Positions 1 to 64,000 of a DNA stretch of 64,000 nucleotides are shown here, one piece after another. The translations under genes were made by a program, and so were the position numbers. Source of the stretch: Ceratodon purpureus (taxonomy: Eukaryota; Streptophyta; Bryopsida; Pseudoditrichales; Ditrichaceae); NCBI GenBank assembly GCA_014871385.1, contig CM026431.1:15107118-15171117 (forward strand), in the 5' to 3' direction. Under the pieces are notes generated by a model. It saw only the letters and a list, made by a program, of their open reading frames with translations. It was not told the origin of the DNA and did no database searches. The number at the start of each line of letters is the position of its first letter. Within the stretch, counting starts at the first letter, position 1.

Positions 1-26
1 TACCTGGAAACACAGCACGTTGCTAT

Positions 27-142
27 GGAGACTTATGAGCACGGGCTGGATTCACGGCAGCTGTGGTTAAGCTGCGGTTTTGTATGACACTGCTGGACTG
101 TCCCACAGCTACCGTGAATCCAGCCTGTGTTCATAAGGTACC
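27..142 (+). other. Near-perfect 35-bp foldback, copy A (miRNA-precursor-like)
   Basis: Arms 32-66 and 103-137 pair over 35 positions with only two G:T wobbles and one C:A mismatch, around a 36-nt loop. Pairing continues outward with TATGG (24-28) against CCATA after a small bulge. Arm length, loop length and near-perfect pairing resemble plant MIRNA precursors. Whether it is transcribed or diced cannot be seen. It sits just inside the left terminal repeat of the element, so it could instead be a structural part of the transposon end. Confidence 0.6.
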
Positions 143-242
143 ATATGTTTTCGACTTCGATTGCCAGAAGAAGTTGATGCTTTCGAGGGTTTTTGCTGGT
201 TTAATTTCTGCTTGCTATGTTTCGTCAATCGTCATAGCTGCC

Positions 243-437
243 ATGAGCAGGGCAGTAGAGCCCGGGAGGTCGTTAGGTAGGGATTCCTCCCAAGGGTTTG
301 TTGAGCCTTTGCGGGAGGATGTGCCGCTCAAGGGTTTGATTGCGCCGCTGGATTCCATGCCGCCAGTGGACTTCGCATTTGCGTATGGATCCGGGGTTTT
401 TACTCAGGCTCTTCATAGTCGTGCGCGTTCGAATGAG
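243..437 (+). pseudogene. TAM41: Captured TAM41-like (Mmp37) exon, copy A
   Basis: An open reading segment starting MSRAVEP contains PPVDFAFAYGSGVF, which matches the nucleotidyltransferase core of TAM41/Mmp37, the mitochondrial phosphatidate cytidylyltransferase of cardiolipin synthesis. The exon ends in AATGAG before GTATGCG, a good splice donor, after residues ARSNE. Nothing resembling the following TAM41 exons (the catalytic YILGVSDP-type region) is nearby; instead a GCR1-like exon follows 37 bp later. I therefore read it as a captured first exon, not a gene. The frame is open, so a short chimeric peptide is possible. Identification rests on this one motif. Confidence 0.65.
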
Positions 438-474
438 GTATGCGTTAGTGAGTTTTGGAAGCCTCTTTCAAGTT

Positions 475-796
475 AATGATCTTGATGCCAGAGTGATTTT
501 GGGAATTAGGATCACGGGGATAAATGTTGGAGCCTCGGCCCTGTCGTTTGCGGGGACTCTCTTCATTGTCATGTGCTACATCTTGTTCAAGGACCTGCGG
601 ATGTTCCCGTTCAAGCTCATCTTCTACTTGTCTCTCTGCGAAAAAGCTTCGGATTCTGTGATCTGTGTTCACCAGAATGTTTTTTGCTGTCATTCACTTG
701 AGTATTATGTTTATGGTGCAGTGGTGAGTGAGCTCATATTGCGTACTGTTTTGTGCTTGTGCAGGACATGCTGGGCAGTCTCTTCAATATGTTAGG
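475..796 (+). pseudogene. GCR1: Captured GCR1-like receptor exons, copy A
   Basis: The reading frame from 475 gives NVGASALSFAGTLFIVM followed by CYILFKDLRMFPFKLIFYL, the first transmembrane segment and loop of the plant seven-helix protein GCR1. A second exon, 765-796, after TTGTGCAG reads DMLGSLFNMLG and continues the same protein; it ends in GG before GTACGTG. Between them the expected donor is missing: after the TCTCTCTGC codons comes GAAAAAGC with no GT. Only about 65 of roughly 320 receptor residues are present, so the piece cannot make a receptor. It follows the TAM41-like exon in the same orientation, giving an artificial chimera. Confidence 0.7.
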
Positions 797-2056
797 GTAC
801 GTGTGTCTGTCATTAATTGATGGATTGGGATTTTTTTCCATCTCAACTAATGCTTCTTGTGAGTCAGTTCATGTGACTAAGCCTGATGCAAGCATGAACT
901 GGATTCGTGCTGATAATGTTCGTGAAAAGGGATGTTGGAGAACTCCTTGTGAGACATTGATATTGGTGTCTGTGACTTCAGTAATCCCAATCACGTGGGC
1001 TGATGCGGAACTTTTCAGGATGCTTATCTTGAATGTGCATGTACTCAACGTAAATGCCCATTTCACTCCGCTAACTATACCCTTACTGTACCACTGCATC
1101 CGGAACTGTCTTCGAAGAGGAGTATACAAGTTATTCGGAAATTGATCTGCAGAATATTTGGTCCTTGTTGGCCATTGAGGCGGAGGTACACAGTATCCTC
1201 TGCAAGAGACGAGCAAGAGACTGTTTTCGATGCGTCTTTGAATGTACATTCGAACAGAGATGTTCTTGCCATTTCATAACTAAGCTAATGCTGCGGAATG
1301 TTGTGTAGCTGATGACTGGTTAGGAAGGAATGCTGTATGAAAGAAAGGTAGTGGGGGCCGGTTGATAAGATAGTGCAGATCAATGAACGTAGGCAATGAA
1401 TAGCAAATGCATTTACTGCTCGAAGAGTGACACACATGGTTATGGTCATTGAAGCTCATACTACATAACTGAAGTTTGTGCACAAATGATACCTACGAGC
1501 TGCAGATACTCGTCTGTGCGGCAGGTGTAACAGGAAAACCCTGGCAAAAGAAACTTATTGGCAATGTGCATAAAAGACAGAAGTTTGTTTATTAAAAATA
1601 AAAAAAGAGAGATTAAATCATTCGTTTGAGCCATCTGCACCTCAAACATGACTTCATTTCCTAAGAGCATCCAAAGTGCCTGTCACTAATACGCATGAAT
1701 ATGCTAGTCTCCACTACGGTATTGAATGGGATCTGCGTCGACAAATTAAAACAAACCATGATACAAGGAATGGGAAGAACGCTGCTCAGCACTAAATGTC
1801 ACTTCGTTGGCTCATTCCGGCAAAAACTCTAAATACACATTAAATGGTCAGCCAAGGTACCGCAGAAGGACACCTCATTGCCCAGAACGAACCCTTTGTT
1901 GTCTATGAATCTGCACATCAAAATGAGTGTAAGGAAATGCACTGCATTATGCATATCATGAATCCAGAACCGCGCATTTAATTCAATTGTAAAGATAGAT
2001 AATGACAAATACCACCAAATAAGTACATCAGTACAAATGGAGACCAAAGACAAGCA

Positions 2057-3650
2057 AACCATATATTCGTAATTTTGGGAAAATTCCGGTATTTTGGGAT
2101 TCAGTGAAGGTCTGTGTTTGGAGTTAATTTCCGGCGATTATTTAGTTCAAAACTTACATTCTCTTCTCACCGAGGCCAAAAGGAAATTTGTTTCTTTATT
2201 GAGCAGTTTCTTTATTGTTAAACAATCTTCTGTTCTTTGTCAATTGTGTTTGATACAAATGGACAACAACACGCAATGTATTTCTTTGTATTAAGCCCTT
2301 CATAGTTATATGTCTTTCATTTATGTACGGCTCCTTTGATATAGAACCCTAGACTTATCAATTTGTTGTGTTTTTTAACAAAATCTATCAATTTTTTCGT
2401 AGTTCATGCTTTGATTTTAGATTCCTAATATCCGTGGAATTCCTCAATAAATGTGGTCTGATAGAAGACAAATATGGCTTTTTGTTTTCTTCTGGACTAA
2501 TCATTGCAATGAAATTTAGCTTCCAGTACAAATTCGAAATGTCATTAACGATTGACCTCTACCATCATTTACAAACATTTTAACCCTTTAGTGCCCAGCT
2601 CGTTTTGGGGGGAGAACTGCTTTTTTGCGACCCGAGCATGATCATTCTTCAACTGCAAGCGGAGTTTGAGGATTTTTCTGAATCAGAATAATGGAATCAG
2701 TGGCTAACCCGATTAGTTTCTCAATGCATGACTTAGTTCAGATTCAGACTGGGGCTATTCCGAGTGGTTGACATGTATTTGAGCACGTTTAGTGTCCTCA
2801 AAATTAGAATACAGTTAGTGTGCTCCCGAGTCATTAAGCGAAATTGAGGTGGAAAAAATCGACAAATCTAGAGGCTCTCGAACGGGACTCTCAAGAGGTA
2901 TAGAGATGTTCTAAAAAAAGAATCACGTGAAAAATATTTTTTTCGTAATTGTTATACAATTGTTCACGGCCAAGACAGGCACAAGGATACAATTTAAGCA
3001 AAACAGTTCACATGGAATTCCAATGACCTCCAAGAGTTGATCATGAGATTGCAATGGTCATAGTGAAGTGATCCACATGTAAACCAAGAGGAACCAACAA
3101 ATTAGGACTAATCCACTGCACATTCCCCCTAAATGGACACAATGCAATTCCTGCCCTATACTCTAGGATCCACTCATATCTTTCCTTCTACCCTGATGCA
3201 CGACGAACAAATTGCCGACACTTGGCATTTCTTTTCGCAAGAGACTGTGAGCTGATCACGGATGCGCCATAAGGATACGTATCTGGTTCTCCTTTCCCCT
3301 TCCACATTCATCATTGTTACGTCAGTTACCCAGAATGTTAAAAAAATGTAATGTAAAAAAGTGTCGAAAGTGTAAATGGAATAGGCAAAACCAAGCCAAC
3401 ATTCAAATACACCTAATCCCCCGTAAGAACACAGTTGAAGCGTTTCTGGATCTGGATTGTTCTCTTCACAACATGTCAAAAGTAAAATCCCCAACACACA
3501 TCTTCTCAGGGAACTCCCATAGGAACGGCAAACGTAGCTTTGCCAAGACACCCCGCCCAAATAAGCTGGCGAGACAGCTTTCACACGAAAACGTAGATTT
3601 TTTCAGAGACGTAGCTTATTAGATGTAGCTTCTGCACAGAGATCCTACTA
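2057..3650. other. AT-rich spacer without a supportable gene
   Basis: This is where copy A loses its match to B, C and D. Short open frames exist on both strands around 3170-3620, but none has recognisable motifs or matching splice sites. A TTAACCCTTTAGTG at 2581 resembles the ends of the TTAA-flanked elements at 6591 and 7793, but I found no matching inverted end. Confidence 0.5.
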
Positions 3651-4590
3651 GTGCTTGAGGCTCAGCTTATTTATTCAGTGCCTAACCCCACACAGAACTC
3701 CAATTACTCTCGTCTCATCAAACTCAAGCCCACTCAAACTCTCACCAGCTCGACACACACCCCACTGATTGCAACGTCCCTTGAACCCAACTGGTGCGAA
3801 AGCTCCAATCCGTCACATCTGAGCTACAATCAGTACTGCAAACACTCAATGAGCTTGCCCCTTGGGCCTTCCGCTGGACCAGTACCCCCACCGTCACTGG
3901 AACAATAATACACCTGTTGCCATCGACACCGAGTAGTCATATTAATTCAAGATGACTGATCGACCGAAGTGATCAGACACAGTACTGGTCTCACACGAGA
4001 ACCGAGAGGGGTTGCCTCTTCCACACTCCACACAGCTGCCTGCAGTACCACGCGGGAACAGTAACTGCAACGGACTCCTTCCTTCCTTCCCATCACGTGG
4101 TCCGGACGTCCGGCCCTGCTGCAACATCCAAGCTCATGTCGATCAACATCGACCCAACCAGTGAATGAGTCGTTTTACTAGCTCGATGAGATGGATGGCT
4201 TGCTCGGCATTCATCTCGCACATGAGTCCCTTGTCATGTGAGTCACGGCTCGCGACTGCCATTGGACCCGGTCGAGGCAGACGAGGTCGCATCTCTCTGT
4301 CTGGTTCTGGCAAAGTTGCAGGTTTCGGAGTTTCGTGACGTCCACCGGCGTAGGACATGTCCAAGCACGAGAGTGTTGTGTGATTTGGGTGATGTCTTGG
4401 GCAACAGTGGCAAGGTAGTAGTACTGTGAGTTGATGTTACCTGGAGTTTAGCAGGCCGAGTTTTTGTTTTCTTGTTTTTTTTGTTTTGCTTGAAGGAAAT
4501 GAAACAGAATTTATTGCAGAGAAAAATGAAATTACAAGCCCTCAATATTGGACAAAGTCTAGGGCTAGCCAGCCAAGTTTGGCCAAGTGG
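3651..4590. repeat. Duplicated segment, partner of 30060-31050
   Basis: The segment beginning GGCTCAGCTTATTTATTCAG recurs at about 30060, with substitutions and small indels, up to GCCAGCCAAGTTTGGCCAAG near 4583 and 31040. A plus-strand open frame starting around NPTQNSNYSRLIKLKPTQ is kept in both copies (ending near 3908 and 30379), and minus-strand frames reading CEMNAEQAIHLIELVKR (about 4150-4230) look exon-like. I do not recognise any of these. They may be captured gene pieces like those in the neighbouring blocks. Confidence 0.6.
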
Positions 4591-5885
4591 GTTGGTTGTG
4601 TGTGTGATGTTACCTGGAGCAGCTGGAGTGGCTGCTCAAGGTAATTCATGTCAGTTCTCTGTGAATTTTTAGGAGGGCTGATCAATGTTTCTGGTGGTTG
4701 GAAGGGGTGGTTGGTTTGGTGTAGGGTAGCTGCTGTATGAGTGAATAGTTAAATATTACAGGAGTACTGGAGGGATGATTGCATGATGCACGGGTTTGAC
4801 CGTTTGACTGGAGAAGGTTTGACTGGGTTGGGGCAATGGGGGTGGTACTTTACCATCCTTTAGGAGATTAGGCACTATGAATGTATAACAATAAAACACG
4901 TAAGGTCGAGCCATCCATAACTGATCACTTAAGGATTTTAGCATATGATGTTAACCCTTGAAGATCAAATGCTTGCTCGATCCCGCACTGCAAAATCTCT
5001 TTTAAACTAACAAAGTATAGATCTCTTTAAGATGCTCGGTTTGACATTCTAAAAACCCCATTTGATGCAATGGAGTATAAAATATGAACAAGATTCTTCC
5101 GAAATAAAACCAAGCTGAAGGGGCTGGGGTTAACTCCTAAGGTATCAACTCAACAAAAATGGTTTTATTTGGGGTCCGGCAAGGCTCTCCATAGGTCAAT
5201 TTTTATAGCATGAAGATCTTATTTTGGCACTGTATAGACAATTATCATATTTTTCTGACAAGATCATTCGTGCTTCAAAATTCCTCATACTTTCGAAGAT
5301 ATCACCAGTCAAAGTTTGAAAATACTATTAGGGCATACTAAAATATGCCCATAGCCTAGAGGACATACTGAAATCTGCCCATAGGACATACTAAAATCTG
5401 CCCATAGGACATACTAAAATCTGCCCAAAACAACAATATATGTTTAAAATCTTCCCAACTTAACTAGATCACAAAACTTCAAAACTTCACCAAAAATTGA
5501 GATTTTTAATTTATTTTCAAGTTTTGTTTTTTTTACATGTAAATACAGTTCAAAGGCATGATTGCATCACTTGGATTTTCAATCCAATATTTTTCCATAT
5601 GCCTTTTTTACTATCATAGACCGGCCTTTGTTCTTGAATTCAAGCATACCTCCATGTGAAAAATCAACCATTTCTTTAGGTTTTATAGGTCGTATAAGGA
5701 AAAAAATCCATGGACATATTTCTAATCCATCTAGGAACAAGAATTTGAAGAGCCTCACATCAAATTTGCGTCTGAAATTGGTTTCTTTGGCTCACAAAAA
5801 CACTTGACCTCCATTTTGCAACAAGGGAAAAAAAAAACTTCGTTTTACAACACAAGTTTTTAAATTGGTTGAATAGTTTTTTTTA
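4591..5885. other. AT-rich spacer without a supportable gene
   Basis: This part is not shared with the paralogous segment, which has different sequence at 31051-32244. Apart from the short tandem array at 5331-5427 I see only low-complexity AT-rich DNA. Confidence 0.5.
5331..5427. repeat. Short tandem array, about 23-bp unit, four degenerate copies
   Basis: The unit GGACATACTAAAATCTGCCC with CATA spacers is repeated about four times, with the first copies degenerate (GGGCATACTAAAATATGCCC). Each unit also contains a partial palindrome (GGGCATAC and its complement-like TATGCCC). Confidence 0.75.
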
Positions 5886-6026
5886 TAGTATAGTTTTTTG
5901 ATAGAATCTATATTAATTGAATCATTCTTAAATAATATCTTCTCTAAACAAATAAGTCAAAGGGGTTATATACACATTTGTGGACGGATATTTCCGGGGA
6001 TATTCTTACCGGTCTTTCTACACAAT

Positions 6027-6305
6027 CAGGGTTGTCATAACGGACGGACATGGGCTAAATCTGGCAGTCCGGACGGCACTTCGGACGAACGGACGGACCG
6101 GTGTGTCCCATTTATCGGACATAGCGGTCCCCTAGAAAAAAATTAATAGGTATTTATCTTCAATATGTGCAAGATAATCTTCAATATATGCAAGATTGGG
6201 ACGGTCAACCCTAAGTCTTGGTCAAACGGACCTCCTCTGACCCCTAATGGACGGACGAACGGACTGGACGGTCTTTCGGATAGGGAGGCCCTATGAACAA
6301 CCATG
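6027..6305. mobile_element. Small nonautonomous hAT-like element (279 bp)
   Basis: The insert starts CAGGGTTGTCAT and ends with the complement of CATGGTTGTTCAT, fitting the CAGGG-type ends of hAT elements. It is flanked by a perfect 8-bp direct repeat TACACAAT (6019-6026 and 6306-6313), the hAT target duplication length. The paralogous copy near 32316 carries a single CTACACAATACAAAT without the insert, a clean empty site. Internally it is rich in GGACGGAC-type motifs and has no coding capacity. Confidence 0.85.
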
Positions 6306-6590
6306 TACACAATACAAATAAGAGGATATACTTCAGATTAAATTCTTATAGCACACCTTATTATACATTAATCCATTAATTTTTTAAAACCTAACTTAGA
6401 GACTTAAGGAGTTAAGATGGATGTAGCAAAAAGAATTAAAACTACCTAGGATCATGGAAAAACTACACAAATGAATATAACCTTCTCTCTAATTGTCAAG
6501 AGCATAAACACAAATCACATCCCATAGAACTTTTATAGTTTGGTGCCTACAACTTAAATCTTCAAATCATATCCAAATTTTGATCATTAA

Positions 6591-7506
6591 CCCCTAAAAA
6601 TCCAGGAAAGCCAAAACGGCTTTTTCGCGATTTTGGGCAGCCAAGATGAAGGGGTTAAAATTGATATTTTTGCCTAAGATTTTTACTAGATGCTCCTTAT
6701 ACTGTAATGTATATATAGTAAAAATTTCAAAGCCATATTCCAATTTTAAGACCTTCAACTAGAAATTTTTGTTTTCAAAGCTAAAACGGCCAGCTTAAAA
6801 TTAGGCTTTCTTAGATTTTTTTTTCTTGAAATATGTTCATAACCAAATTACCACTCAACTTCCAAAGAGACCCAAGTCAAAAAATATACCAAATTTACAA
6901 TGGCAGCATCCAAAAATTACAAAGACAAGCTTCAAATTTTTGAATCATTTCTTTCAAAATTCGTCAAAATTTGAGATTTTGAAATTTTTCAAAAATAATT
7001 TCGCCCAAAAATCAAAAATTTAGAAAGGCACCTAACCGTAGTTTAGATTTTTCTAAAACCAAGTATACATAACGTCATACATGTTTTACAATATCAACAG
7101 TTTTAGACTTGCTTCTAGAAAACAATTATTATGAAGTTCCTAAAAAAGAAATGAGTCTCTAAAATTTTGCATGGAGATACCCAACTTGATTACCTACATG
7201 GAAAAAATATGAGCAAATTGTTTGGGAAAAAAATCTGCAACTCTCTGATTGCACCATTTTGACTATGTCATTTGAGCAATGGCCAAAAAAAGTTTTGCTG
7301 CAACTTTGAATGTTATAATCTCTAAGATGGTAAACATCCAACAACTTAAACTTTAAATAGTACTTCTAAAGAAGGTAAATTATAAGATCTTATGGTTGGA
7401 TGTCTAAAAAAAGCAATTTTTTGGTCTACATCGTCGTTCCTACAAGGTGGTCAAAAATGGCTGTTTTGGATTTTGGAACCTCCAAAACTCGCTGGATTTT
7501 TAGGGC
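6591..7506. mobile_element. TTAA-flanked nonautonomous element 1 (916 bp)
   Basis: The ends CCCCTAAAAATCCAGG and GCTGGATTTTTAGGGC are inverted repeats (14 of 16 positions), and TTAA borders both sides (6587-6590, 7507-7510). The paralogue near 32589 reads CATCATTAAGAG without the insert. TTAA duplication with C-rich ends recalls piggyBac-like elements, but I see no coding sequence and cannot exclude another TTAA- or TAA-targeting family. Confidence 0.75.
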
Positions 7507-7792
7507 TTAAGAGTTAACCTACATTCTTGAAAAAAATTGTTTGTTTTTCAAGGATCTATTTTTTTGAAAATAATTCTATCATTTTAATGATATTAAGTGA
7601 CAAAATTTTATTATACAATAGAGCTTGGTTTGTCTCACAGTTCACTCAACTTATTCACGCTGAAATCTATAGAATAAGACAAGTGATACTTTGCGTTTTG
7701 ACTTTGTCTTATGGCACTTAATTATCTTTAGTGACACACACATGGTATTGATGTTTTGAATACACATACGGTATTGATGTTTTGGACTTTAA

Positions 7793-8726
7793 CCCCTAAA
7801 GGTCCAGGAAACTCGATTTGGATTTTTGCTATTTCGGGCAGCCTAGTTGAAGAGGTTAAAAGTATATTTTTGCTTAATATTTTTATTGGATGCTCCCTTT
7901 ACCGCAACTTGCAAGATGTACGTGGTAAAATTTTCAAAGCCAAATTCCAATTTTAGAACCGTCATATAGAAATTTTAGGTTTCAAGTCCAAAATGGGCAG
8001 TTTAAAATTAGGTTATTTTTCAAAATTTTTTAGAAGTATGTTCATAAGCAAATCATTACTCAAAATCAAAAGTGACCCAAGCCAAAAAGTTTACCAATTT
8101 TACAAAGGCAGCCTCCAAAAATTACATGAACAAGCTTCAAAGTTTTCTATAGTTTTACAATTCTTCCTTTCAAAATTGTCAAAATTTATATTTTAAGAAT
8201 TTTTCAATTATTTTTTCTTCCAAAATTTACAAACTCATAGATGTAAATTTTCACCGTTCATTTTTTTTCCAAACCAAAAATCATTTAATGTTATTTAAGT
8301 TTTACCATATTGACGATTTTGTACCTGCTTTTAGAAAATAATATGCATGAAGGCCAAAAAATCAAAATAAGTCTTCAAAATTTTGCATGGAGGTGCCCAA
8401 CTTAGTTACCTACATGGAAAAAAATATGAGCAAAATGTTTGGGGTAACAATCATCAAGTCTCCCTTGGCACCATTTGGACAATGCCTTTCGAGGAAAGCC
8501 AAGAAAAGAAAAAGAGTAAACTTTGAACATTATAATCTCACAAATGGTAAAGATCCAACAATTGAAATTTAACATTGTGTTAGTGCAAGTAGTTAGGTTG
8601 ATGATCTCACGGTTGGAAATACAAGATTAGCAAATTTTATAGGAAACATACATCAATTTCCATACCGTGGTCAAAATCTGCAGTTTTCAGTTTTGGAAGT
8701 GCCAAAATACCTTGGACCTTTAGGGG
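7793..8726. mobile_element. TTAA-flanked nonautonomous element 2 (934 bp)
   Basis: It starts CCCCTAAAGGTCCAGG and ends in the complement of CCCCTAAAGGTCCAAG (15 of 16), with TTAA at 7789-7792 and 8727-8730. The C paralogue near 32840 reads GGACTATAAAGAGG, consistent with an empty site. Its interior is a diverged relative of the element at 6591-7506 (for example shared TGGAGGTGCCCAACTT-like and ATATGAGCAAA stretches), so the two are separate insertions of one family. Confidence 0.75.
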
Positions 8727-8855
8727 TTAAGGAGGCACCAAAATTCATAAAATCATTATTTTCAGAATTCATTACTGAGGTTAGATAGATTTCTAACAAC
8801 TTTCCAATATGAAAAAAAAAAAAATTAAAATTTAAAATTTAAAATAAAAATGGAT

Positions 8856-9049
8856 TGAGGCCCTCGGGTCCTTTGATGCTGTTTGGACTGCTGGTGAGAT
8901 TTTTTGCCCTAGAGTAGGTTACAAAATTAGTTGGAAACCTACAGCTCATGCTGGTCCTATTGTTGTTTGGTGACTTTTTCCCCCGCCTTGGAGTTGGTCC
9001 AATGAGGGCTTGTTATTTTCCCCCTTGCAAAAGATTTTCTTTCATTTGC

Positions 9050-9106
<57 letters not shown>
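8856..9106 (+). mobile_element. Poly(A)-tailed retroposon (SINE or 5'-truncated LINE end)
   Basis: A 251-bp insert, absent from the paralogous site near 32935, ends in 55 consecutive A residues (9052-9106). Its body is more GC-rich than the surroundings (GGCCCTCGGGTCC, CCCCCGCCTTGG). A 3' poly(A) tail at an insertion boundary indicates reverse transcription. I see no clear target duplication and no convincing A and B boxes, so the class is open. Confidence 0.65.
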
Positions 9107-9108
<2 letters not shown>

Positions 9109-11624
9109 AAAATTGTCATTTGCATGACTGTTATGGAACTTGGAAAAATGAGATCGACCTGTTTTTGGTCGTTTAGGCTATTTGTACAGGCGTAATCATT
9201 TGTGGTGACCTTTCATGATCTTTAATAACCTTCTTCAAAGGTATTTGACATCTTCTTCTGAATTGGCTTTATATAATTTGAAACACTTACATATCATCGT
9301 TGAATTCTATATTAAGATAAGATGAAGCCTGAGTAATAGGATAAATTATCTCAAAAATGGAATATAATTGGTTGGTGAAGAAGTACTAAATCAAATAATC
9401 TCATTGATAATTTGATAAATTATTTTAATGCCCGTAGAAGCTTAGAAAAGTCATTTTATTTACACTAGTATTGAAAGCTTAGAAAAGAGTGCAAATTTTA
9501 TAAATAGGTTGAACAATTTCAAGTTACAAAGGGTAGTGTCAAAGTTTGACCAAAAATAAATGTTGCAAAGTAGCTGGGAAAATTGAAACCTACTTTAATT
9601 TTTACAATCTCAAATGAAGAAAAATCAACAATATATTTTTGGTATATCTGAGTAGTATACCAAGTTACTTTTAAGATCTTACTACAAAATCTATCAAAAA
9701 TGCTTCCACTGAGATTTATTGCGTTTCAAGTAAATATAGGTACTTCTTGGCACTTTTGGCCAATTTCCAAGAATGAAATTCAAGGGCTAAGAAGGTCCAA
9801 GCTATATCATCTAAAACATACATTATAATAAAAACCTACAAGTATTCGTTGATCTCAACGCACGCATAAAAGTTATTCAAGGACTTTGGTGATACTTTCA
9901 TACAATGAAGTGTCGAATTTCCTTGCTCAACTTAACTATCATAATTTCAAGCAAGGATATGTGAAATGTCCTTGCCCATAACATATCACGCTCTAAATTG
10001 AGTAATTGTTAACTTGTCAATTATGAATCATCAATTGTCAAGACCATCGGGGGTGGTGTATGCTTTGGAGCAAGGGCTCTTGGAGCAAGGGCTCTTGGCA
10101 GTGATTAATTTTACGGCCACACTTTGATGATGACACTTCAAAAAAGTCTAGTTTTCAGAGGCCTTGGGCTAATCATTAAGTGTAAACCAAACTTTGAACG
10201 AGACGAGTGACTATGTGCAAAAAAGACAATGTTGTGTATTTATATAATTACTTCATAATGGTAACTATAGAACACTCTCTTTCCATCGGTTAAAATTGAT
10301 TTTAAAATACTAAAATAACATTTCACGGTTAGAAATTATCTCTCGTTTTGTAACAAGTGAATAATTTGTGCCTCTCTCACCAAAAATCTAGGGGGACCCT
10401 TCAACATTAACTACTAGGCCTTTTTTATGACGTTTTCAAGACCTCAATTCCTTCAATCATTTTATTTTTATTTTTTGGAAGTGTAAACCCAAGTCATCCA
10501 CGAACGAGTTGTGACATCCAATCACACATTTTACAGCTCCATGGGATGAGTTCTTGGTCTGTAAAGAAATTGAAGGGCAAATTCTTAATCATTATGACTA
10601 ATAATTAATTCGAATGACTTCATGACAACCACCTTCATTACCAAATGTTGGATCCTCATGATGATAGACATTATTTCAAAAACATATTTCTATGATGTAT
10701 ATTCTCTGCCACTGCGACATTTTCATATATCAATCTGATTCAATCTTATTTGCCTTATTCAAGATTTGGCTCTAGATTTCTTATCATACCTGACCTCAAG
10801 ATCAAATGAAGTTTCTAGTCCTTTGTGACTTGTAACCTCCTACAGATTCTTATCCAACCTGAACTCCAGACTGTCACAATCTCTAACAGTTCAATAGATT
10901 CCTAAACAATATGTACTAGGTTTTGCAACTGTCATATTCTCAAATGATTAGTTCTAACTACTCTTTGGAGAGCTGGAGAATTTATTCCTGAAGATTGCAA
11001 CTGTCTCCTTGTCAAATCATCAATTCTATCAAGCAGTTGGGAACTCTCAAATGCATTGAGGTTTGAAGTGTATGTCTACAATGACCATGCTTATAGTCAA
11101 CCATGCCATGCAATATAAACGAACACATGCGATTCCATGATTTTGTAACGCTCAAGGGGTCCCTCAAATGGCAACATGGAATATTATTAACAACATGGAA
11201 TATTATTGGCAACATGGAATAAATATCATTTTTGGAACATTTTGTGGACTGTGAATCTTGTGCTTCCCGGGTCCAATAGAATTTGCAAGGTTAACCGTTG
11301 CAGCTGCTACGTGGTGAGACAGGCACCTGAGGTGGGAGGGCTTGCATTCTCAGCATAAACAACCCAACCAAAAGAGCTCAAGGAGTGTCTCAGGATGGGA
11401 AAAACCAACACAGACAATTTACATAATGGACTCGAATCCTGAACCAAGTCCGTTAGAGAGATGCCACCTCGGGAGCAACGACACTCCCGGGTGTACTCAG
11501 ACTGAAGCAAAGTGGGCTCTGTAATCACCGCCTTGGATGCAATAAATAGCTGAGCCTGAAGGAGGCAACCCACAGTTCATTTTCAGTTTTTGCCCCGGGT
11601 TTGAGAGCCTAGCTGTCTAACACG

Positions 11625-11843
11625 TTTCCGCAGGATGGTGCCTGCTCTCACCGGACACCCTTTGAGCACCAGCGATGCAGAACTTTGTTGGCTTTTGTAT
11701 GTAAGTTGTAGCCATTGACCAACATTATAACCTTGTAGGCTTTTGTAACAGCTTCAATGGTTAATGTTGGTTGACGGTTGCGTTCAAATGAAGCGGGTTT
11801 GTTTGTGTGTGGCATACATACCTGGAAACACAGCACGTTGCTA
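11625..11843 (+). repeat. Left terminal inverted repeat of copy B
   Basis: This pairs with 15573-15826 read on the other strand. Shared blocks include GCACCAGCGATGCA, AACCTTGTAGGCTTTTGTA, TTCAAATGAAGCGGG and CAGCACGTTGCTA, separated by indels. The right copy is longer because it contains a foldback. Confidence 0.8.
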
Positions 11844-11844
11844 T

Positions 11845-11960
11845 GGAGACTTATGAGCACGGGCTGGATTCACGGCAGCTGTGGTTAAGCTGCGGTTTTG
11901 TATGACACTGCTGGACTGTCCCACAGCTACCGTGAATCCAGCCTGTGTTCATAAGGTACC
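11845..11960 (+). other. 35-bp foldback, copy B
   Basis: Arms 11850-11884 and 11921-11955 are base-for-base the same as those in copy A, as is the loop. Confidence 0.6.
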
Positions 11961-12060
11961 ATATGTTTTCGACTTCGATTGCCAGAAGAAGTTGATGCTT
12001 TCGAGGGTTTTTGCTGGTTTAATTTCTGCTTGCTATGTTTCGTCAATCGTCATAGCTGCC

Positions 12061-12255
12061 ATGAGCAGGGCAGTAGAGCCCGGGAGGTCGTTAGGTAGGG
12101 ATTCCTCCCAAGGGTTTGTTGAGCCTTTGCGGGAGGATGTGCCGCTCAAGGGTTTGATTGCGCCGCTGGATTCCATGCCGCCAGTGGACTTCGCATTTGC
12201 GTATGGATCCGGGGTTTTTACTCAGGCTCTTCATAGTCGTGCGCGTTCGAATGAG
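12061..12255 (+). pseudogene. TAM41: Captured TAM41-like exon, copy B
   Basis: The sequence is identical to the copy A exon over its whole length, including the PPVDFAFAYGSGVF core and the GTATGCG donor. Identity of a non-functional exon fragment between two copies 11.8 kb apart points to recent duplication or conversion. Confidence 0.65.
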
Positions 12256-12292
12256 GTATGCGTTAGTGAGTTTTGGAAGCCTCTTTCAAGTT

Positions 12293-12614
12293 AATGATCT
12301 TGATGCCAGAGTGATTTTGGGAATTAGGATCACGGGGATAAATGTTGGAGCCTCGGCCCTGTCGTTTGCGGGGACTCTCTTCATTGTCATGTGCTACATC
12401 TTGTTCAAGGACCTGCGGATGTTCCCGTTCAAGCTCATCTTCTACTTGTCTCTCTGCGAAAAAGCTTCGGATTCTGTGATCTGTGTTCACCAGAATGTTT
12501 TTTGCTGTCATTCACTTGAGTATTATGTTTATGGTGCAGTGGTGAGTGAGCTCATATTGCGTACTGTTTTGTGCTTGTGCAGGACATGCTGGGCAGTCTC
12601 TTCAATATGTTAGG
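12293..12614 (+). pseudogene. GCR1: Captured GCR1-like exons, copy B
   Basis: Both exons are as in copy A, with an open frame and the same missing donor after the first exon. Substitutions between A and B begin only after the second exon (near 12625), in what would be intron or unrelated filler. Confidence 0.7.
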
Positions 12615-13657
12615 GTACGTGTGTGTGCCATTATTTGATGGACTGGGATTTTTTTCCATCTCAACTAATGCTTCTTGTGAGTCAGTTCATGTGACTAAGC
12701 CTGATGCAAGCATGAACTGGAGTCGTGCAGATAATGTTCGTGAAAAGGGATGTTGGAGTTCCTTGGTGCCTGTGACTTCAGTAATCCCAATCACGTGGGC
12801 TAATGAGGATTTTTTCAGGATGCTTATCTTGAATGTGCATATACTCAACGTAAAAGCCTACTGCACTCCGCTAACTATACCCTAACTGTACCACTGCATC
12901 CGGAACTGTCTTCGGAGAGGAGTATATATTCTAGTTATTTGGAAATTGATCTGCAGAATATTTGGTCCTTGTTGGCTGTTGAGGCGGAGGTACACAGTAT
13001 CCTCTGCAAGAGACGAGCAAGAGACTGTTTTGGATGCATCTTTGAACATACATTCGAACAGAGATGTACTTGACGTTTCATAAGTAAGCTAATGATGCTG
13101 CGGAATAATTTGTAGTTGATGACTGGTTAGGAAGGAATGCTGTATGAGAGAAAGGTAGTGGGGGCCGGTTGATAAGATAGTGCAGATCAATGAACGTAGG
13201 CAATGAATAGCAAATGCATTTACTGCTTGAAGAGTGATACACATGGTTATGGTCATTGAAGCTCATACTACATAACTGAAGTTTGTGCACAAATGATACC
13301 TACGAGCTGCAGATACTCGTCTGTGCGGCAGGTGTAACAGGAAAACCCTGGCAAAAGAAACTTATTGGCAATGTGCATAAAAGACAGAAGTTTGTTTATT
13401 AAAAAAAAAAAAGAGAAATTAAATCATTCGTTTGAGCCATCTGCACCTCAAACATGACTTCATTTCCTAAGAGCATCCAAAGTGCCTGTCACTAATACGC
13501 ATGAATATGCTAGTCTCCACTACGGTATTGAATGGGATCTGCGTCGACAAATTAAAACAAACCATGATACAAGGAATGGGAAAAACGCAACTCAGCACTA
13601 AATGTCACTTCGTTGGCTCATTCCGGCAAAAATTCTAGATAGATACACCTTAAATGA

Positions 13658-14101
13658 TCAGCCAAAGTACCGCAGAAGGACACCGTCGTTGCCCAGAACG
13701 AACCCTTTGTTGTCTATGAATCTGCACATCAAAATGAGTGTAAGGAAATGCACTGCATAGCACGAATCCAGAACCGCATAGTTGAACCCATGTAAAGGAA
13801 TAAAACGTCAAATACCACCAAATAAGTACATTAGTATAACTGGAGTCCGAAGACAAGCAGTAATCTTTCTTTGCAGCATACAAATTAGCGGCGATTTGGT
13901 CAGCCCACCAGCAGGTCAGTTTTTGTATTTCCTGGTTCTTGTAGATGCGTCTGGTAGTCACGCAGAAGTATCCTTGCTTACAACCTGAAACATGGCCTTT
14001 CCCAAAATCCTAGCTATGCTTATCAAATTCAGAACCCAATTTCCTGACAAACCCATCAAAACTTTGCGCATGGACAATGCTCAAGAGTGCAAATCCCATG
14101 C
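13658..14101 (-). pseudogene. Captured 3' end of an unrecognised gene, copy B
   Basis: Two exons join in frame on the minus strand. Exon 13870-14101, after a CTCAACAG acceptor, reads GFALLSIVHAQSFDGFV, then a stop where TGG is likely ancestral (HS-stop-DFGKG), then CKQGYFCVTTRR, and finally WWADQIAANLYAA. Exon 13658-13721, after GATGTGCAG, reads FIDNKGFVLGNDGVLLRYFG and a stop. The donor is destroyed in B and C (GCAAAGAAAG) but intact in D (GTAAAGTAAGA), which supports the exon model. The protein looks globular and conserved, but I do not recognise the family. The amber codon plus lost donor make this copy non-functional. Confidence 0.6.
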
Positions 14102-14318
14102 CTGTTGAGAAAGACAGTGAGCAAAAATTCGTAGGTGGGTGATATCCGGGACTCTGCCTGAGACTAATTCGAGGGAAGTCTGGATGTTAAGGAGGGTGGG
14201 TCTAAGACGTAGGAGGTTAGCGGCATGCCTGAGACTAATTCGAGGGAAGTCTGGATGTTAAGGAGGGTGGGTCTAAGACGTAGGAGGTTAGCAGCATGGA
14301 GGACAGCATGGAGGGCTC

Positions 14319-14476
14319 ATCAACAATATGAGGGCTCATGGGAGCACCAACGACATCATCCAAGTTTTTGATCGACCAACCAGTGAATGGATTTCCGTCA
14401 AAATGCATTGACCACTTGATCGATCGAAAACTTGGATGATCTTGTTGTTGCTCCCATGAGCCCTCACATTGTTGAT
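14319..14476. other. 61-nt inverted duplication (long foldback), copy B
   Basis: Arms 14319-14379 and 14416-14476 pair at 55 of 61 positions around a 36-nt loop. One arm can be read on the minus strand as protein-like NNVRAHGSNNKIIQVFD, so the foldback may have come from inverted duplication of a captured exon. Equivalent foldbacks are in copies C and D. Confidence 0.65.
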
Positions 14477-14996
14477 CACAACAATTAAGTGCGTGCTTGC
14501 AAAAATGTATACCTGATGAGGAGGTTTTGTCTTTATTGAGATTGGGCAGAGCGCCATGGTACCCTTCATGGAATAGTGCCGCTCCTTGCAAATTCCCCAA
14601 TGCTCCTGTTGTCCATGTAGTAGACGACCAGGCTATATTTCACGCTGGACCAGCCGTATGGATGCCTCAATGGAATTTGGTACTTCCGATGATACATCAA
14701 CTTCTTCTTGCAGTTTATAATAAAACGAAAAGGAGGCATAGATTCAGGAATATGGTTGTCTTTGGTTCCTGAAACATGAGAATCGTCCATCAGCAATAAG
14801 ATAAGTGAATGAAGAATATACCATGTACCATGTGGCAACCTATAAAAAATCAAATATTTCTCCTAGTTTCGCAAACAGATCATAAAAGTGAGCAAATATG
14901 GGAATTAAATACATTGTTCAGCAACTGTTCCTTTCCAACAAAGGACTCCTGAAACCTGCGACCATTATTCATGAAGAAAAAACCGAAAGTCAATAC

Positions 14997-15572
14997 CCAC
15001 CACAAGGATTAACTGTTTGATTAACATAGCGTTGGAACGCCTTGTCCAGTCCTACTGCTAACTGCTGAAGTAACTCAGGATACTGCTACGCAGGCATTGC
15101 GAAGAACGCGTCCACTGATTCCTCCATGAAGTGTAGCACTTCAACACCCGATGGCGCATAATTATCATTATTGGCTCCTAGGCTCCATTTCTTAACATCC
15201 ACCACATTTGTTGATCAGTAATCCAGTTAATTACGAAAGTGATCCTGAAACCAGCAGTTCTTCCAACTAATGTCGCTGTCCTACACCCCTCTGAGTAACC
15301 CTACCTTCACAGAGCATTACTATTGTGCTTGTAAGAATGAACAACAAATGACAGAATTGACAGAATTCTTGCAAGCAGCTGCACATCGTAATGCCACGTT
15401 CAGATCATTATAAACCAAAAAGGAACCATATTCCACACAAAACTATTACCTCATGTTGAATGTTGCGACCAACCCATTGTGTCATTTTGTCCACGATATC
15501 CTCCACCCACTTTCTTGTTAACTCTCCCATGACCTGATCGGCTTCAAAAGGGAGCATTTCTTGAACCAGTCG
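14997..15572 (-). pseudogene. PATROL1: Captured PATROL1/unc-13-like (DUF810) exons, copy B
   Basis: On the minus strand, 15572-15450 reads EADQVMGELTRKWVED and MTQWVGRNIQHE before a GTAATA donor. Exon 15190-14997, after GTTAAG, continues in frame with APSGVEVLHFMEESVDAFF, a stop, then LLQQLAVGLDKAFQRYV and NQTVNPCGG before GTATTG. Order and motifs match my recollection of the C-terminal half of plant PATROL1/DUF810 proteins (MUN domain; PATROL1 promotes proton-pump delivery to the guard-cell membrane). The TAG at 15086-15088 interrupts the frame, and the first exon runs into the terminal repeat, so this is a captured fragment. Confidence 0.6.
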
Positions 15573-15826
15573 TAGCAACGTGCTGTGTTTCCAGGTGGGT
15601 ATGCCACACACAAACATACCCGCTTCATTTGAAGGTAACCATTAAACAACATTACCTTGTAGGCTTTTGTATCATTGCTCAAGGTTATAACCTTGAGCGA
15701 TGATACAAAAGCCTACAAGGTTATGTTGTTTAATATCACAAAATAAAAATAAAAAACCTACAACGTTATGCATCGCTGGTGCTCAAAGGGTGTCCGGTGA
15801 GAGAGCAGGCACCATCCTGCGGAAAA
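15573..15826 (-). repeat. Right terminal inverted repeat of copy B
   Basis: This is the complement of the left repeat. It is expanded by the palindrome at 15641-15734 that interrupts the AACCTTGTAGGCTTTTGTA block. Confidence 0.8.
15641..15734. repeat. 94-bp near-perfect palindrome in the right TIR of copy B
   Basis: Arms 15641-15687 and 15688-15734 match at 45 of 47 positions with no spacer. Such a palindrome can extrude as a cruciform. In copy C the centre is deleted (39492-39560), leaving an asymmetric remnant. Confidence 0.85.
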
Positions 15827-16564
15827 GAGTTGTACCCGGGTGTCCCAAATGCGTCTGGGAAAAAGGTTGTCCTAAGGAAAGATGATTTAGGTTTATATCC
15901 CTCAATATCTTCTTCACTCTCACATTGCTTCAAGGTATTGGTTGATATCCCTCAAGAGGAACATTCTTGATACTCTTGAGTGACTCTCGACAGAGTGAAA
16001 TTAGAAGGTGTCATTTCTGTTGATCAGAAACAGCAAACCTGGTGTCCTGCCAAAAGATAAACCAAAATATCAGTAACGAGCATGATCCCTAGTGCTGGAT
16101 GTCTTATAGCAAATTTTTCATATTTTGTATGTTGATACAGGATGACTTAGACAAATTAGCGTGCATGAAAGTGTTTTAAAACAAATCCATCCTCCTAAGT
16201 AGAGGCGAGAAGAAGCCACCACTATCCACACTATTGGAACTCCATAGTCTATAAGGTCAGAAACATAAACATTTCCAGTCTGCTCACAACGCATTCCAAG
16301 TCTGAAAAATATTCCAAATGTTGCCGACACACATTGTTCGGCATAGAGCACAGCTCACTAAACAGAATCCCGAAAGCAAGTCCCTACCTTCACCCTTGGA
16401 ATAAGCATAAACAACAAAACCCAATCCAATAACTTCTTGGCAACCCATCTCCATGACCATCAATGCACACTCCAGAGACCAACCCTTAAGAGAATGCAAA
16501 CCATCGTAAAACCAGTGATCAACACCCAGACTCAACTCCACCTCTACCCCTCATCCTCCTTTCT
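15827..16564. repeat. Duplicated flank of copy B, identical to 39661-40398 as far as read
   Basis: The segment runs to CATCCTCCTTTCT at 16564 and matches the C side essentially base for base. Minus-strand frames at 16541-16380 (SLECALMVMEMGCQEV) and 16321-16150 (GNVYVSDLIDYGVPIVW) look exon-like, with a GGTAGGG donor and a TTTTTCAG acceptor between them, but I do not recognise the product. At 16565 B continues with ACAGCTCTAACAC, whereas C changes to CACTGCAAGCG. Confidence 0.65.
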
Positions 16565-18967
16565 ACAGCTCTAACACAAACTTAACCTCTAACTGCCCAA
16601 GCAGGCCTTTTTGGCCTCATGTACAAATCTCATCCGCATTTTCTCATGATGGTGTGATTTTTTACTAAGTTTTCTATGAAAAGTTAACTTCGTGTATGTT
16701 TGATTTGATCGAAACAGAAAAAAAAATTGAAAAACTTATGTTTCATTTTGTGTTGTAGTGTTTCACCCAAAATCTTGAAGATTTTGGTCTGAAAGTGTTC
16801 TTGAAAACAAAAACTATTAAAATCAAGCAACCAAAAAATCTCCAAAAATCACTACACCTAAAGTACTACATTATAACCCATCAAAAGAAATTTCATCCAT
16901 TTATTGTCAATATTTTATTTGTAATTGAATTGGAAAATATATATATTTTTTTTATGTTTCAAAATTTATAAAAAAAAATTGAGTGATAACAGTCATAGAT
17001 CTAATCGTATAGATAGAATCTAAAATTCAAAATGTATGACTTTTATCTGTACAACAAGTTCTAAATATTCATTTTAATTGCATTTTATAATGCATCTTTC
17101 CAAAATTGCCTAAAATGGACATAGGTTAGGATGTATAGAGGATAAAGAAGAACACTTCAACCACAAACATAAAACTCCTTGGAAAAACTAACTAAGCCAA
17201 GCCTGAAAATCTTGAAACAAACAAGAGCCATGTGGAAGCCAGAATAGCATCAGATCAGCACATACCTCACATGTTGTAAACAGAAGCCGATTTGCCTCAC
17301 TCCGGAAGGAAGTTTCACGTCGAGATCATCTGGCCTCAAACGTCTAAAAACTAAGAGAACGCTGCCATGGTGACCTGAGTTGTACTTGCCACAAGAGAGA
17401 TAAGTGACTTCAAGGCGGAAGTTTGGGGTCTAATATAGCCTTGGAGAGTTAGGATTGCTCCATGGAGTTGGTCAAAGTAGTTTGACTCGCATGTGATTGG
17501 AGGAGTGGGGGCCGACAGAGGTAGAGACTAAAAATAGGGTTTGGAATGAGGATAGGCTATTAGCTAGACACGTGGTTTACGACTTGTTGGTTTTGCTTCT
17601 GGAAATCTTGAAAAAAAAGAAGTTTTCACCATTGTAATAAATGGTATTGGAAGACATAGATTTTTATATGCTAAGACTCTTGTTTGGCCTTTAGTTGGGA
17701 TTTTTAATAATGATTATTGTCTATAATTGAAGTGTGATTTTTATGGATGTGGATAAGGATTGATTGCATGAGCTTAATTACGTAGGCTGAATACTTCTCT
17801 GCATGCGATTACAATTTACAAATTGACGGTAGATATTGAAGGATTATATTGCATGGAGAGCATGAGAGCTCAACATGATGGACTATGTCAGGACAATATA
17901 ATGGTCAGTCAGAAGAGTCTATTTTGGATGGAATAAACATTTTCCGCTGGCAAGACTGTCTTGTCTAACAATTGAGTGTTGTGTCCTCTCAGGTACTAGA
18001 TTGTAATCTAATTGCCAATAGATTGATATCCATTGACTAGATAGTGAATATTAGTGCCTATGATTAATTATACAGTCAAACTAACATCCTATATGTTAAA
18101 TCATAATAAATTCAAGAGCCTAAAATTGACTATGTAGTCTACTTAAGAACCTAGAGTTTACTTTCCATACAATTGAATACTCTATAGAGCCAATGCCAAC
18201 ACATTGATATACTCAAAATTTCAACATATTTTTTGTCATTAATGCCAAACATTATTTGATAAACTAAGCAATATTGGAACTGAGCAATATGTGAAGTAAG
18301 TTATATTTAATTTACGTCAACTTCTTTCCAATTTATTCACATCCACTCCAACAAAAAAAAATACATTAGTCTAGTCCTACAACCACCCTTTTTGTGACTC
18401 ATATTTGACCTTAATCGTTCCATTTTATCAATTTGACCATATTTGCCTTAGAGAGACCTTACTACCTTATTAGTCTTAATTGTTGTTAAAACAAATCATT
18501 CATGGTTATTTTTGACATCTACACTTTCAAGATGTGGATTTTGAAATTGCCTCTACATCATTAATTTCAATATAAATGGAAATCAATAAAGCCTTCTAAA
18601 CTTGGTTTTTCAACAACCCCTTCCCGCTCCACGCCACGGCCTTACAATCTACCACAACGCTGCTTATAATAAGTCTTCAGAAAGGTTTGCTCCATACTCA
18701 TGTGATACTGTGATGATATTGAAGCGATTCTTAAACAATACCATTCTAATATCTAGATAATGCCTCGGATACAAACCATTATTTTCTTTTGGAATGCCGC
18801 TATGTTGTGGCTCAAATTTTCACTAATCCATAATTAAACTTAGCCACCAATTTTTTTAGTATACAGCAATTTGGATAGAAACAACTAAAGGAATAAACTT
18901 CACTGATCTACACACATGCACTTTAGGAAAAAATCAACAAGCCCTCTTGCATCTGGATATGCATCAA
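16565..18967. other. AT-rich region without a supportable gene
   Basis: Low-complexity, stop-rich DNA on both strands. I see no repeat termini, RNA gene or exon with matching splice signals. Confidence 0.5.
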
Positions 18968-19190
18968 CTTAGTTCATCAGGAATGCTATCTTGTGAGCGG
19001 TGAGCAGTGAGGGGTGAGCGGTGAGCACTAAATTTTTAAATTTTTGACTATTATTTGAATATTTTGAGATGATTTTGCATGACATGGCATATATGGGACC
19101 TATGGCCGTGGAAGGTGGTTAAAGGTTTTTTTCAAAAGATAATGGCTTCTAAATTGATCAATGTAAAAATTTACACCCGATTCATATTTA

Positions 19191-19900
19191 ATGGAGGTGA
19201 GGAGCTCCAAAATGCTTTCTCTAATAATCTGTAAAAATACATTACTGCTAAAGACATCCATTCACTTCTTAAACCGCTGTGGAATATCGTTCGTGTCAAA
19301 TGCACCCTTGACAATCAACTCCCTCCAGAAATACCTCAAGATAGCCTGCTTCATAGCATTCTCAACACCAGCCTGGTTGAGAAATGGCTCCTTCTTAGTA
19401 AAAGTGCTAGCCTTAGGAAAAAATTCCCAAAGGCTTTACCCCACAAAGTGATGGAATGAGCCTCAATCCAAGAGCCAATGCACTCTATAGGATTTGGTAA
19501 ATCATGTGTCTTCAACACTATGATGTCCTCATCTACAATCTTGGCATAACAATTGAGAGCCTCCTCCTCTAACTGCGGTAACAAACAATGGCAATTTCTA
19601 TAAGTACATATTTTACTTTAAACAAATATATTGTTTCTCTAACCGGTAGAAGACATGGAATGAATTCAACAATTTCAGCCAAAAGATTTGAATACATACC
19701 CCAATGCAAAAGGCAACTTGATCAATCCAAACCCGGAGAACTGAATCAGAAGTTGGTGATGGAGGACGGTTATACTCCAGGCGACTCTCTTTGCTCATGT
19801 TCCACCACTTTAGCCATCTCTCTTTGTACTTGGCAAAAACCTTGGCAGTTGCGAAAAGCTGCAATTTTTTAGAGGTCATTTCACGCTTCGGCTGAAAAAT
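19191..19900 (-). pseudogene. Broken gene of unknown function inside the foldback element
   Basis: On the minus strand an upstream exon reads KYKERWLKWWNMSKESRLEY and SDSVLRVWIDQVAFCIG, ending at 19700 before GTATGTA. The next exon starts at 19572 after TACCGCAG and continues in frame with LEEEALNCYAKIVDEDI, HDLPNPIECIGSWIEAHS and WGKAFGNFF. In a T-run the frame then slips by one base, after which PFLNQAGVENAMKQAILRYF and GAFDTNDIPQRFKK follow before a TGA at 19262-19264. The sequence looks like a real, once-conserved protein, but I do not recognise it. It could be a fragment of the element's own protein or a captured host gene. Confidence 0.5.
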
Positions 19901-20420
19901 GTCAAAGTGACGGATGATATGCAAACAAGTCAAGCATCATCTTAGAATAACTTTATATCATATCATATAATCTTGTAAAAGTAGAAGTACAATAAAAAAA
20001 AACCATGCATTAACAATATAAGGGAAACTGGACAAAAAACAATTTAAAACTGAAAATGCATATACACAGTAGAAAATATACTCTAACACATGCAAAGCTC
20101 TTAGCTGATTATTCAAAGATCGTATAGGCCCAACGGTAAAGACTGTCTTATAATCACTCAAGATATGAGAACTCCGAAAAGGCCCTCCAACACAAACAAC
20201 CTCAAATCCAACTACCTTACAAACGTCATCTTTGACATTATAAGAATCATAAGAAGATTCTCATCTCCGATCTCAAGGAACCAGTTCGATACTCCACAAA
20301 AGGGGTTTAAACAAAAAAACAGAAAGCGCTACCTGTTCCTTGCAAGTAGCAAAGTCGAACAAGCAAACGCACAGCTCAACTCGAGCACTTGAGTTTTAAC
20401 AATAAAACAAGAGTTTGCTT

Positions 20421-22402
20421 AATTTTCCATAAAAACTATCAAATAATACTCAAAATTAAACCACTTGATGGAACTCTTGAATCTCAAAGACCCATAAAAG
20501 GATGTGTCTTTCCAATGAAAAGTACATTCAAAGCATACAAAGTGACGTAGGAATCCAAAAGAGGTTTAACAATCACATGTTTATTGAATTTTGAGTTAAG
20601 TAAAAATAGGCATCCGACTTGAAAGGGATTAAAACGCATAAAAGTTCTTGAAAGTTAGAAAAGATAAATGTGGCCTTCACACCTCAAAGGGATCCATAAT
20701 GTATTAGCTTTTAAAAATTATTCAACAAAAAAGGTATTTTAACTATGCTGATATTTTGACAATGTTGTTTTGAATTCTTCAAATTGGCACTACACCTGGA
20801 GATTTTCTCCAAATATTTGATGTAATACATTGTTGGAAAGCCCTCGACAAGAGCTTTTCAAAAACATACAACAAGCCATATTTCCAAGAAAAAAAAAAAT
20901 CTCGTCATTTTCCATGCGAGTTGTGAAAAAAAGTGAATGCAAGAGGCACCCCCAATCCATCTCTCGGATCCAAGAGGTGCCCCCAAGCCTCGACTTTGAC
21001 TCGCTTTTTTGCTCCATGTGAGCTCCAGCCCAATGTTGGATGCTCAGATTTCTCGGTTTTTTTAGTTTAAAGTGAAGGCAGAAAGCATCTCCGAACCATC
21101 CCTCGGATCCGAGAGGTGCCTTGGCCAAGTATTTTTTTTTGCTTTTTTGAGTGCGTAGTTACAATTTTTACTCACAGTTTGAAGTTCAAAAACAGAATAT
21201 ATGTAAGATTCTCCTCTCGGATCCGAGAGGAGAATATAGGACAGAATATATGACAGAATAATCTATCATATATTCGCCTCTCGGATCCGAGAGAAGAATC
21301 TTTCATATATTCTATTTTTGAACTTCAAACTGTGAGTAAAAATTGTAACCACGCACTCAAAAAAGCAAAAAAAAATACTTGGCCAAGGCACCTCTCGGAT
21401 CCGAGGGATGGTTCGGAGATGCTTTCTGCCTTCACTTTAAACTAAAAAAACCGAGAAATCTGAGCATCCAACATTGGGCTGGAGCTCACATGGAGCAAAA
21501 AAGCGAGTCAAAGTCGAGGCTTGGGGGCACCTCTTGGATCCGAGAGATGGATTGGGGGTGCCTCTTGCATTCACTTTTTTTCACAACTCGCATGGAAAAT
21601 GACGAGATTTTTTTTTTCTTGGAAATATGGCTTGTTGTATGTTTTTGAAAAGCTCTTGTCGAGGGCTTTCCAACGATGTATTACATCAAATATTTGGAGA
21701 AAATCTCCAGGTGTAGTGCCAATTTGAAGAATTCAAATCAGCATTGTCAGAATATCAACATGGTTGAGAAATTTATAATGGAGTTATACTATAATATTTT
21801 CATGGTAGAGCATAAAAAGTGGGCAAATATTTGGACCAAAGATTCTCCTCTCGGATCCGAGAGCACCCTAAGGTGGGTGGGATTTTGACACTTTTTTTGA
21901 CAATTCGCATGGAAAATCACGAGATTTTATTTTTCTTGGAAATATGGCTTGTTGTATGTTTTTGGAAAGCTCTTGTCGAGGGCTTTCCAACGGTGTATTA
22001 CATCAAATATTTGGAGAAAATCTCCATGTGTAGTGCCAATTTGAAGAATTCAAAACAACATTGTCAAAATATCAGCATAGTTAAAATACCTTTTTTGTTG
22101 AATAATTTTTAAAAGCTAATACATTATGGATCCCTTTGAGGTGTGAAGGCCACATTTATCTTTTCTAACTTTCAAGAACTTTTATGCGTTTTAATCCCTT
22201 TCAAGTCGGATGCCTATTTTTACTTAACTCAAAATTCAATAAACATGTGATTGTTAAACCTCTTTTGGATTCCTACGTCACTTTGAATGCTTTGAATGTA
22301 CTTTTCATTGGAAAGACACATCCTTTTATGGGTCTTTGAGATTCAAGAGTTCCATCAAGTGGTTTAATTTTGAGTATTATTTGATAGTTTTTATGGAAAA
22401 TT
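20421..22402. repeat. Long inverted repeat (815-bp left arm, 1131-bp right arm)
   Basis: The left arm 20421-21235 is mirrored by 21272-22402 around a 36-bp spacer. The right arm is longer because a stretch is tandemly repeated (about 21560-21730 against 21880-22035). Within and between the arms the 12-bp palindrome CTCGGATCCGAG, intact or with one change, occurs at about seven places. Transcription through this would give a long double-stranded hairpin. Confidence 0.85.
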
Positions 22403-23456
22403 ACAAGATCATTTGTTTTGGGAAATAATACTTGTCACATGTTTTTAGAAATCTTTCTTCAGGGGTTTAAACAATTGTTGTATGATAATTTTAAAATTCA
22501 TATCATGTTTTAGTTATAGATATGTTATTTCTATAGATGGTGGAAAGGGAAGGTGTACTCCATTACTATCATCAATGAACCGCAATGTACATTCTAAAAT
22601 TTCATGAAGATGATATTATAAATCCTTTGAAAGATAGGACAATAAAAGTACTGCAAGCACGTTTACTAGATTTTTTTATATCTCTAAAAGATGGATTACA
22701 AAGTGGATACTTTCATCGACTTGGTTTCAACAAAGTTATGCGTTTTTAGAACTTACTACACTTGATAGATTCCTTTGGATGTTTCTTTGGAACTAATTGC
22801 AATTGCTATAGAAGTTTTTACATTGTGACTCATATTTTCTCCTAACGGATTTAATTTAAATTTATGCTTAGTATGTATTTGAACTTACCTTCTATAAATG
22901 AAGATCATATCTACTAAGCCCCTTCAATTATATAATATTCTATAGTAAATCATAAATAGGTATATTAAAAACAAAAATTGTAATTTTAAAACCACATGTA
23001 ATCGATTGTCGGATCCACCTTTCAATGTTATATCTTTGTAGAATTTTATTTTCAAAAGTGGATATAAAAGGATACTCTCTTTGTAAATCCAAAAAGGCCT
23101 TGCGTAAGAGTTTTTTTCCCACCTAGTTTTGGTTTTTATCCCATTTCTTCTTTTGAAATAAATTCAGCAATTTTTTTCGTTTTTCCTTTTTTGGGATTTT
23201 TTTTTAAAATAGTCAAATTTATTAACCTTCCACGATAATAGGTGTCATTTATTATTTAATCATGTCTTCAAAGAAAGAGTTTTAAGATTATGGTTTTTGA
23301 TAGAATTGGGTGAAAAGATTTCATTTTTGTAAAAAAAATTCAAACTTTTTTTGAAAAAAACTGAAATTTTGTGCTCACTGCTCACTGCTCACCGCTCACT
23401 GCTCACCGCTCACTGCTCACCGCTCACTGCTCACCGCTCACAAGATAGCGTCGCTG

Positions 23457-23702
23457 CTTAGTTCATGAACCTCTCACTCTCATGGTTTGAACATCAAATT
23501 GCATGAAAATTGAGATCTAAGTTTACACCCTAGGATTTAAATAAGAATGGTTTTAATAAGAACCAGATATTATCAACTTAGGTGCCATTTTCTCTTCTAA
23601 AAAATCTTTATCTGTTAATTTTTCAAATTTCTGGAAATTATGGTCTCATCATTCTTTTTCCATGTATAGAATCATGGTAATGCCAATATTAATTTTACAT
23701 AA
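23457..23702. other. Short AT-rich spacer, nothing seen
   Basis: The spacer lies between the foldback element's right target duplication and the next element. No open frame or signal stands out. Confidence 0.5.
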
Positions 23703-24440
23703 GGGGGGAAGCACAATAAAGTGTACCACAAAAGTGCTTAGCTCATTGCCAATTTCAGCCATTGTTGTAAACACTAAGAAAGTGACATATAATTTGATGA
23801 TATGTTGGAAGGGGCTTCGGGTATAGAAAATAGACTTGGTCATCTTGAGTCTACAAAATTTTGGAACCGATGTGTGCCTTTTACAAAGCCTTACGAGTCA
23901 CGGCAAGTGATCCAAAGTGAATGCTATCATTTGAAGAAGTGGACAAAAAAGAGTGCACAAATGTTAGAAATCACTTTTGACTGCGCTGTACCCTCCAATT
24001 GTGAATTTTGGTTTTAAAAAATGGGCCTAAGGAATTCCTTTGGAAGTTTGTACAACCGAAAAGTTTCGTTGGGACGTTTTTGGGGAGCTGTTTTGGACGA
24101 AACTTTTTGTGAGGTTTTTTTCACCGAACATTGTTTTTTAAATTGGAAAAAACATCCTCTAAAGACAATAGAGGGCCCCAAATGAAGAAATTAAGACTTT
24201 GGAAAAGTTCATTTTCATGATTTAGAACTAGCGGTCAAATTAAGTTTCAATTGAAGATGTTTTTTTTTATGGAGATGCCTGTAAGATACCTTGTGACACC
24301 TTAAAAAGTGACTAAAATGCTCAAAAACTACACCAAAATGCTCAAAATCAGCTTTGAGCAATAAAAAACAGCACACTTCAAATTCACTTCCTAGTGATCA
24401 CATGTTGCACTTTGTGGTACACTTTATTGTGCTCTCCCCC
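23703..24440. mobile_element. Nonautonomous element with G6/C5 ends, copy 1 (738 bp)
   Basis: The ends GGGGGGAAGCACAATAAAG and the complement of GGGGGAGAGCACAATAAAG form TIRs of about 34 bp, continuing into TGTACCACAAAGTGC. ATAA borders both sides (23699-23702, 24441-24444). It is related, in inverted orientation, to 25040-25778. There is no coding capacity, and I cannot name the superfamily. Confidence 0.75.
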
Positions 24441-24589
24441 ATAAAAAAAAATTTAGTCTTCTCACTCTTTTGTATGTCAAAATGTTTTAAATTTGTTTTT
24501 ATTTTAGAGTTTGATCTTGATTATATCAATACTTTAAAATCACAATCTTTTTGTTATTTGAACGGATCTTCGTCTTGTTTTTGGGACAA

Positions 24590-25039
24590 TGCTAGATTTT
24601 TTACTAGAAAATATATTGGTCTTGTCATTGAGAGAACCCTAGTCTTATGATCTTATCTAAACCTATTTGTCTTATCACTAAAAAGATCTTTGTCTGGTCC
24701 CCGGTCTTGTATCAACGTCTTGGTCTTGTCATTTGAGAGGATCTTGGTCTTGTCTGAACGTCTTTGTCTTTGTCATTGTAAGGATCTTAGTCTTGTCCCA
24801 ACGTCTTGGTCTTTGTCATTTGGAAGATCTTGATCTTATATGAATGTCTTGTCTTCACATTGGTTTTCTCAAGACGTCTCGGTCTTTGTTATTTAAGGTC
24901 TTGTATTAATGTTTTGGTCCTAACATTAACAGGATCTTGGTTTTGTGTAAACGTCTTGGTCTTGTCATTGACAGGATCATGGTCTTGTCTGAGCATCTTC
25001 ATCATGTCATTGAGAGGATCGTCTTCTTGTCTGAGCCCC
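24590..25039 (+). repeat. Degenerate minisatellite, units of about 35-40 bp
   Basis: Units built on GGATCTTGGTCTTGTC and CATTGAGAGGATC recur about a dozen times with many substitutions. The array resumes at about 25840 after the inserted element. Confidence 0.7.
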
Positions 25040-25771
25040 GGGGGGAAGCACAATAAAGTGTACCACAAAGTGCAATATGTGACGACTAAGAAGTGAATAT
25101 GAAGTGTGCTGTTTTTGAAAGCTCAAAGCTGATTTTGAGCATTTTGGTGTAGTTTTTGAGCATTTGAGTCACTTTTTAAGGTGTCATAAGGTATCTTACA
25201 CACATCTCCTTGAAAAAAAACACCTTCAATTGAAACTTAATTTGACCGCTAGTTCTAAATCATGAAAATGAACTTTTTCAAAGTTTTAATTTCTTCACTT
25301 GGGGACCTCTATTGTCTTTAGAGGATGTTTTTTCCAATTTAAAAAACAATGTTTGGTGAAAAAAACCTCACAAAAAGTTTCACGGAAAACAATGTTTTAA
25401 AAAACGTCCTTGAAATACTTCTCGTGCACCCAAACTTTCATTTCAAGTGGTCATTGCCATTTATACATCCGCAATTCACAAACGGAGATCCCGGTGGAGT
25501 TAGAAGTGATTTCCGACAACATTCGACATCGTTCTTATCACTTTTTCAAATGTGGACATTCACTTTGTCGGACTTTGAGCTTCTCGTAGAGCATTGTAGA
25601 AGACCTGAATTCATACCATATTTTCCCACACTTTAGAGAATCAAGTCTATTTTCTAAACCCATACTTCTTCCCAATTTACCAACAATCGAGATGCCACTT
25701 TCTTATGTCTTTGCGATAGGGGCTGAAATGGACAATGAGCAGAGCACTTTTTTGGTACACTTTATTGTGCT

Positions 25772-25778
<7 letters not shown>
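25040..25778. mobile_element. Nonautonomous element with G6/C6 ends, copy 2 (about 739 bp)
   Basis: It starts GGGGGGAAGCACAATAAAG and ends in the complementary TTTATTGTGCTTCCCCCC. It is the same family as 23703-24440 but in the opposite orientation, and it splits the minisatellite array. The right end runs directly into a C homopolymer, so its exact border and target duplication cannot be set. Confidence 0.75.

Positions 25779-25803
<25 letters not shown>
25773..25803 (+). repeat. C31 homopolymer
   Basis: Thirty-one consecutive C residues begin with the terminal C6 of the element. They probably arose by slippage on its end. The complementary strand could form G-quadruplexes, and the count may be unreliable because of sequencing limits. 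Confidence 0.85.
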
Positions 25804-26764
25804 ATAGTCAAATCAATCACATATATAGATAAGGCTTCTTAGTACAAGAAGGATCTTGGTCTGGTCAGCGTTTTGGACTTGTCATTGAAAAGGATCTGAT
25901 TCTTGTTTGAGCTCTTCATCATGTTAGTCAAAGTACCTTAATCTTGTCTAAGCCTATTGGGCTAATCATTGGAAAAATTCCAGTCTTATCACTTAGAAGA
26001 TCTTTGTTTAGTCTCACGGTCTTGGATATCTCATTGGAAGAATCTTGGTCTTGTCTGAGCCTAAATCTTCATTAAGTCTTTAAAAGGATATAGGTCATGT
26101 TAGAGCCTGAATGTTCATTAAGTAATTAAAATGATATTGGTCAAATCAGAGGGGTTTCTTTATTTCACCCTATCGAGCGTTGTAACGGATGATTTGGTTG
26201 CTAGGCTCAATAGTTCTATTTTGCTGCCCTTCTCCGTTTTCGAGTCTTGTGGTCTATTTTTGGGTTTTTTAATTTTAATTTTAATTTTTATAATTAGGGC
26301 TGTAGGCTCTAGATTTCTTTGTAGAGGACCTCTTGAGATCACTAGGACCTCCACTCAAGCTAATAATCGTAAATTGTAATTAAGGTAAAAGCACCTAAAG
26401 GCTAAAACCAACAACATAAGGATTTTGAGTTTTTTTTTTTGGGGTTATTTTTGGGGTTTAATTTTCACGTGTAGAAAAACAGGTTTCTCATAGAATGCAA
26501 AAAAATTCAAAATTTTCTTTCCAATATTGAAATAAATACATATTTTAAACACAAAAGTACTTTGTGACCCAACACTCATCTGTAGACTTTTCCATTGTCA
26601 CACCTAGTTTGTATTAAGTTCCACTCATGAGTATACCCAAAACCACCAACTTTTTGAGTGTTTTGATTGGTCACTTTGAATTAAGTGATCTCACAATGCT
26701 AGTTCAGCCAAGTTGGTTCTAGGGGTGCAATTGGTTTTAGGTGCTTCTACCATAAGCCAGAACT
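25804..26764. other. Minisatellite remainder (about 25840-26150), then AT-rich spacer
   Basis: GATCTTGGTCTTGTC-type units continue to about 26150. The rest, up to the inverted piece starting near 26765, shows no supportable gene. Confidence 0.5.
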
Positions 26765-28080
26765 AAGCCCTCCCACCTCAGGTGCTTGCCTCACCGCGTA
26801 GCAGCTGAAATGGTTAACCTTGCAATTTCTATCATTTCCGGGAAGCAAAAGATTCACAGTCCACAAAATATTCCAAAAATGATATTCACATCAAAATACA
26901 CCACAGACAAGATCTGTGAAAGAGGGGGCCGCATGGCCCTAGAATCGTTACCGTCGATCAACACTTTGCGGAACACTACCAACTGAGCGAGCAAGGAATA
27001 AATTCGCCGAGCTGCTTGATGATACCGAGTCCTGGCCACTTGACGTCGGCCTTTGAGAACCGGAATCGGAGGTAAGATGATCGGATATATTAGATAGCTG
27101 TGACTAAGCCTCATGCAAGCATGAACTGGATGGAAAAGGTTCTGAGGTGTCGTGCAGACATGTTCGTGGAAAGGTATGTTGGAGTTCTTTGTGAGACAAT
27201 AATATTGGTGACCCTGACTTCAGTAATCCCAATCACGTGGGCTATCATGAATGTGCATATACTCAACGTAAATGCCTACTTCACTCCGCTACCACTGGGT
27301 ATACTGTACCACTGCATACTTTGGAGAACAGTATTCAAGTTATTCGGATAATGCAGAAATATGAGATCTGCAGAATATTTGATCCTTGTTGGCCATTGAG
27401 GCAGATCAGGTACACAGTATCCTCTGGAGTCTGCAAGAGACGAGCAAGAGACCATTGTCGATGCGTCTTTGAATGTACATTCGAACAGAGATATCCTTGA
27501 CTTTTCATAACTAAGCTACTGCTGCAGATTGATGAGTAGTTGATGACTGGTTTGAAAGGAATACCGCAAGAAAGAAAGGTAATGGGAGCCAATTGATAAA
27601 TGGGGGCTTTTCAATGAACCTAGGCAATGAAACAAAATCATTTACTCTTTGTAGACTGACACACATTGTCATGGTCATTGAAGCTCACACAACATAACTG
27701 AAGTTTGTGCATAAATGAAACCTTCGCGCTGCAGATACTCGTTTGTGCGGCAGGTGTAATAGGAAAGGAGCAAAAGAAACTTATGGGCAATGTGCAGAAT
27801 TAAAGACTGAAGTTTGTTTATTAAAAATAAAAAAAGAGAGATTAAATCATTCGTTTGAGCCATCTGCACCTCAAACATGACTTCATTTCCTAAGAGCATC
27901 CAAAGTGCCTGTCACTAATACGCATGAATATGCTAGTCTCCACTACGGTATTGAATGGGATCTGCGTCGACAAATTAAAACAAACCATGATACAAAGAAT
28001 GGGAAGCACGCTGCTCAGCACTAAATGTCACTTCGTTGGCTCATTCCGGCAAAAATTCTAGATAGATACACATTAAATGA

Positions 28081-28528
28081 TCAGCCAAGATACCGCAGAA
28101 GGACACCATCGTTGCCCAGTACGAACCCTTTGTTGTCAATGAATCTGCACATCAAAATGAGTGTAAGGAAATGCACTGCATAGCACGAATCCAGAGCCAT
28201 ATAGTAAAATCAAATGTAAAGAAAGAAAATGACAAATACCACCAAATAAGTACATCAGTATGAATGGAGTCCGAAGACAAGCAGAGATCTTACTTTACAG
28301 CATACAAATTGGCGGCGATTTGGTCAGCCCACCAGCAGGTCAGGTTTTGTATTTCCTGGTTCTTGTAGTTGCGTCTGGTAGTCACGCAGAAGTATCCTTG
28401 CTTACAACCTGAAACATGATGGCCTTTCCCAAAATCCTAGCTACGCTTATCAAATTCAGAACCCGTTTTCGTAACATACCCATCAAAACTCTGCGTATGG
28501 ACAATGCTCAAGAGTGCAAATCCCATGC
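28081..28528 (-). pseudogene. Captured 3' end of an unrecognised gene, copy D
   Basis: Exon 28294-28528 and exon 28081-28144 match those of copy B, with a functional-looking GTAAGA donor between them. Changes from B include silent ones (GTT/GTA, GAC/GAT, TAC/TAT) and a few replacements (FDGY for FDGF, NYKNQEIQNL for IYKNQEIQKL, RYLG for RYFG). The same in-frame TAG precedes DFGKG, so the stop predates the split of D and B. D also has one extra His codon (GHHVSG). Confidence 0.6.
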
Positions 28529-28709
28529 CTTTGAGGAAAACAGTGAGCAACATAGTGAGCAAAAACTCGTAGGTGACTGATATCCTGGACTCTGCCTGAG
28601 ACTAATTCAAGGGAAGTTTGGATGTTCAGGAGAGTGGGTCTAAGACGTAGGAGGTTAGCAGCGTGGAGGACAGCATGAAGGACAGCATGAAGGACAGCAT
28701 GAAGGGCTC

Positions 28710-28867
28710 ATCAACAACGTGTGGGCTCATGGGAGCAACAAGCAGATCATCCAAGTTCTGGATCGAAAAACCAGTGAATGGATTTCCGTCAAAATGCATT
28801 TACCAGTTGATCGATCGAAAACTTGGATGATCTGGATCTTGCTCCCATGAGCCCTTACATTGTTGGT
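28710..28867. other. 61-nt foldback, copy D
   Basis: Arms 28710-28770 and 28807-28867 pair at about 50 of 61 positions. They retain the paired core GGGCTCATGGGAGCAA despite divergence from copies B and C. Confidence 0.55.
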
Positions 28868-29089
28868 CACAACAATAAGATGCGTGCTTGCAAAAATGTA
28901 TACCTGATGTGGAGGTTTTGTCTTTATTGTCGATGTAGTGGATGACCAAGCTATCTTTCACGCTGGTACCAGCCCTATGGATGCCTCGCCTCAACTGGAT
29001 TTGGTAATTTTCATGATACATCAACTTCTCGTAGTCGAAAACACAAAAACTGAAAACTGAAAACTTGAAAAAAACTCAAGAACAGTGAG

Positions 29090-29235
29090 CAAAAACTCGT
29101 GCTGAATTTCATGACCTTCCGGAACTAGGACCAGTTTCTGGCGGTGGCCTGGGTGTCGCTCTAGAGGCGGCACTTCGATTCGAGGAATCCTGCTCACGCC
29201 CACAAATTCAACACTATCAATTCCGGATCCTCTAG
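29090..29235 (-). pseudogene. Exon-like segment of unknown origin in copy D
   Basis: After an ACTTGTGCAG acceptor the minus strand reads GSGIDSVEFVGVSRIPRIEV then PPLERHPGHRQKLVLV and PEGHEIQHEF. The composition suggests a real exon, but I do not recognise the protein. It is not in frame with the exon at 29495-29712, so the two may come from different genes. No clear donor follows. Confidence 0.4.
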
Positions 29236-29494
29236 CTGCACAAGTAAAAGATACCAGCACATAGACACATAGACTCATGTGATGAACTAACATTCATGAG
29301 TCAATGATGAACTAATACCCGCATATTAGTTTTTCGTCATTGACCAGATTCATGTTGAGGAACCAAAGAAATAACTTCAACAAAATCTTAAGGTATTTAT
29401 CTTATATGAATCAACAAGGATTCAAAACAAGGACATGCTCCACAGGGCTTGCAAGAGCACATGGAAGGTTACGAAAGAGCTCTAGGAAGCTTAC

Positions 29495-29712
29495 ATCTGG
29501 AGGTGCCGCGGAATCTCGCAATCGACTCATGATACGGGCCTGGAAGCGTTGGATTTCGAAGTGCAGGCTATCAACTGCCCTAGGATCGTCGTCCAATATC
29601 ACATGATAAGGGCCTTCTCCTGTTGTTTGAACCATTCCTCCACCCCCACGTTCAAGAGCTTGCTCTGACTGTTCTCTTTCATCATGCGGAGCATGTATCC
29701 TCTGCACCATCT
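29495..29712 (-). pseudogene. Second exon-like segment of unknown origin in copy D
   Basis: The segment is bounded by a TTTATAG acceptor and a GTAAGCTT donor. It is open throughout and reads EREQSEQALERGGGGMVQ, then PYHVILDDDPRAVDSLHFEI, then QRFQARIMSRLRDSAAPPD. Both splice signals and a 72-codon open frame support a captured exon. The family is not recognised. It has no counterpart in copies A, B or C. Confidence 0.5.
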
Positions 29713-29738
29713 CTATAAAGACAAAAAACCCTTCATAT

Positions 29739-29817
29739 CAGGTATTCATTTTTGCAAGCAAGCATTTTACTGTTGATCAACAACAATAAACTGCCTGCTT
29801 GCAAAAATGAATACCTG
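29739..29817. other. 22-bp perfect foldback in copy D
   Basis: Arms 29739-29760 and 29796-29817 are exact complements, extended outward by about five more pairs with one wobble, around a 35-nt loop. One arm matches the GCAAAAATGTATACCTG region of copies B and C, which exist there only as a single arm. Confidence 0.65.
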
Positions 29818-30059
29818 ATGTGGAGGTTGTCTTAATTGAGATTGGGTTGAGCGCCATAGTGCCCCTAGTGGAGTAAGTGCCGCTCCATGCAAACTCCCCA
29901 ATGCCCCGGACCAATACTTTTCATGATACATCAACTGCTTCTTGCAGCCGTGAACACAAAAATAAAAAAAACATTGATGCTGAAACTTGTGCTGATACCG
30001 CGTTAGACAGCTCAAACCAAGGCCAAAACTGAAAATGAAAAGTGTGTAGCCTTCTTGAG

Positions 30060-31050
30060 GCTCAGCTTATTTATTCAGTGCCTCCAGGGCGGTGATTCCA
30101 GAGCCCACTGGCGGGCCCATATCCTCCAACCCCACACAGAACTCCAATTACTCTCGTCTCATCAAACTCAAGCCCACTCAAACCCTCACCAGCTCGACAC
30201 ACACCCCACTGATTGCAACGTCCCTTGAACCCAACTGGTGCGAAAGCTCCAATCCGTCACATCTGAGCTACAATCAGTACCGCAAACACTCAGTGAGCTT
30301 GCCCCTTGGGCCTTCAGCTGGCCAGTACCCCCACCGTCACTGGAACAATTACACACCTGTTGCCATCGACCCCGAGTAGTCATATTCAAGATGACTGATC
30401 GATCGAAGTGATCAGACACAGTACTGATCCCACACGAGAACCGTGACGTGGGGTTGCCTCTTCCACACTCCACACAGCTGCCTGCAGTACCACGCGGGAA
30501 CAGTAACTGCAACGGACTCCTTCCTTCCCATCGAGCCTCGGGACGTGGTCCGGACGTCCGGCCCTGCAACATCCAAGCTCATGTCGATCATCAACATCGA
30601 CCTGACCAGTGAATTATGAGTCGTTTTACTAGCTCGACGAGATGGATGGCTTGCCCGGCATTCATCTCGCACATGAGTCCCTTGTCATGTGCGTACTCAC
30701 GGCTCGCCACTGCCATTGGACCTGGTCGAGGCAGAGGAGGTCGCATCTATCTGTCTGGTTCTGGCAAAGTTGCAGGTTTTGGAGTTTAGTGACGTCCACC
30801 GGCGTAGGACATGTCCAAGCACGAGATTGTTGTGTGATTTGGGTGATGTCTTGGGCAACAGTGGCAAGGTAGTAGTACTGTGAATGTTACCTGGAGTTTA
30901 GCAAGCCGAGTTTTTGTTTTTTTATTTTTTTGTGTTTTTTCTTCTATTTTGATTGAAGGAAATGAAACAGAATTTATTGTAGAGAAAAATGAAATTACAA
31001 GCCCTCAATATTGGACAAAGTCTACGGCTAGCCAGCCAAGTTTGGCCAAG
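30060..31050. repeat. Duplicated segment, partner of 3651-4590
   Basis: This is the same material as 3651-4590, with an extra stretch at its start (CTCCAGGGCGGTGATTCC to CATATCCTCC) that belongs to the inverted copy of 11480-11590. A minus-strand frame reading SMGRKESVAVTVPAWYCRQ (about 30470-30545) is open here but damaged in the partner. Confidence 0.6.
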
Positions 31051-31832
31051 TTGCAATCTTGGCCAACTTAGAACATTATGATCGTGCAAACGGTAAGGAC
31101 TTTGAATCTATGATTTGGAGTACATATACATGTACAAGTAAGGTACTAGATCCTATGGTTATTCCCCCCTTAATTACATCAAGACTTAAAAACTTACACC
31201 TTGAATTGAAAGAGTCTAGTTTTGAGGGTTTTTGGCAGTTTTGAGGCCTTTTGAATTTCAATTTGAGTGGTTAAGGTATATACGGTAATTTTTTTAGAAT
31301 TTTCATGTGTGCAAACATAAGGTTTTTCTTGAGTGCAAAAAATTAGGTGATTTTATGATTCCCACTATTCAAATAGTAATAAATATTTGAAGTAAAAAGT
31401 TACTCGTACTCCATAACCAATCTATAGAGTGCTACATAACCGCTTATTGTAGGAGTAGTTTCTAATCGTCCTTGTACATATAATTGTGAATAGAGAAAGT
31501 ATGAATTTCTTTGTAACAAATATTCAAGAAACACTATGAGTGAACCACCCATGCTTGTTTATAAATTATAACCATCCAGAAGAAATCGGAAATGATTGGA
31601 AATGCGTCCGGCCTACAACTATTTCTATGTACCCTACACGCTGCACATAGGGTCCTGATTCGACCTTAGTTGGGTCATAGAAAGATATTGGACAGAAATG
31701 AAATCATAATTATTGACTTTTTACACAACCCGCATTATGCATATGTGCCATCTACAAAATTTTACTTTTAGATTTTTTCCATTTTCACAAAAAGTGTATG
31801 CTGTGACCTGTCCACTAGACAAGTTTTTAAAT
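31051..31832. other. AT-rich spacer without a supportable gene
   Basis: This stretch is not shared with the B-side segment. No exon, RNA gene or repeat terminus is seen. Confidence 0.5.
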
Positions 31833-32234
31833 CATTAGGAGAAAAATCGGGTCACAAAAAGGCCGTGTAAGCGGCACGTGAGAGAAAAAAACAGGCGCTG
31901 CCCGCGTACTTTTTGACGTGGCACAACACATGCCACCGTGGTGCCAGCAACCGCCACGAGGGCTCGAACCAATGACCTCCGAGCGAGGCGTGTGGAGGGC
32001 ACAATCTACAGTGCCGGGCTGACACCGTCTGCCCACTTGGGACCAAACCCCGAGACAAATCGTTCATGTCTCAAGAATTATTCCGAGAACCGTTAATCAC
32101 TGTGCGCCACGCAGTTCTATGCGGGCAGCGACTCTGGCACCCGCTGCCAGCGACAGTGCGGGGGGCAGCAGGGAGTTCACCTAGAAAGGGCAGGCTTACA
32201 CGGCCTTTTCATGACCCCAAATTTCTCCTAATGT
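31833..32234. mobile_element. 402-bp TIR element containing a tRNA-like promoter box
   Basis: Ends CATTAGGAGAAAAATCGGG and the complement of CATTAGGAGAAATTTGGGG continue into a shared GGCCGTGTAAGC, giving TIRs of about 37 bp. The interior is GC-rich. On the minus strand it carries GGTTCGAGCCC, a good match to the Pol III B box, preceded by AGTGGGCAGACGG, which could serve as an A box. It may be a DNA transposon that absorbed a tRNA-derived SINE, or the B box may be chance. No target duplication was found. Confidence 0.55.
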
Positions 32235-35200
32235 GGTTGCAAAGGTTTGTTTATAGTATAGTTTTTTGATAGAATCTATACTGAATAAATTATTCTTAAA
32301 TATTATTTTCTACACAATACAAATACGAGGATATACTTCAAATTAAATTCTTATAGCACACCTTGTTATACATTAATCCATTAATTTATTAGAACCTAAC
32401 TTAGAGGCTTAAGGAGTTAAGAAGGATGTAGCAAAAAGAATCAAAACTACCTAAGATCATGGAAAAACTACACGAATGAATATAACCTTCTCTCTAATTG
32501 TCAAGAGCATAAACACAAATTACATTCCATAGAGCTTTTATAGTTTGGTGCTTACAACTAAAATCTTCAAATCATACTCAAATTGTCATCATTAAGAGTC
32601 TACCTACATTTTTGAAAAAGATTGTTAGTTTTTCGAGGATCCAGAATTTTGAAAATAATTCTATCATTATTAATGATATTAAGTGTCAAAATTTTATTAT
32701 ACAATAGAACTTGGTTTGTCTCACTCAACTAATTCGGGCTAAAATCGATAGAATAAGACAAGTGATACTTTGCGTTTTGACTTCGGCTTATGGCACTTAA
32801 TTATCTTTAGTGATACACACGGTATTAATGTTTTGGACTATAAAGAGGCACCAAAATTCATGAAATTGTTATTTTGAGAATTCATTAATGAGGTTAGATA
32901 GATTTCTTACTATTTTCCTACATAAAACAAAAAATGGATGAAAATTTGTCATTTGTGTGGCTGTTATCGAACTTAGAAAAACAAGATCGACATGTTTTTG
33001 GTCGTTTAGGGGTTTAAGGGTTAAGGGCTACAAAGGTTTAACTTGTATCATCTAATATTTACATGATAAGTAGTGGTTGCTATAGCCTATTTGAACAGGT
33101 GTAATCATTTATGGTGATCTTTCATGATCTTTAATAACCTTCTTTAAAGGTAATGCACATCTACTTCTGAATTGGCTTTATATAAGTCGGAACACTTACA
33201 ATATCATCGTTGAATTCTATATTAAGATAAGATGAAGCCTAAGTAATAATAAAATAAATTATCTCAAAAATGGAATATAATTGGTTATTGTGGAAGTATG
33301 CAATCAAATAATCTCACTGATAAATAGTCTTAATGTCCGTAGGAGCATATAAAAGTCATTTTATTTACACTAGTATTGATTGCTCAGAAAAGAGTGCAAA
33401 ATTTGTAAATAGGTTGAACAATTTCAAGTTACAAATGGTAGTGTCAAAGTTTGACCAAAAATAAATAATGCAAAGTAGCTGGGAAAATTGAAACCTACTT
33501 TAATTTTTACAATCTCAAATGAAGAAAAATCAACAATATATTTTTGATATATAAGTGGTATATCAAGTTGTTTTTAAGATCTTATTACACAAATTACAAT
33601 CTATCAAAAATACTATCATTGAGATTTATTACGTTTCAAGTAGATATAAGTATTTCTTGGCACTTTTGGCCGATTTGCAAGAAAGAAATTCAAGGGCTAA
33701 GAAGGTCTAAGCTGTATCATCTAAAACATACATCATAATAAAAACCTACAAGTCTTCGTTGATTTTAATGCACGCATAAAAGTTATTCAAGGACTTTGGT
33801 GATACTTTCATGCAATGATGTGTAGAATTTCCTCGCTCAACTTAACTATCATAATTTCAAACAAGGATATGTGAAATGTCCTTGCCCCTAACATATCACG
33901 CTCTAAATTGAGTAATTGTTAACTTGTCAATTATGAATCATCAATTGTCAAGACCATCAGCGGTGGTGTATGCTTTGGAGCAAGGGCTCTTGGCAGCATG
34001 GAAAAGTGATTAATTTTACGGCCACACTTTGATGATGACACTTCAAAAAAGTCTAGTTTTCAGAGGCCTTGGGCTAATCATTAAGTGTAAACCAAACTTT
34101 GAACGAGACGAGTGACTATGTGCAAAAAAGACAATGTTGTGTATTTATATAATTACCTCATAATGGTAACTATAGAACACTCTCTTTCCATCGGTTAAAA
34201 TTGATTTTAAAATACTAAAATAACATTTCACGGTTAGAAATTATCTCTCGTTTTGTAACAAGTGAATAATTTGTGCCTCTCTCACCAAAAATCTAGGGGG
34301 ACCTTTTAACATTAACTACTAGGCCTTTCTTTAGAGGTTTTCAAGACCTCAACTCCTCTAACCATTTTTTAATTTTTTTTCGGAAGTGTAAGCCCAAGTC
34401 ATCCTCAAACGAGTTGTGACATCCAATCACAGATTTTACAGCTCCATGGGATGAGTTCTTGGTATGTAAAGAAATTGCAGGGCAAATTCTTTTCATTATA
34501 ACTAATAATTAATTAGAATGACTCCACGACATCCACCTTCATTACCAAATGTTGGATCCTCATGATGATAGACATTATTTAAAAAACATATCTTTATGAA
34601 ATTATGATGTATATTCTCTGCCATTGCGACATTGTCAAATATTAATTAGTCCTATCTGCCATATTCAAGATTTGGCTCCAGATTCCTTATCTTATATGAC
34701 TTCAAGATTGAATGAACTTTCTAGTCTTTTTTGACTTGGAACCTCCTAGAGATTCTTATCCAACCTGAACTCAAGACTGTCACAATCTCTAACAGTTCAA
34801 TAGATTCCTAAACTATATGTACTAGGTTTTGCAACTGTCATATTTCCAAATGATTAGTTTTAACTACTTTTTGGAGAGCTCGAGATTTTATTCCTACAAG
34901 ATTGCAACTGTCTCCCTGTCAAATCATCAATTCTATGGAGATTTTATTCCTACAAGATTACAACTGTCTCCTTGGCAAATCATCAATTCTATCAAGCAGT
35001 TGGGAACTCTCAAATGCATTGAGGTTTGAAGTACATGTCTACACTGACCATGCTTATAGTCACCCATGCCATGCAATATAAACGAACACATGCGATTCCG
35101 TGATTTTGTATCTCTCAGGGTCCTTCAAATGGCAACATGGAATTTGTAAATATCATTTTTGGAATATTTTATGGACTGTGACTCTTTTGCTTCCCGGGTC

Positions 35201-35555
35201 CAATAGAATTTGCAATAGAAATTGCAAGGTTAACCGTTGCAGCTGCTAAGCGGTGAGGCAAGCACCTGAGGTGGGAGGGCTTGCATTCTCAGCATAAACA
35301 ACCCAACCAAAAGAGCTCAAGGAGTGTCTCAGGATGGGAAAAACCAACACAGACAATTTAATGGACTCGAATCCTGAACCAAATCCGTTAGAGAGATGCC
35401 ACCTCGAGAGCAACGACACTCCCGGGTGTACTCAGACTGAAGCAAAGTGGGCTCTGTAATCACCGCCTTGGATGCAATAAATAGCTGAGCCTGAAGGAGG
35501 TCACCCACAGTTCATTTTCAGTTTTTGCCTCGGTTTGAGCTAGCTGTCTAACACG
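32235..35555. repeat. Duplicated AT-rich segment upstream of copy C
   Basis: This is the shorter paralogue of 5886-11624 and supplies the empty sites for the four insertions found there. Left of the Pack-type block, 35150-35290 (CACCTGAGGTGGGAGGGC) and 35440-35530 also occur inverted at the two ends of block D. Confidence 0.8.
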
Positions 35556-35773
35556 TTTCCGCAGGATGGTGCCTGCTCTCACCGGACACCCTTTGAGCAC
35601 CAGCGATGCAGAACTTTGTTGGCTTTTGTATGTAAGTTGTAGCCATTGACAAACATTATAACCTTGTAGGCTTTTGTAACAGCTTCAATGGTTAATGTTG
35701 GTTGACGGTTGCGTTCAAATGAAGCGGCTTTGTTTGTGTGTGGCATACATACCTGGAAACACAGCACGTTGCT
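35556..35773 (+). repeat. Left terminal inverted repeat of copy C
   Basis: This begins TTTCCGCAGGATGGTGCC and ends CAGCACGTTGCTA. It differs from the B repeat by a few substitutions. Confidence 0.8.
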
Positions 35774-35775
35774 AT

Positions 35776-35891
35776 GGAGACTTATGAGCACGGGCTGGAT
35801 TCACGGCAGCTGTGGTTAAGCTGAGGTTTTGTATGACACTGCTGGACTGTCCCACAGCTACCGTGAATCCAGCCTGTGTTCATAAGGTACC
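35776..35891 (+). other. 35-bp foldback, copy C
   Basis: Both arms (35781-35815, 35852-35886) are unchanged from A and B. The loop has one substitution (GCTGAGG for GCTGCGG). Confidence 0.6.
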
Positions 35892-35991
35892 ATATGTTTT
35901 CGATTTCGATTGCCAGAAGAAGTTGATGCTTTCGAGGGTTTTTGCTGGTTTAATTTCTGCTTGCTATGTTTCGTCAATCGTCATAGCTGCC

Positions 35992-36186
35992 ATGAGCAGG
36001 GCAGTAGAGCCCGGGAGGTCGTTAGGTAGGGCTTCCTCCCAAGGGTTTGTTGAGCCTTTGCGGGAGGATGTGCCGCTCAAGGGTTTGATTGCGCCGCTGG
36101 ATTCCATGCCGCCAGTGGACTTCGCATTTGCGTATGGATCCGGGGTTTTTACTCAGGCTCTTCATAGTCGTGCGCGTTCGAATGAG
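35992..36186 (+). pseudogene. TAM41: Captured TAM41-like exon, copy C
   Basis: This differs from A and B by one replacement (GRASS for GRDSS) outside the PPVDFAFAYGSGVF core. The donor is intact. Confidence 0.65.
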
Positions 36187-36223
36187 GTATGCGTTAGTGA
36201 GTTTTGGAAGCCTCTTTCAAGTT

Positions 36224-36545
36224 TATGATCTTGATGCCAGAGTGATCTTGTGAATTAGGATCACGGGGATAAATGTTGGAGCCTCGGCCCTGTCGTTTGC
36301 GGGGACTCTCTTCATTGTCATGTGCTACATCTTGTTCAAGGACCTGCGGATGTTCCCGTTCAAGCTCATCTTCTACTTGTCTCTCTGCGAAAAAGCTTCG
36401 GATTCTGTGATCTGTGTTCACCAGAATGTTTTTTGCTGTCATTCACTTGAGTATTATGTTTATGGTGCAGTGGGGAGTGAGCTCATATTGCGTACTGTTT
36501 TGTGCTTGTGCAGGACATGCTGGGCAGTCTCTTCAATATGTGAGG
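36224..36545 (+). pseudogene. GCR1: Captured GCR1-like exons, copy C, with two stops
   Basis: Relative to A and B, a GGA codon has become TGA at 36251-36253 and a TTA codon in the second exon has become TGA at 36541-36543. Copy C therefore could not contribute a receptor-derived peptide even if spliced. The frame is otherwise the same. Confidence 0.7.
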
Positions 36546-37588
36546 GTACGTGTGTGTGCCAGTATTTGATGGACTGGGATTTTTTTCCATCTCAACTAAT
36601 GCTTCTTGTGAGTCAGTTCATGTGACTAAGCCTGATGCAAGCATGAACTGGAGTCGTACAGATAATGTTCGTGAAAAGGGATGTTGGAGTTCCTTGGTGC
36701 CTGTGACTTCAGTAATCCCAATCACGTGGGCTAATGAGGATTTTTTCAGGATGCTTATCTTGAATGTGCATATACTCAACGTAAAAGCCTACTGCACTCC
36801 GCTAACTATACCCTAACTGTACCACTGCATCCGGAACTGTCTTCGGAGAGGAGTATATATTCTAGTTATTTGGAAATTGATCTGCAGAATATTTGGTCCT
36901 TGTTGGCCGTTGAGGCGGAGGTACACAGTATCCTCTGCAAGAGACGAGCAAGAGACTGTTTTGGATGCATCTTTGAACATACATTCGAACAGAGATGTTC
37001 TTGACGTTTCATAAGTAAGCTAATGATGCTGCGGAATAATTTGTAGTTGATGACTGGTTAGGAAGGAATGCTGTATGAGAGAAAGGTAGTGGGGGCCGGT
37101 TGATAAGATAGTGCAGATCAATGAACGTAGGCAATGAATAGCAAATGCATTTACTGCTTGAAGAGTGATACACATGGTTATGGTCATTGAAGCTCATACT
37201 ACATAACTGAAGTTTGTGCACAAATGATACCTACGAGCTGCAGATACTCGTCTGTGCGGCAGGTGTAACAGGAAAACCCTGGCAAAAGAAACTTATTGGC
37301 AATGTGCATAAAAGACAGAAGTTTGTTTATTAGAAAAAAAAGAGAGAAATTAAATCATTCGTTTCAGCCATCTGCACCTCAAACATGACTTCATTTCCTA
37401 AGAGCATCCGAAGTGCCTATCACTAATACGCATGAATATGCTAGTCTCCACTACGGTATTGAATGGGATCTGCGTCGACAAATTAAAACAAACCATGATA
37501 CAAGGAATGGGAAAAACGCTACTCAGCACTAAATGTCACTTCGTTGGTTCATTCCAGCAAAAATTCTAGATAGATACACCTTAAATGA

Positions 37589-38022
37589 TCAGCCAAAGTA
37601 CCGCAGAAGGACACCGTCGTTGCCCAGAACGAACCCTTTGTTGTCTATGAATCTGCACATCAAAATGAGTGTAAGGAAATGCACGAATCCAGAACCGCAT
37701 AGTTGAACCCATGTAAAGGAATAAAACGTCAAATACCACCAAATAAGTACATTAGTATAACTGGAGTCCGAAGACAGGCAGTAATCTTTCTTTGCAGCAT
37801 ACAAATTAGCGGCGATTTGGTCAGCCCACCAGCAGGTCAGTTTTTGTATTTCCTGGTTCTTGTAGATGCGTCTGGTAGTCACGCAGAAGTATCCTTGCTT
37901 ACAACCTGAAACATGGCCTTTCCCAAAATCCTAGCTATGCTTATCAAATTCAGAACCCAATTTCCTGACAAACCCATCAAAACTTTGCGCATGGACAATG
38001 CTCAAGAGTGCAAATCCCATGC
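37589..38022 (-). pseudogene. Captured 3' end of an unrecognised gene, copy C
   Basis: Exons 37791-38022 and 37589-37652 match copy B, including the in-frame TAG before DFGKG and the destroyed donor. The stop after RYFG is at 37589-37591. The intron is about 10 bp shorter than in B (a CACTGCATAG-type block is missing). Confidence 0.6.
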
Positions 38023-38168
38023 CTGTTGAGAAAGACAGTGAGCAAAAATTCGTAGGTGGGTGATATCCGGGACTCTGCCTGAGACTAATTCGAGGGAAGT
38101 CTGGATGTTAAGGAGGGTGGGTCTAAGACGTAGGAGGTTAGCAGCATGGAGGACAGCATGGAGGGCTC

Positions 38169-38326
38169 ATCAACAATATGAGGGCTCATGGGAGCACCAA
38201 CGACATCATCCAAGTTTTTGATCGACCAACCAGTGAATGGATTTCCGTCAAAATGCATTGACCACTTGATCGATCGAAAACTTGGATGATCTTGTTGTTG
38301 CTCCCATGAGCCCTCACATTGTTGAT
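38169..38326. other. 61-nt foldback, copy C
   Basis: Arms 38169-38229 and 38266-38326 are identical to those in copy B. Confidence 0.65.
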
Positions 38327-38846
38327 CACAACAATTAAGTGCGTGCTTGCAAAAATGTATACCTGATGAGGAGGTTTTGTCTTTATTGAGATTGGGCAGA
38401 GCGCCATGGTACCCTTCATGGAATAGTGCCGCTCCTTGCAAATTCCCCAATGCTCCTGTTGCCCATGTAGTAGACGACCAGGCTATATTTCACGCTGGAC
38501 CAGCCGTATGGATGCCTCAATGGAATTTGGTACTTCCGATGATACATCAACTTCTTCTTGCAGTTTATAATAAAACGAAAAGGAGGCATAGATTCAGGAA
38601 TATGGTTGTCTTTGGTTCCTGAAACATGAGAATCGTCCATCAGCAATAAGATAAGTGAATGAAGAATATACCATGTACCATGTGGCAACCTATAAAAAAT
38701 CAAATATTTCTCCTAGTTTCGCAAACAGATCATAAAAGTGAGCAAATATGGGAATTAAATACATTGTTCAGCAACTGTTCCTTTCCAACAAAGGACTCCT
38801 GAAACCTGCGACCATTATTCATGAAGAAAAAACCGAAAGTCAATAC

Positions 38847-39422
38847 CCACCACAAGGATTAACTGTTTGATTAACATAGCGTTGGAACGCCTTGTCCAGT
38901 CCTACTGCTAACTGCTGAAGTAACTCAGGATACTGCTACGCAGGCATTGCGAAGAACGCGTCCACTGATTCCTCCATGAAGTGTAGCACTTCAACACCCG
39001 ATGGCGCATAATTATCATTATTGGCTCCTAGGCTCCATTTCTTAACATCCACCACATTTGTTGATCAGTAATCCAGTTAATTACGAAAGTGATCCTGAAA
39101 CCAGCAGTTCTTCCAACTAATGTCGCTGTCCTACACCCCTCTGAGTAACCCTACCTTCACAGAGCATTACTATTGTGCTTGTAAGAATGAACAACAAATG
39201 ACAGAATTGACAGAATTCTTGCAAGCAGCTGCACATCGTAATGCCACGTTCAGATCATTATAAACCAAAAAGGAACCATATTCCACACAAAACTATTACC
39301 TCATGTTGAATGTTGCGACCAACCCATTGTGTCATTTTGTCCACGATATCCTCCACCCACTTTCTTGTTAACTCTCCCATGACCTGATCGGCTTCAAAAG
39401 GGAGCATTTCTTGAACCAGTCG
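38847..39422 (-). pseudogene. PATROL1: Captured PATROL1/unc-13-like exons, copy C
   Basis: Exons 39300-39422 and 38847-39040 are identical to copy B, including the TAG that interrupts the frame after VDAFFAMPA. Confidence 0.6.
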
Positions 39423-39660
39423 TAGCAACGTGCTGTGTTTCCAGGTGGGTATGCCACACACAAACATACCCGCTTCATTTGAAGGTAACCATTAAACATC
39501 ATTACCTTGTAGGCTTTTGTATAACCTTGAGCGATGATACAAAAGCCTACAAGGTTATGTTGTTTAATATCACAAAATAAAAATAAAAAACCTACAACGT
39601 TATGCATCGCTGGTGCTCAAAGGGTGTCCGGTGAGAGAGCAGGCACCATCCTGCGGAAAA
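39423..39660 (-). repeat. Right terminal inverted repeat of copy C
   Basis: The palindrome present in copy B has lost most of its central part here (TTTTGTATAACCTTGAGCG), so only one full arm remains at 39492-39560. Confidence 0.8.
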
Positions 39661-40398
39661 GAGTTGTACCCGGGTGTCCCAAATGCGTCTGGGAAAAAGG
39701 TTGTCCTAAGGAAAGATGATTTAGGTTTATATCCCTCAATATCTTCTTCACTCTCACATTGCTTCAAGGTATTGGTTGATATCCCTCAAGAGGAACATTC
39801 TTGATACTCTTGAGTGACTCTCGACAGAGTGAAATTAGAAGGTGTCATTTCTGTTGATCAGAAACAGCAAACCTGGTGTCCTGCCAAAAGATAAACCAAA
39901 ATATCAGTAACGAGCATGATCCCTAGTGCTGGATGTCTTATAGCAAATTTTTCATATTTTGTATGTTGATACAGGATGACTTAGACAAATTAGCGTGCAT
40001 GAAAGTGTTTTAAAACAAATCCATCCTCCTAAGTAGAGGCGAGAAGAAGCCACCACTATCCACACTATTGGAACTCCATAGTCTATAAGGTCAGAAACAT
40101 AAACATTTCCAGTCTGCTCACAACGCATTCCAAGTCTGAAAAATATTCCAAATGTTGCCGACACACATTGTTCGGCATAGAGCACAGCTCACTAAACAGA
40201 ATCCCGAAAGCAAGTCCCTACCTTCACCCTTGGAATAAGCATAAACAACAAAACCCAATCCAATAACTTCTTGGCAACCCATCTCCATGACCATCAATGC
40301 ACACTCCAGAGACCAACCCTTAAGAGAATGCAAACCATCGTAAAACCAGTGATCAACACCCAGACTCAACTCCACCTCTACCCCTCATCCTCCTTTCT
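39661..40398. repeat. Duplicated flank of copy C, interrupted by the CACTA element
   Basis: Essentially identical to 15827-16564 up to TCCTTTCT at 40398. The B copy shows that the unbroken sequence continues with ACAGCTCTAACAC. Confidence 0.8.
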
Positions 40399-40860
40399 CA
40401 CTGCAAGCGAACGGGTCGTTTCTGACCGCCGAGTTTAGTAAGAAAGTGGCCTCAGCGACAGCTTTCTGACCGGAGTGCATCGTCTTCGCGAGGGGCTCCG
40501 CTGAGGAGCACTCTTGGTCAAGTTCACCGCATAGGACAAGAAGTGGGTCCCGTCGAAAATCACAACGGCAGTCTGGGTTCGGGTGGGACTCATCCCATGT
40601 GGCAGTGCATGCTCTCTCGGTTTTGATGGTCACGTCGAGGTGGAGCTTGCGTGGAATCCCATTTCTGGTTCAATTCGATGACATGGAATGCTCCTTGCTT
40701 TTACTGCGATGACGGTATTGTGTTTGACTGAGGTACCCAAAACTAGTAAGGGACATCGGTTGGTATTGTAGTGAAGTCTGAAATTCCGAGGATAGGACGT
40801 GGACAATGGTTTAAGGACTTCCGTGGACATGTCGATGTTGACCACGTGCACCAATCCTGT
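40399..40860 (-). other. CACTA end with two open minus-strand frames of doubtful meaning
   Basis: Immediately inside the terminus, the minus strand has adjoining open frames 40854-40630 (LVHVVNIDMSTEVLKPLSTS) and 40633-40385 (CTATWDESHPNPDCRCDF), the latter crossing the terminus. They could be a frameshifted captured exon or chance. Only their size and composition support coding. Confidence 0.25.
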
Positions 40861-43066
40861 ATCAACAAATGTATTGGCTATGATGATTTACCTTAATTAT
40901 TATATCGAAATCAATTATGGGCAATGTACGCGGAATTATGTATATATATTTATAATCTCTTTTCCATAATTGTATAATATTTATTCCGAAACCAGGAGTT
41001 TCTAAAAATGGACGTGACGTCCATACAGGTAATTTCCCGGCAAGCTTCAGTTCCATTACAGAAATTGTATTATCATTGCGAATTTCAGTACATGAATTAA
41101 GGAGGATTAGTACCGGTCTTCGAATTTGACATTTGTAGCTACAGAATAGAACTACGGAAACTATCTGGCAGACAATTTCCCGGGCGACCCTGAGAATGAC
41201 TAATATAAAATTCGGTTACAGTGGACGAGAATCTAAACTACGGTATGAAGATTATTGGATCATCACTGCGACAGGCACTTCGCGTTGGACTTCACTTCGA
41301 AAAAAGGACCTTCGGATGCTGGGAGATTTTTTAACTGATCAAATGTCACAGATGTTTGTTACTTGCTCCCGGGCTCCAGTTGTAATCATCCAACACGTTT
41401 CTTGAAGTGAAATCTAGTGAGTTACGTCAAGAACAGCTGAAGAACTGCTGCGTCACAAACAAGAAGTGATAGAGTGAAATGAGAAACAGATCAAGAGGTA
41501 TGAGATGTGGGTATGCTGCCCCACACATTATATTTTAACCATATCTTGCAAAACATCATGTCCAAATTGACTTGATTTTACTATCTTCACTCCTTGAATG
41601 GAAAGAATTAAGGAGGACCGACTGATGTCTAATATGAACTGATGTGAGTTTACGGAATTTCCAAGTCAGTTAGCATCGCACCTAAAATCTGGCGGGAATA
41701 ACGCTTACTATGCTTCCGGAAGTACAACAGCGGCGCCGAGTAATCTTGCAATTCCTACCATGTCGCATATCTGTAATTCGAAGCAGAGAATTATAAGAAG
41801 CATCAACGCATACTGGAATTTCCCAAATTGTTCACAAATGGAACACTCATTATGAACTCATATGAACTCAGGTGTATTATTGTAGTGAGCATAGTACCTG
41901 GTGGACTCGCAGCTGCTCTCGTGTGCATCCGTCATCCATTAGAGGAACCATCCGACCACCTTCAGAATGTCCACGTCCTGCGGAACATGTTCGTTTTTCT
42001 TCAGAAGTGGACACACCTCACACATCGTCAATAGAAATGGCGACGTACCTTGGGAGTTCAGTAGACCGTGAGGTTTGTCGGCAGTACTTTTATGATTACG
42101 TGAATGTGTTGTATTCACCGTGAAGCTTGTCGCGGTTTTCGTCAGTTTTACTAGACCTCAACCCAGAGCCTGTAAGCAGATGATCCTCGTATTATCAAAC
42201 CCGACAAATGCGTCGTCTGATAATAGAAAGGTCCTGGACTCAACGAAACGAAGTATTAAAAGTTATGAGGGTAACATTTTCCTCACGCTACCTGAACTAC
42301 ATAGCATTCGCTCATCGAAACAGTGTAAGAGACGGTTCGAACGTTTACTTACGCCGCCTTCTGACTGCAATTCTGGATTCATGCAGTAACTGAGCATCCA
42401 CCATATGAATTGATCGCGTCCATGGACTGCAAAAAAATATATTCCGGTTCCCCGAAGTCAAGGCCTTTAAGTCCCACTACGTACAATAAATCTTTCGCGT
42501 ATTGAAGAAATCCAGCCATTAACATAATCACATAATCAGGAGGGGTTCAGTACAGCTCTAAGGGGGTATTCTCACACGAGCAGACAACGATGGGGGAAAT
42601 CGATATTTCATACACAAAATTTTCCAGGTGAAGTGAGGGTACACTGCAATGACGTTACCTGTCCCAGGTATGTACGACAAGGGGCCGTCTAGTTACCTGC
42701 ACATCCTACTTCTGTACACTTCAACTGATAGGGATGATGTCAATTTCTTCAGTGTACTACTAATTCTATCACCTCCGCGGCATGCATTGGCAATTCAGTT
42801 GTAATTGAAAGATACACAGCATTATCTGCAATCCTGATTCAGTAGGAGTAGGTATGCTAAACTGACCTCTATCTTACATGACATTGCTCTGAAATCAACA
42901 TACCTGAGGGCGTGTAAAGTGGAGAAGAGTAAGTGTTGAGCATTGCCTGCGGCTTCACTATCTTACTTCTCACCTGCTTCCCCCGGAACTCCGTTTCTTA
43001 CTCCTTGATTGATTCCGCCTGCACTCCCTTCAATTGATTTACCTCTATCATTCCAATCCGTCAGAA
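40861..43066. other. Non-coding CACTA subterminal region, no supportable gene
   Basis: Short frames around 41830-42390 are Ser/Pro- and Arg-rich and one follows a TATTGTAG acceptor, but I could not join them into a frame-consistent gene. Confidence 0.4.
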
Positions 43067-43522
43067 ATGGATAAAGCAGTGCTACTCGGTTGGTTGGCGG
43101 AGGTGTATCTCAAGAGAGAAACTCACAATTTCATCTTACCCAATGTTCCTGCACTGGCGAAGCTTTTTGAGTTTTCTAACGAGTTTTCGTGGACTGAACT
43201 TTGTTACCAGGAGGTTCTGGAGATCGGCAATGCGTCCGGGCTTCACTTTGCCCAATACTGTCGTCGTCATTCTCAGTCACCGGGCCTCAGCGGGATAAGT
43301 CCAGCGCATCCAATTCTGATCGAAGGAGACATCGCCGATTATGTTTCCACTGATCGAAGCTCTGATTCTGCTCCGTGGTCATATTCATTCCGATCTAGCG
43401 ATTGCAGTCGGAGCAGCCAAGGCTCCAGCCCTCCATCCGATACCCCAGCAAGCGAAGTGGTCGGGCCTGACTGTGCTGACGAAGTCACCTCGTCAATGAC
43501 GGCGGAGGAGTCTGGATATTGA
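43067..43522 (+). CDS. 151-aa protein of unknown function carried by the CACTA element
   Basis: A single open frame starts MDKAVLLGWLAEVYLKRETH (ATG at 43067 just after TCAGAA) and ends TAEESGY. The first 70 residues look like a small folded helical domain (LPNVPALAKLFEFSNEFSWT, then CYQEVLEIGNASG); the rest is Ser/Pro-rich and acidic, probably disordered. A start 33 bp upstream is also in frame but adds only low-complexity residues. It lies between the left CACTA end and the minus-strand TnpA-like gene. I recognise no family. Sequence character and length support a real gene; transcription and exon borders are not proven. Confidence 0.5.
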   Translation: MDKAVLLGWLAEVYLKRETHNFILPNVPALAKLFEFSNEFSWTELCYQEVLEIGNASGLHFAQYCRRHSQSPGLSGISPAHPILIEGDIADYVSTDRSSDSAPWSYSFRSSDCSRSSQGSSPPSDTPASEVVGPDCADEVTSSMTAEESGY

Positions 43523-46253
43523 GTTCCTGCTGCGAAGGAGGTCAGTTTTAGCTGAATCAATATCGAATTGCAATGGGGGATTTTAATTAGCATATATGTA
43601 CAGTACCGTCTAATAGAATCGATGAAAACCATGTTGTCCATTACATGAATGTAGAAACAGAGAATGACGACACATTGAGGAAGCAGTAACTCATTATTTT
43701 GTTTTTGTACATTTCACAAGTGAAGTCAATGGGATTAAGTATGGATTGTTAAGGCAGAAAAGATGTTTGTATGAGCCTTACTATGTTGCCCCTCCGAGCG
43801 TGAAAATGATCTTAAGCGAATTTCAGTAGAAAATGGCAGTTTAAGGAGACTGGGTCGAGCAGAGGAAACTTACGCTGCGTTTATTAGGGGGGTATGGGAG
43901 TTCTCATTGAAACAAAGCTTCTCGTACTAACCCCTGAAAATAGGATTACTGACAGAATTCGGTTTTCGAGGAAGTTTCAAGTAGGTTACAAGTTCGTAGA
44001 CATATAACTCTGCACATATTACAACACGTTCATTGATTGATTTTGATAGAAAGACAACCGATGCTTTGATAAAATAGACTCTCTTTCGTTGAAAGTAAAT
44101 TGTAATGTAAAGAACCTGAGTACTGTCGTCTGAGTATAGATGTGCCATTTTCTCTCTCGGCTGACTTGTTGCTCGTCCAAAGAGATATGTACAGCGACCA
44201 TCTCTGTTTAACTGTGGCATACACCCTGTCATCTGTGTGCTGCACATAGAGAAGCATGTCACAGAACAAACGGGATACAGGAGAGCTCAAATAATATTTT
44301 GTAGAACAAATGTAGTTGTAGTACAGCTCAATCGTTAAATAAAATTTAGTCGCCACTTCTGTGGTCGCTGGCTAATTAAAAATATTTAGTCGGATGTAAG
44401 GCCGGTCTTTAGTATTATATACCATAACAGATGACCATCTGCTAAATTATCTCCATAGAGTGTAAGTCTGCACTCAGCATCTACAATAGCAATCTGACTG
44501 AAAATCGATTGAGAAATGTATGAAGATATCAGAAGACAATGCTCTTTCTACAATTACAACCTTCACTACCCGATGCCCTAAATACAAGCATGTAATAAAA
44601 TAGAGATGGTAGTTCAAACTTGAATTGGATTAATCTATCTTAACTTCTGCAAGGAGATCTGAGACGCCACTGTATAAACAACTGATTTAAATTACGATTT
44701 CATACTGTAATGTCAGTGAAATAAGGTTTAGGGGTGTGGTCGTTACCTCAAGTGCGGTGTTCCATGCTGCGTAGGAATCACCAACCTAGAATCAAAAGCA
44801 ATACAGGAGTCAAGAGTGGTACATGTTGAAGCTTAAAACATTCAGAACAAAATGACACGTACGTTGTCCTAGAACAAAACAAAAACGGTAATGGATATAA
44901 ATAATACTGTAGGGATTCTCTCAAGGTCTGTGGTCGCATAAGAAGCTTCTGCAAACATGGTGAATATTGTGTATGAAATGGATGTATTTCTCGTACATTT
45001 AATCTGCTTTCGAAAGATAGATTAACACTCCATTCGGATTGTTCAAGACTGTAACCATCACATGTCCTAGAGTGCATATATTTATGTCCGAGAATGCTAA
45101 GTCGTGTCTAGAACTTTGTAGGTTGCGTATTGACAAACTCGACCACCCTCTATATTAAATGGGATATAATTGCCGGAAAGTAATTAGTTCAAGAGAGTAT
45201 ACGGTTCTCACAGACATCGAGATTATAAAACAATGTCAGATCCTATGAACCACTGTACGTTTTCCCAATAAACATTACAGTTCAGAGGATGAGGGATATG
45301 ACCCCCCGCAAACTGAGAACAGCTCATTCGAGGACTCACAGTGTACTGTACGATATCGTTGACGAATTCACCGTATAATCCATACGATACAACACGTCAC
45401 TACAGTCCAACGTCACTAAGGAACAGCGAAGAGAGTAAGTATGGTACCTGATGGACATGGAGCAATTCCGATCAACAGCCACTTCTTCAGGTCAAGCAGT
45501 TCACACATTATTCTTTTCAGCACTGGCTACATAATGTTCTGTAATGTGTACTGCCCACATAGTAATGTCGGGGACCGTTTTCCAAGACGTAATATTCTCA
45601 ATACATCAGTGCAACAGAAACGAATGAACTGAATTTAGTACGACACTATCTAGTCGGTATCGTTCACACATTACATTCCCAAAGTAATAAACATTAAAGG
45701 AAAAAACGAGGTCAGCTGAAATAAAAATTCCTCATTCCGGGCGATTATTGACCGCTGAGCATAAAGCAAGGACACACCATAAGACAACACCTGTACTGAT
45801 TCCAGAACTTTATCTCGAACATACACAGTCTGATTGCGGAATCTCAAATAATCTACAGGTCGCCATAATATATGTCCAACAACATACATATATGCGCGGT
45901 CTTACTCGATACTATGATTTAATTATCTTCATGTATATTAACCGGAATGCAAAATAGTTGCCGATGTCATAGGCAATACAATGGGGCTCCTCTCCGACCT
46001 GAAACACGCTCTGTGTCCAAGTCAGGACTCCTGCAACATTCAGAAGGATGGTCAATGTATGTAGAGCAAACAACGTTCACGTGGACCGTGCTTCCTGGTC
46101 ATAATAATCCGATCTACAGCCACAGAGACAGAGTGAAGAATTCACGATGATTATGAAGTTTCTCTCGGAAGTGTTGGCTCCCTTATCAAGTGAAATACTT
46201 GTTCCAAGTAATGGAATATGGAATTAAAACATACCGCATTCAACGACTACCAT
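43523..46253. other. CACTA interior without a supportable gene
   Basis: Only short frames of ordinary composition are present. No repeat array or RNA gene was recognised. Confidence 0.4.
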
Positions 46254-49200
46254 TCAGGGTTCCACAAGCTTCAGAAAGCTCGTCTTCCAGACTATGGTCG
46301 TATCCTCATCAAAAGGTCCGTCTACGGCGTCTGACATCTTCTTAATTCCGTCTCGCTGGTGATTTTGGTGCAGGACTTCAACGTCCCTATACTGTCGGTA
46401 AACATGATCCAAAGTCACTTGCTGCATTCCCGGTTCCCAAGCGACATCTCCAACGTTAGGTATCCAAACTTTGCTCTTCAGAGACCTCCATGAAGGTCCG
46501 CTCTTACCAATGCCTATTGTTTCGTTAGGGAAGTCTGGGTGTAGTATCCAGACACTGCGCTTTGGTTTAAGCGGTTCACACTGCGACAGTGAAACACACA
46601 TGTTAGTGTAAAGTTTTTTTGACGAGAGTATGTATACATTCATATGATCGGTAATGCCCTTGAAGCAAGGTAATGTAACCTTATCGCTGCGTGGCTTGTT
46701 CTCGGAGGGCGGTGGGAAATTCAAGTAGCGTGATGGGCGGATACTTTTCCGTTTCATCCTCCCTTCCGCTCCTTCTGACGATTCCTTCTCAACCTTCACC
46801 GAAGAGACAGGTAATTTCTTCTTACCGGCGACGGTGGACTTCGGTTGTTTCAGTGTGGCTCGCGGCTTCTTGGGTGCTGTCTGAGACGGTCCAATGCCTG
46901 CGTAGGTCACGAATCCGGTATAGGACAATAACATATAATTGATCAGACTTTCCGTAGTGCAGTCATCGACGAATTCCCTGATACTTATCGATCTGAACAA
47001 AGCAGATGAAACACAGTGACAATAACTATTACGGAATGGAGAATTACCTGTCTGGACAGGACGTTTGCCAGACTTCGACAAAAGGGGATCATTGTAGGAG
47101 CCAAACGCCGCCTCCACCGAACTATACTGCCGTGCAGCGACAGCAGTATCATTGCGAACGGAATCAACAAGAACAGAAGGTGATGGCTCGCGTTCCAGTG
47201 GACTTTCATTCAGTATTTCACAATCTTTGACTGAACCATCCACCTCCGTGGAGTAGGGTCCCTGATTTGGACCTTCGGATAAAAATATATCATCTGCAGT
47301 ACAGAGGAGGAGTATAATAGTGAGTGTCATAGAAATTATGGAAGGATTAGGTCCGCATCGACATATCTTCGACTGCTTCTCGACATGGATTGTTATACAA
47401 AGAGAAGTGGAATTTCAAACTCACCAGACACCGGTTCTGGTATTGGACTGCGACTAATATCGCGAGAGTGGCCAGATGCAGAAGACGCTTTCCTGTTTTC
47501 TACCTGCGGATGTCGAGGTGTGTTGGGTCGTACACCTGTATTCGTTAAAGTGTCTTGCCGGACAATGTCGTCGCTGTGGACGGAAGGTGAATCGGCAATA
47601 GACCCGCGACTCTTTCCCTTCCCTGCTTCAACGAGGTTCGCGTGCAGTTGCAGTACGAGGTCCAGCTTCTTTTCCAGACGATCCACAGTGACAACCGTTG
47701 TATGCAGCTGCTTTTCCATTGACCCGACACTTGTCACAGTTGACTCCATTTTTTTCTCCATAGATCCTTTCCACTCGATAATGCCTGTCACCGAACTCTT
47801 CACAGCTGAGAGATCTTCGCCCATAGATCTCTGGAGTGACATGCTTGGTTGCCTTCTCTGAGGCGTGACTTCAGCATTTCCCGGTGTCAAATTTGCACTT
47901 GGTTGAGACGACTGCATCAATAACTGAAGTCAATTACTAATTTATAATTCAATACTATTCAAAACCTACTCTATTAGTATGTCCGTATACATTCCAGTAT
48001 AGAGTGCGAGCACAGTCAACTTAGGTAGATGAACAATGAGTTCCGGATACGCACCGGGGTCGACAGAGTCGTCTCATTAGATGCCGGAGTGCTTCCAATA
48101 CCGAACTGTCAAGGCACATAAAACACGGACTTAGTACAATAATATTTAATGTGTTACAGTTACGTGTGGTTTCAAAGTGGAATTACATGGGACTGACTAT
48201 ACATGTCCAAATAAAAAATGCAAACATACTCTTTGGAGATGCGACCAATTATGAAGATGCCAGATTACGAAACATTGTAACACGCTGTAATAATCAAGAT
48301 GCACATTTTCACCTCTTGCACTGGTTCAACTGCTCTGCTGTCTTCCATGGGTTCCTCCATGGACATGGAGTCAGTCGTAGGGTCACCGTTTCCCCATTTC
48401 AGGAAATCCGGATCGTCATCCTCCATCATCGGCTGAGAAAACAAATCCATTAATCGTTTATACCTCATCACAACCGTATACAATTCAGAACCTGTCATTC
48501 TTTCCTAGTGTACCGCATTTCTGTATGACGTAACTTCATAAATACCTCTCTGAACTATTACATATGTAATGCCCATGTCAGGAAATTCTATAGGACCCCA
48601 ACACTGGGTACTATAATCAGATTATTGCATTGCAGGATCCTATAAATTCTCACATCAAGGCTGATGACACTGCTCATTTTTTCTTAAAATCAGGTGCGGA
48701 GGAATGCAAAAAGAGAGTAAGAATCTCACTTCCCAGCTCCCTCCGCTATCGCTTGCTGTTTCTTGTTTGGTTAGATCCGCTGTTTTCCTCTGTTTTTTAG
48801 CGGCAATTCCAGCATCACGATGCCTTTTGGCTTCCTCCTCTGCCTCCGTCGTCACCCAGTATTTCACTAACCTAGGGAAACTTTTCGCAGGGCAATCCGG
48901 ATGCTTTTCCCCTCTGCCGGTGGCAATCCAGTGCTTATGGTAAACGTATCTCACGTTCTTCATGCAAGTCTCGATAAACCACAGAATATAGTCCTTTCGC
49001 AGTCCGTCGTCGAACTCAAACCGCCTGGCCAGATCCTCTTTCAGGTTGTTCACCATTTGCACGGGATGATCTTGGAACTTTATGACGTCAATATCGATAT
49101 ACATGCTTGCAGTGGCTTTTATGTATTTGTGGACGAACAGCCTACAAGACGGATCTATTTCACCATTTGAGTCGCTTGGAACCTTCATGGGCCAGACTTT

Positions 49201-51835
49201 GGAATTCTCTGTGAAAATTTTTTTAGCCAAGCGTTGCTGACGCTTTTGCGCGGTCTTCTTCTGCTCTGAATCGGGTGTCAATTGAATCGGAGGTTGGAGC
49301 ATTCCGTACTCCACTGGAGGAGCACACGCGCCACTGGAATTCTGATTAGCAGCCCACGGTGGACGCTCTCCATGAGCTGTGCTGTAACCTGATGGCGATC
49401 CACGCTCTGCCTGACCCCACATAGGCCACGGCATCCCATTCTGATACCAGTATGGCATACCCAGAGGTCCCATAGCCCCTCTCACAGCGTCCTCGTTGGT
49501 AGCAGCATTGCCAGAGTTTGATGACCCCCCATCTCCATTTGACTTCGAGGAGTCCATGGATGTCTTCTGCATTCCGGTGATACCAGCGGGGTTCATGAAC
49601 TGCATTCCTTGTTGAAACTGTGCCATCATTGACGGTGGGACATGGTGAGGGGGGAAACCACCGTACATGAATTGCAGAGGATTGCTTCCACGAGTCGGTG
49701 GGGTACCAGTGTCAGGGTAAGGCACGTTATTTCCCCATGGCGGCATGAAAAGAGGATTCGGTGTGTAGCCTTCGCTCTGAGTCGTCTCTCGTACAGATGC
49801 ACCCTACAAGCAACCACTGTAGTCTGAGTACATGTATGAAGTCCCGTTCACATTCAGCTGCAATTCAAGTGCGCACACGGCGTTCATTGTATTTACATTG
49901 GAAGTGGACATGGTCTGTATTTTGAGTATACAACAAAATTACCTGGTACTGCCGACGCTTAATTATTTATTGTGTTAGATATCGCACAGAATAGACTGTC
50001 AAAATATAAGACATACCTTAGGATGAACAGGCCTCAAAGCAGGTGCTGATGGATCCATGTCGAATGAGATGTGGGTGTTATTCTCCGGAAAATTGAATTG
50101 AATAGTAACCGGAAATCCTCCCGTGACCTGCAAAAGATGTATAAATGTGTCAGACATTGGAACAAGACATATTAGAACGCCACAACATGTCAATATTACA
50201 TGGCTCTCACGTATGATTCGGTACTACCTATGGAATTCGTTTACAAAGTTCAACTGCTTCGTGTACGCAGTGCATACTCCTCCAGCGATTCTCGGCATAC
50301 ATGGAATATGAACTACATATAAACGTGCATATGCCTCGCCTATGCACAGAATACAAACGGAAATCCTGAAAACAATTAAACCTTCACCGTATATGTCAGG
50401 GGATGTAGTTCTCTGCGAAAACTGTTCGACAGTGGACATGGGGAATGCGTAGTACTAACATGCCGGTAAGACATGAGTAAACTTGGTTCTAGGGTTTAGG
50501 AATGGCAGTGGTTTGAACAGAATGATTCGAGAAGAGAAGAGGTGGCCATCGCGACCGATCAAGTAACCGCAAAGGGACTACACCAATTACCCTCAAACGG
50601 ATTCAGTTGCGGATAACCAAAAGATCTCTGCTATTATGTCTAAACTGATTGTTCCGATTCTAATCATTCTAGAAAATTAAATGAGCCCAGTAGAAATGAA
50701 GGTCGTACATACAAATTCCTTCAGAACTGTGCGTGCAATTCCGGCCCTTCGAAATTGTCCCCCTTAATTAGGTCATGCACCATGGTTGGGCACGTAATGG
50801 ACAACTGTGACGATATGAACCCGTGGGTAGTGAGTTATTCACTGACGTCGATTCTTAGCATCAATGGACAGCGGACGAAGAAATACGTAATTAAGGTGAA
50901 GATGACGCCCAATGATATATGTGCAACGAAATCCCTAAAACCTTCTGAAGTTTAGATTTGAAATCCCCCGACGGATAATCTGAAAGTTGTGCAGCGGCGT
51001 ACCTGAGAGATTACTTGAGACGTCGTTGACGAGTTGTCTTCATTAGGGATGCAAATTGTGATGGTCTTCACAGACGTAGAGGCACAACGAGGGTTTTCAG
51101 ACACACCTGCACTCCATGGTTGTGTCGTACTACACGCCATATTCTCTCCAAAGTATAATATTCTCCTGCGCCGGCAACACACTAAACAAGACAGAGTACA
51201 GGATAAAATCTCTGCACCGCAATGCCAAAATTGGACAAACCAATAAAGAGCCGCCGTCTTCAGCAGAAGGAATAAGTGAAGACTTCAGTAGAGCAGAAAA
51301 TAACGTCAGATAGCTACAAAGGAATTGAGGCTGTTACGCAGTACATTCCAAATTCTGGCTACCACAATGCAACACGACGTACCAGGGCATATGTAAAAAG
51401 TACCCAACTACTGATGCGCTGGATGTCTCCGCCTAGGGCTTCTACTTGCCCGACGACGTTACCTCCCTACACATCTAGGGAAAGCAGAGTATGGTGAGCC
51501 CTACGGAGGCGAATATCGAAATTTTTTAGTTGCCACAGAAAACTATCCCTCGATATTTGTCAGGGTACACGGGATTTGTCCTCCAGCTCGAAATGGAGTT
51601 TGCGACATAAATGCGCCTCCAAACACTGCTGCATCGAATGTAATGCAGAAGATCCACAGCTAAAATAGACAAAGGGCGTCTCCAACACAACATGGTCACT
51701 CACCTCGTGCACGCCCAAAACATACACTCCTCTTAGCAGAGTGGCAGCGTACTGGGACTTCCGCTTCTGGGGTCGTTCTTTAGGCGACAGTTTTGGACAG
51801 TAAGCACTTCCCGCACTTCTGGGTATCGCTTCCAT
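46254..51835 (-). CDS. TnpA-like accessory protein of the CACTA element, 11 exons, 1009 aa
   Basis: Exons read on the minus strand: 51835-51704, 51659-51571, 51165-51003, 50127-50017, 49803-48730, 48432-48313, 48105-48055, 47923-47425, 47293-47048, 46897-46680, 46580-46254. All junctions are GT-AG, and phases agree throughout (3030 nt). The start MEAIPRSAGS is followed by a basic KERPQKRKSQ. Exon 5 has a Pro/Met/Gly-rich stretch, then residues about 350-505 (RLAKKIFTENSKVWPM, FPRLVKYWVTTEAEEEAKR) resembling the Transposase_24 (Ptta/En/Spm) family. A coiled coil follows (MEKKMESTVTSVGSMEKQL). Basic segments (KKPRATLK, GRMKRKSIRPSR) and a C-terminal domain (WILHPDFPNETIGIG, MQQVTLDHVYRQYRDVEVL) complete it. 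TnpA-type proteins bind subterminal repeats and assist TNP2; that role is inferred. An additional exon between 51003 and 50127 is possible. Confidence 0.65.
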
Positions 51836-51931
51836 TGTCTCTGTAGTCCTCTTCGATCCCTCTTGGCATTATAGGTTCCTCTGCACAATCACGCCGCGTT
51901 CCGTACACACACCAAGTACTTGCGTTGAATC
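51836..51931. promoter_or_regulatory. 96-bp head-to-head intergenic region, likely bidirectional promoter
   Basis: The start codons of the minus-strand TnpA-like gene (51835) and the plus-strand Cys-rich gene (51932) are only 96 bp apart. The stretch is pyrimidine- and C-rich on the plus strand (TCTTCGATCCCTCTTGGC) with no clear TATA box. If both starts are right, the two genes must share control elements, and the 5' leaders are very short or overlap. Confidence 0.5.
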
Positions 51932-52645
51932 ATGTACTCCCTCGGCTACGACAATGAATTCGGATTGAATTCGGGGATTCGAGATCGATTCGGTGGAGAA
52001 CCGAGGTGGATTGACACTGTGATCCGCGAGTACGAACTAGGTGTTCACGGACCTCTCCACAATTGTGAGGGATACTGCCTGTGCATCGCATGCTCGCGTA
52101 TCGCGTGGCTTCGAAACCCAATCTGTAACTGCCCGTATGGAAGACAGTGGAGACGCTCTTTCTCAGTTACTGACGCCATGAGACGCAAGTGGTATAGGTG
52201 TCGTTGTTCGCCAAAAACAGAGGACATGCCTACATCGTCGGATTGTCTCTGTTTGCTCCTTTACCCGACGCAGGAGTTTGTCATCACGCCTGCACGTACA
52301 ACGAGCCTGCCTTCAGAGATAGACGACAGCGAATACCAGGGAGGGTATTCGTCGGGTGAGATTAGCCCATCTAAAGTTGCAAGGCTACTGAGCATCGTAG
52401 CTAGAATGGAGCACGAGGCGAGGGTGACGAATGGTTTAGAGGCCGGTTATTCGGGTGACACTGAATTACTACATGAAGTGTCACAGACCGTTCCCCTCCC
52501 GGACTGCGTTTCCACGCAAAGGCCATATAGCAATACAACCAACTCCGGGAACGGGATGGAGGACTTGAACGACACAGCTTCCTCAAAAGTGACGACTACT
52601 AAGAGAAAGCACGATGAAGTAGGGGACGATAATAGTAGTGGATAG
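51932..52645 (+). CDS. 237-aa Cys-rich protein of unknown function carried by the CACTA element
   Basis: An uninterrupted frame starts MYSLGYDNEFGLNSGIRDRF and ends GDDNSSG. Residues 43-92 hold a dense Cys cluster (HNCEGYCLCIACSR, PICNCPYGR, WYRCRCSPK) that could bind zinc. A second half rich in Ser, Thr and acidic residues follows, with SEIDDSEYQGGYSSGEISPS, a short helical LLSIVARMEHEARV and a terminal basic TTKRKHDE that could act in nuclear entry. No intron is needed. It is transcribed away from the TnpA-like gene and toward the transposase gene. A DNA- or protein-binding regulator of the element is a reasonable guess, but I recognise no family. Confidence 0.6.
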   Translation: MYSLGYDNEFGLNSGIRDRFGGEPRWIDTVIREYELGVHGPLHNCEGYCLCIACSRIAWLRNPICNCPYGRQWRRSFSVTDAMRRKWYRCRCSPKTEDMPTSSDCLCLLLYPTQEFVITPARTTSLPSEIDDSEYQGGYSSGEISPSKVARLLSIVARMEHEARVTNGLEAGYSGDTELLHEVSQTVPLPDCVSTQRPYSNTTNSGNGMEDLNDTASSKVTTTKRKHDEVGDDNSSG

Positions 52646-54865
52646 TTGGGGACTTAGGTCCTCCCCTCTGCAGACAAAGTCGCAGTTCACGTTATCGAAT
52701 TCCTTTAGTGTCTTCAGATCGTCTGTGTCCATGGCTCCAGTCTGGACAGTACCTTCTCGTCTGTGGGGAAACGGTTTAGAGCTGCGTACTGTACGATAGC
52801 GGATTATCGGTACATCCTGCATTACGTAGGTGGGGAAACAGGGCAACAGAGACGATGTACACAGATTCAGGGTTGTGGGTTTCGATCGTGAAGGCTTCGT
52901 TTTTTCATCGAGAAACTACGTGTACTTGGAGGAATAGTAACTGGGTTTCCCCAGAATCTGGGCTTTCTTGAATACAAGTCCTCTGTACAAATGCTTTGAC
53001 AATAAAGTGTCAATTTCATGGTACATGTATTGATTCGCCTCGGACGCTTCGATTGTTGTTTCCTGTTCGCAACAGCACATAGCATCAGAAGGGTATGTTT
53101 TGATTTATTCTTAGAATAGGCGCGGTTGTCTGGCGTGATTTAGGTTAAACGCGCATGCTCGACAGGCGTTACGTGATGGATTTCAATTAGTGGGTCTATA
53201 AATCTCCAATGCAGCATCTTCAGAAAATGTATTCTATACATTCGGAGAAGAACGTCAACGCCGCAGTGTACCACTATCTCCCCAAGATTTGAGTACGCAC
53301 CTCCGAGTCGTTATGTAGTGTCGAAGACGCGAGCTTCTGCTCTCGACAGGAAGAAATATCGTTCACTATTTAGAACACTCCCTTGAATAGGTTCTGGAGA
53401 ACTCTGATAACACCTACTGTCGAGGAATTGCTCAGTTACTGTTTTGTGCTCCAGAATTGCGTGGACGATGCAGGACTTCTGCCGATATCTTGTCTACTAC
53501 TATGTTTCAAACGTCTACGTAGAGTCCTCCTTGATGCTGTAAATATCGTTTACTTTGTGGGACGTTGTGGTGGTTCTTATTATTGTCACACACGTATAAC
53601 GAATTCCAGTTGATACTTCCGTGTTCACTAAGTGGTTGCCGTTTTGACAGAGAGGCATGGAAATCCAATGTTCAATTCGTATCTCCAGGTGTGGGGGTCC
53701 CGGGCGAGCCTGAAATGGACTTGCGGTATGTATAGTAGAAGCCCATGCGCCGGAATCTTATCATTCAGTGGACGATGACGCTTCCCTGCAATTTGAACGG
53801 AAAGGCTTCTAAGGGTCCAGGTATGTTAAACGCAATCATTTTCCTTATTTTACCTGCCTGTATCACTGGCGAAATTTTTTATAGAATTCATGCTATCTGC
53901 ACGGGCTTGAACATGCATTAGATCTGCATTGCACCGACGCTTTGAATAAAACAGCTGAGATGCTTTCCTCCTATTCACTGTTTCTTTGTATGTGCGTGTA
54001 GAGATTGTTTGAATTGACCGGGGTCAGACCTTGCTATACAGCCGGAGTACTCTTTGAGCGATTTATATCAGAAGGTATGAAACTAGGTTTCAAGTTCTGG
54101 AATAGCCATCTTTCGCCAACCTCGAGGATGGAAGCTTTTCAGAAAAGCAGTTGGCCCAGTCAGCCACTGATGGTGAGGCTGCTTTCATTCACTTGAGCAA
54201 CTCATAAACTTGCACGGTGTTCTGCACTGCATAATCCACTTCTCATCACTTTGTCATTTCAACTGATGGGGACCGTGTGTTGTTCTGGACCGAAATAGGA
54301 CAATCTACAGATGCTACTGGTATCGAAAGAGCTCGCGTTTTGGATGATTTGTTTGCATACGGTTTCCCGGTTCCTGTGAAAGCCACCAACGGAAGTCCAG
54401 AATTTGACATCTCGCCTACGAAACCACAGGTACCTGTCGGACCCGTCCTAGTGTCGGAACTTTCAAGTTTATCCAATGCATATTGAAATCACATTACCTG
54501 TGGACACAGCTTAAGTTCAGGACACGAACGTCCTCTGTTCTTCATCCTTGGAGACATATATATGAACGTTCTCTGCTCTTCACCCCTGGCGACATATATA
54601 TACATATGGAAAGGGTTCGAGGAAATTCTGTACAGCAAAAACTTATTCTATGACTACTGTATGATGACCTTTCCTAAACTATTGTTCTGTACAAGGTAGG
54701 AACAACGGCATTCTGCCAGACCTTTTGGAGGTGGAATCCCAGTGGGATAGGGGAATGCTTAAATTTTATTCAAAAACCGCACCAACAGATGAGGAGCCCG
54801 TAGAGAAACTGCATCTTCGGTAAAACAGTCGTCTCATCCATCGACATAAAATCTGCATACAGGTA
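52646..54865 (+). other. Possible unassigned exons upstream of the transposase gene
   Basis: Exon-like frames occur at 53720-53820 (after TATAGTAG, before GTATGTT), at 54002-54180 after GTGCGTGTAG (RLFELTGVRPCYTAGVLFER) and at 54250-54486 (VLFWTEIGQSTDATGIERAR, then DDLFAYGFPVPVKATNGSPE). The last ends in its own stop. I could not find a splice plan that joins them in frame. A minus-strand frame at 52846-52583 also looks protein-like. They may be a further small gene or remnants. Confidence 0.3.
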
Positions 54866-57800
54866 ATGGACGCGAGTATTCGGCGTCATGCTCCAAGTGA
54901 GGGAAGAGTATTGCGGCGAGGCAGGAAACTCACGGACAGAGAACTCCAGCGAGCGGAAAGAGAGCACTTGCCGAGACTGCGGTGCCCTTGTAATCTACAC
55001 GTCAAGGGACCGAGATCCAACATACTATTACGTTCTTACCGGAGGTGCTTGGCAAAGAACGGAAGACATCCATGGTATTATGGTAGTTCCGAGGTACTAC
55101 TTACGACTACCATACAGACGGTCTTTCAAATGTATTGGCTGTGGCACATATATATTTTTCCGTCTCTGTCATTGATGTCCCACATGCTGTATTCGTTTCT
55201 CGGTACATCTCGATTGCTTCATATATCGTTCACGAATCGTAATAACCTTACATTCCTAGTGTGGATAAGATGCACGCTCGGAATCATTTACATAAGTATG
55301 GCATGTGTTCTAGGACTGAGTTGCCATAGCCTAAATGGGGACGATGATTATATGCTGATTTCTCGAGAAGTATACACATGGCAGGGGTACGAGCCAGATG
55401 AGTCTGACAACGAGTGGGACGACCACATACAATGGTATCACGGTGCACGGGCTACGGAGAACATTAGGAGCGTTAGACCGCGCACCATGGATTCGGGCAT
55501 CGACCTGAACGAAATGATAATCGAGGCATACGATCTTGGGGACCGCAATCGCGAAGAGTCTCGGTTAGAAATGGATGGCAGCGGCATGGGGGAGGAGAAT
55601 CACCGTGAGGAGTCGGACGGTCCGAGCCATAGCCAGAGGTCTCCACATGCGGACAGGGGTGCGGAATATGTATCGCGCGTTGACCCGCCCAGCAGTATAG
55701 GTTCCCCAGTATTGAACCAGTTCGCAAGACCGCAGAGTACATGCGATACTGACGACCAGACACTCGTTTCCGAGAACCCATATGGAACGGGCAACATGTA
55801 TGATAATTCCAACCATCCAGGCTCCCAGATTCCAGACTACAATGTACATCCTGACTTGGATTCTGCACCAACTTCTGAGGACCAATCCAGTGATTCCTCT
55901 CTATCAGACGTTGAGGACCTGGAATGGGGTGACAGCGAAGACGAATTCGATGCCGCCATTACGTCTTTGGAGGAGGCGGCCGCGACCCCCCTCTTCGAGG
56001 GCGCTGAAGTGTCGTCAATGGCAGCAACATACATCATGTTAAACTCGGCAAAATTACACGGGTGCACTAATGTCTATATTGACGAGATGTTCCGGAACTT
56101 AAGCCAGTCGCTTCTCCCCAAACCGAATTCCCTGCCTACATCTTACCGGGAAGCAGCGGATTATGTGAGGAAGTTGGGGCATTCCTACAAGTCCTTCGAT
56201 GTATGTGTCAATAACTGTACATTGTTCAGAGAAGACTTGAAGGATGCAACTTTCTGTCCACGGTGCAGAGCCCCCCGAAAGAAAAGAGCTGGTAAATCCA
56301 TGGTTCCACAGAAGGTGTGCCGTTTCTTTCCTCTCACCCCACGATTTAAGAGGATTTTTCGGAGCCCCATGCAGGCGGCTTCCATGACTTGGTGGTTGTT
56401 TCAACAGGGAGAGGTGAATTTCATGACTCATGTCTCCCACTCCAAGCAGTGGGCATGGATCAACGAAAGGTACAGTACAGAGTTTGCGTATGATCCGCGA
56501 TGCATAAGGCTTGCACTTGTTGCAGATGGGTTTAATCCGTCGTCTGACAAGAGAAGTACGTATTCCATCTGGCCTATCATGTTCCTCAACTACAATTTAG
56601 CACCATGGCTGACTACTAAGAAGTATTTCATTATCTTAGCCATGCTTATCCCTGGCCCGAGATCAGTTACGTCTGAACACTTCGATGAGTACATGGGACC
56701 CGTCATAGATGAGTTATTAGAGCTCTGGACAGTGGGCATCTACTGCATGGACGCAGCAGCGTACAATCAGTCATCACATTTTATACTGCGTGCTATGGTC
56801 ATCTGGACCATTGGTGACTTTCCAGCATATGGTTTATTGGCCGGCACGACTACAAAAGGGTTTCACGGTTGCCCAGTTTGTGGTGGAGGGTTTCGATCCA
56901 GGAGAGCAAAGTTACTTCATAAAAATGTGTTCCATAGCTGTGCAAGGCGGTTCCTCCCTGAGGATCACCACATGCGGATGGATGTGGCAAACTTCGGTAC
57001 AATTGAAGACCGTCATGCACCGGATCCTGTGTCTGGAGATACGGTTCTAAGATGCGGTTTGGAAAGAGAGCAGTGGCTCAGAGACGTCGGAGGGCCTCAG
57101 CAAGACGACCCTGTACGCCGGAATGGAATAAAGCGAGTTTCTTGTTTATATCGTCTGCCATATTGGAAGGTACGGGTTCTCCCTTAAATATTGTGCATCT
57201 GGGTCGTATTGTGTTTTATTCTCCATACGGCAGGTTTTCGGTTCGCGACGTTAGCGGCAGTCAGTAAGCTCTGGTCGGGTCAGTTTCTGCACTATTTCAT
57301 GTACATCACCACGGAAGTGTTCAAGTGCGAATAGCGTCCCCAATTTTCAGGTGTCCATTCCAGTTGTCTCTGGCACACTCTGTTCTTATGTGCTCCAGGA
57401 CGGGGTTACAATCTCTGTTTTTGTAAACGAATTATGTGAAAACGGTGCCGTGATTGTGGTGTGAAAGATTACGAAGGCCTGAATCATGCCAAGGGTACAT
57501 TGACATGCCAGGGCTACGTCGCCATCTCCATGGCGTAAAGGTGAATTTTGCAGAATTAATATAACGGTACTATCACTTCATACGGTTTTCCGGATCGCGT
57601 ACTTGTAATATGTCGTAGGCAGGTAATGGGATTGCAGTCGTTGACTTGGATAGTGAACTTCAGAAGACACTGCACTCAGAATCGTGTTTATATGGAGTTG
57701 TCGCTGGGAGATGCAGTTCCATATATCCACGGGATATACGTGGTCATGAATTCGAGATTTTCGATCAGGATGTCCATCGGGGAGGTTTGAGTCGTTCCCG

Positions 57801-60531
57801 CTCTTGAAAGGTGGATTACATATTGACCAACACTATCAACTCCAGCCAGTACTTCATAGGGTGTTGAGTGATCTTCGAGGATTGAATTGAGAAATCGAAA
57901 CATTGTACTACAGCAGACTCCTGTAGACATGGAAGTGTAAGGGTAAAAAAATTTGTGAGAGAATTCGCAATGACGTTTTTTTGGTGTAAGACAGTGGGTT
58001 GGAGTAAGATTGCGAGCAATTTTGAAGGGAAATTCGGCACCCTTCAATTCTCTCTCGAATTATAAAATTGTGGTCTATGTTTTGCATACGATTATTGGAG
58101 GAGCTTCAGTTTTTCTCATTCGGTTCCTCATCGCAGGACTGTGGCACAACGTATTCGCTAGGCTTGTTTTTTACACAGGGTTCTGAAACATATGAGACCT
58201 CTTCGGGTATTTCTGTATACAACCGGGTGTGCATCCGAGGTAAGGGGGATGTAATTGTATGACACACCTTGTATCGTGGGGTACTCCCGAGAGGCATATA
58301 AATATTTGTGTTCGCCGGAAGTCAGTATTGGATCATGTGTACCGGATCTCTGTCTGCACTCAGTATCGCGAGAGTCAATTAAAGTCATGCGCATTCCTTG
58401 ACAGATTAATAACGTATTGTTTTTTATTTTTTCTACAGGACCTACCAGTGCGACATACTCTCGATGTAATGCACATCGAGAAGAATGTCGCTGCAACAGC
58501 GGTGGGATTTTTACTTGGTGATTTGGACACTGTGGCTGTTCGAAAGGATGTCCAGCAGGAAGGTGTGATGCCGCACCTGCATTTGCTGCCCGATGAAGAT
58601 GGTGCAACCTTCATAAAACCGCATGCCCCATATGTTCTCCGCAAGCAGGAGAGAACGAGGCTCCTTCGGAACATACGCTCTGTACGTACTCCGCAGGGAC
58701 ACTGTGCCAATTTCGAGAAGTTAGTCAACTTAGAGAAAGAAACGTTTCAGTTCATGAAAACGCATGACTGGCATGTATTGCTCCAAGAAGTGTTGCCTGC
58801 GTCCATCCGTGGATTGTTGCTAGAAGGTGTGGAAGTTGCTATAATCAGACTGGGCCATTGCTTTAAGCGCATTTGCTCCAAGGTCATCGATGTGCGGGAG
58901 CTGCCGGCGTTGCAAACTTACGTGGCTGAGACCATGGCACTTCTCGAAATACACTTTCCTCTTGCTTTCTGGAACGTTATGCCCCATTTAGTTTTGCATC
59001 TTCCCAGAGAACTCTATTGGTGTGGACCCGTCCATGCACGTTGGATGTATTGCGCAGAAAGATACATAGGTCATCTGAAGTCTCTTGTCCGTAACAAAGC
59101 GAGGCCAGAAGGTTCTATCGCTATGGGGTACATCATGGAGGAGGCACTGGGCTTTGTTACAGAACACTTTCGACTTTACCCCGTGCGAGCTCGCGTTATA
59201 TGGGAAATGGACGATGATGAACGACAAACTGGTGAAGTTCTGGAAGGTAAAGGAATTAAAAGACGCTGGACCGAAGGGGAGCTCGAAGAACTGCACGAAC
59301 ATATTATTCGCCATTCAATCATCACTGAAGGCTTCTACAGGTATTTTCTCTAGGCTTATGTGCCGTGGATTATGTTCAGTATTCCAATACCAAGTGTTGG
59401 GAGTTTCAGGTACTGTCGTAGGACATGGTATAGAAGAGTGGGTAATACACTGATTAGTTTCGCAGAGTTGTTAATTGTTTCGCAATGTGCCAAGGATATA
59501 AAGCAATTCTATTTGTGTGTCCATGTTCATGTGTGGAAAATTACAGCGAGTACCTGGTCGACCGCGACTCACGTGCAGGTAGAGCCCGCAGCAGATTTCC
59601 GAAATTCCACCAATGGCTGGAGGACCGGGTGTCGGCAATGATTTTTTCTGGTGAAACTGTCGATGGCTCTGTGGTAACCATGTCGCGCATGCCTAATCCA
59701 ACTGTCGAGCACTATGCATCCATGTACGCTTACGGGCTCCACTTCAGAGTGGACGACGAGAATGGTCGAAGCCATGTCTCGTTTGATTCAGGTGTGGCAT
59801 GTATCGTGAACCAGACATGCAGATCTTCAAGGGCCGACAGGAACCCCATTGAAGCGGCGCTGAAGTACATCGGGATTGTGAAAGATATAGTGCAAGTGGA
59901 ATATGGTCATCTGAGTTACATCGTATTGAAATGCTCTTGGGTGAGGCCGAACCTGGGAGGAGCACAGACCATTCGACAGGACCATCACGGATTTTGGTCT
60001 GTTCGGTATGACGCTCGTCAGAGTCCACCCGTCGAACCGTACTTGATGCCTAGTCACGCGAAACAGGTATGTCTCTGCAATGCTTATCATATTTCATTGT
60101 AGTCTATAAATTCGACAACTTACCTGATCCTACTTTAATATTTACGGTATGTAATGTGTTTGGTGCAGGTTTATTTTGTGCAGGACCCTAACGATCCTGA
60201 TTGGAAAATAGTGGTCGATGTTGAACCGCGTGCAAGACGGATCACAAAGGAATCCTCCGATGAGAGGTTGAGTGCCCCTGGCCGATCTGACGCTACCGTC
60301 AACTTCTGTACGGGTGAGGCTTCCTCTGGACGAGGGAGAGACTTTGTCACGGAGCCTGTAAGGGTTGTGGACGTCGCAAATGTTTTGGGAGACGAAGAAT
60401 GCGATGAAGAGGCTGCGCATGCGGAGATTTTCTTCGATGATTTACACAACGGAGAGGCACATGATATCGAGGAACCAGAGGGAGAGTCAGAGCACCTTGT
60501 TCCTCAACCAGATCGTTCCTGGCTGTTCTGA
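54866..60531 (+). CDS. TNP2-type CACTA transposase, 5 exons, 1265 aa
   Basis: Exons 54866-55093, 55385-57169, 58439-59340, 59547-60066 and 60169-60531 join in frame (3798 nt), all with GT-AG borders. Exon 1 has the Cys-containing Transpos_assoc-like LPRLRCPCNLH. Exon 2 begins GYEPDESD, has LNEMIIEAYD, an acidic linker, and the Transposase_21 core: CVNNCTLFREDL with CPRCRAPRKK, ADGFNPSS (Asp about 457), YCMDAAAYNQSSHFILRAM (Asp about 532), WTIGDFPAYG (Asp about 554) and FHGCPVCGGGF. Exon 3 starts DLPVRHTLDVMHIEKN and carries DUF4218 (WCGPVHARWMYCAERYIGHL, VRNKARPEGSIAMGYIMEE). Exons 4-5 give DUF4216 (NPIEAALKYIGIVKDIVQVE, YFVQDPNDPDWKIVVDV). The enzyme would cut and rejoin the element in the nucleus. 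No stops or frameshifts are seen, so it may be active. The 55094-55384 stretch is open but hydrophobic and is better read as an intron. Confidence 0.9.
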
Positions 60532-61474
60532 CAGGTAAGCTTTAAGTAACCATGCACTGTATATATGATGCAATTGTAACTTCCGGGGAGGATTGCTTCT
60601 TCTGTTACTCTGAGGAATTCGGACTTGGATGCATCACCCTATTGTCTTGTTTTAGTACTGTCTTCCTGCCATTGACCATAACCGTAGATTTCATGTCCGA
60701 ATTTAGCCGTCAACCACCAACATCCCGGCGTTATGCAAGGGCCATACGAGAACCATAATTTAGGCTTTCATTTGGGACATAGCGTTTTTTACAATGCAGT
60801 TTGTTATCGCAGATTGCACATGGACTTCGTGCTTATCCGTTTGTCTAAGGCATTGCAGATCGGCATTACCTCTGCTGTAGAGGCTACATCCGCTTCTCGC
60901 CTCCAGTTAAGTGCTTCTTATCTTTATGTATACTCGTCTACATAAGTCCATTTCCTTGGCATGCAAGTAATCTGGTAACCAGAACTCTCGGACCTCGTAA
61001 GTCCACCGATACTGGACACATGTAATTTTGCGTGTATATCAGTACTCCAGGAAGTACGGTATGAGTATGTGCACTGTAAAGATGAGTAATTATTTCAATG
61101 TAGACCAGGCTTGTGACCGCTTCCTCCGGTCGACATATAATGACAGCTGATTTGATCCTTTACTTTGTGATGAATTGACTGAAATGACGACCAAGCAGTA
61201 ACTAAGAGTTCACTACATCATCAGTATTAGTGACTGCTGATGTGATTGTCAACAGTCATTGCACATTCACTTCACTTTATCTAGAATGTCGTGTCTTCTG
61301 CTCCCTGCACATCTTGTCTTCAGGATTTTCTCATCATCTCTTCGACTGTGATGCAGGAGGCTGATAGATGTTACTTCGAAGCGTTTCCATTTCAAGGATT
61401 TGGAGTACGATATTTCATCAGAAACTAGTCTACTGCCATCCCGGTATAATTGATCTCCGGGTTCTTACTTGCAG
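60532..61474. other. CACTA interior without a supportable gene
   Basis: This is the 3' flank of the transposase gene. Only short, unremarkable frames are seen. Confidence 0.4.
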
Positions 61475-61865
61475 AGTGCGTATTCATTTCCGTGGTGGAG
61501 GTTTCACTGAGGCTCTTGAACATCCCCGATCAGGTAAGCGCAGAGGTGGTGAACTCCCCCGTTCTAATTCAGGTTCTGAGCGATGTGCGTTGTTCAGTGG
61601 ATCTTCTTTTAAGCTTTCCAGTAATTAAGGAGCCGACGTTTTGCATGCCGTGGGTTCCTTTAGCACATTTTCCCTTTGAGAACGGCGTGCGATATACTTA
61701 CCACCATCTACTTCATATACTTATCCGTGTTAGTATTTGTATGATAGGAATTGGCGTCCTACCTCTAAGTGAATGCATTGGGGTTTGGTCCGGTACTGAG
61801 ACGACGCACACTGTCATGGAGAATTCACAGTTCACGCGCTTGCTGATGATCTTCGTTTTGTGCAG

Positions 61866-63025
61866 ATGTCGTTGAATACCTCCGGAGCCATGGAGGGCGA
61901 TGGTTCCGCAGCATGGTTTCATATATCCAGAGGCTTGAACAACCGTGGTTATGTTCCTGGATGTCCCAAAACCGATGCTGACCATCTACCACTATCCATT
62001 GTATCACAAGCCGAGTGCTGTGCGAGATGGAAGAAGGACGCCAATGGATTCAGATACGCATCGGAGGAGAGTATGGAGAGCCCGAGGATGCAGGACAGAA
62101 TTGAGTCCTTGTACGAGGAGACGCACTTTCGCCCAACTAATCGGACGAAGTCAATTGGGTTATCATTCGCGAGGGGAATTCTAGCAGAAAAGAAGGGATA
62201 CGCTGTGAACTGGGCGAGGTATGCTGCAATTCAATTTGCACGCTACAAGAAGCGGAACCTGAAAATCCATTCTTTCGGGCCGGAACATCGTCACATGCGC
62301 AACAGAGGGCGAGACCATGAGTACCGCTTTGACCCTGAGAAGGGGTGTGTTGTGCATGACCTAGTCGGGGCTGAAGACGATTGGAGATTGAACCGCGCAT
62401 TCACCAGCCATGACCCTGCTCCCAACGGTACAATGTACGATATGCGCGAAATTGTGGTACCTTCTCCTTCGGAAGATATTAAGCGACCTCTTTATAGAGG
62501 ACTGAGACGCAACAACGGTGAGTACAGTTATAAATGTGTCCTTATCAAAGACGTTACTGGTTTTTGCTAATTGTTTCCCACTTTTAGCAGTTGCAGAGGG
62601 CTTAGTACATAACAATTCCTAATAGTGAAGACGATTGAATATATAATTTGGAACATCGTTTTTTACCAGTGCCTTATGCAATTCTGACGTTGTTACTATG
62701 TGGTTATGCAGCGTCGGAGCGACTTTCTGTGACTGGAGCCAGCGGGGGAGCCGTTGAACATGGAAATTACAGTGCTTCTTCTGACAAAGTGGCTCCCGCA
62801 GAAGGTATGTACTCCCTCGAAGTGAAATGTGGTTGTAATTATCCGGCAATCTGATGAATTTCCCTTTTCCCCGTCTTCTATAATGCTGTGCACCTTACCT
62901 AAAATGTTTTCGGAGCCGTTCCTTTGAAAAATCACGGATCAAGCATGAATGCAAGACATGTGGATTCAGAATGTTCTCTATGTCGCAATGCAGGAGCTGC
63001 ACGGGCGAACGGTGCCGAGAATTAA
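61866..63025 (+). CDS. 258-aa protein of unknown function carried by the CACTA element, 3 exons
   Basis: Exons 61866-62517, 62712-62804 and 62994-63025 join in frame with GTGAGT, GTATGT and TTATGCAG/CAATGCAG signals. The protein starts MSLNTSGAMEGDGSAAWFHI. Its middle is well ordered and basic (CARWKKDANGFRYASEESME, FRPTNRTKSIGLSFARGILA, KKGYAVNWARYAAIQFARYK, HRHMRNRGRDHEYRFDPEKG), suggesting a nucleic-acid-binding domain; the C-terminus is Ala/Gly/Ser-rich and ends GAARANGAEN. The ATG directly follows an acceptor (TTTTGTGCAG), so there is an upstream exon: 61475-61533, with good splice signals, reads FISVVEVSLRLLNIPDQ in the same frame and may be coding. The family is not recognised. It lies downstream of, and parallel to, the transposase gene. 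Confidence 0.55.
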
Positions 63026-64000
63026 GACAGTGGATGCGAGGGATCTCTGGTAATGTACAAGATGTTGGGGAGCCTCCTTCGTCAATTATGAAATCCGGGC
63101 AGCCTGAAGACATTGCTCACTATGATAGCAATTTTAGTTTCTGGATGATATAGAATGAGAGATTGAACTGCCATTGTGACGTTTCTTTTTTTGGTAATCT
63201 CAGTTCCTGTCTGCGGCATGTCATTAGGAAATACTGTTATCAGTTCGGGGTGATAATGTAGTACGTAGCCGAGGTCGTGAAGAAGAGTCATGTACTGGTT
63301 CAGATGTTTCATGGTTCCTGTCCATTTTCGAGTTTTCTCTTAACAACATCTACGTCCTCTGGAAATTTCACTTTCGGATAGTCCTGTAAATGATGAAGTC
63401 TTCACCATGTCTTTGTTTCCATTTTAAAAACATTGTACTCCGAATATTCCTGTATTGAACTAATGTTGTTTCGGAGTCCTTCATGTACCTTGCATCTAAT
63501 CCACATTTCGTGTGTTTTGTCGTACTGTTTACCGAGTCAGAGAATTAGTACACACATAGAGTTGCAAAATTCTTATGTATGCTCGAATATTCATTAATTG
63601 GAATATAATCTTCTGAATTGCAGTTGGGAACACTGATTTCCATAATTATATGTGTGAAACGGTAAGTATATCGATGAATGTTCATTTTAATATTCTGAAC
63701 AGAAATATAAATTGCCATGTTTGCAAATTAAATAATCGTTTACCAGATACCCTAAAACCGTAATCCGTTTTTGGAAAGCATTATATCATGACTCATTACA
63801 TCAGACATTGAATTCCTTTAATCTTCATATACAATAAACTAAAAAAAATAAAAAATTATTCAAATATCAAAACTACAGGAAGGTAATATGAAGTGTGTAA
63901 GTAATACTAATTTCTAAAAGAGAACATTGCGAAATTTCCACACAGAAAGTGTAATTCCGAATTACCAATATTCCTTATAAATTAAAAATATTAATGTCAT
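63026..64000 (+). other. AT-rich CACTA interior with a possible 38-nt exon at 63625-63662
   Basis: TTCTGAATTGCAG before 63625 and GTAAGTAT after 63662 are strong acceptor and donor sequences around a 38-nt stretch, suggesting a small exon of a gene continuing to the right or a non-coding exon. The last 300 bp become markedly AT-rich. Confidence 0.3.

Follow-up and report, generated by a model that had tools for sequence, protein, structure and literature searches.

The window, that is, the whole stretch of 64,000 nucleotides that was analysed, contains from position 40399 to its last base a segment with a TNP2 transposase gene, a TnpA-like gene and three further open reading frames (ORFs) of 258, 237 and 151 aa. 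This segment begins with CACTG at exactly 40399, and its terminus (40399–40411, + strand), CACTGCAAGCGAA, equals the terminal repeat of En/Spm, CACTACAAGAAAA (PMC7210773), at 10 of 13 positions. In addition, CGGTCAGAAA is present twice inside the first 74 bases. The terminus coincides with a break in homology. The left flank (38076–40398) is near-identical to 14226–16564, with two substitutions in 2,323 aligned sites and one 16-base gap, and the homology between both copies stops at 40398 and 16564, respectively, abutting the CACTG. As the copy at 14226–16564 reaches the break point and then continues into different DNA, it looks like an empty site. In this copy, which lacks the element and was considered down to 16700, the bases from 16565 onward are the predicted right flank. 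By comparison with this site, a 3-bp target-site duplication is presumed, with its left copy in the TCT at 40396–40398 and its right copy beyond the window. Repeats spaced at about 23.9 kb form a complex array, to which the flank belongs.

The TNP2 gene (54866–60531, + strand) was modelled with five exons (54866–55093, 55385–57169, 58439–59340, 59547–60066 and 60169–60531) encoding 1,265 aa without any internal stop. The Pfam search identified the domains Transposase_21 (E-value 4.7e-54), DUF4218 (9.4e-30) and DUF4216 (5.1e-11), all above the Pfam cut-off and in the same order as in ORF1 of published CACTA elements; it did not detect an N-terminal Transposase Associated Domain. The translation also contains the candidate motifs ADGFNP, LDVMHIEKN and AERYIGHLK, which may hold the DDE catalytic residues. 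The exon borders of this gene and of the TnpA-like gene were hand-picked GT-AG sites that keep the frame and, as a consequence, phases that agree do so in part because of this choice; we infer most of these borders, the DUF4216 match, which spans the last TNP2 splice junction, giving independent support to that junction alone. The first TNP2 intron lies inside a continuous open frame of 787 codons and is optional, so that there may be no intron at this point.

The TnpA-like gene (46254–51140, − strand) is transcribed divergently from TNP2. Its provisional model has nine exons (51140–51003, 50127–50017, 49803–48730, 48432–48313, 48105–48055, 47923–47425, 47293–47048, 46897–46680 and 46580–46254), with GT-AG borders in all eight introns, and encodes 927 aa, internal stops being absent. 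The last two introns (7 and 8) are inside one open frame of 386 codons and may not be introns. Comparison of the protein with Pfam (E ≤ 10) yielded a single match at chance level (E-value 0.18), and no Pfam family backs the name. TnpA has been reported to be highly diverged between species.

The 258-aa gene (61866–63025, + strand) has three exons (61866–62517, 62712–62804 and 62994–63025), and the 237-aa ORF, with 11 cysteines, and the 151-aa ORF are located at 51932–52645 and 43067–43522, respectively, both on the + strand. Coding capacity was evaluated first of all by frame length in 200 shuffles of the region. The 256-codon frame of the 258-aa gene was longer than the longest frame in all of them. 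The 238-codon frame of the 237-aa ORF was above 209 codons, the 95% point for the longest frames of the individual shuffles, and below the largest one (243), and a frame of at least 169 codons, which is what the 151-aa ORF measures from stop to stop, arose in 59 of the 200 shuffles. A codon-usage model proved weak, since after training on one exon of the TnpA-like gene it scored TNP2 at −0.118 versus a simulated non-coding mean of −0.136 (combined model); for this reason, a codon-position test, in which open frames were simulated for comparison, was given more weight. Codon-position bias was seen in TNP2, in the TnpA-like gene and in the 258-aa gene. Under the model trained on the first two, p was 0.003 for the 258-aa gene, 0.033 for the 151-aa ORF and 0.26 for the 237-aa ORF. 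Across four measures the 151-aa ORF gave p values of 0.03–0.16 (0.03–0.06 in the three trained tests), a weak bias, and those of the 237-aa ORF were 0.15–0.42, none of them significant. Five antisense or overlapping ORFs, our own choice from the 37 listed, served as controls, and three of them also gave small p values by untrained periodicity (161 aa, 0.003; 141 aa, 0.02; 137 aa, 0.04). The trained frame-specific measure separated the controls better, although the 141-aa control still had a p of 0.06–0.18, near that of the 151-aa ORF.

The preliminary description had counted all three ORFs as genes. Frames of 151, 237 and 258 aa do exist as it reported; however, only the 258-aa one is supported as a gene by the shuffles and by codon-position bias, and it constitutes one additional gene. 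The 151- and 237-aa ORFs are doubtful as genes. The prospect that both are open by chance or are wrongly delimited parts of longer genes, in which case this part of the element would hold only three genes, is close to even, though slightly below it. The shuffle counts for the 151-aa length and the p values of the 237-aa ORF agree with it, as does the left flank, where one of 70 ORFs of at least 80 codons scored 0.091 (versus 0.087 and 0.037 for the 151- and 237-aa ORFs) and one segment scored 17.2 (versus 16.4 and 15.2). Nevertheless, the true frame of each ORF ranks best of six and, among 266 simulated ORFs of at least 120 codons, none scores as high as the 151-aa ORF, whereas the 237-aa ORF surpasses their 99% point. 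To this must be added, against chance, the length of the 237-aa frame, beyond the 95% point of the longest chance frames, and the results of the 151-aa ORF in the three trained tests.

The right part of the element inside the window (63026–64000) falls to 23.5% G+C. A search of the 64-kb window for an inverted mate of the terminus, using a 17-mer with up to three mismatches, returned one match, the left end itself, and four exact patterns of 10–15 bases from the expected right flank were found only at 16562–16573, none of them after 40399. Consequently, the element extends past 64000, if the break is the insertion edge; on this sequence reading the insertion would be longer than 23.6 kb, provided that its edge is 40398|40399. 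At its right end the element would be predicted to finish with TTCGCTTGCAGTG or a close variant, followed by TCT and by ACAGCTCTAACAC, the sequence seen from 16565 on. At 49105–49114 ten bases match the inverted terminus perfectly, but they were discarded as the right end because they lie inside a TnpA-like exon and the expected flank does not follow them. Subterminal direct and inverted repeats are present in published CACTA elements. Here, in four stretches taken from the left end (602 to 5,802 bases), no 7- to 10-mer exceeded the maximum of 60 Markov simulations, a k-mer test that covers the left end and that degenerate repeats would escape. Rfam gave no matches at gathering scores.

These data make it probable that 40399–64000 represents the greater part of a large CACTA (En/Spm) element, apparently autonomous and very recently inserted in one copy of a repeated host segment. 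Both the transposase domains and the terminus seen at the left end are those expected for this superfamily. Points against it are the missing enrichment of short repeats at the left end, the chance-level Pfam result of the TnpA-like protein, the undetected Transposase Associated Domain and the absence of a right terminus from the window. The element would move most likely by cut-and-paste, with TNP2, a DDE-type transposase, cutting at the CACTG termini, the TnpA-like protein assisting and the insertion duplicating 3 bp, probably TCT. The insertion would be younger than the duplication whose copies differ at 2 of 2,323 sites beside it and, judged by sequence divergence, looks very young. The CACTA element of very large size and with a seemingly intact transposase that the preliminary description had announced is well supported by the left end as compared with the apparent empty site and by the open 1,265-aa TNP2 with its three domains; the second, TnpA-like gene that it named likewise has the support of the open multi-exon model of 927 aa and its codon-position bias. 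Its argument that undamaged extra genes are kept because they are useful is weak. A very young insertion leaves little time for decay and, therefore, selection does not follow from the absence of damage.

The large size and the multiple ORFs have precedent, as enlarged CACTA elements are already in print. En/Spm families of 16–20 kb with 4–5 ORFs instead of 1–2 are described in Chondrus crispus (Kojima, Bao and Jurka, 2013, Repbase Reports; as cited in PMC6431247). Set side by side by this brief description only, they share with the element their superfamily, their large size and the several ORFs, the element being longer (>23.6 kb). The soybean Tgmt* is a putative autonomous CACTA element of 20.5 kb that has the domains tnp2 and TNP1 and duplicates 3 bp of its target; in it one large gene of 24 exons gives both products, whereas in the present element TNP2 is separate from the TnpA-like gene, both are transcribed divergently and at least one further gene is present (PMC2613891). 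Maize En/Spm (8.3 kb) and snapdragon Tam1 (17 kb) share with the element a two-protein system and an En/Spm-like terminus, and their TnpA/Tnp1 genes have many exons and are mutually dissimilar (PMC2613891). However, En/Spm makes both proteins by alternative splicing and has subterminal repeats bound by TNPA, which were not found at the left end here (PMC2613891). The Jozin elements of Chenopodium, mostly of 8.3–10.1 kb and reaching 16.5 kb in C. quinoa with a satellite array of 5.55 kb, have the same ORF1 domains (Transposase_21, DUF4218 and DUF4216), and gained domains and captured gene fragments occur among them; in contrast to this element, in which none of the three was detected, a Transposase Associated Domain, Transposase_24 or Peptidase_C48 is recognised in them (PMC8978399).

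As to the 258-aa gene, it was either captured or belongs to the lineage as an accessory gene. None of the three extra proteins belongs to a recognised family (for the 258-aa protein, Pfam at E ≤ 10 and NCBIfam at E ≤ 1). The PDB sequence search gave one match each, not meaningful, for the first exon of the 258-aa gene (E-value 0.092) and for the 237-aa protein (0.37), and single-sequence structure prediction of that exon (216 residues) was useless (mean pLDDT 30.6). TNP2 and TnpA were discarded as sources of the extra proteins, the best cross-match having an E-value of only 0.32. It is possible, if rather unlikely, that the extra genes are host genes or fragments captured by transduplication, passengers without any role for the element. 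Host gene fragments are known in published CACTA elements and passengers would still be intact in so young an insertion, but a conserved host gene should, once captured, still show a known domain, and no known family was found in any of the three. Equally doubtful is that they are long-term accessory genes of a CACTA lineage, for instance regulators or anti-silencing factors. This agrees with the coding-like 258-aa gene of no known family, with the enlarged Chondrus families as described and with the anti-silencing genes of another transposon group, the VANC genes of VANDAL elements, with which the likeness would be limited to the idea of an extra anti-silencing gene (PMC10398659). However, the sole tandem repeat reported in 40399–64000, two 38-base copies at 54526–54601, does not resemble the tandem motifs that VANC is described as targeting, and no homologue was found. 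TNP2 exon 2 had no relative among viral contigs nor among genome contigs (seven pattern matches, none confirmed by tblastn), TNP2 exon 3 had none among viral contigs, and the single pattern match of the first exon of the 258-aa gene to viral contigs was not confirmed by tblastn either. The collections searched are viral and prokaryotic and eukaryotes are not expected in them, so this absence says little. A giant CACTA lineage with standing accessory genes of unknown families, the 258-aa gene first among them, and a divergently transcribed TnpA-like gene, acting for example in expression control or counter-silencing, is improbable as yet. A very young and apparently autonomous giant CACTA copy that lies close to what looks like its own empty site lends itself well to distinguishing accessory genes that serve transposition from passengers; recurrence of the 258-aa gene under purifying selection would make its product a new class of CACTA-encoded protein.

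There is also a small chance that the element is composite, part of its 23.6 kb being nested transposons or host DNA. The drop in G+C content at 63.4–64 kb, the location of the right end outside the window and the general frequency of transposon nesting (PMC8978399) are compatible with this, but 40401–64000 has no match elsewhere in the window (E-value 1e-8, a search that single-copy or solitary insertions would escape) and the inverted repeats inside the element amount to seven pairs of just 20–28 nt at 71–84% identity. Finally, it is very improbable that an assembly joint or the breakpoint of a segmental duplication, instead of an insertion edge, explains 40398|40399 because, despite the location of the flank within the repeat array, homology ends precisely where a CACTG terminus resembling the En/Spm repeat starts.

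From 40399 to the window edge at 64000 lies most of a large, apparently young and autonomous CACTA (En/Spm) element, the core of which is a pair of divergent genes, accompanied by one or more extra genes. A CACTG start is found exactly at 40399. BLAST comparison of the window with itself revealed that segment 14226-16564, which is element-free, and segment 38076-40398, which adjoins the element, are near-identical and that the match ends exactly at 16564 and 40398. In a global alignment, both flank copies differed by 2 mismatches in 2,323 aligned sites and by one 16-column gap. Past the end of the match, TTTCT is followed by ACAGCTCTAACAC in the element-free copy and by CACTGCAAGCGAA in the element-bearing one. 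Judging from these sequences, the pair looks like an empty and a filled site, with TCT as the predicted 3-bp target duplication. The left terminus equals the reported En/Spm terminal repeat, CACTACAAGAAAA (PMC7210773), at 10 of 13 positions. The CACTG and the end of flank homology both agree with the start at 40399 proposed in the preliminary description.

Published CACTA elements are described as having closely spaced subterminal repeats (PMC8978399). Unlike these, the left end studied here was without detected subterminal repeats, as none of its 7- to 10-mers (four stretches, 602 to 5,802 bases) rose above the maximum of 60 Markov-simulated sequences, a k-mer count that degenerate repeats would escape. 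The motif CGGTCAGAAA appears twice inside the first 74 bases of the element, and a few other 10-mers appear twice in the first 1.1 kb; the Markov null yields such pairs too.

The four exact patterns searched for the predicted right flank were found only at 16562-16573, with none after 40399 within the window, and the search for the inverted mate of the terminus (17-mer, up to 3 mismatches) gave one match in the window, the left end itself. Therefore, provided that the break is the insertion edge, the insertion is larger than 23.6 kb and, as had been claimed, runs past the window. A 10-base inverted match at 49105-49114 was rejected as right end, being located inside an exon and without the expected flank. 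Across 63401-64000 the GC content falls from about 42% to 23.5%, the latter in the final 200 bases, and no ORF of at least 100 aa was found in this region. Large CACTA elements have published precedent in Tam1 (17 kb) and Tgmt* (20.5 kb; PMC2613891), and in an element of Chenopodium quinoa of 16.5 kb, 5.55 kb of which are a satellite array (PMC8978399).

The transposase gene TNP2 (54866-60531) was modelled with five exons encoding 1,265 aa without internal stop, an ordinary exon number since 64 CACTA transposases are reported to have 1 to 6 (PMC4158355). Pfam matched Transposase_21 (4.7e-54), DUF4218 (9.4e-30) and, with exons 4 and 5 joined, positions 2-73 of the 73 of DUF4216 (5.1e-11). Exon 4 with flanking intron bases alone gave 3.7e-5 for DUF4216, below the cut-off, and so the improvement on joining supports the exon 4/5 splice junction. 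No Transposase Associated Domain was detected by Pfam. Intron 1 sits inside a continuous 787-codon frame and is thus optional, so that the real protein may exceed 1,265 aa. The translation also has what we take to be candidate DDE motifs. The order of the domains is that given for CACTA ORF1 (PMC8978399). The open modelled frame and its three matched domains fit the description of TNP2 as apparently intact.

The second gene (51140-46254, minus strand), transcribed divergently from TNP2, was modelled with nine exons encoding 927 aa, and all eight introns are GT-AG. Its splice sites were hand-picked to keep the frame, which by itself accounts for part of the agreement in phase, and a continuous 386-codon frame spans the last two introns. 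Codon-position bias was strong, also with a model trained on TNP2 alone. The sole Pfam match at E ≤ 10 was at chance level (E 0.18), so that the gene owes the name TnpA-like to its exon structure and setting, together with the reported high divergence of tnpA between species (PMC8195511). In En/Spm and Tgmt*, a single transcription unit is reported to yield both products by alternative splicing (PMC2613891), in contrast with the divergent arrangement found here. About 790 bp (51141-51931) separate this gene from the divergent 237-aa ORF and may be a promoter region common to the two.

Three extra genes had also been claimed, and ORFs of the proposed 151 aa (43067-43522, plus strand), 237 aa (51932-52645, plus strand, 11 Cys) and 258 aa (61866-63025, plus strand, two modelled GT-AG introns) are all present. 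In 200 dinucleotide shuffles of the region, the mean length of the longest open frame was 161 codons; its 95% point lay at 209 and the largest value was 243. The length of the 151-aa ORF (169 codons from stop to stop) is unremarkable, because 59 of the 200 shuffles hold a frame at least as long; the 238-codon frame of the 237-aa ORF exceeds the 95% point and is long for chance, and the 256-codon frame of the 258-aa gene exceeds all shuffles. Codon-position bias was compared with 300 simulated open frames for each ORF (p floor 0.003), using untrained, TNP2-trained, TNPA-trained and both-trained models, where TNPA is the TnpA-like gene. The respective p values were 0.017, 0.003, 0.017 and 0.003 for the 258-aa gene, 0.16, 0.03, 0.06 and 0.03 for the 151-aa ORF, and 0.42, 0.15, 0.37 and 0.26 for the 237-aa ORF. 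By codon usage, the true frame topped the other five in all three; among 266 simulated ORFs of at least 120 codons, the 151-aa ORF surpassed all and the 237-aa ORF surpassed the 99% point. This model carries over poorly, however, since TNP2 scores -0.118 when the TnpA exon serves for training. The best of 70 left-flank ORFs of at least 80 codons scored 0.091, against 0.087 (151-aa) and 0.037 (237-aa), and flank segment 4197-4361 scored 17.2, above both ORFs (16.4 and 15.2). Searches of the three against Pfam and NCBIfam gave nothing meaningful (only a weak FeThRed_B match, E 0.98, in the 237-aa ORF), and no resemblance to TNP2, TNPA or one another was found (best E 0.32). Taken together, these tests support the 258-aa gene; the 151-aa ORF is a weak candidate and the 237-aa ORF an undecided one. 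What stands of the claim is a large element that has, besides its two core genes, at least one extra gene rather than three.

The insertion is younger than the separation of the two flank copies, between which 2 differences in 2,323 sites are seen beside the element. Gene conversion between these could give a falsely young look. From 9174-16564 versus 33083-40398, identity rises stepwise toward the insertion (90.5%, 92.9% in a short piece, 97.7% and finally the 2 mismatches in 2,323), so that away from it the array drops to 97.7% and then to about 91%; such steps suggest that gene conversion acted in patches or that duplication occurred repeatedly. CACTA elements are documented to capture genes (PMC8978399; PMC13317346), and VANDAL elements to carry anti-silencing genes (PMC10398659). 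The proposal that undamaged extra genes serve the element does not follow, because passengers of an insertion as young as this one appears would have had little time to decay.

The left flank (1-40398) is a repeat array with copies at about 1, 11819 and 35750 (94-95%) and a related one at 27099 (about 83%). It also holds a large unit that occurs twice, about 23.9 kb apart (9174-16564 and 33083-40398). Nested near-perfect palindromes at 20404-22419, with arms of 495 and 360 nt that are 97-98% complementary, are possibly a foldback element. At 23703-25803, a long inverted repeat pair (about 740 nt, 79%) encloses 42-43 nt tandem repeats and abuts a run of 31 C at its outer edge; it may be a further mobile element.
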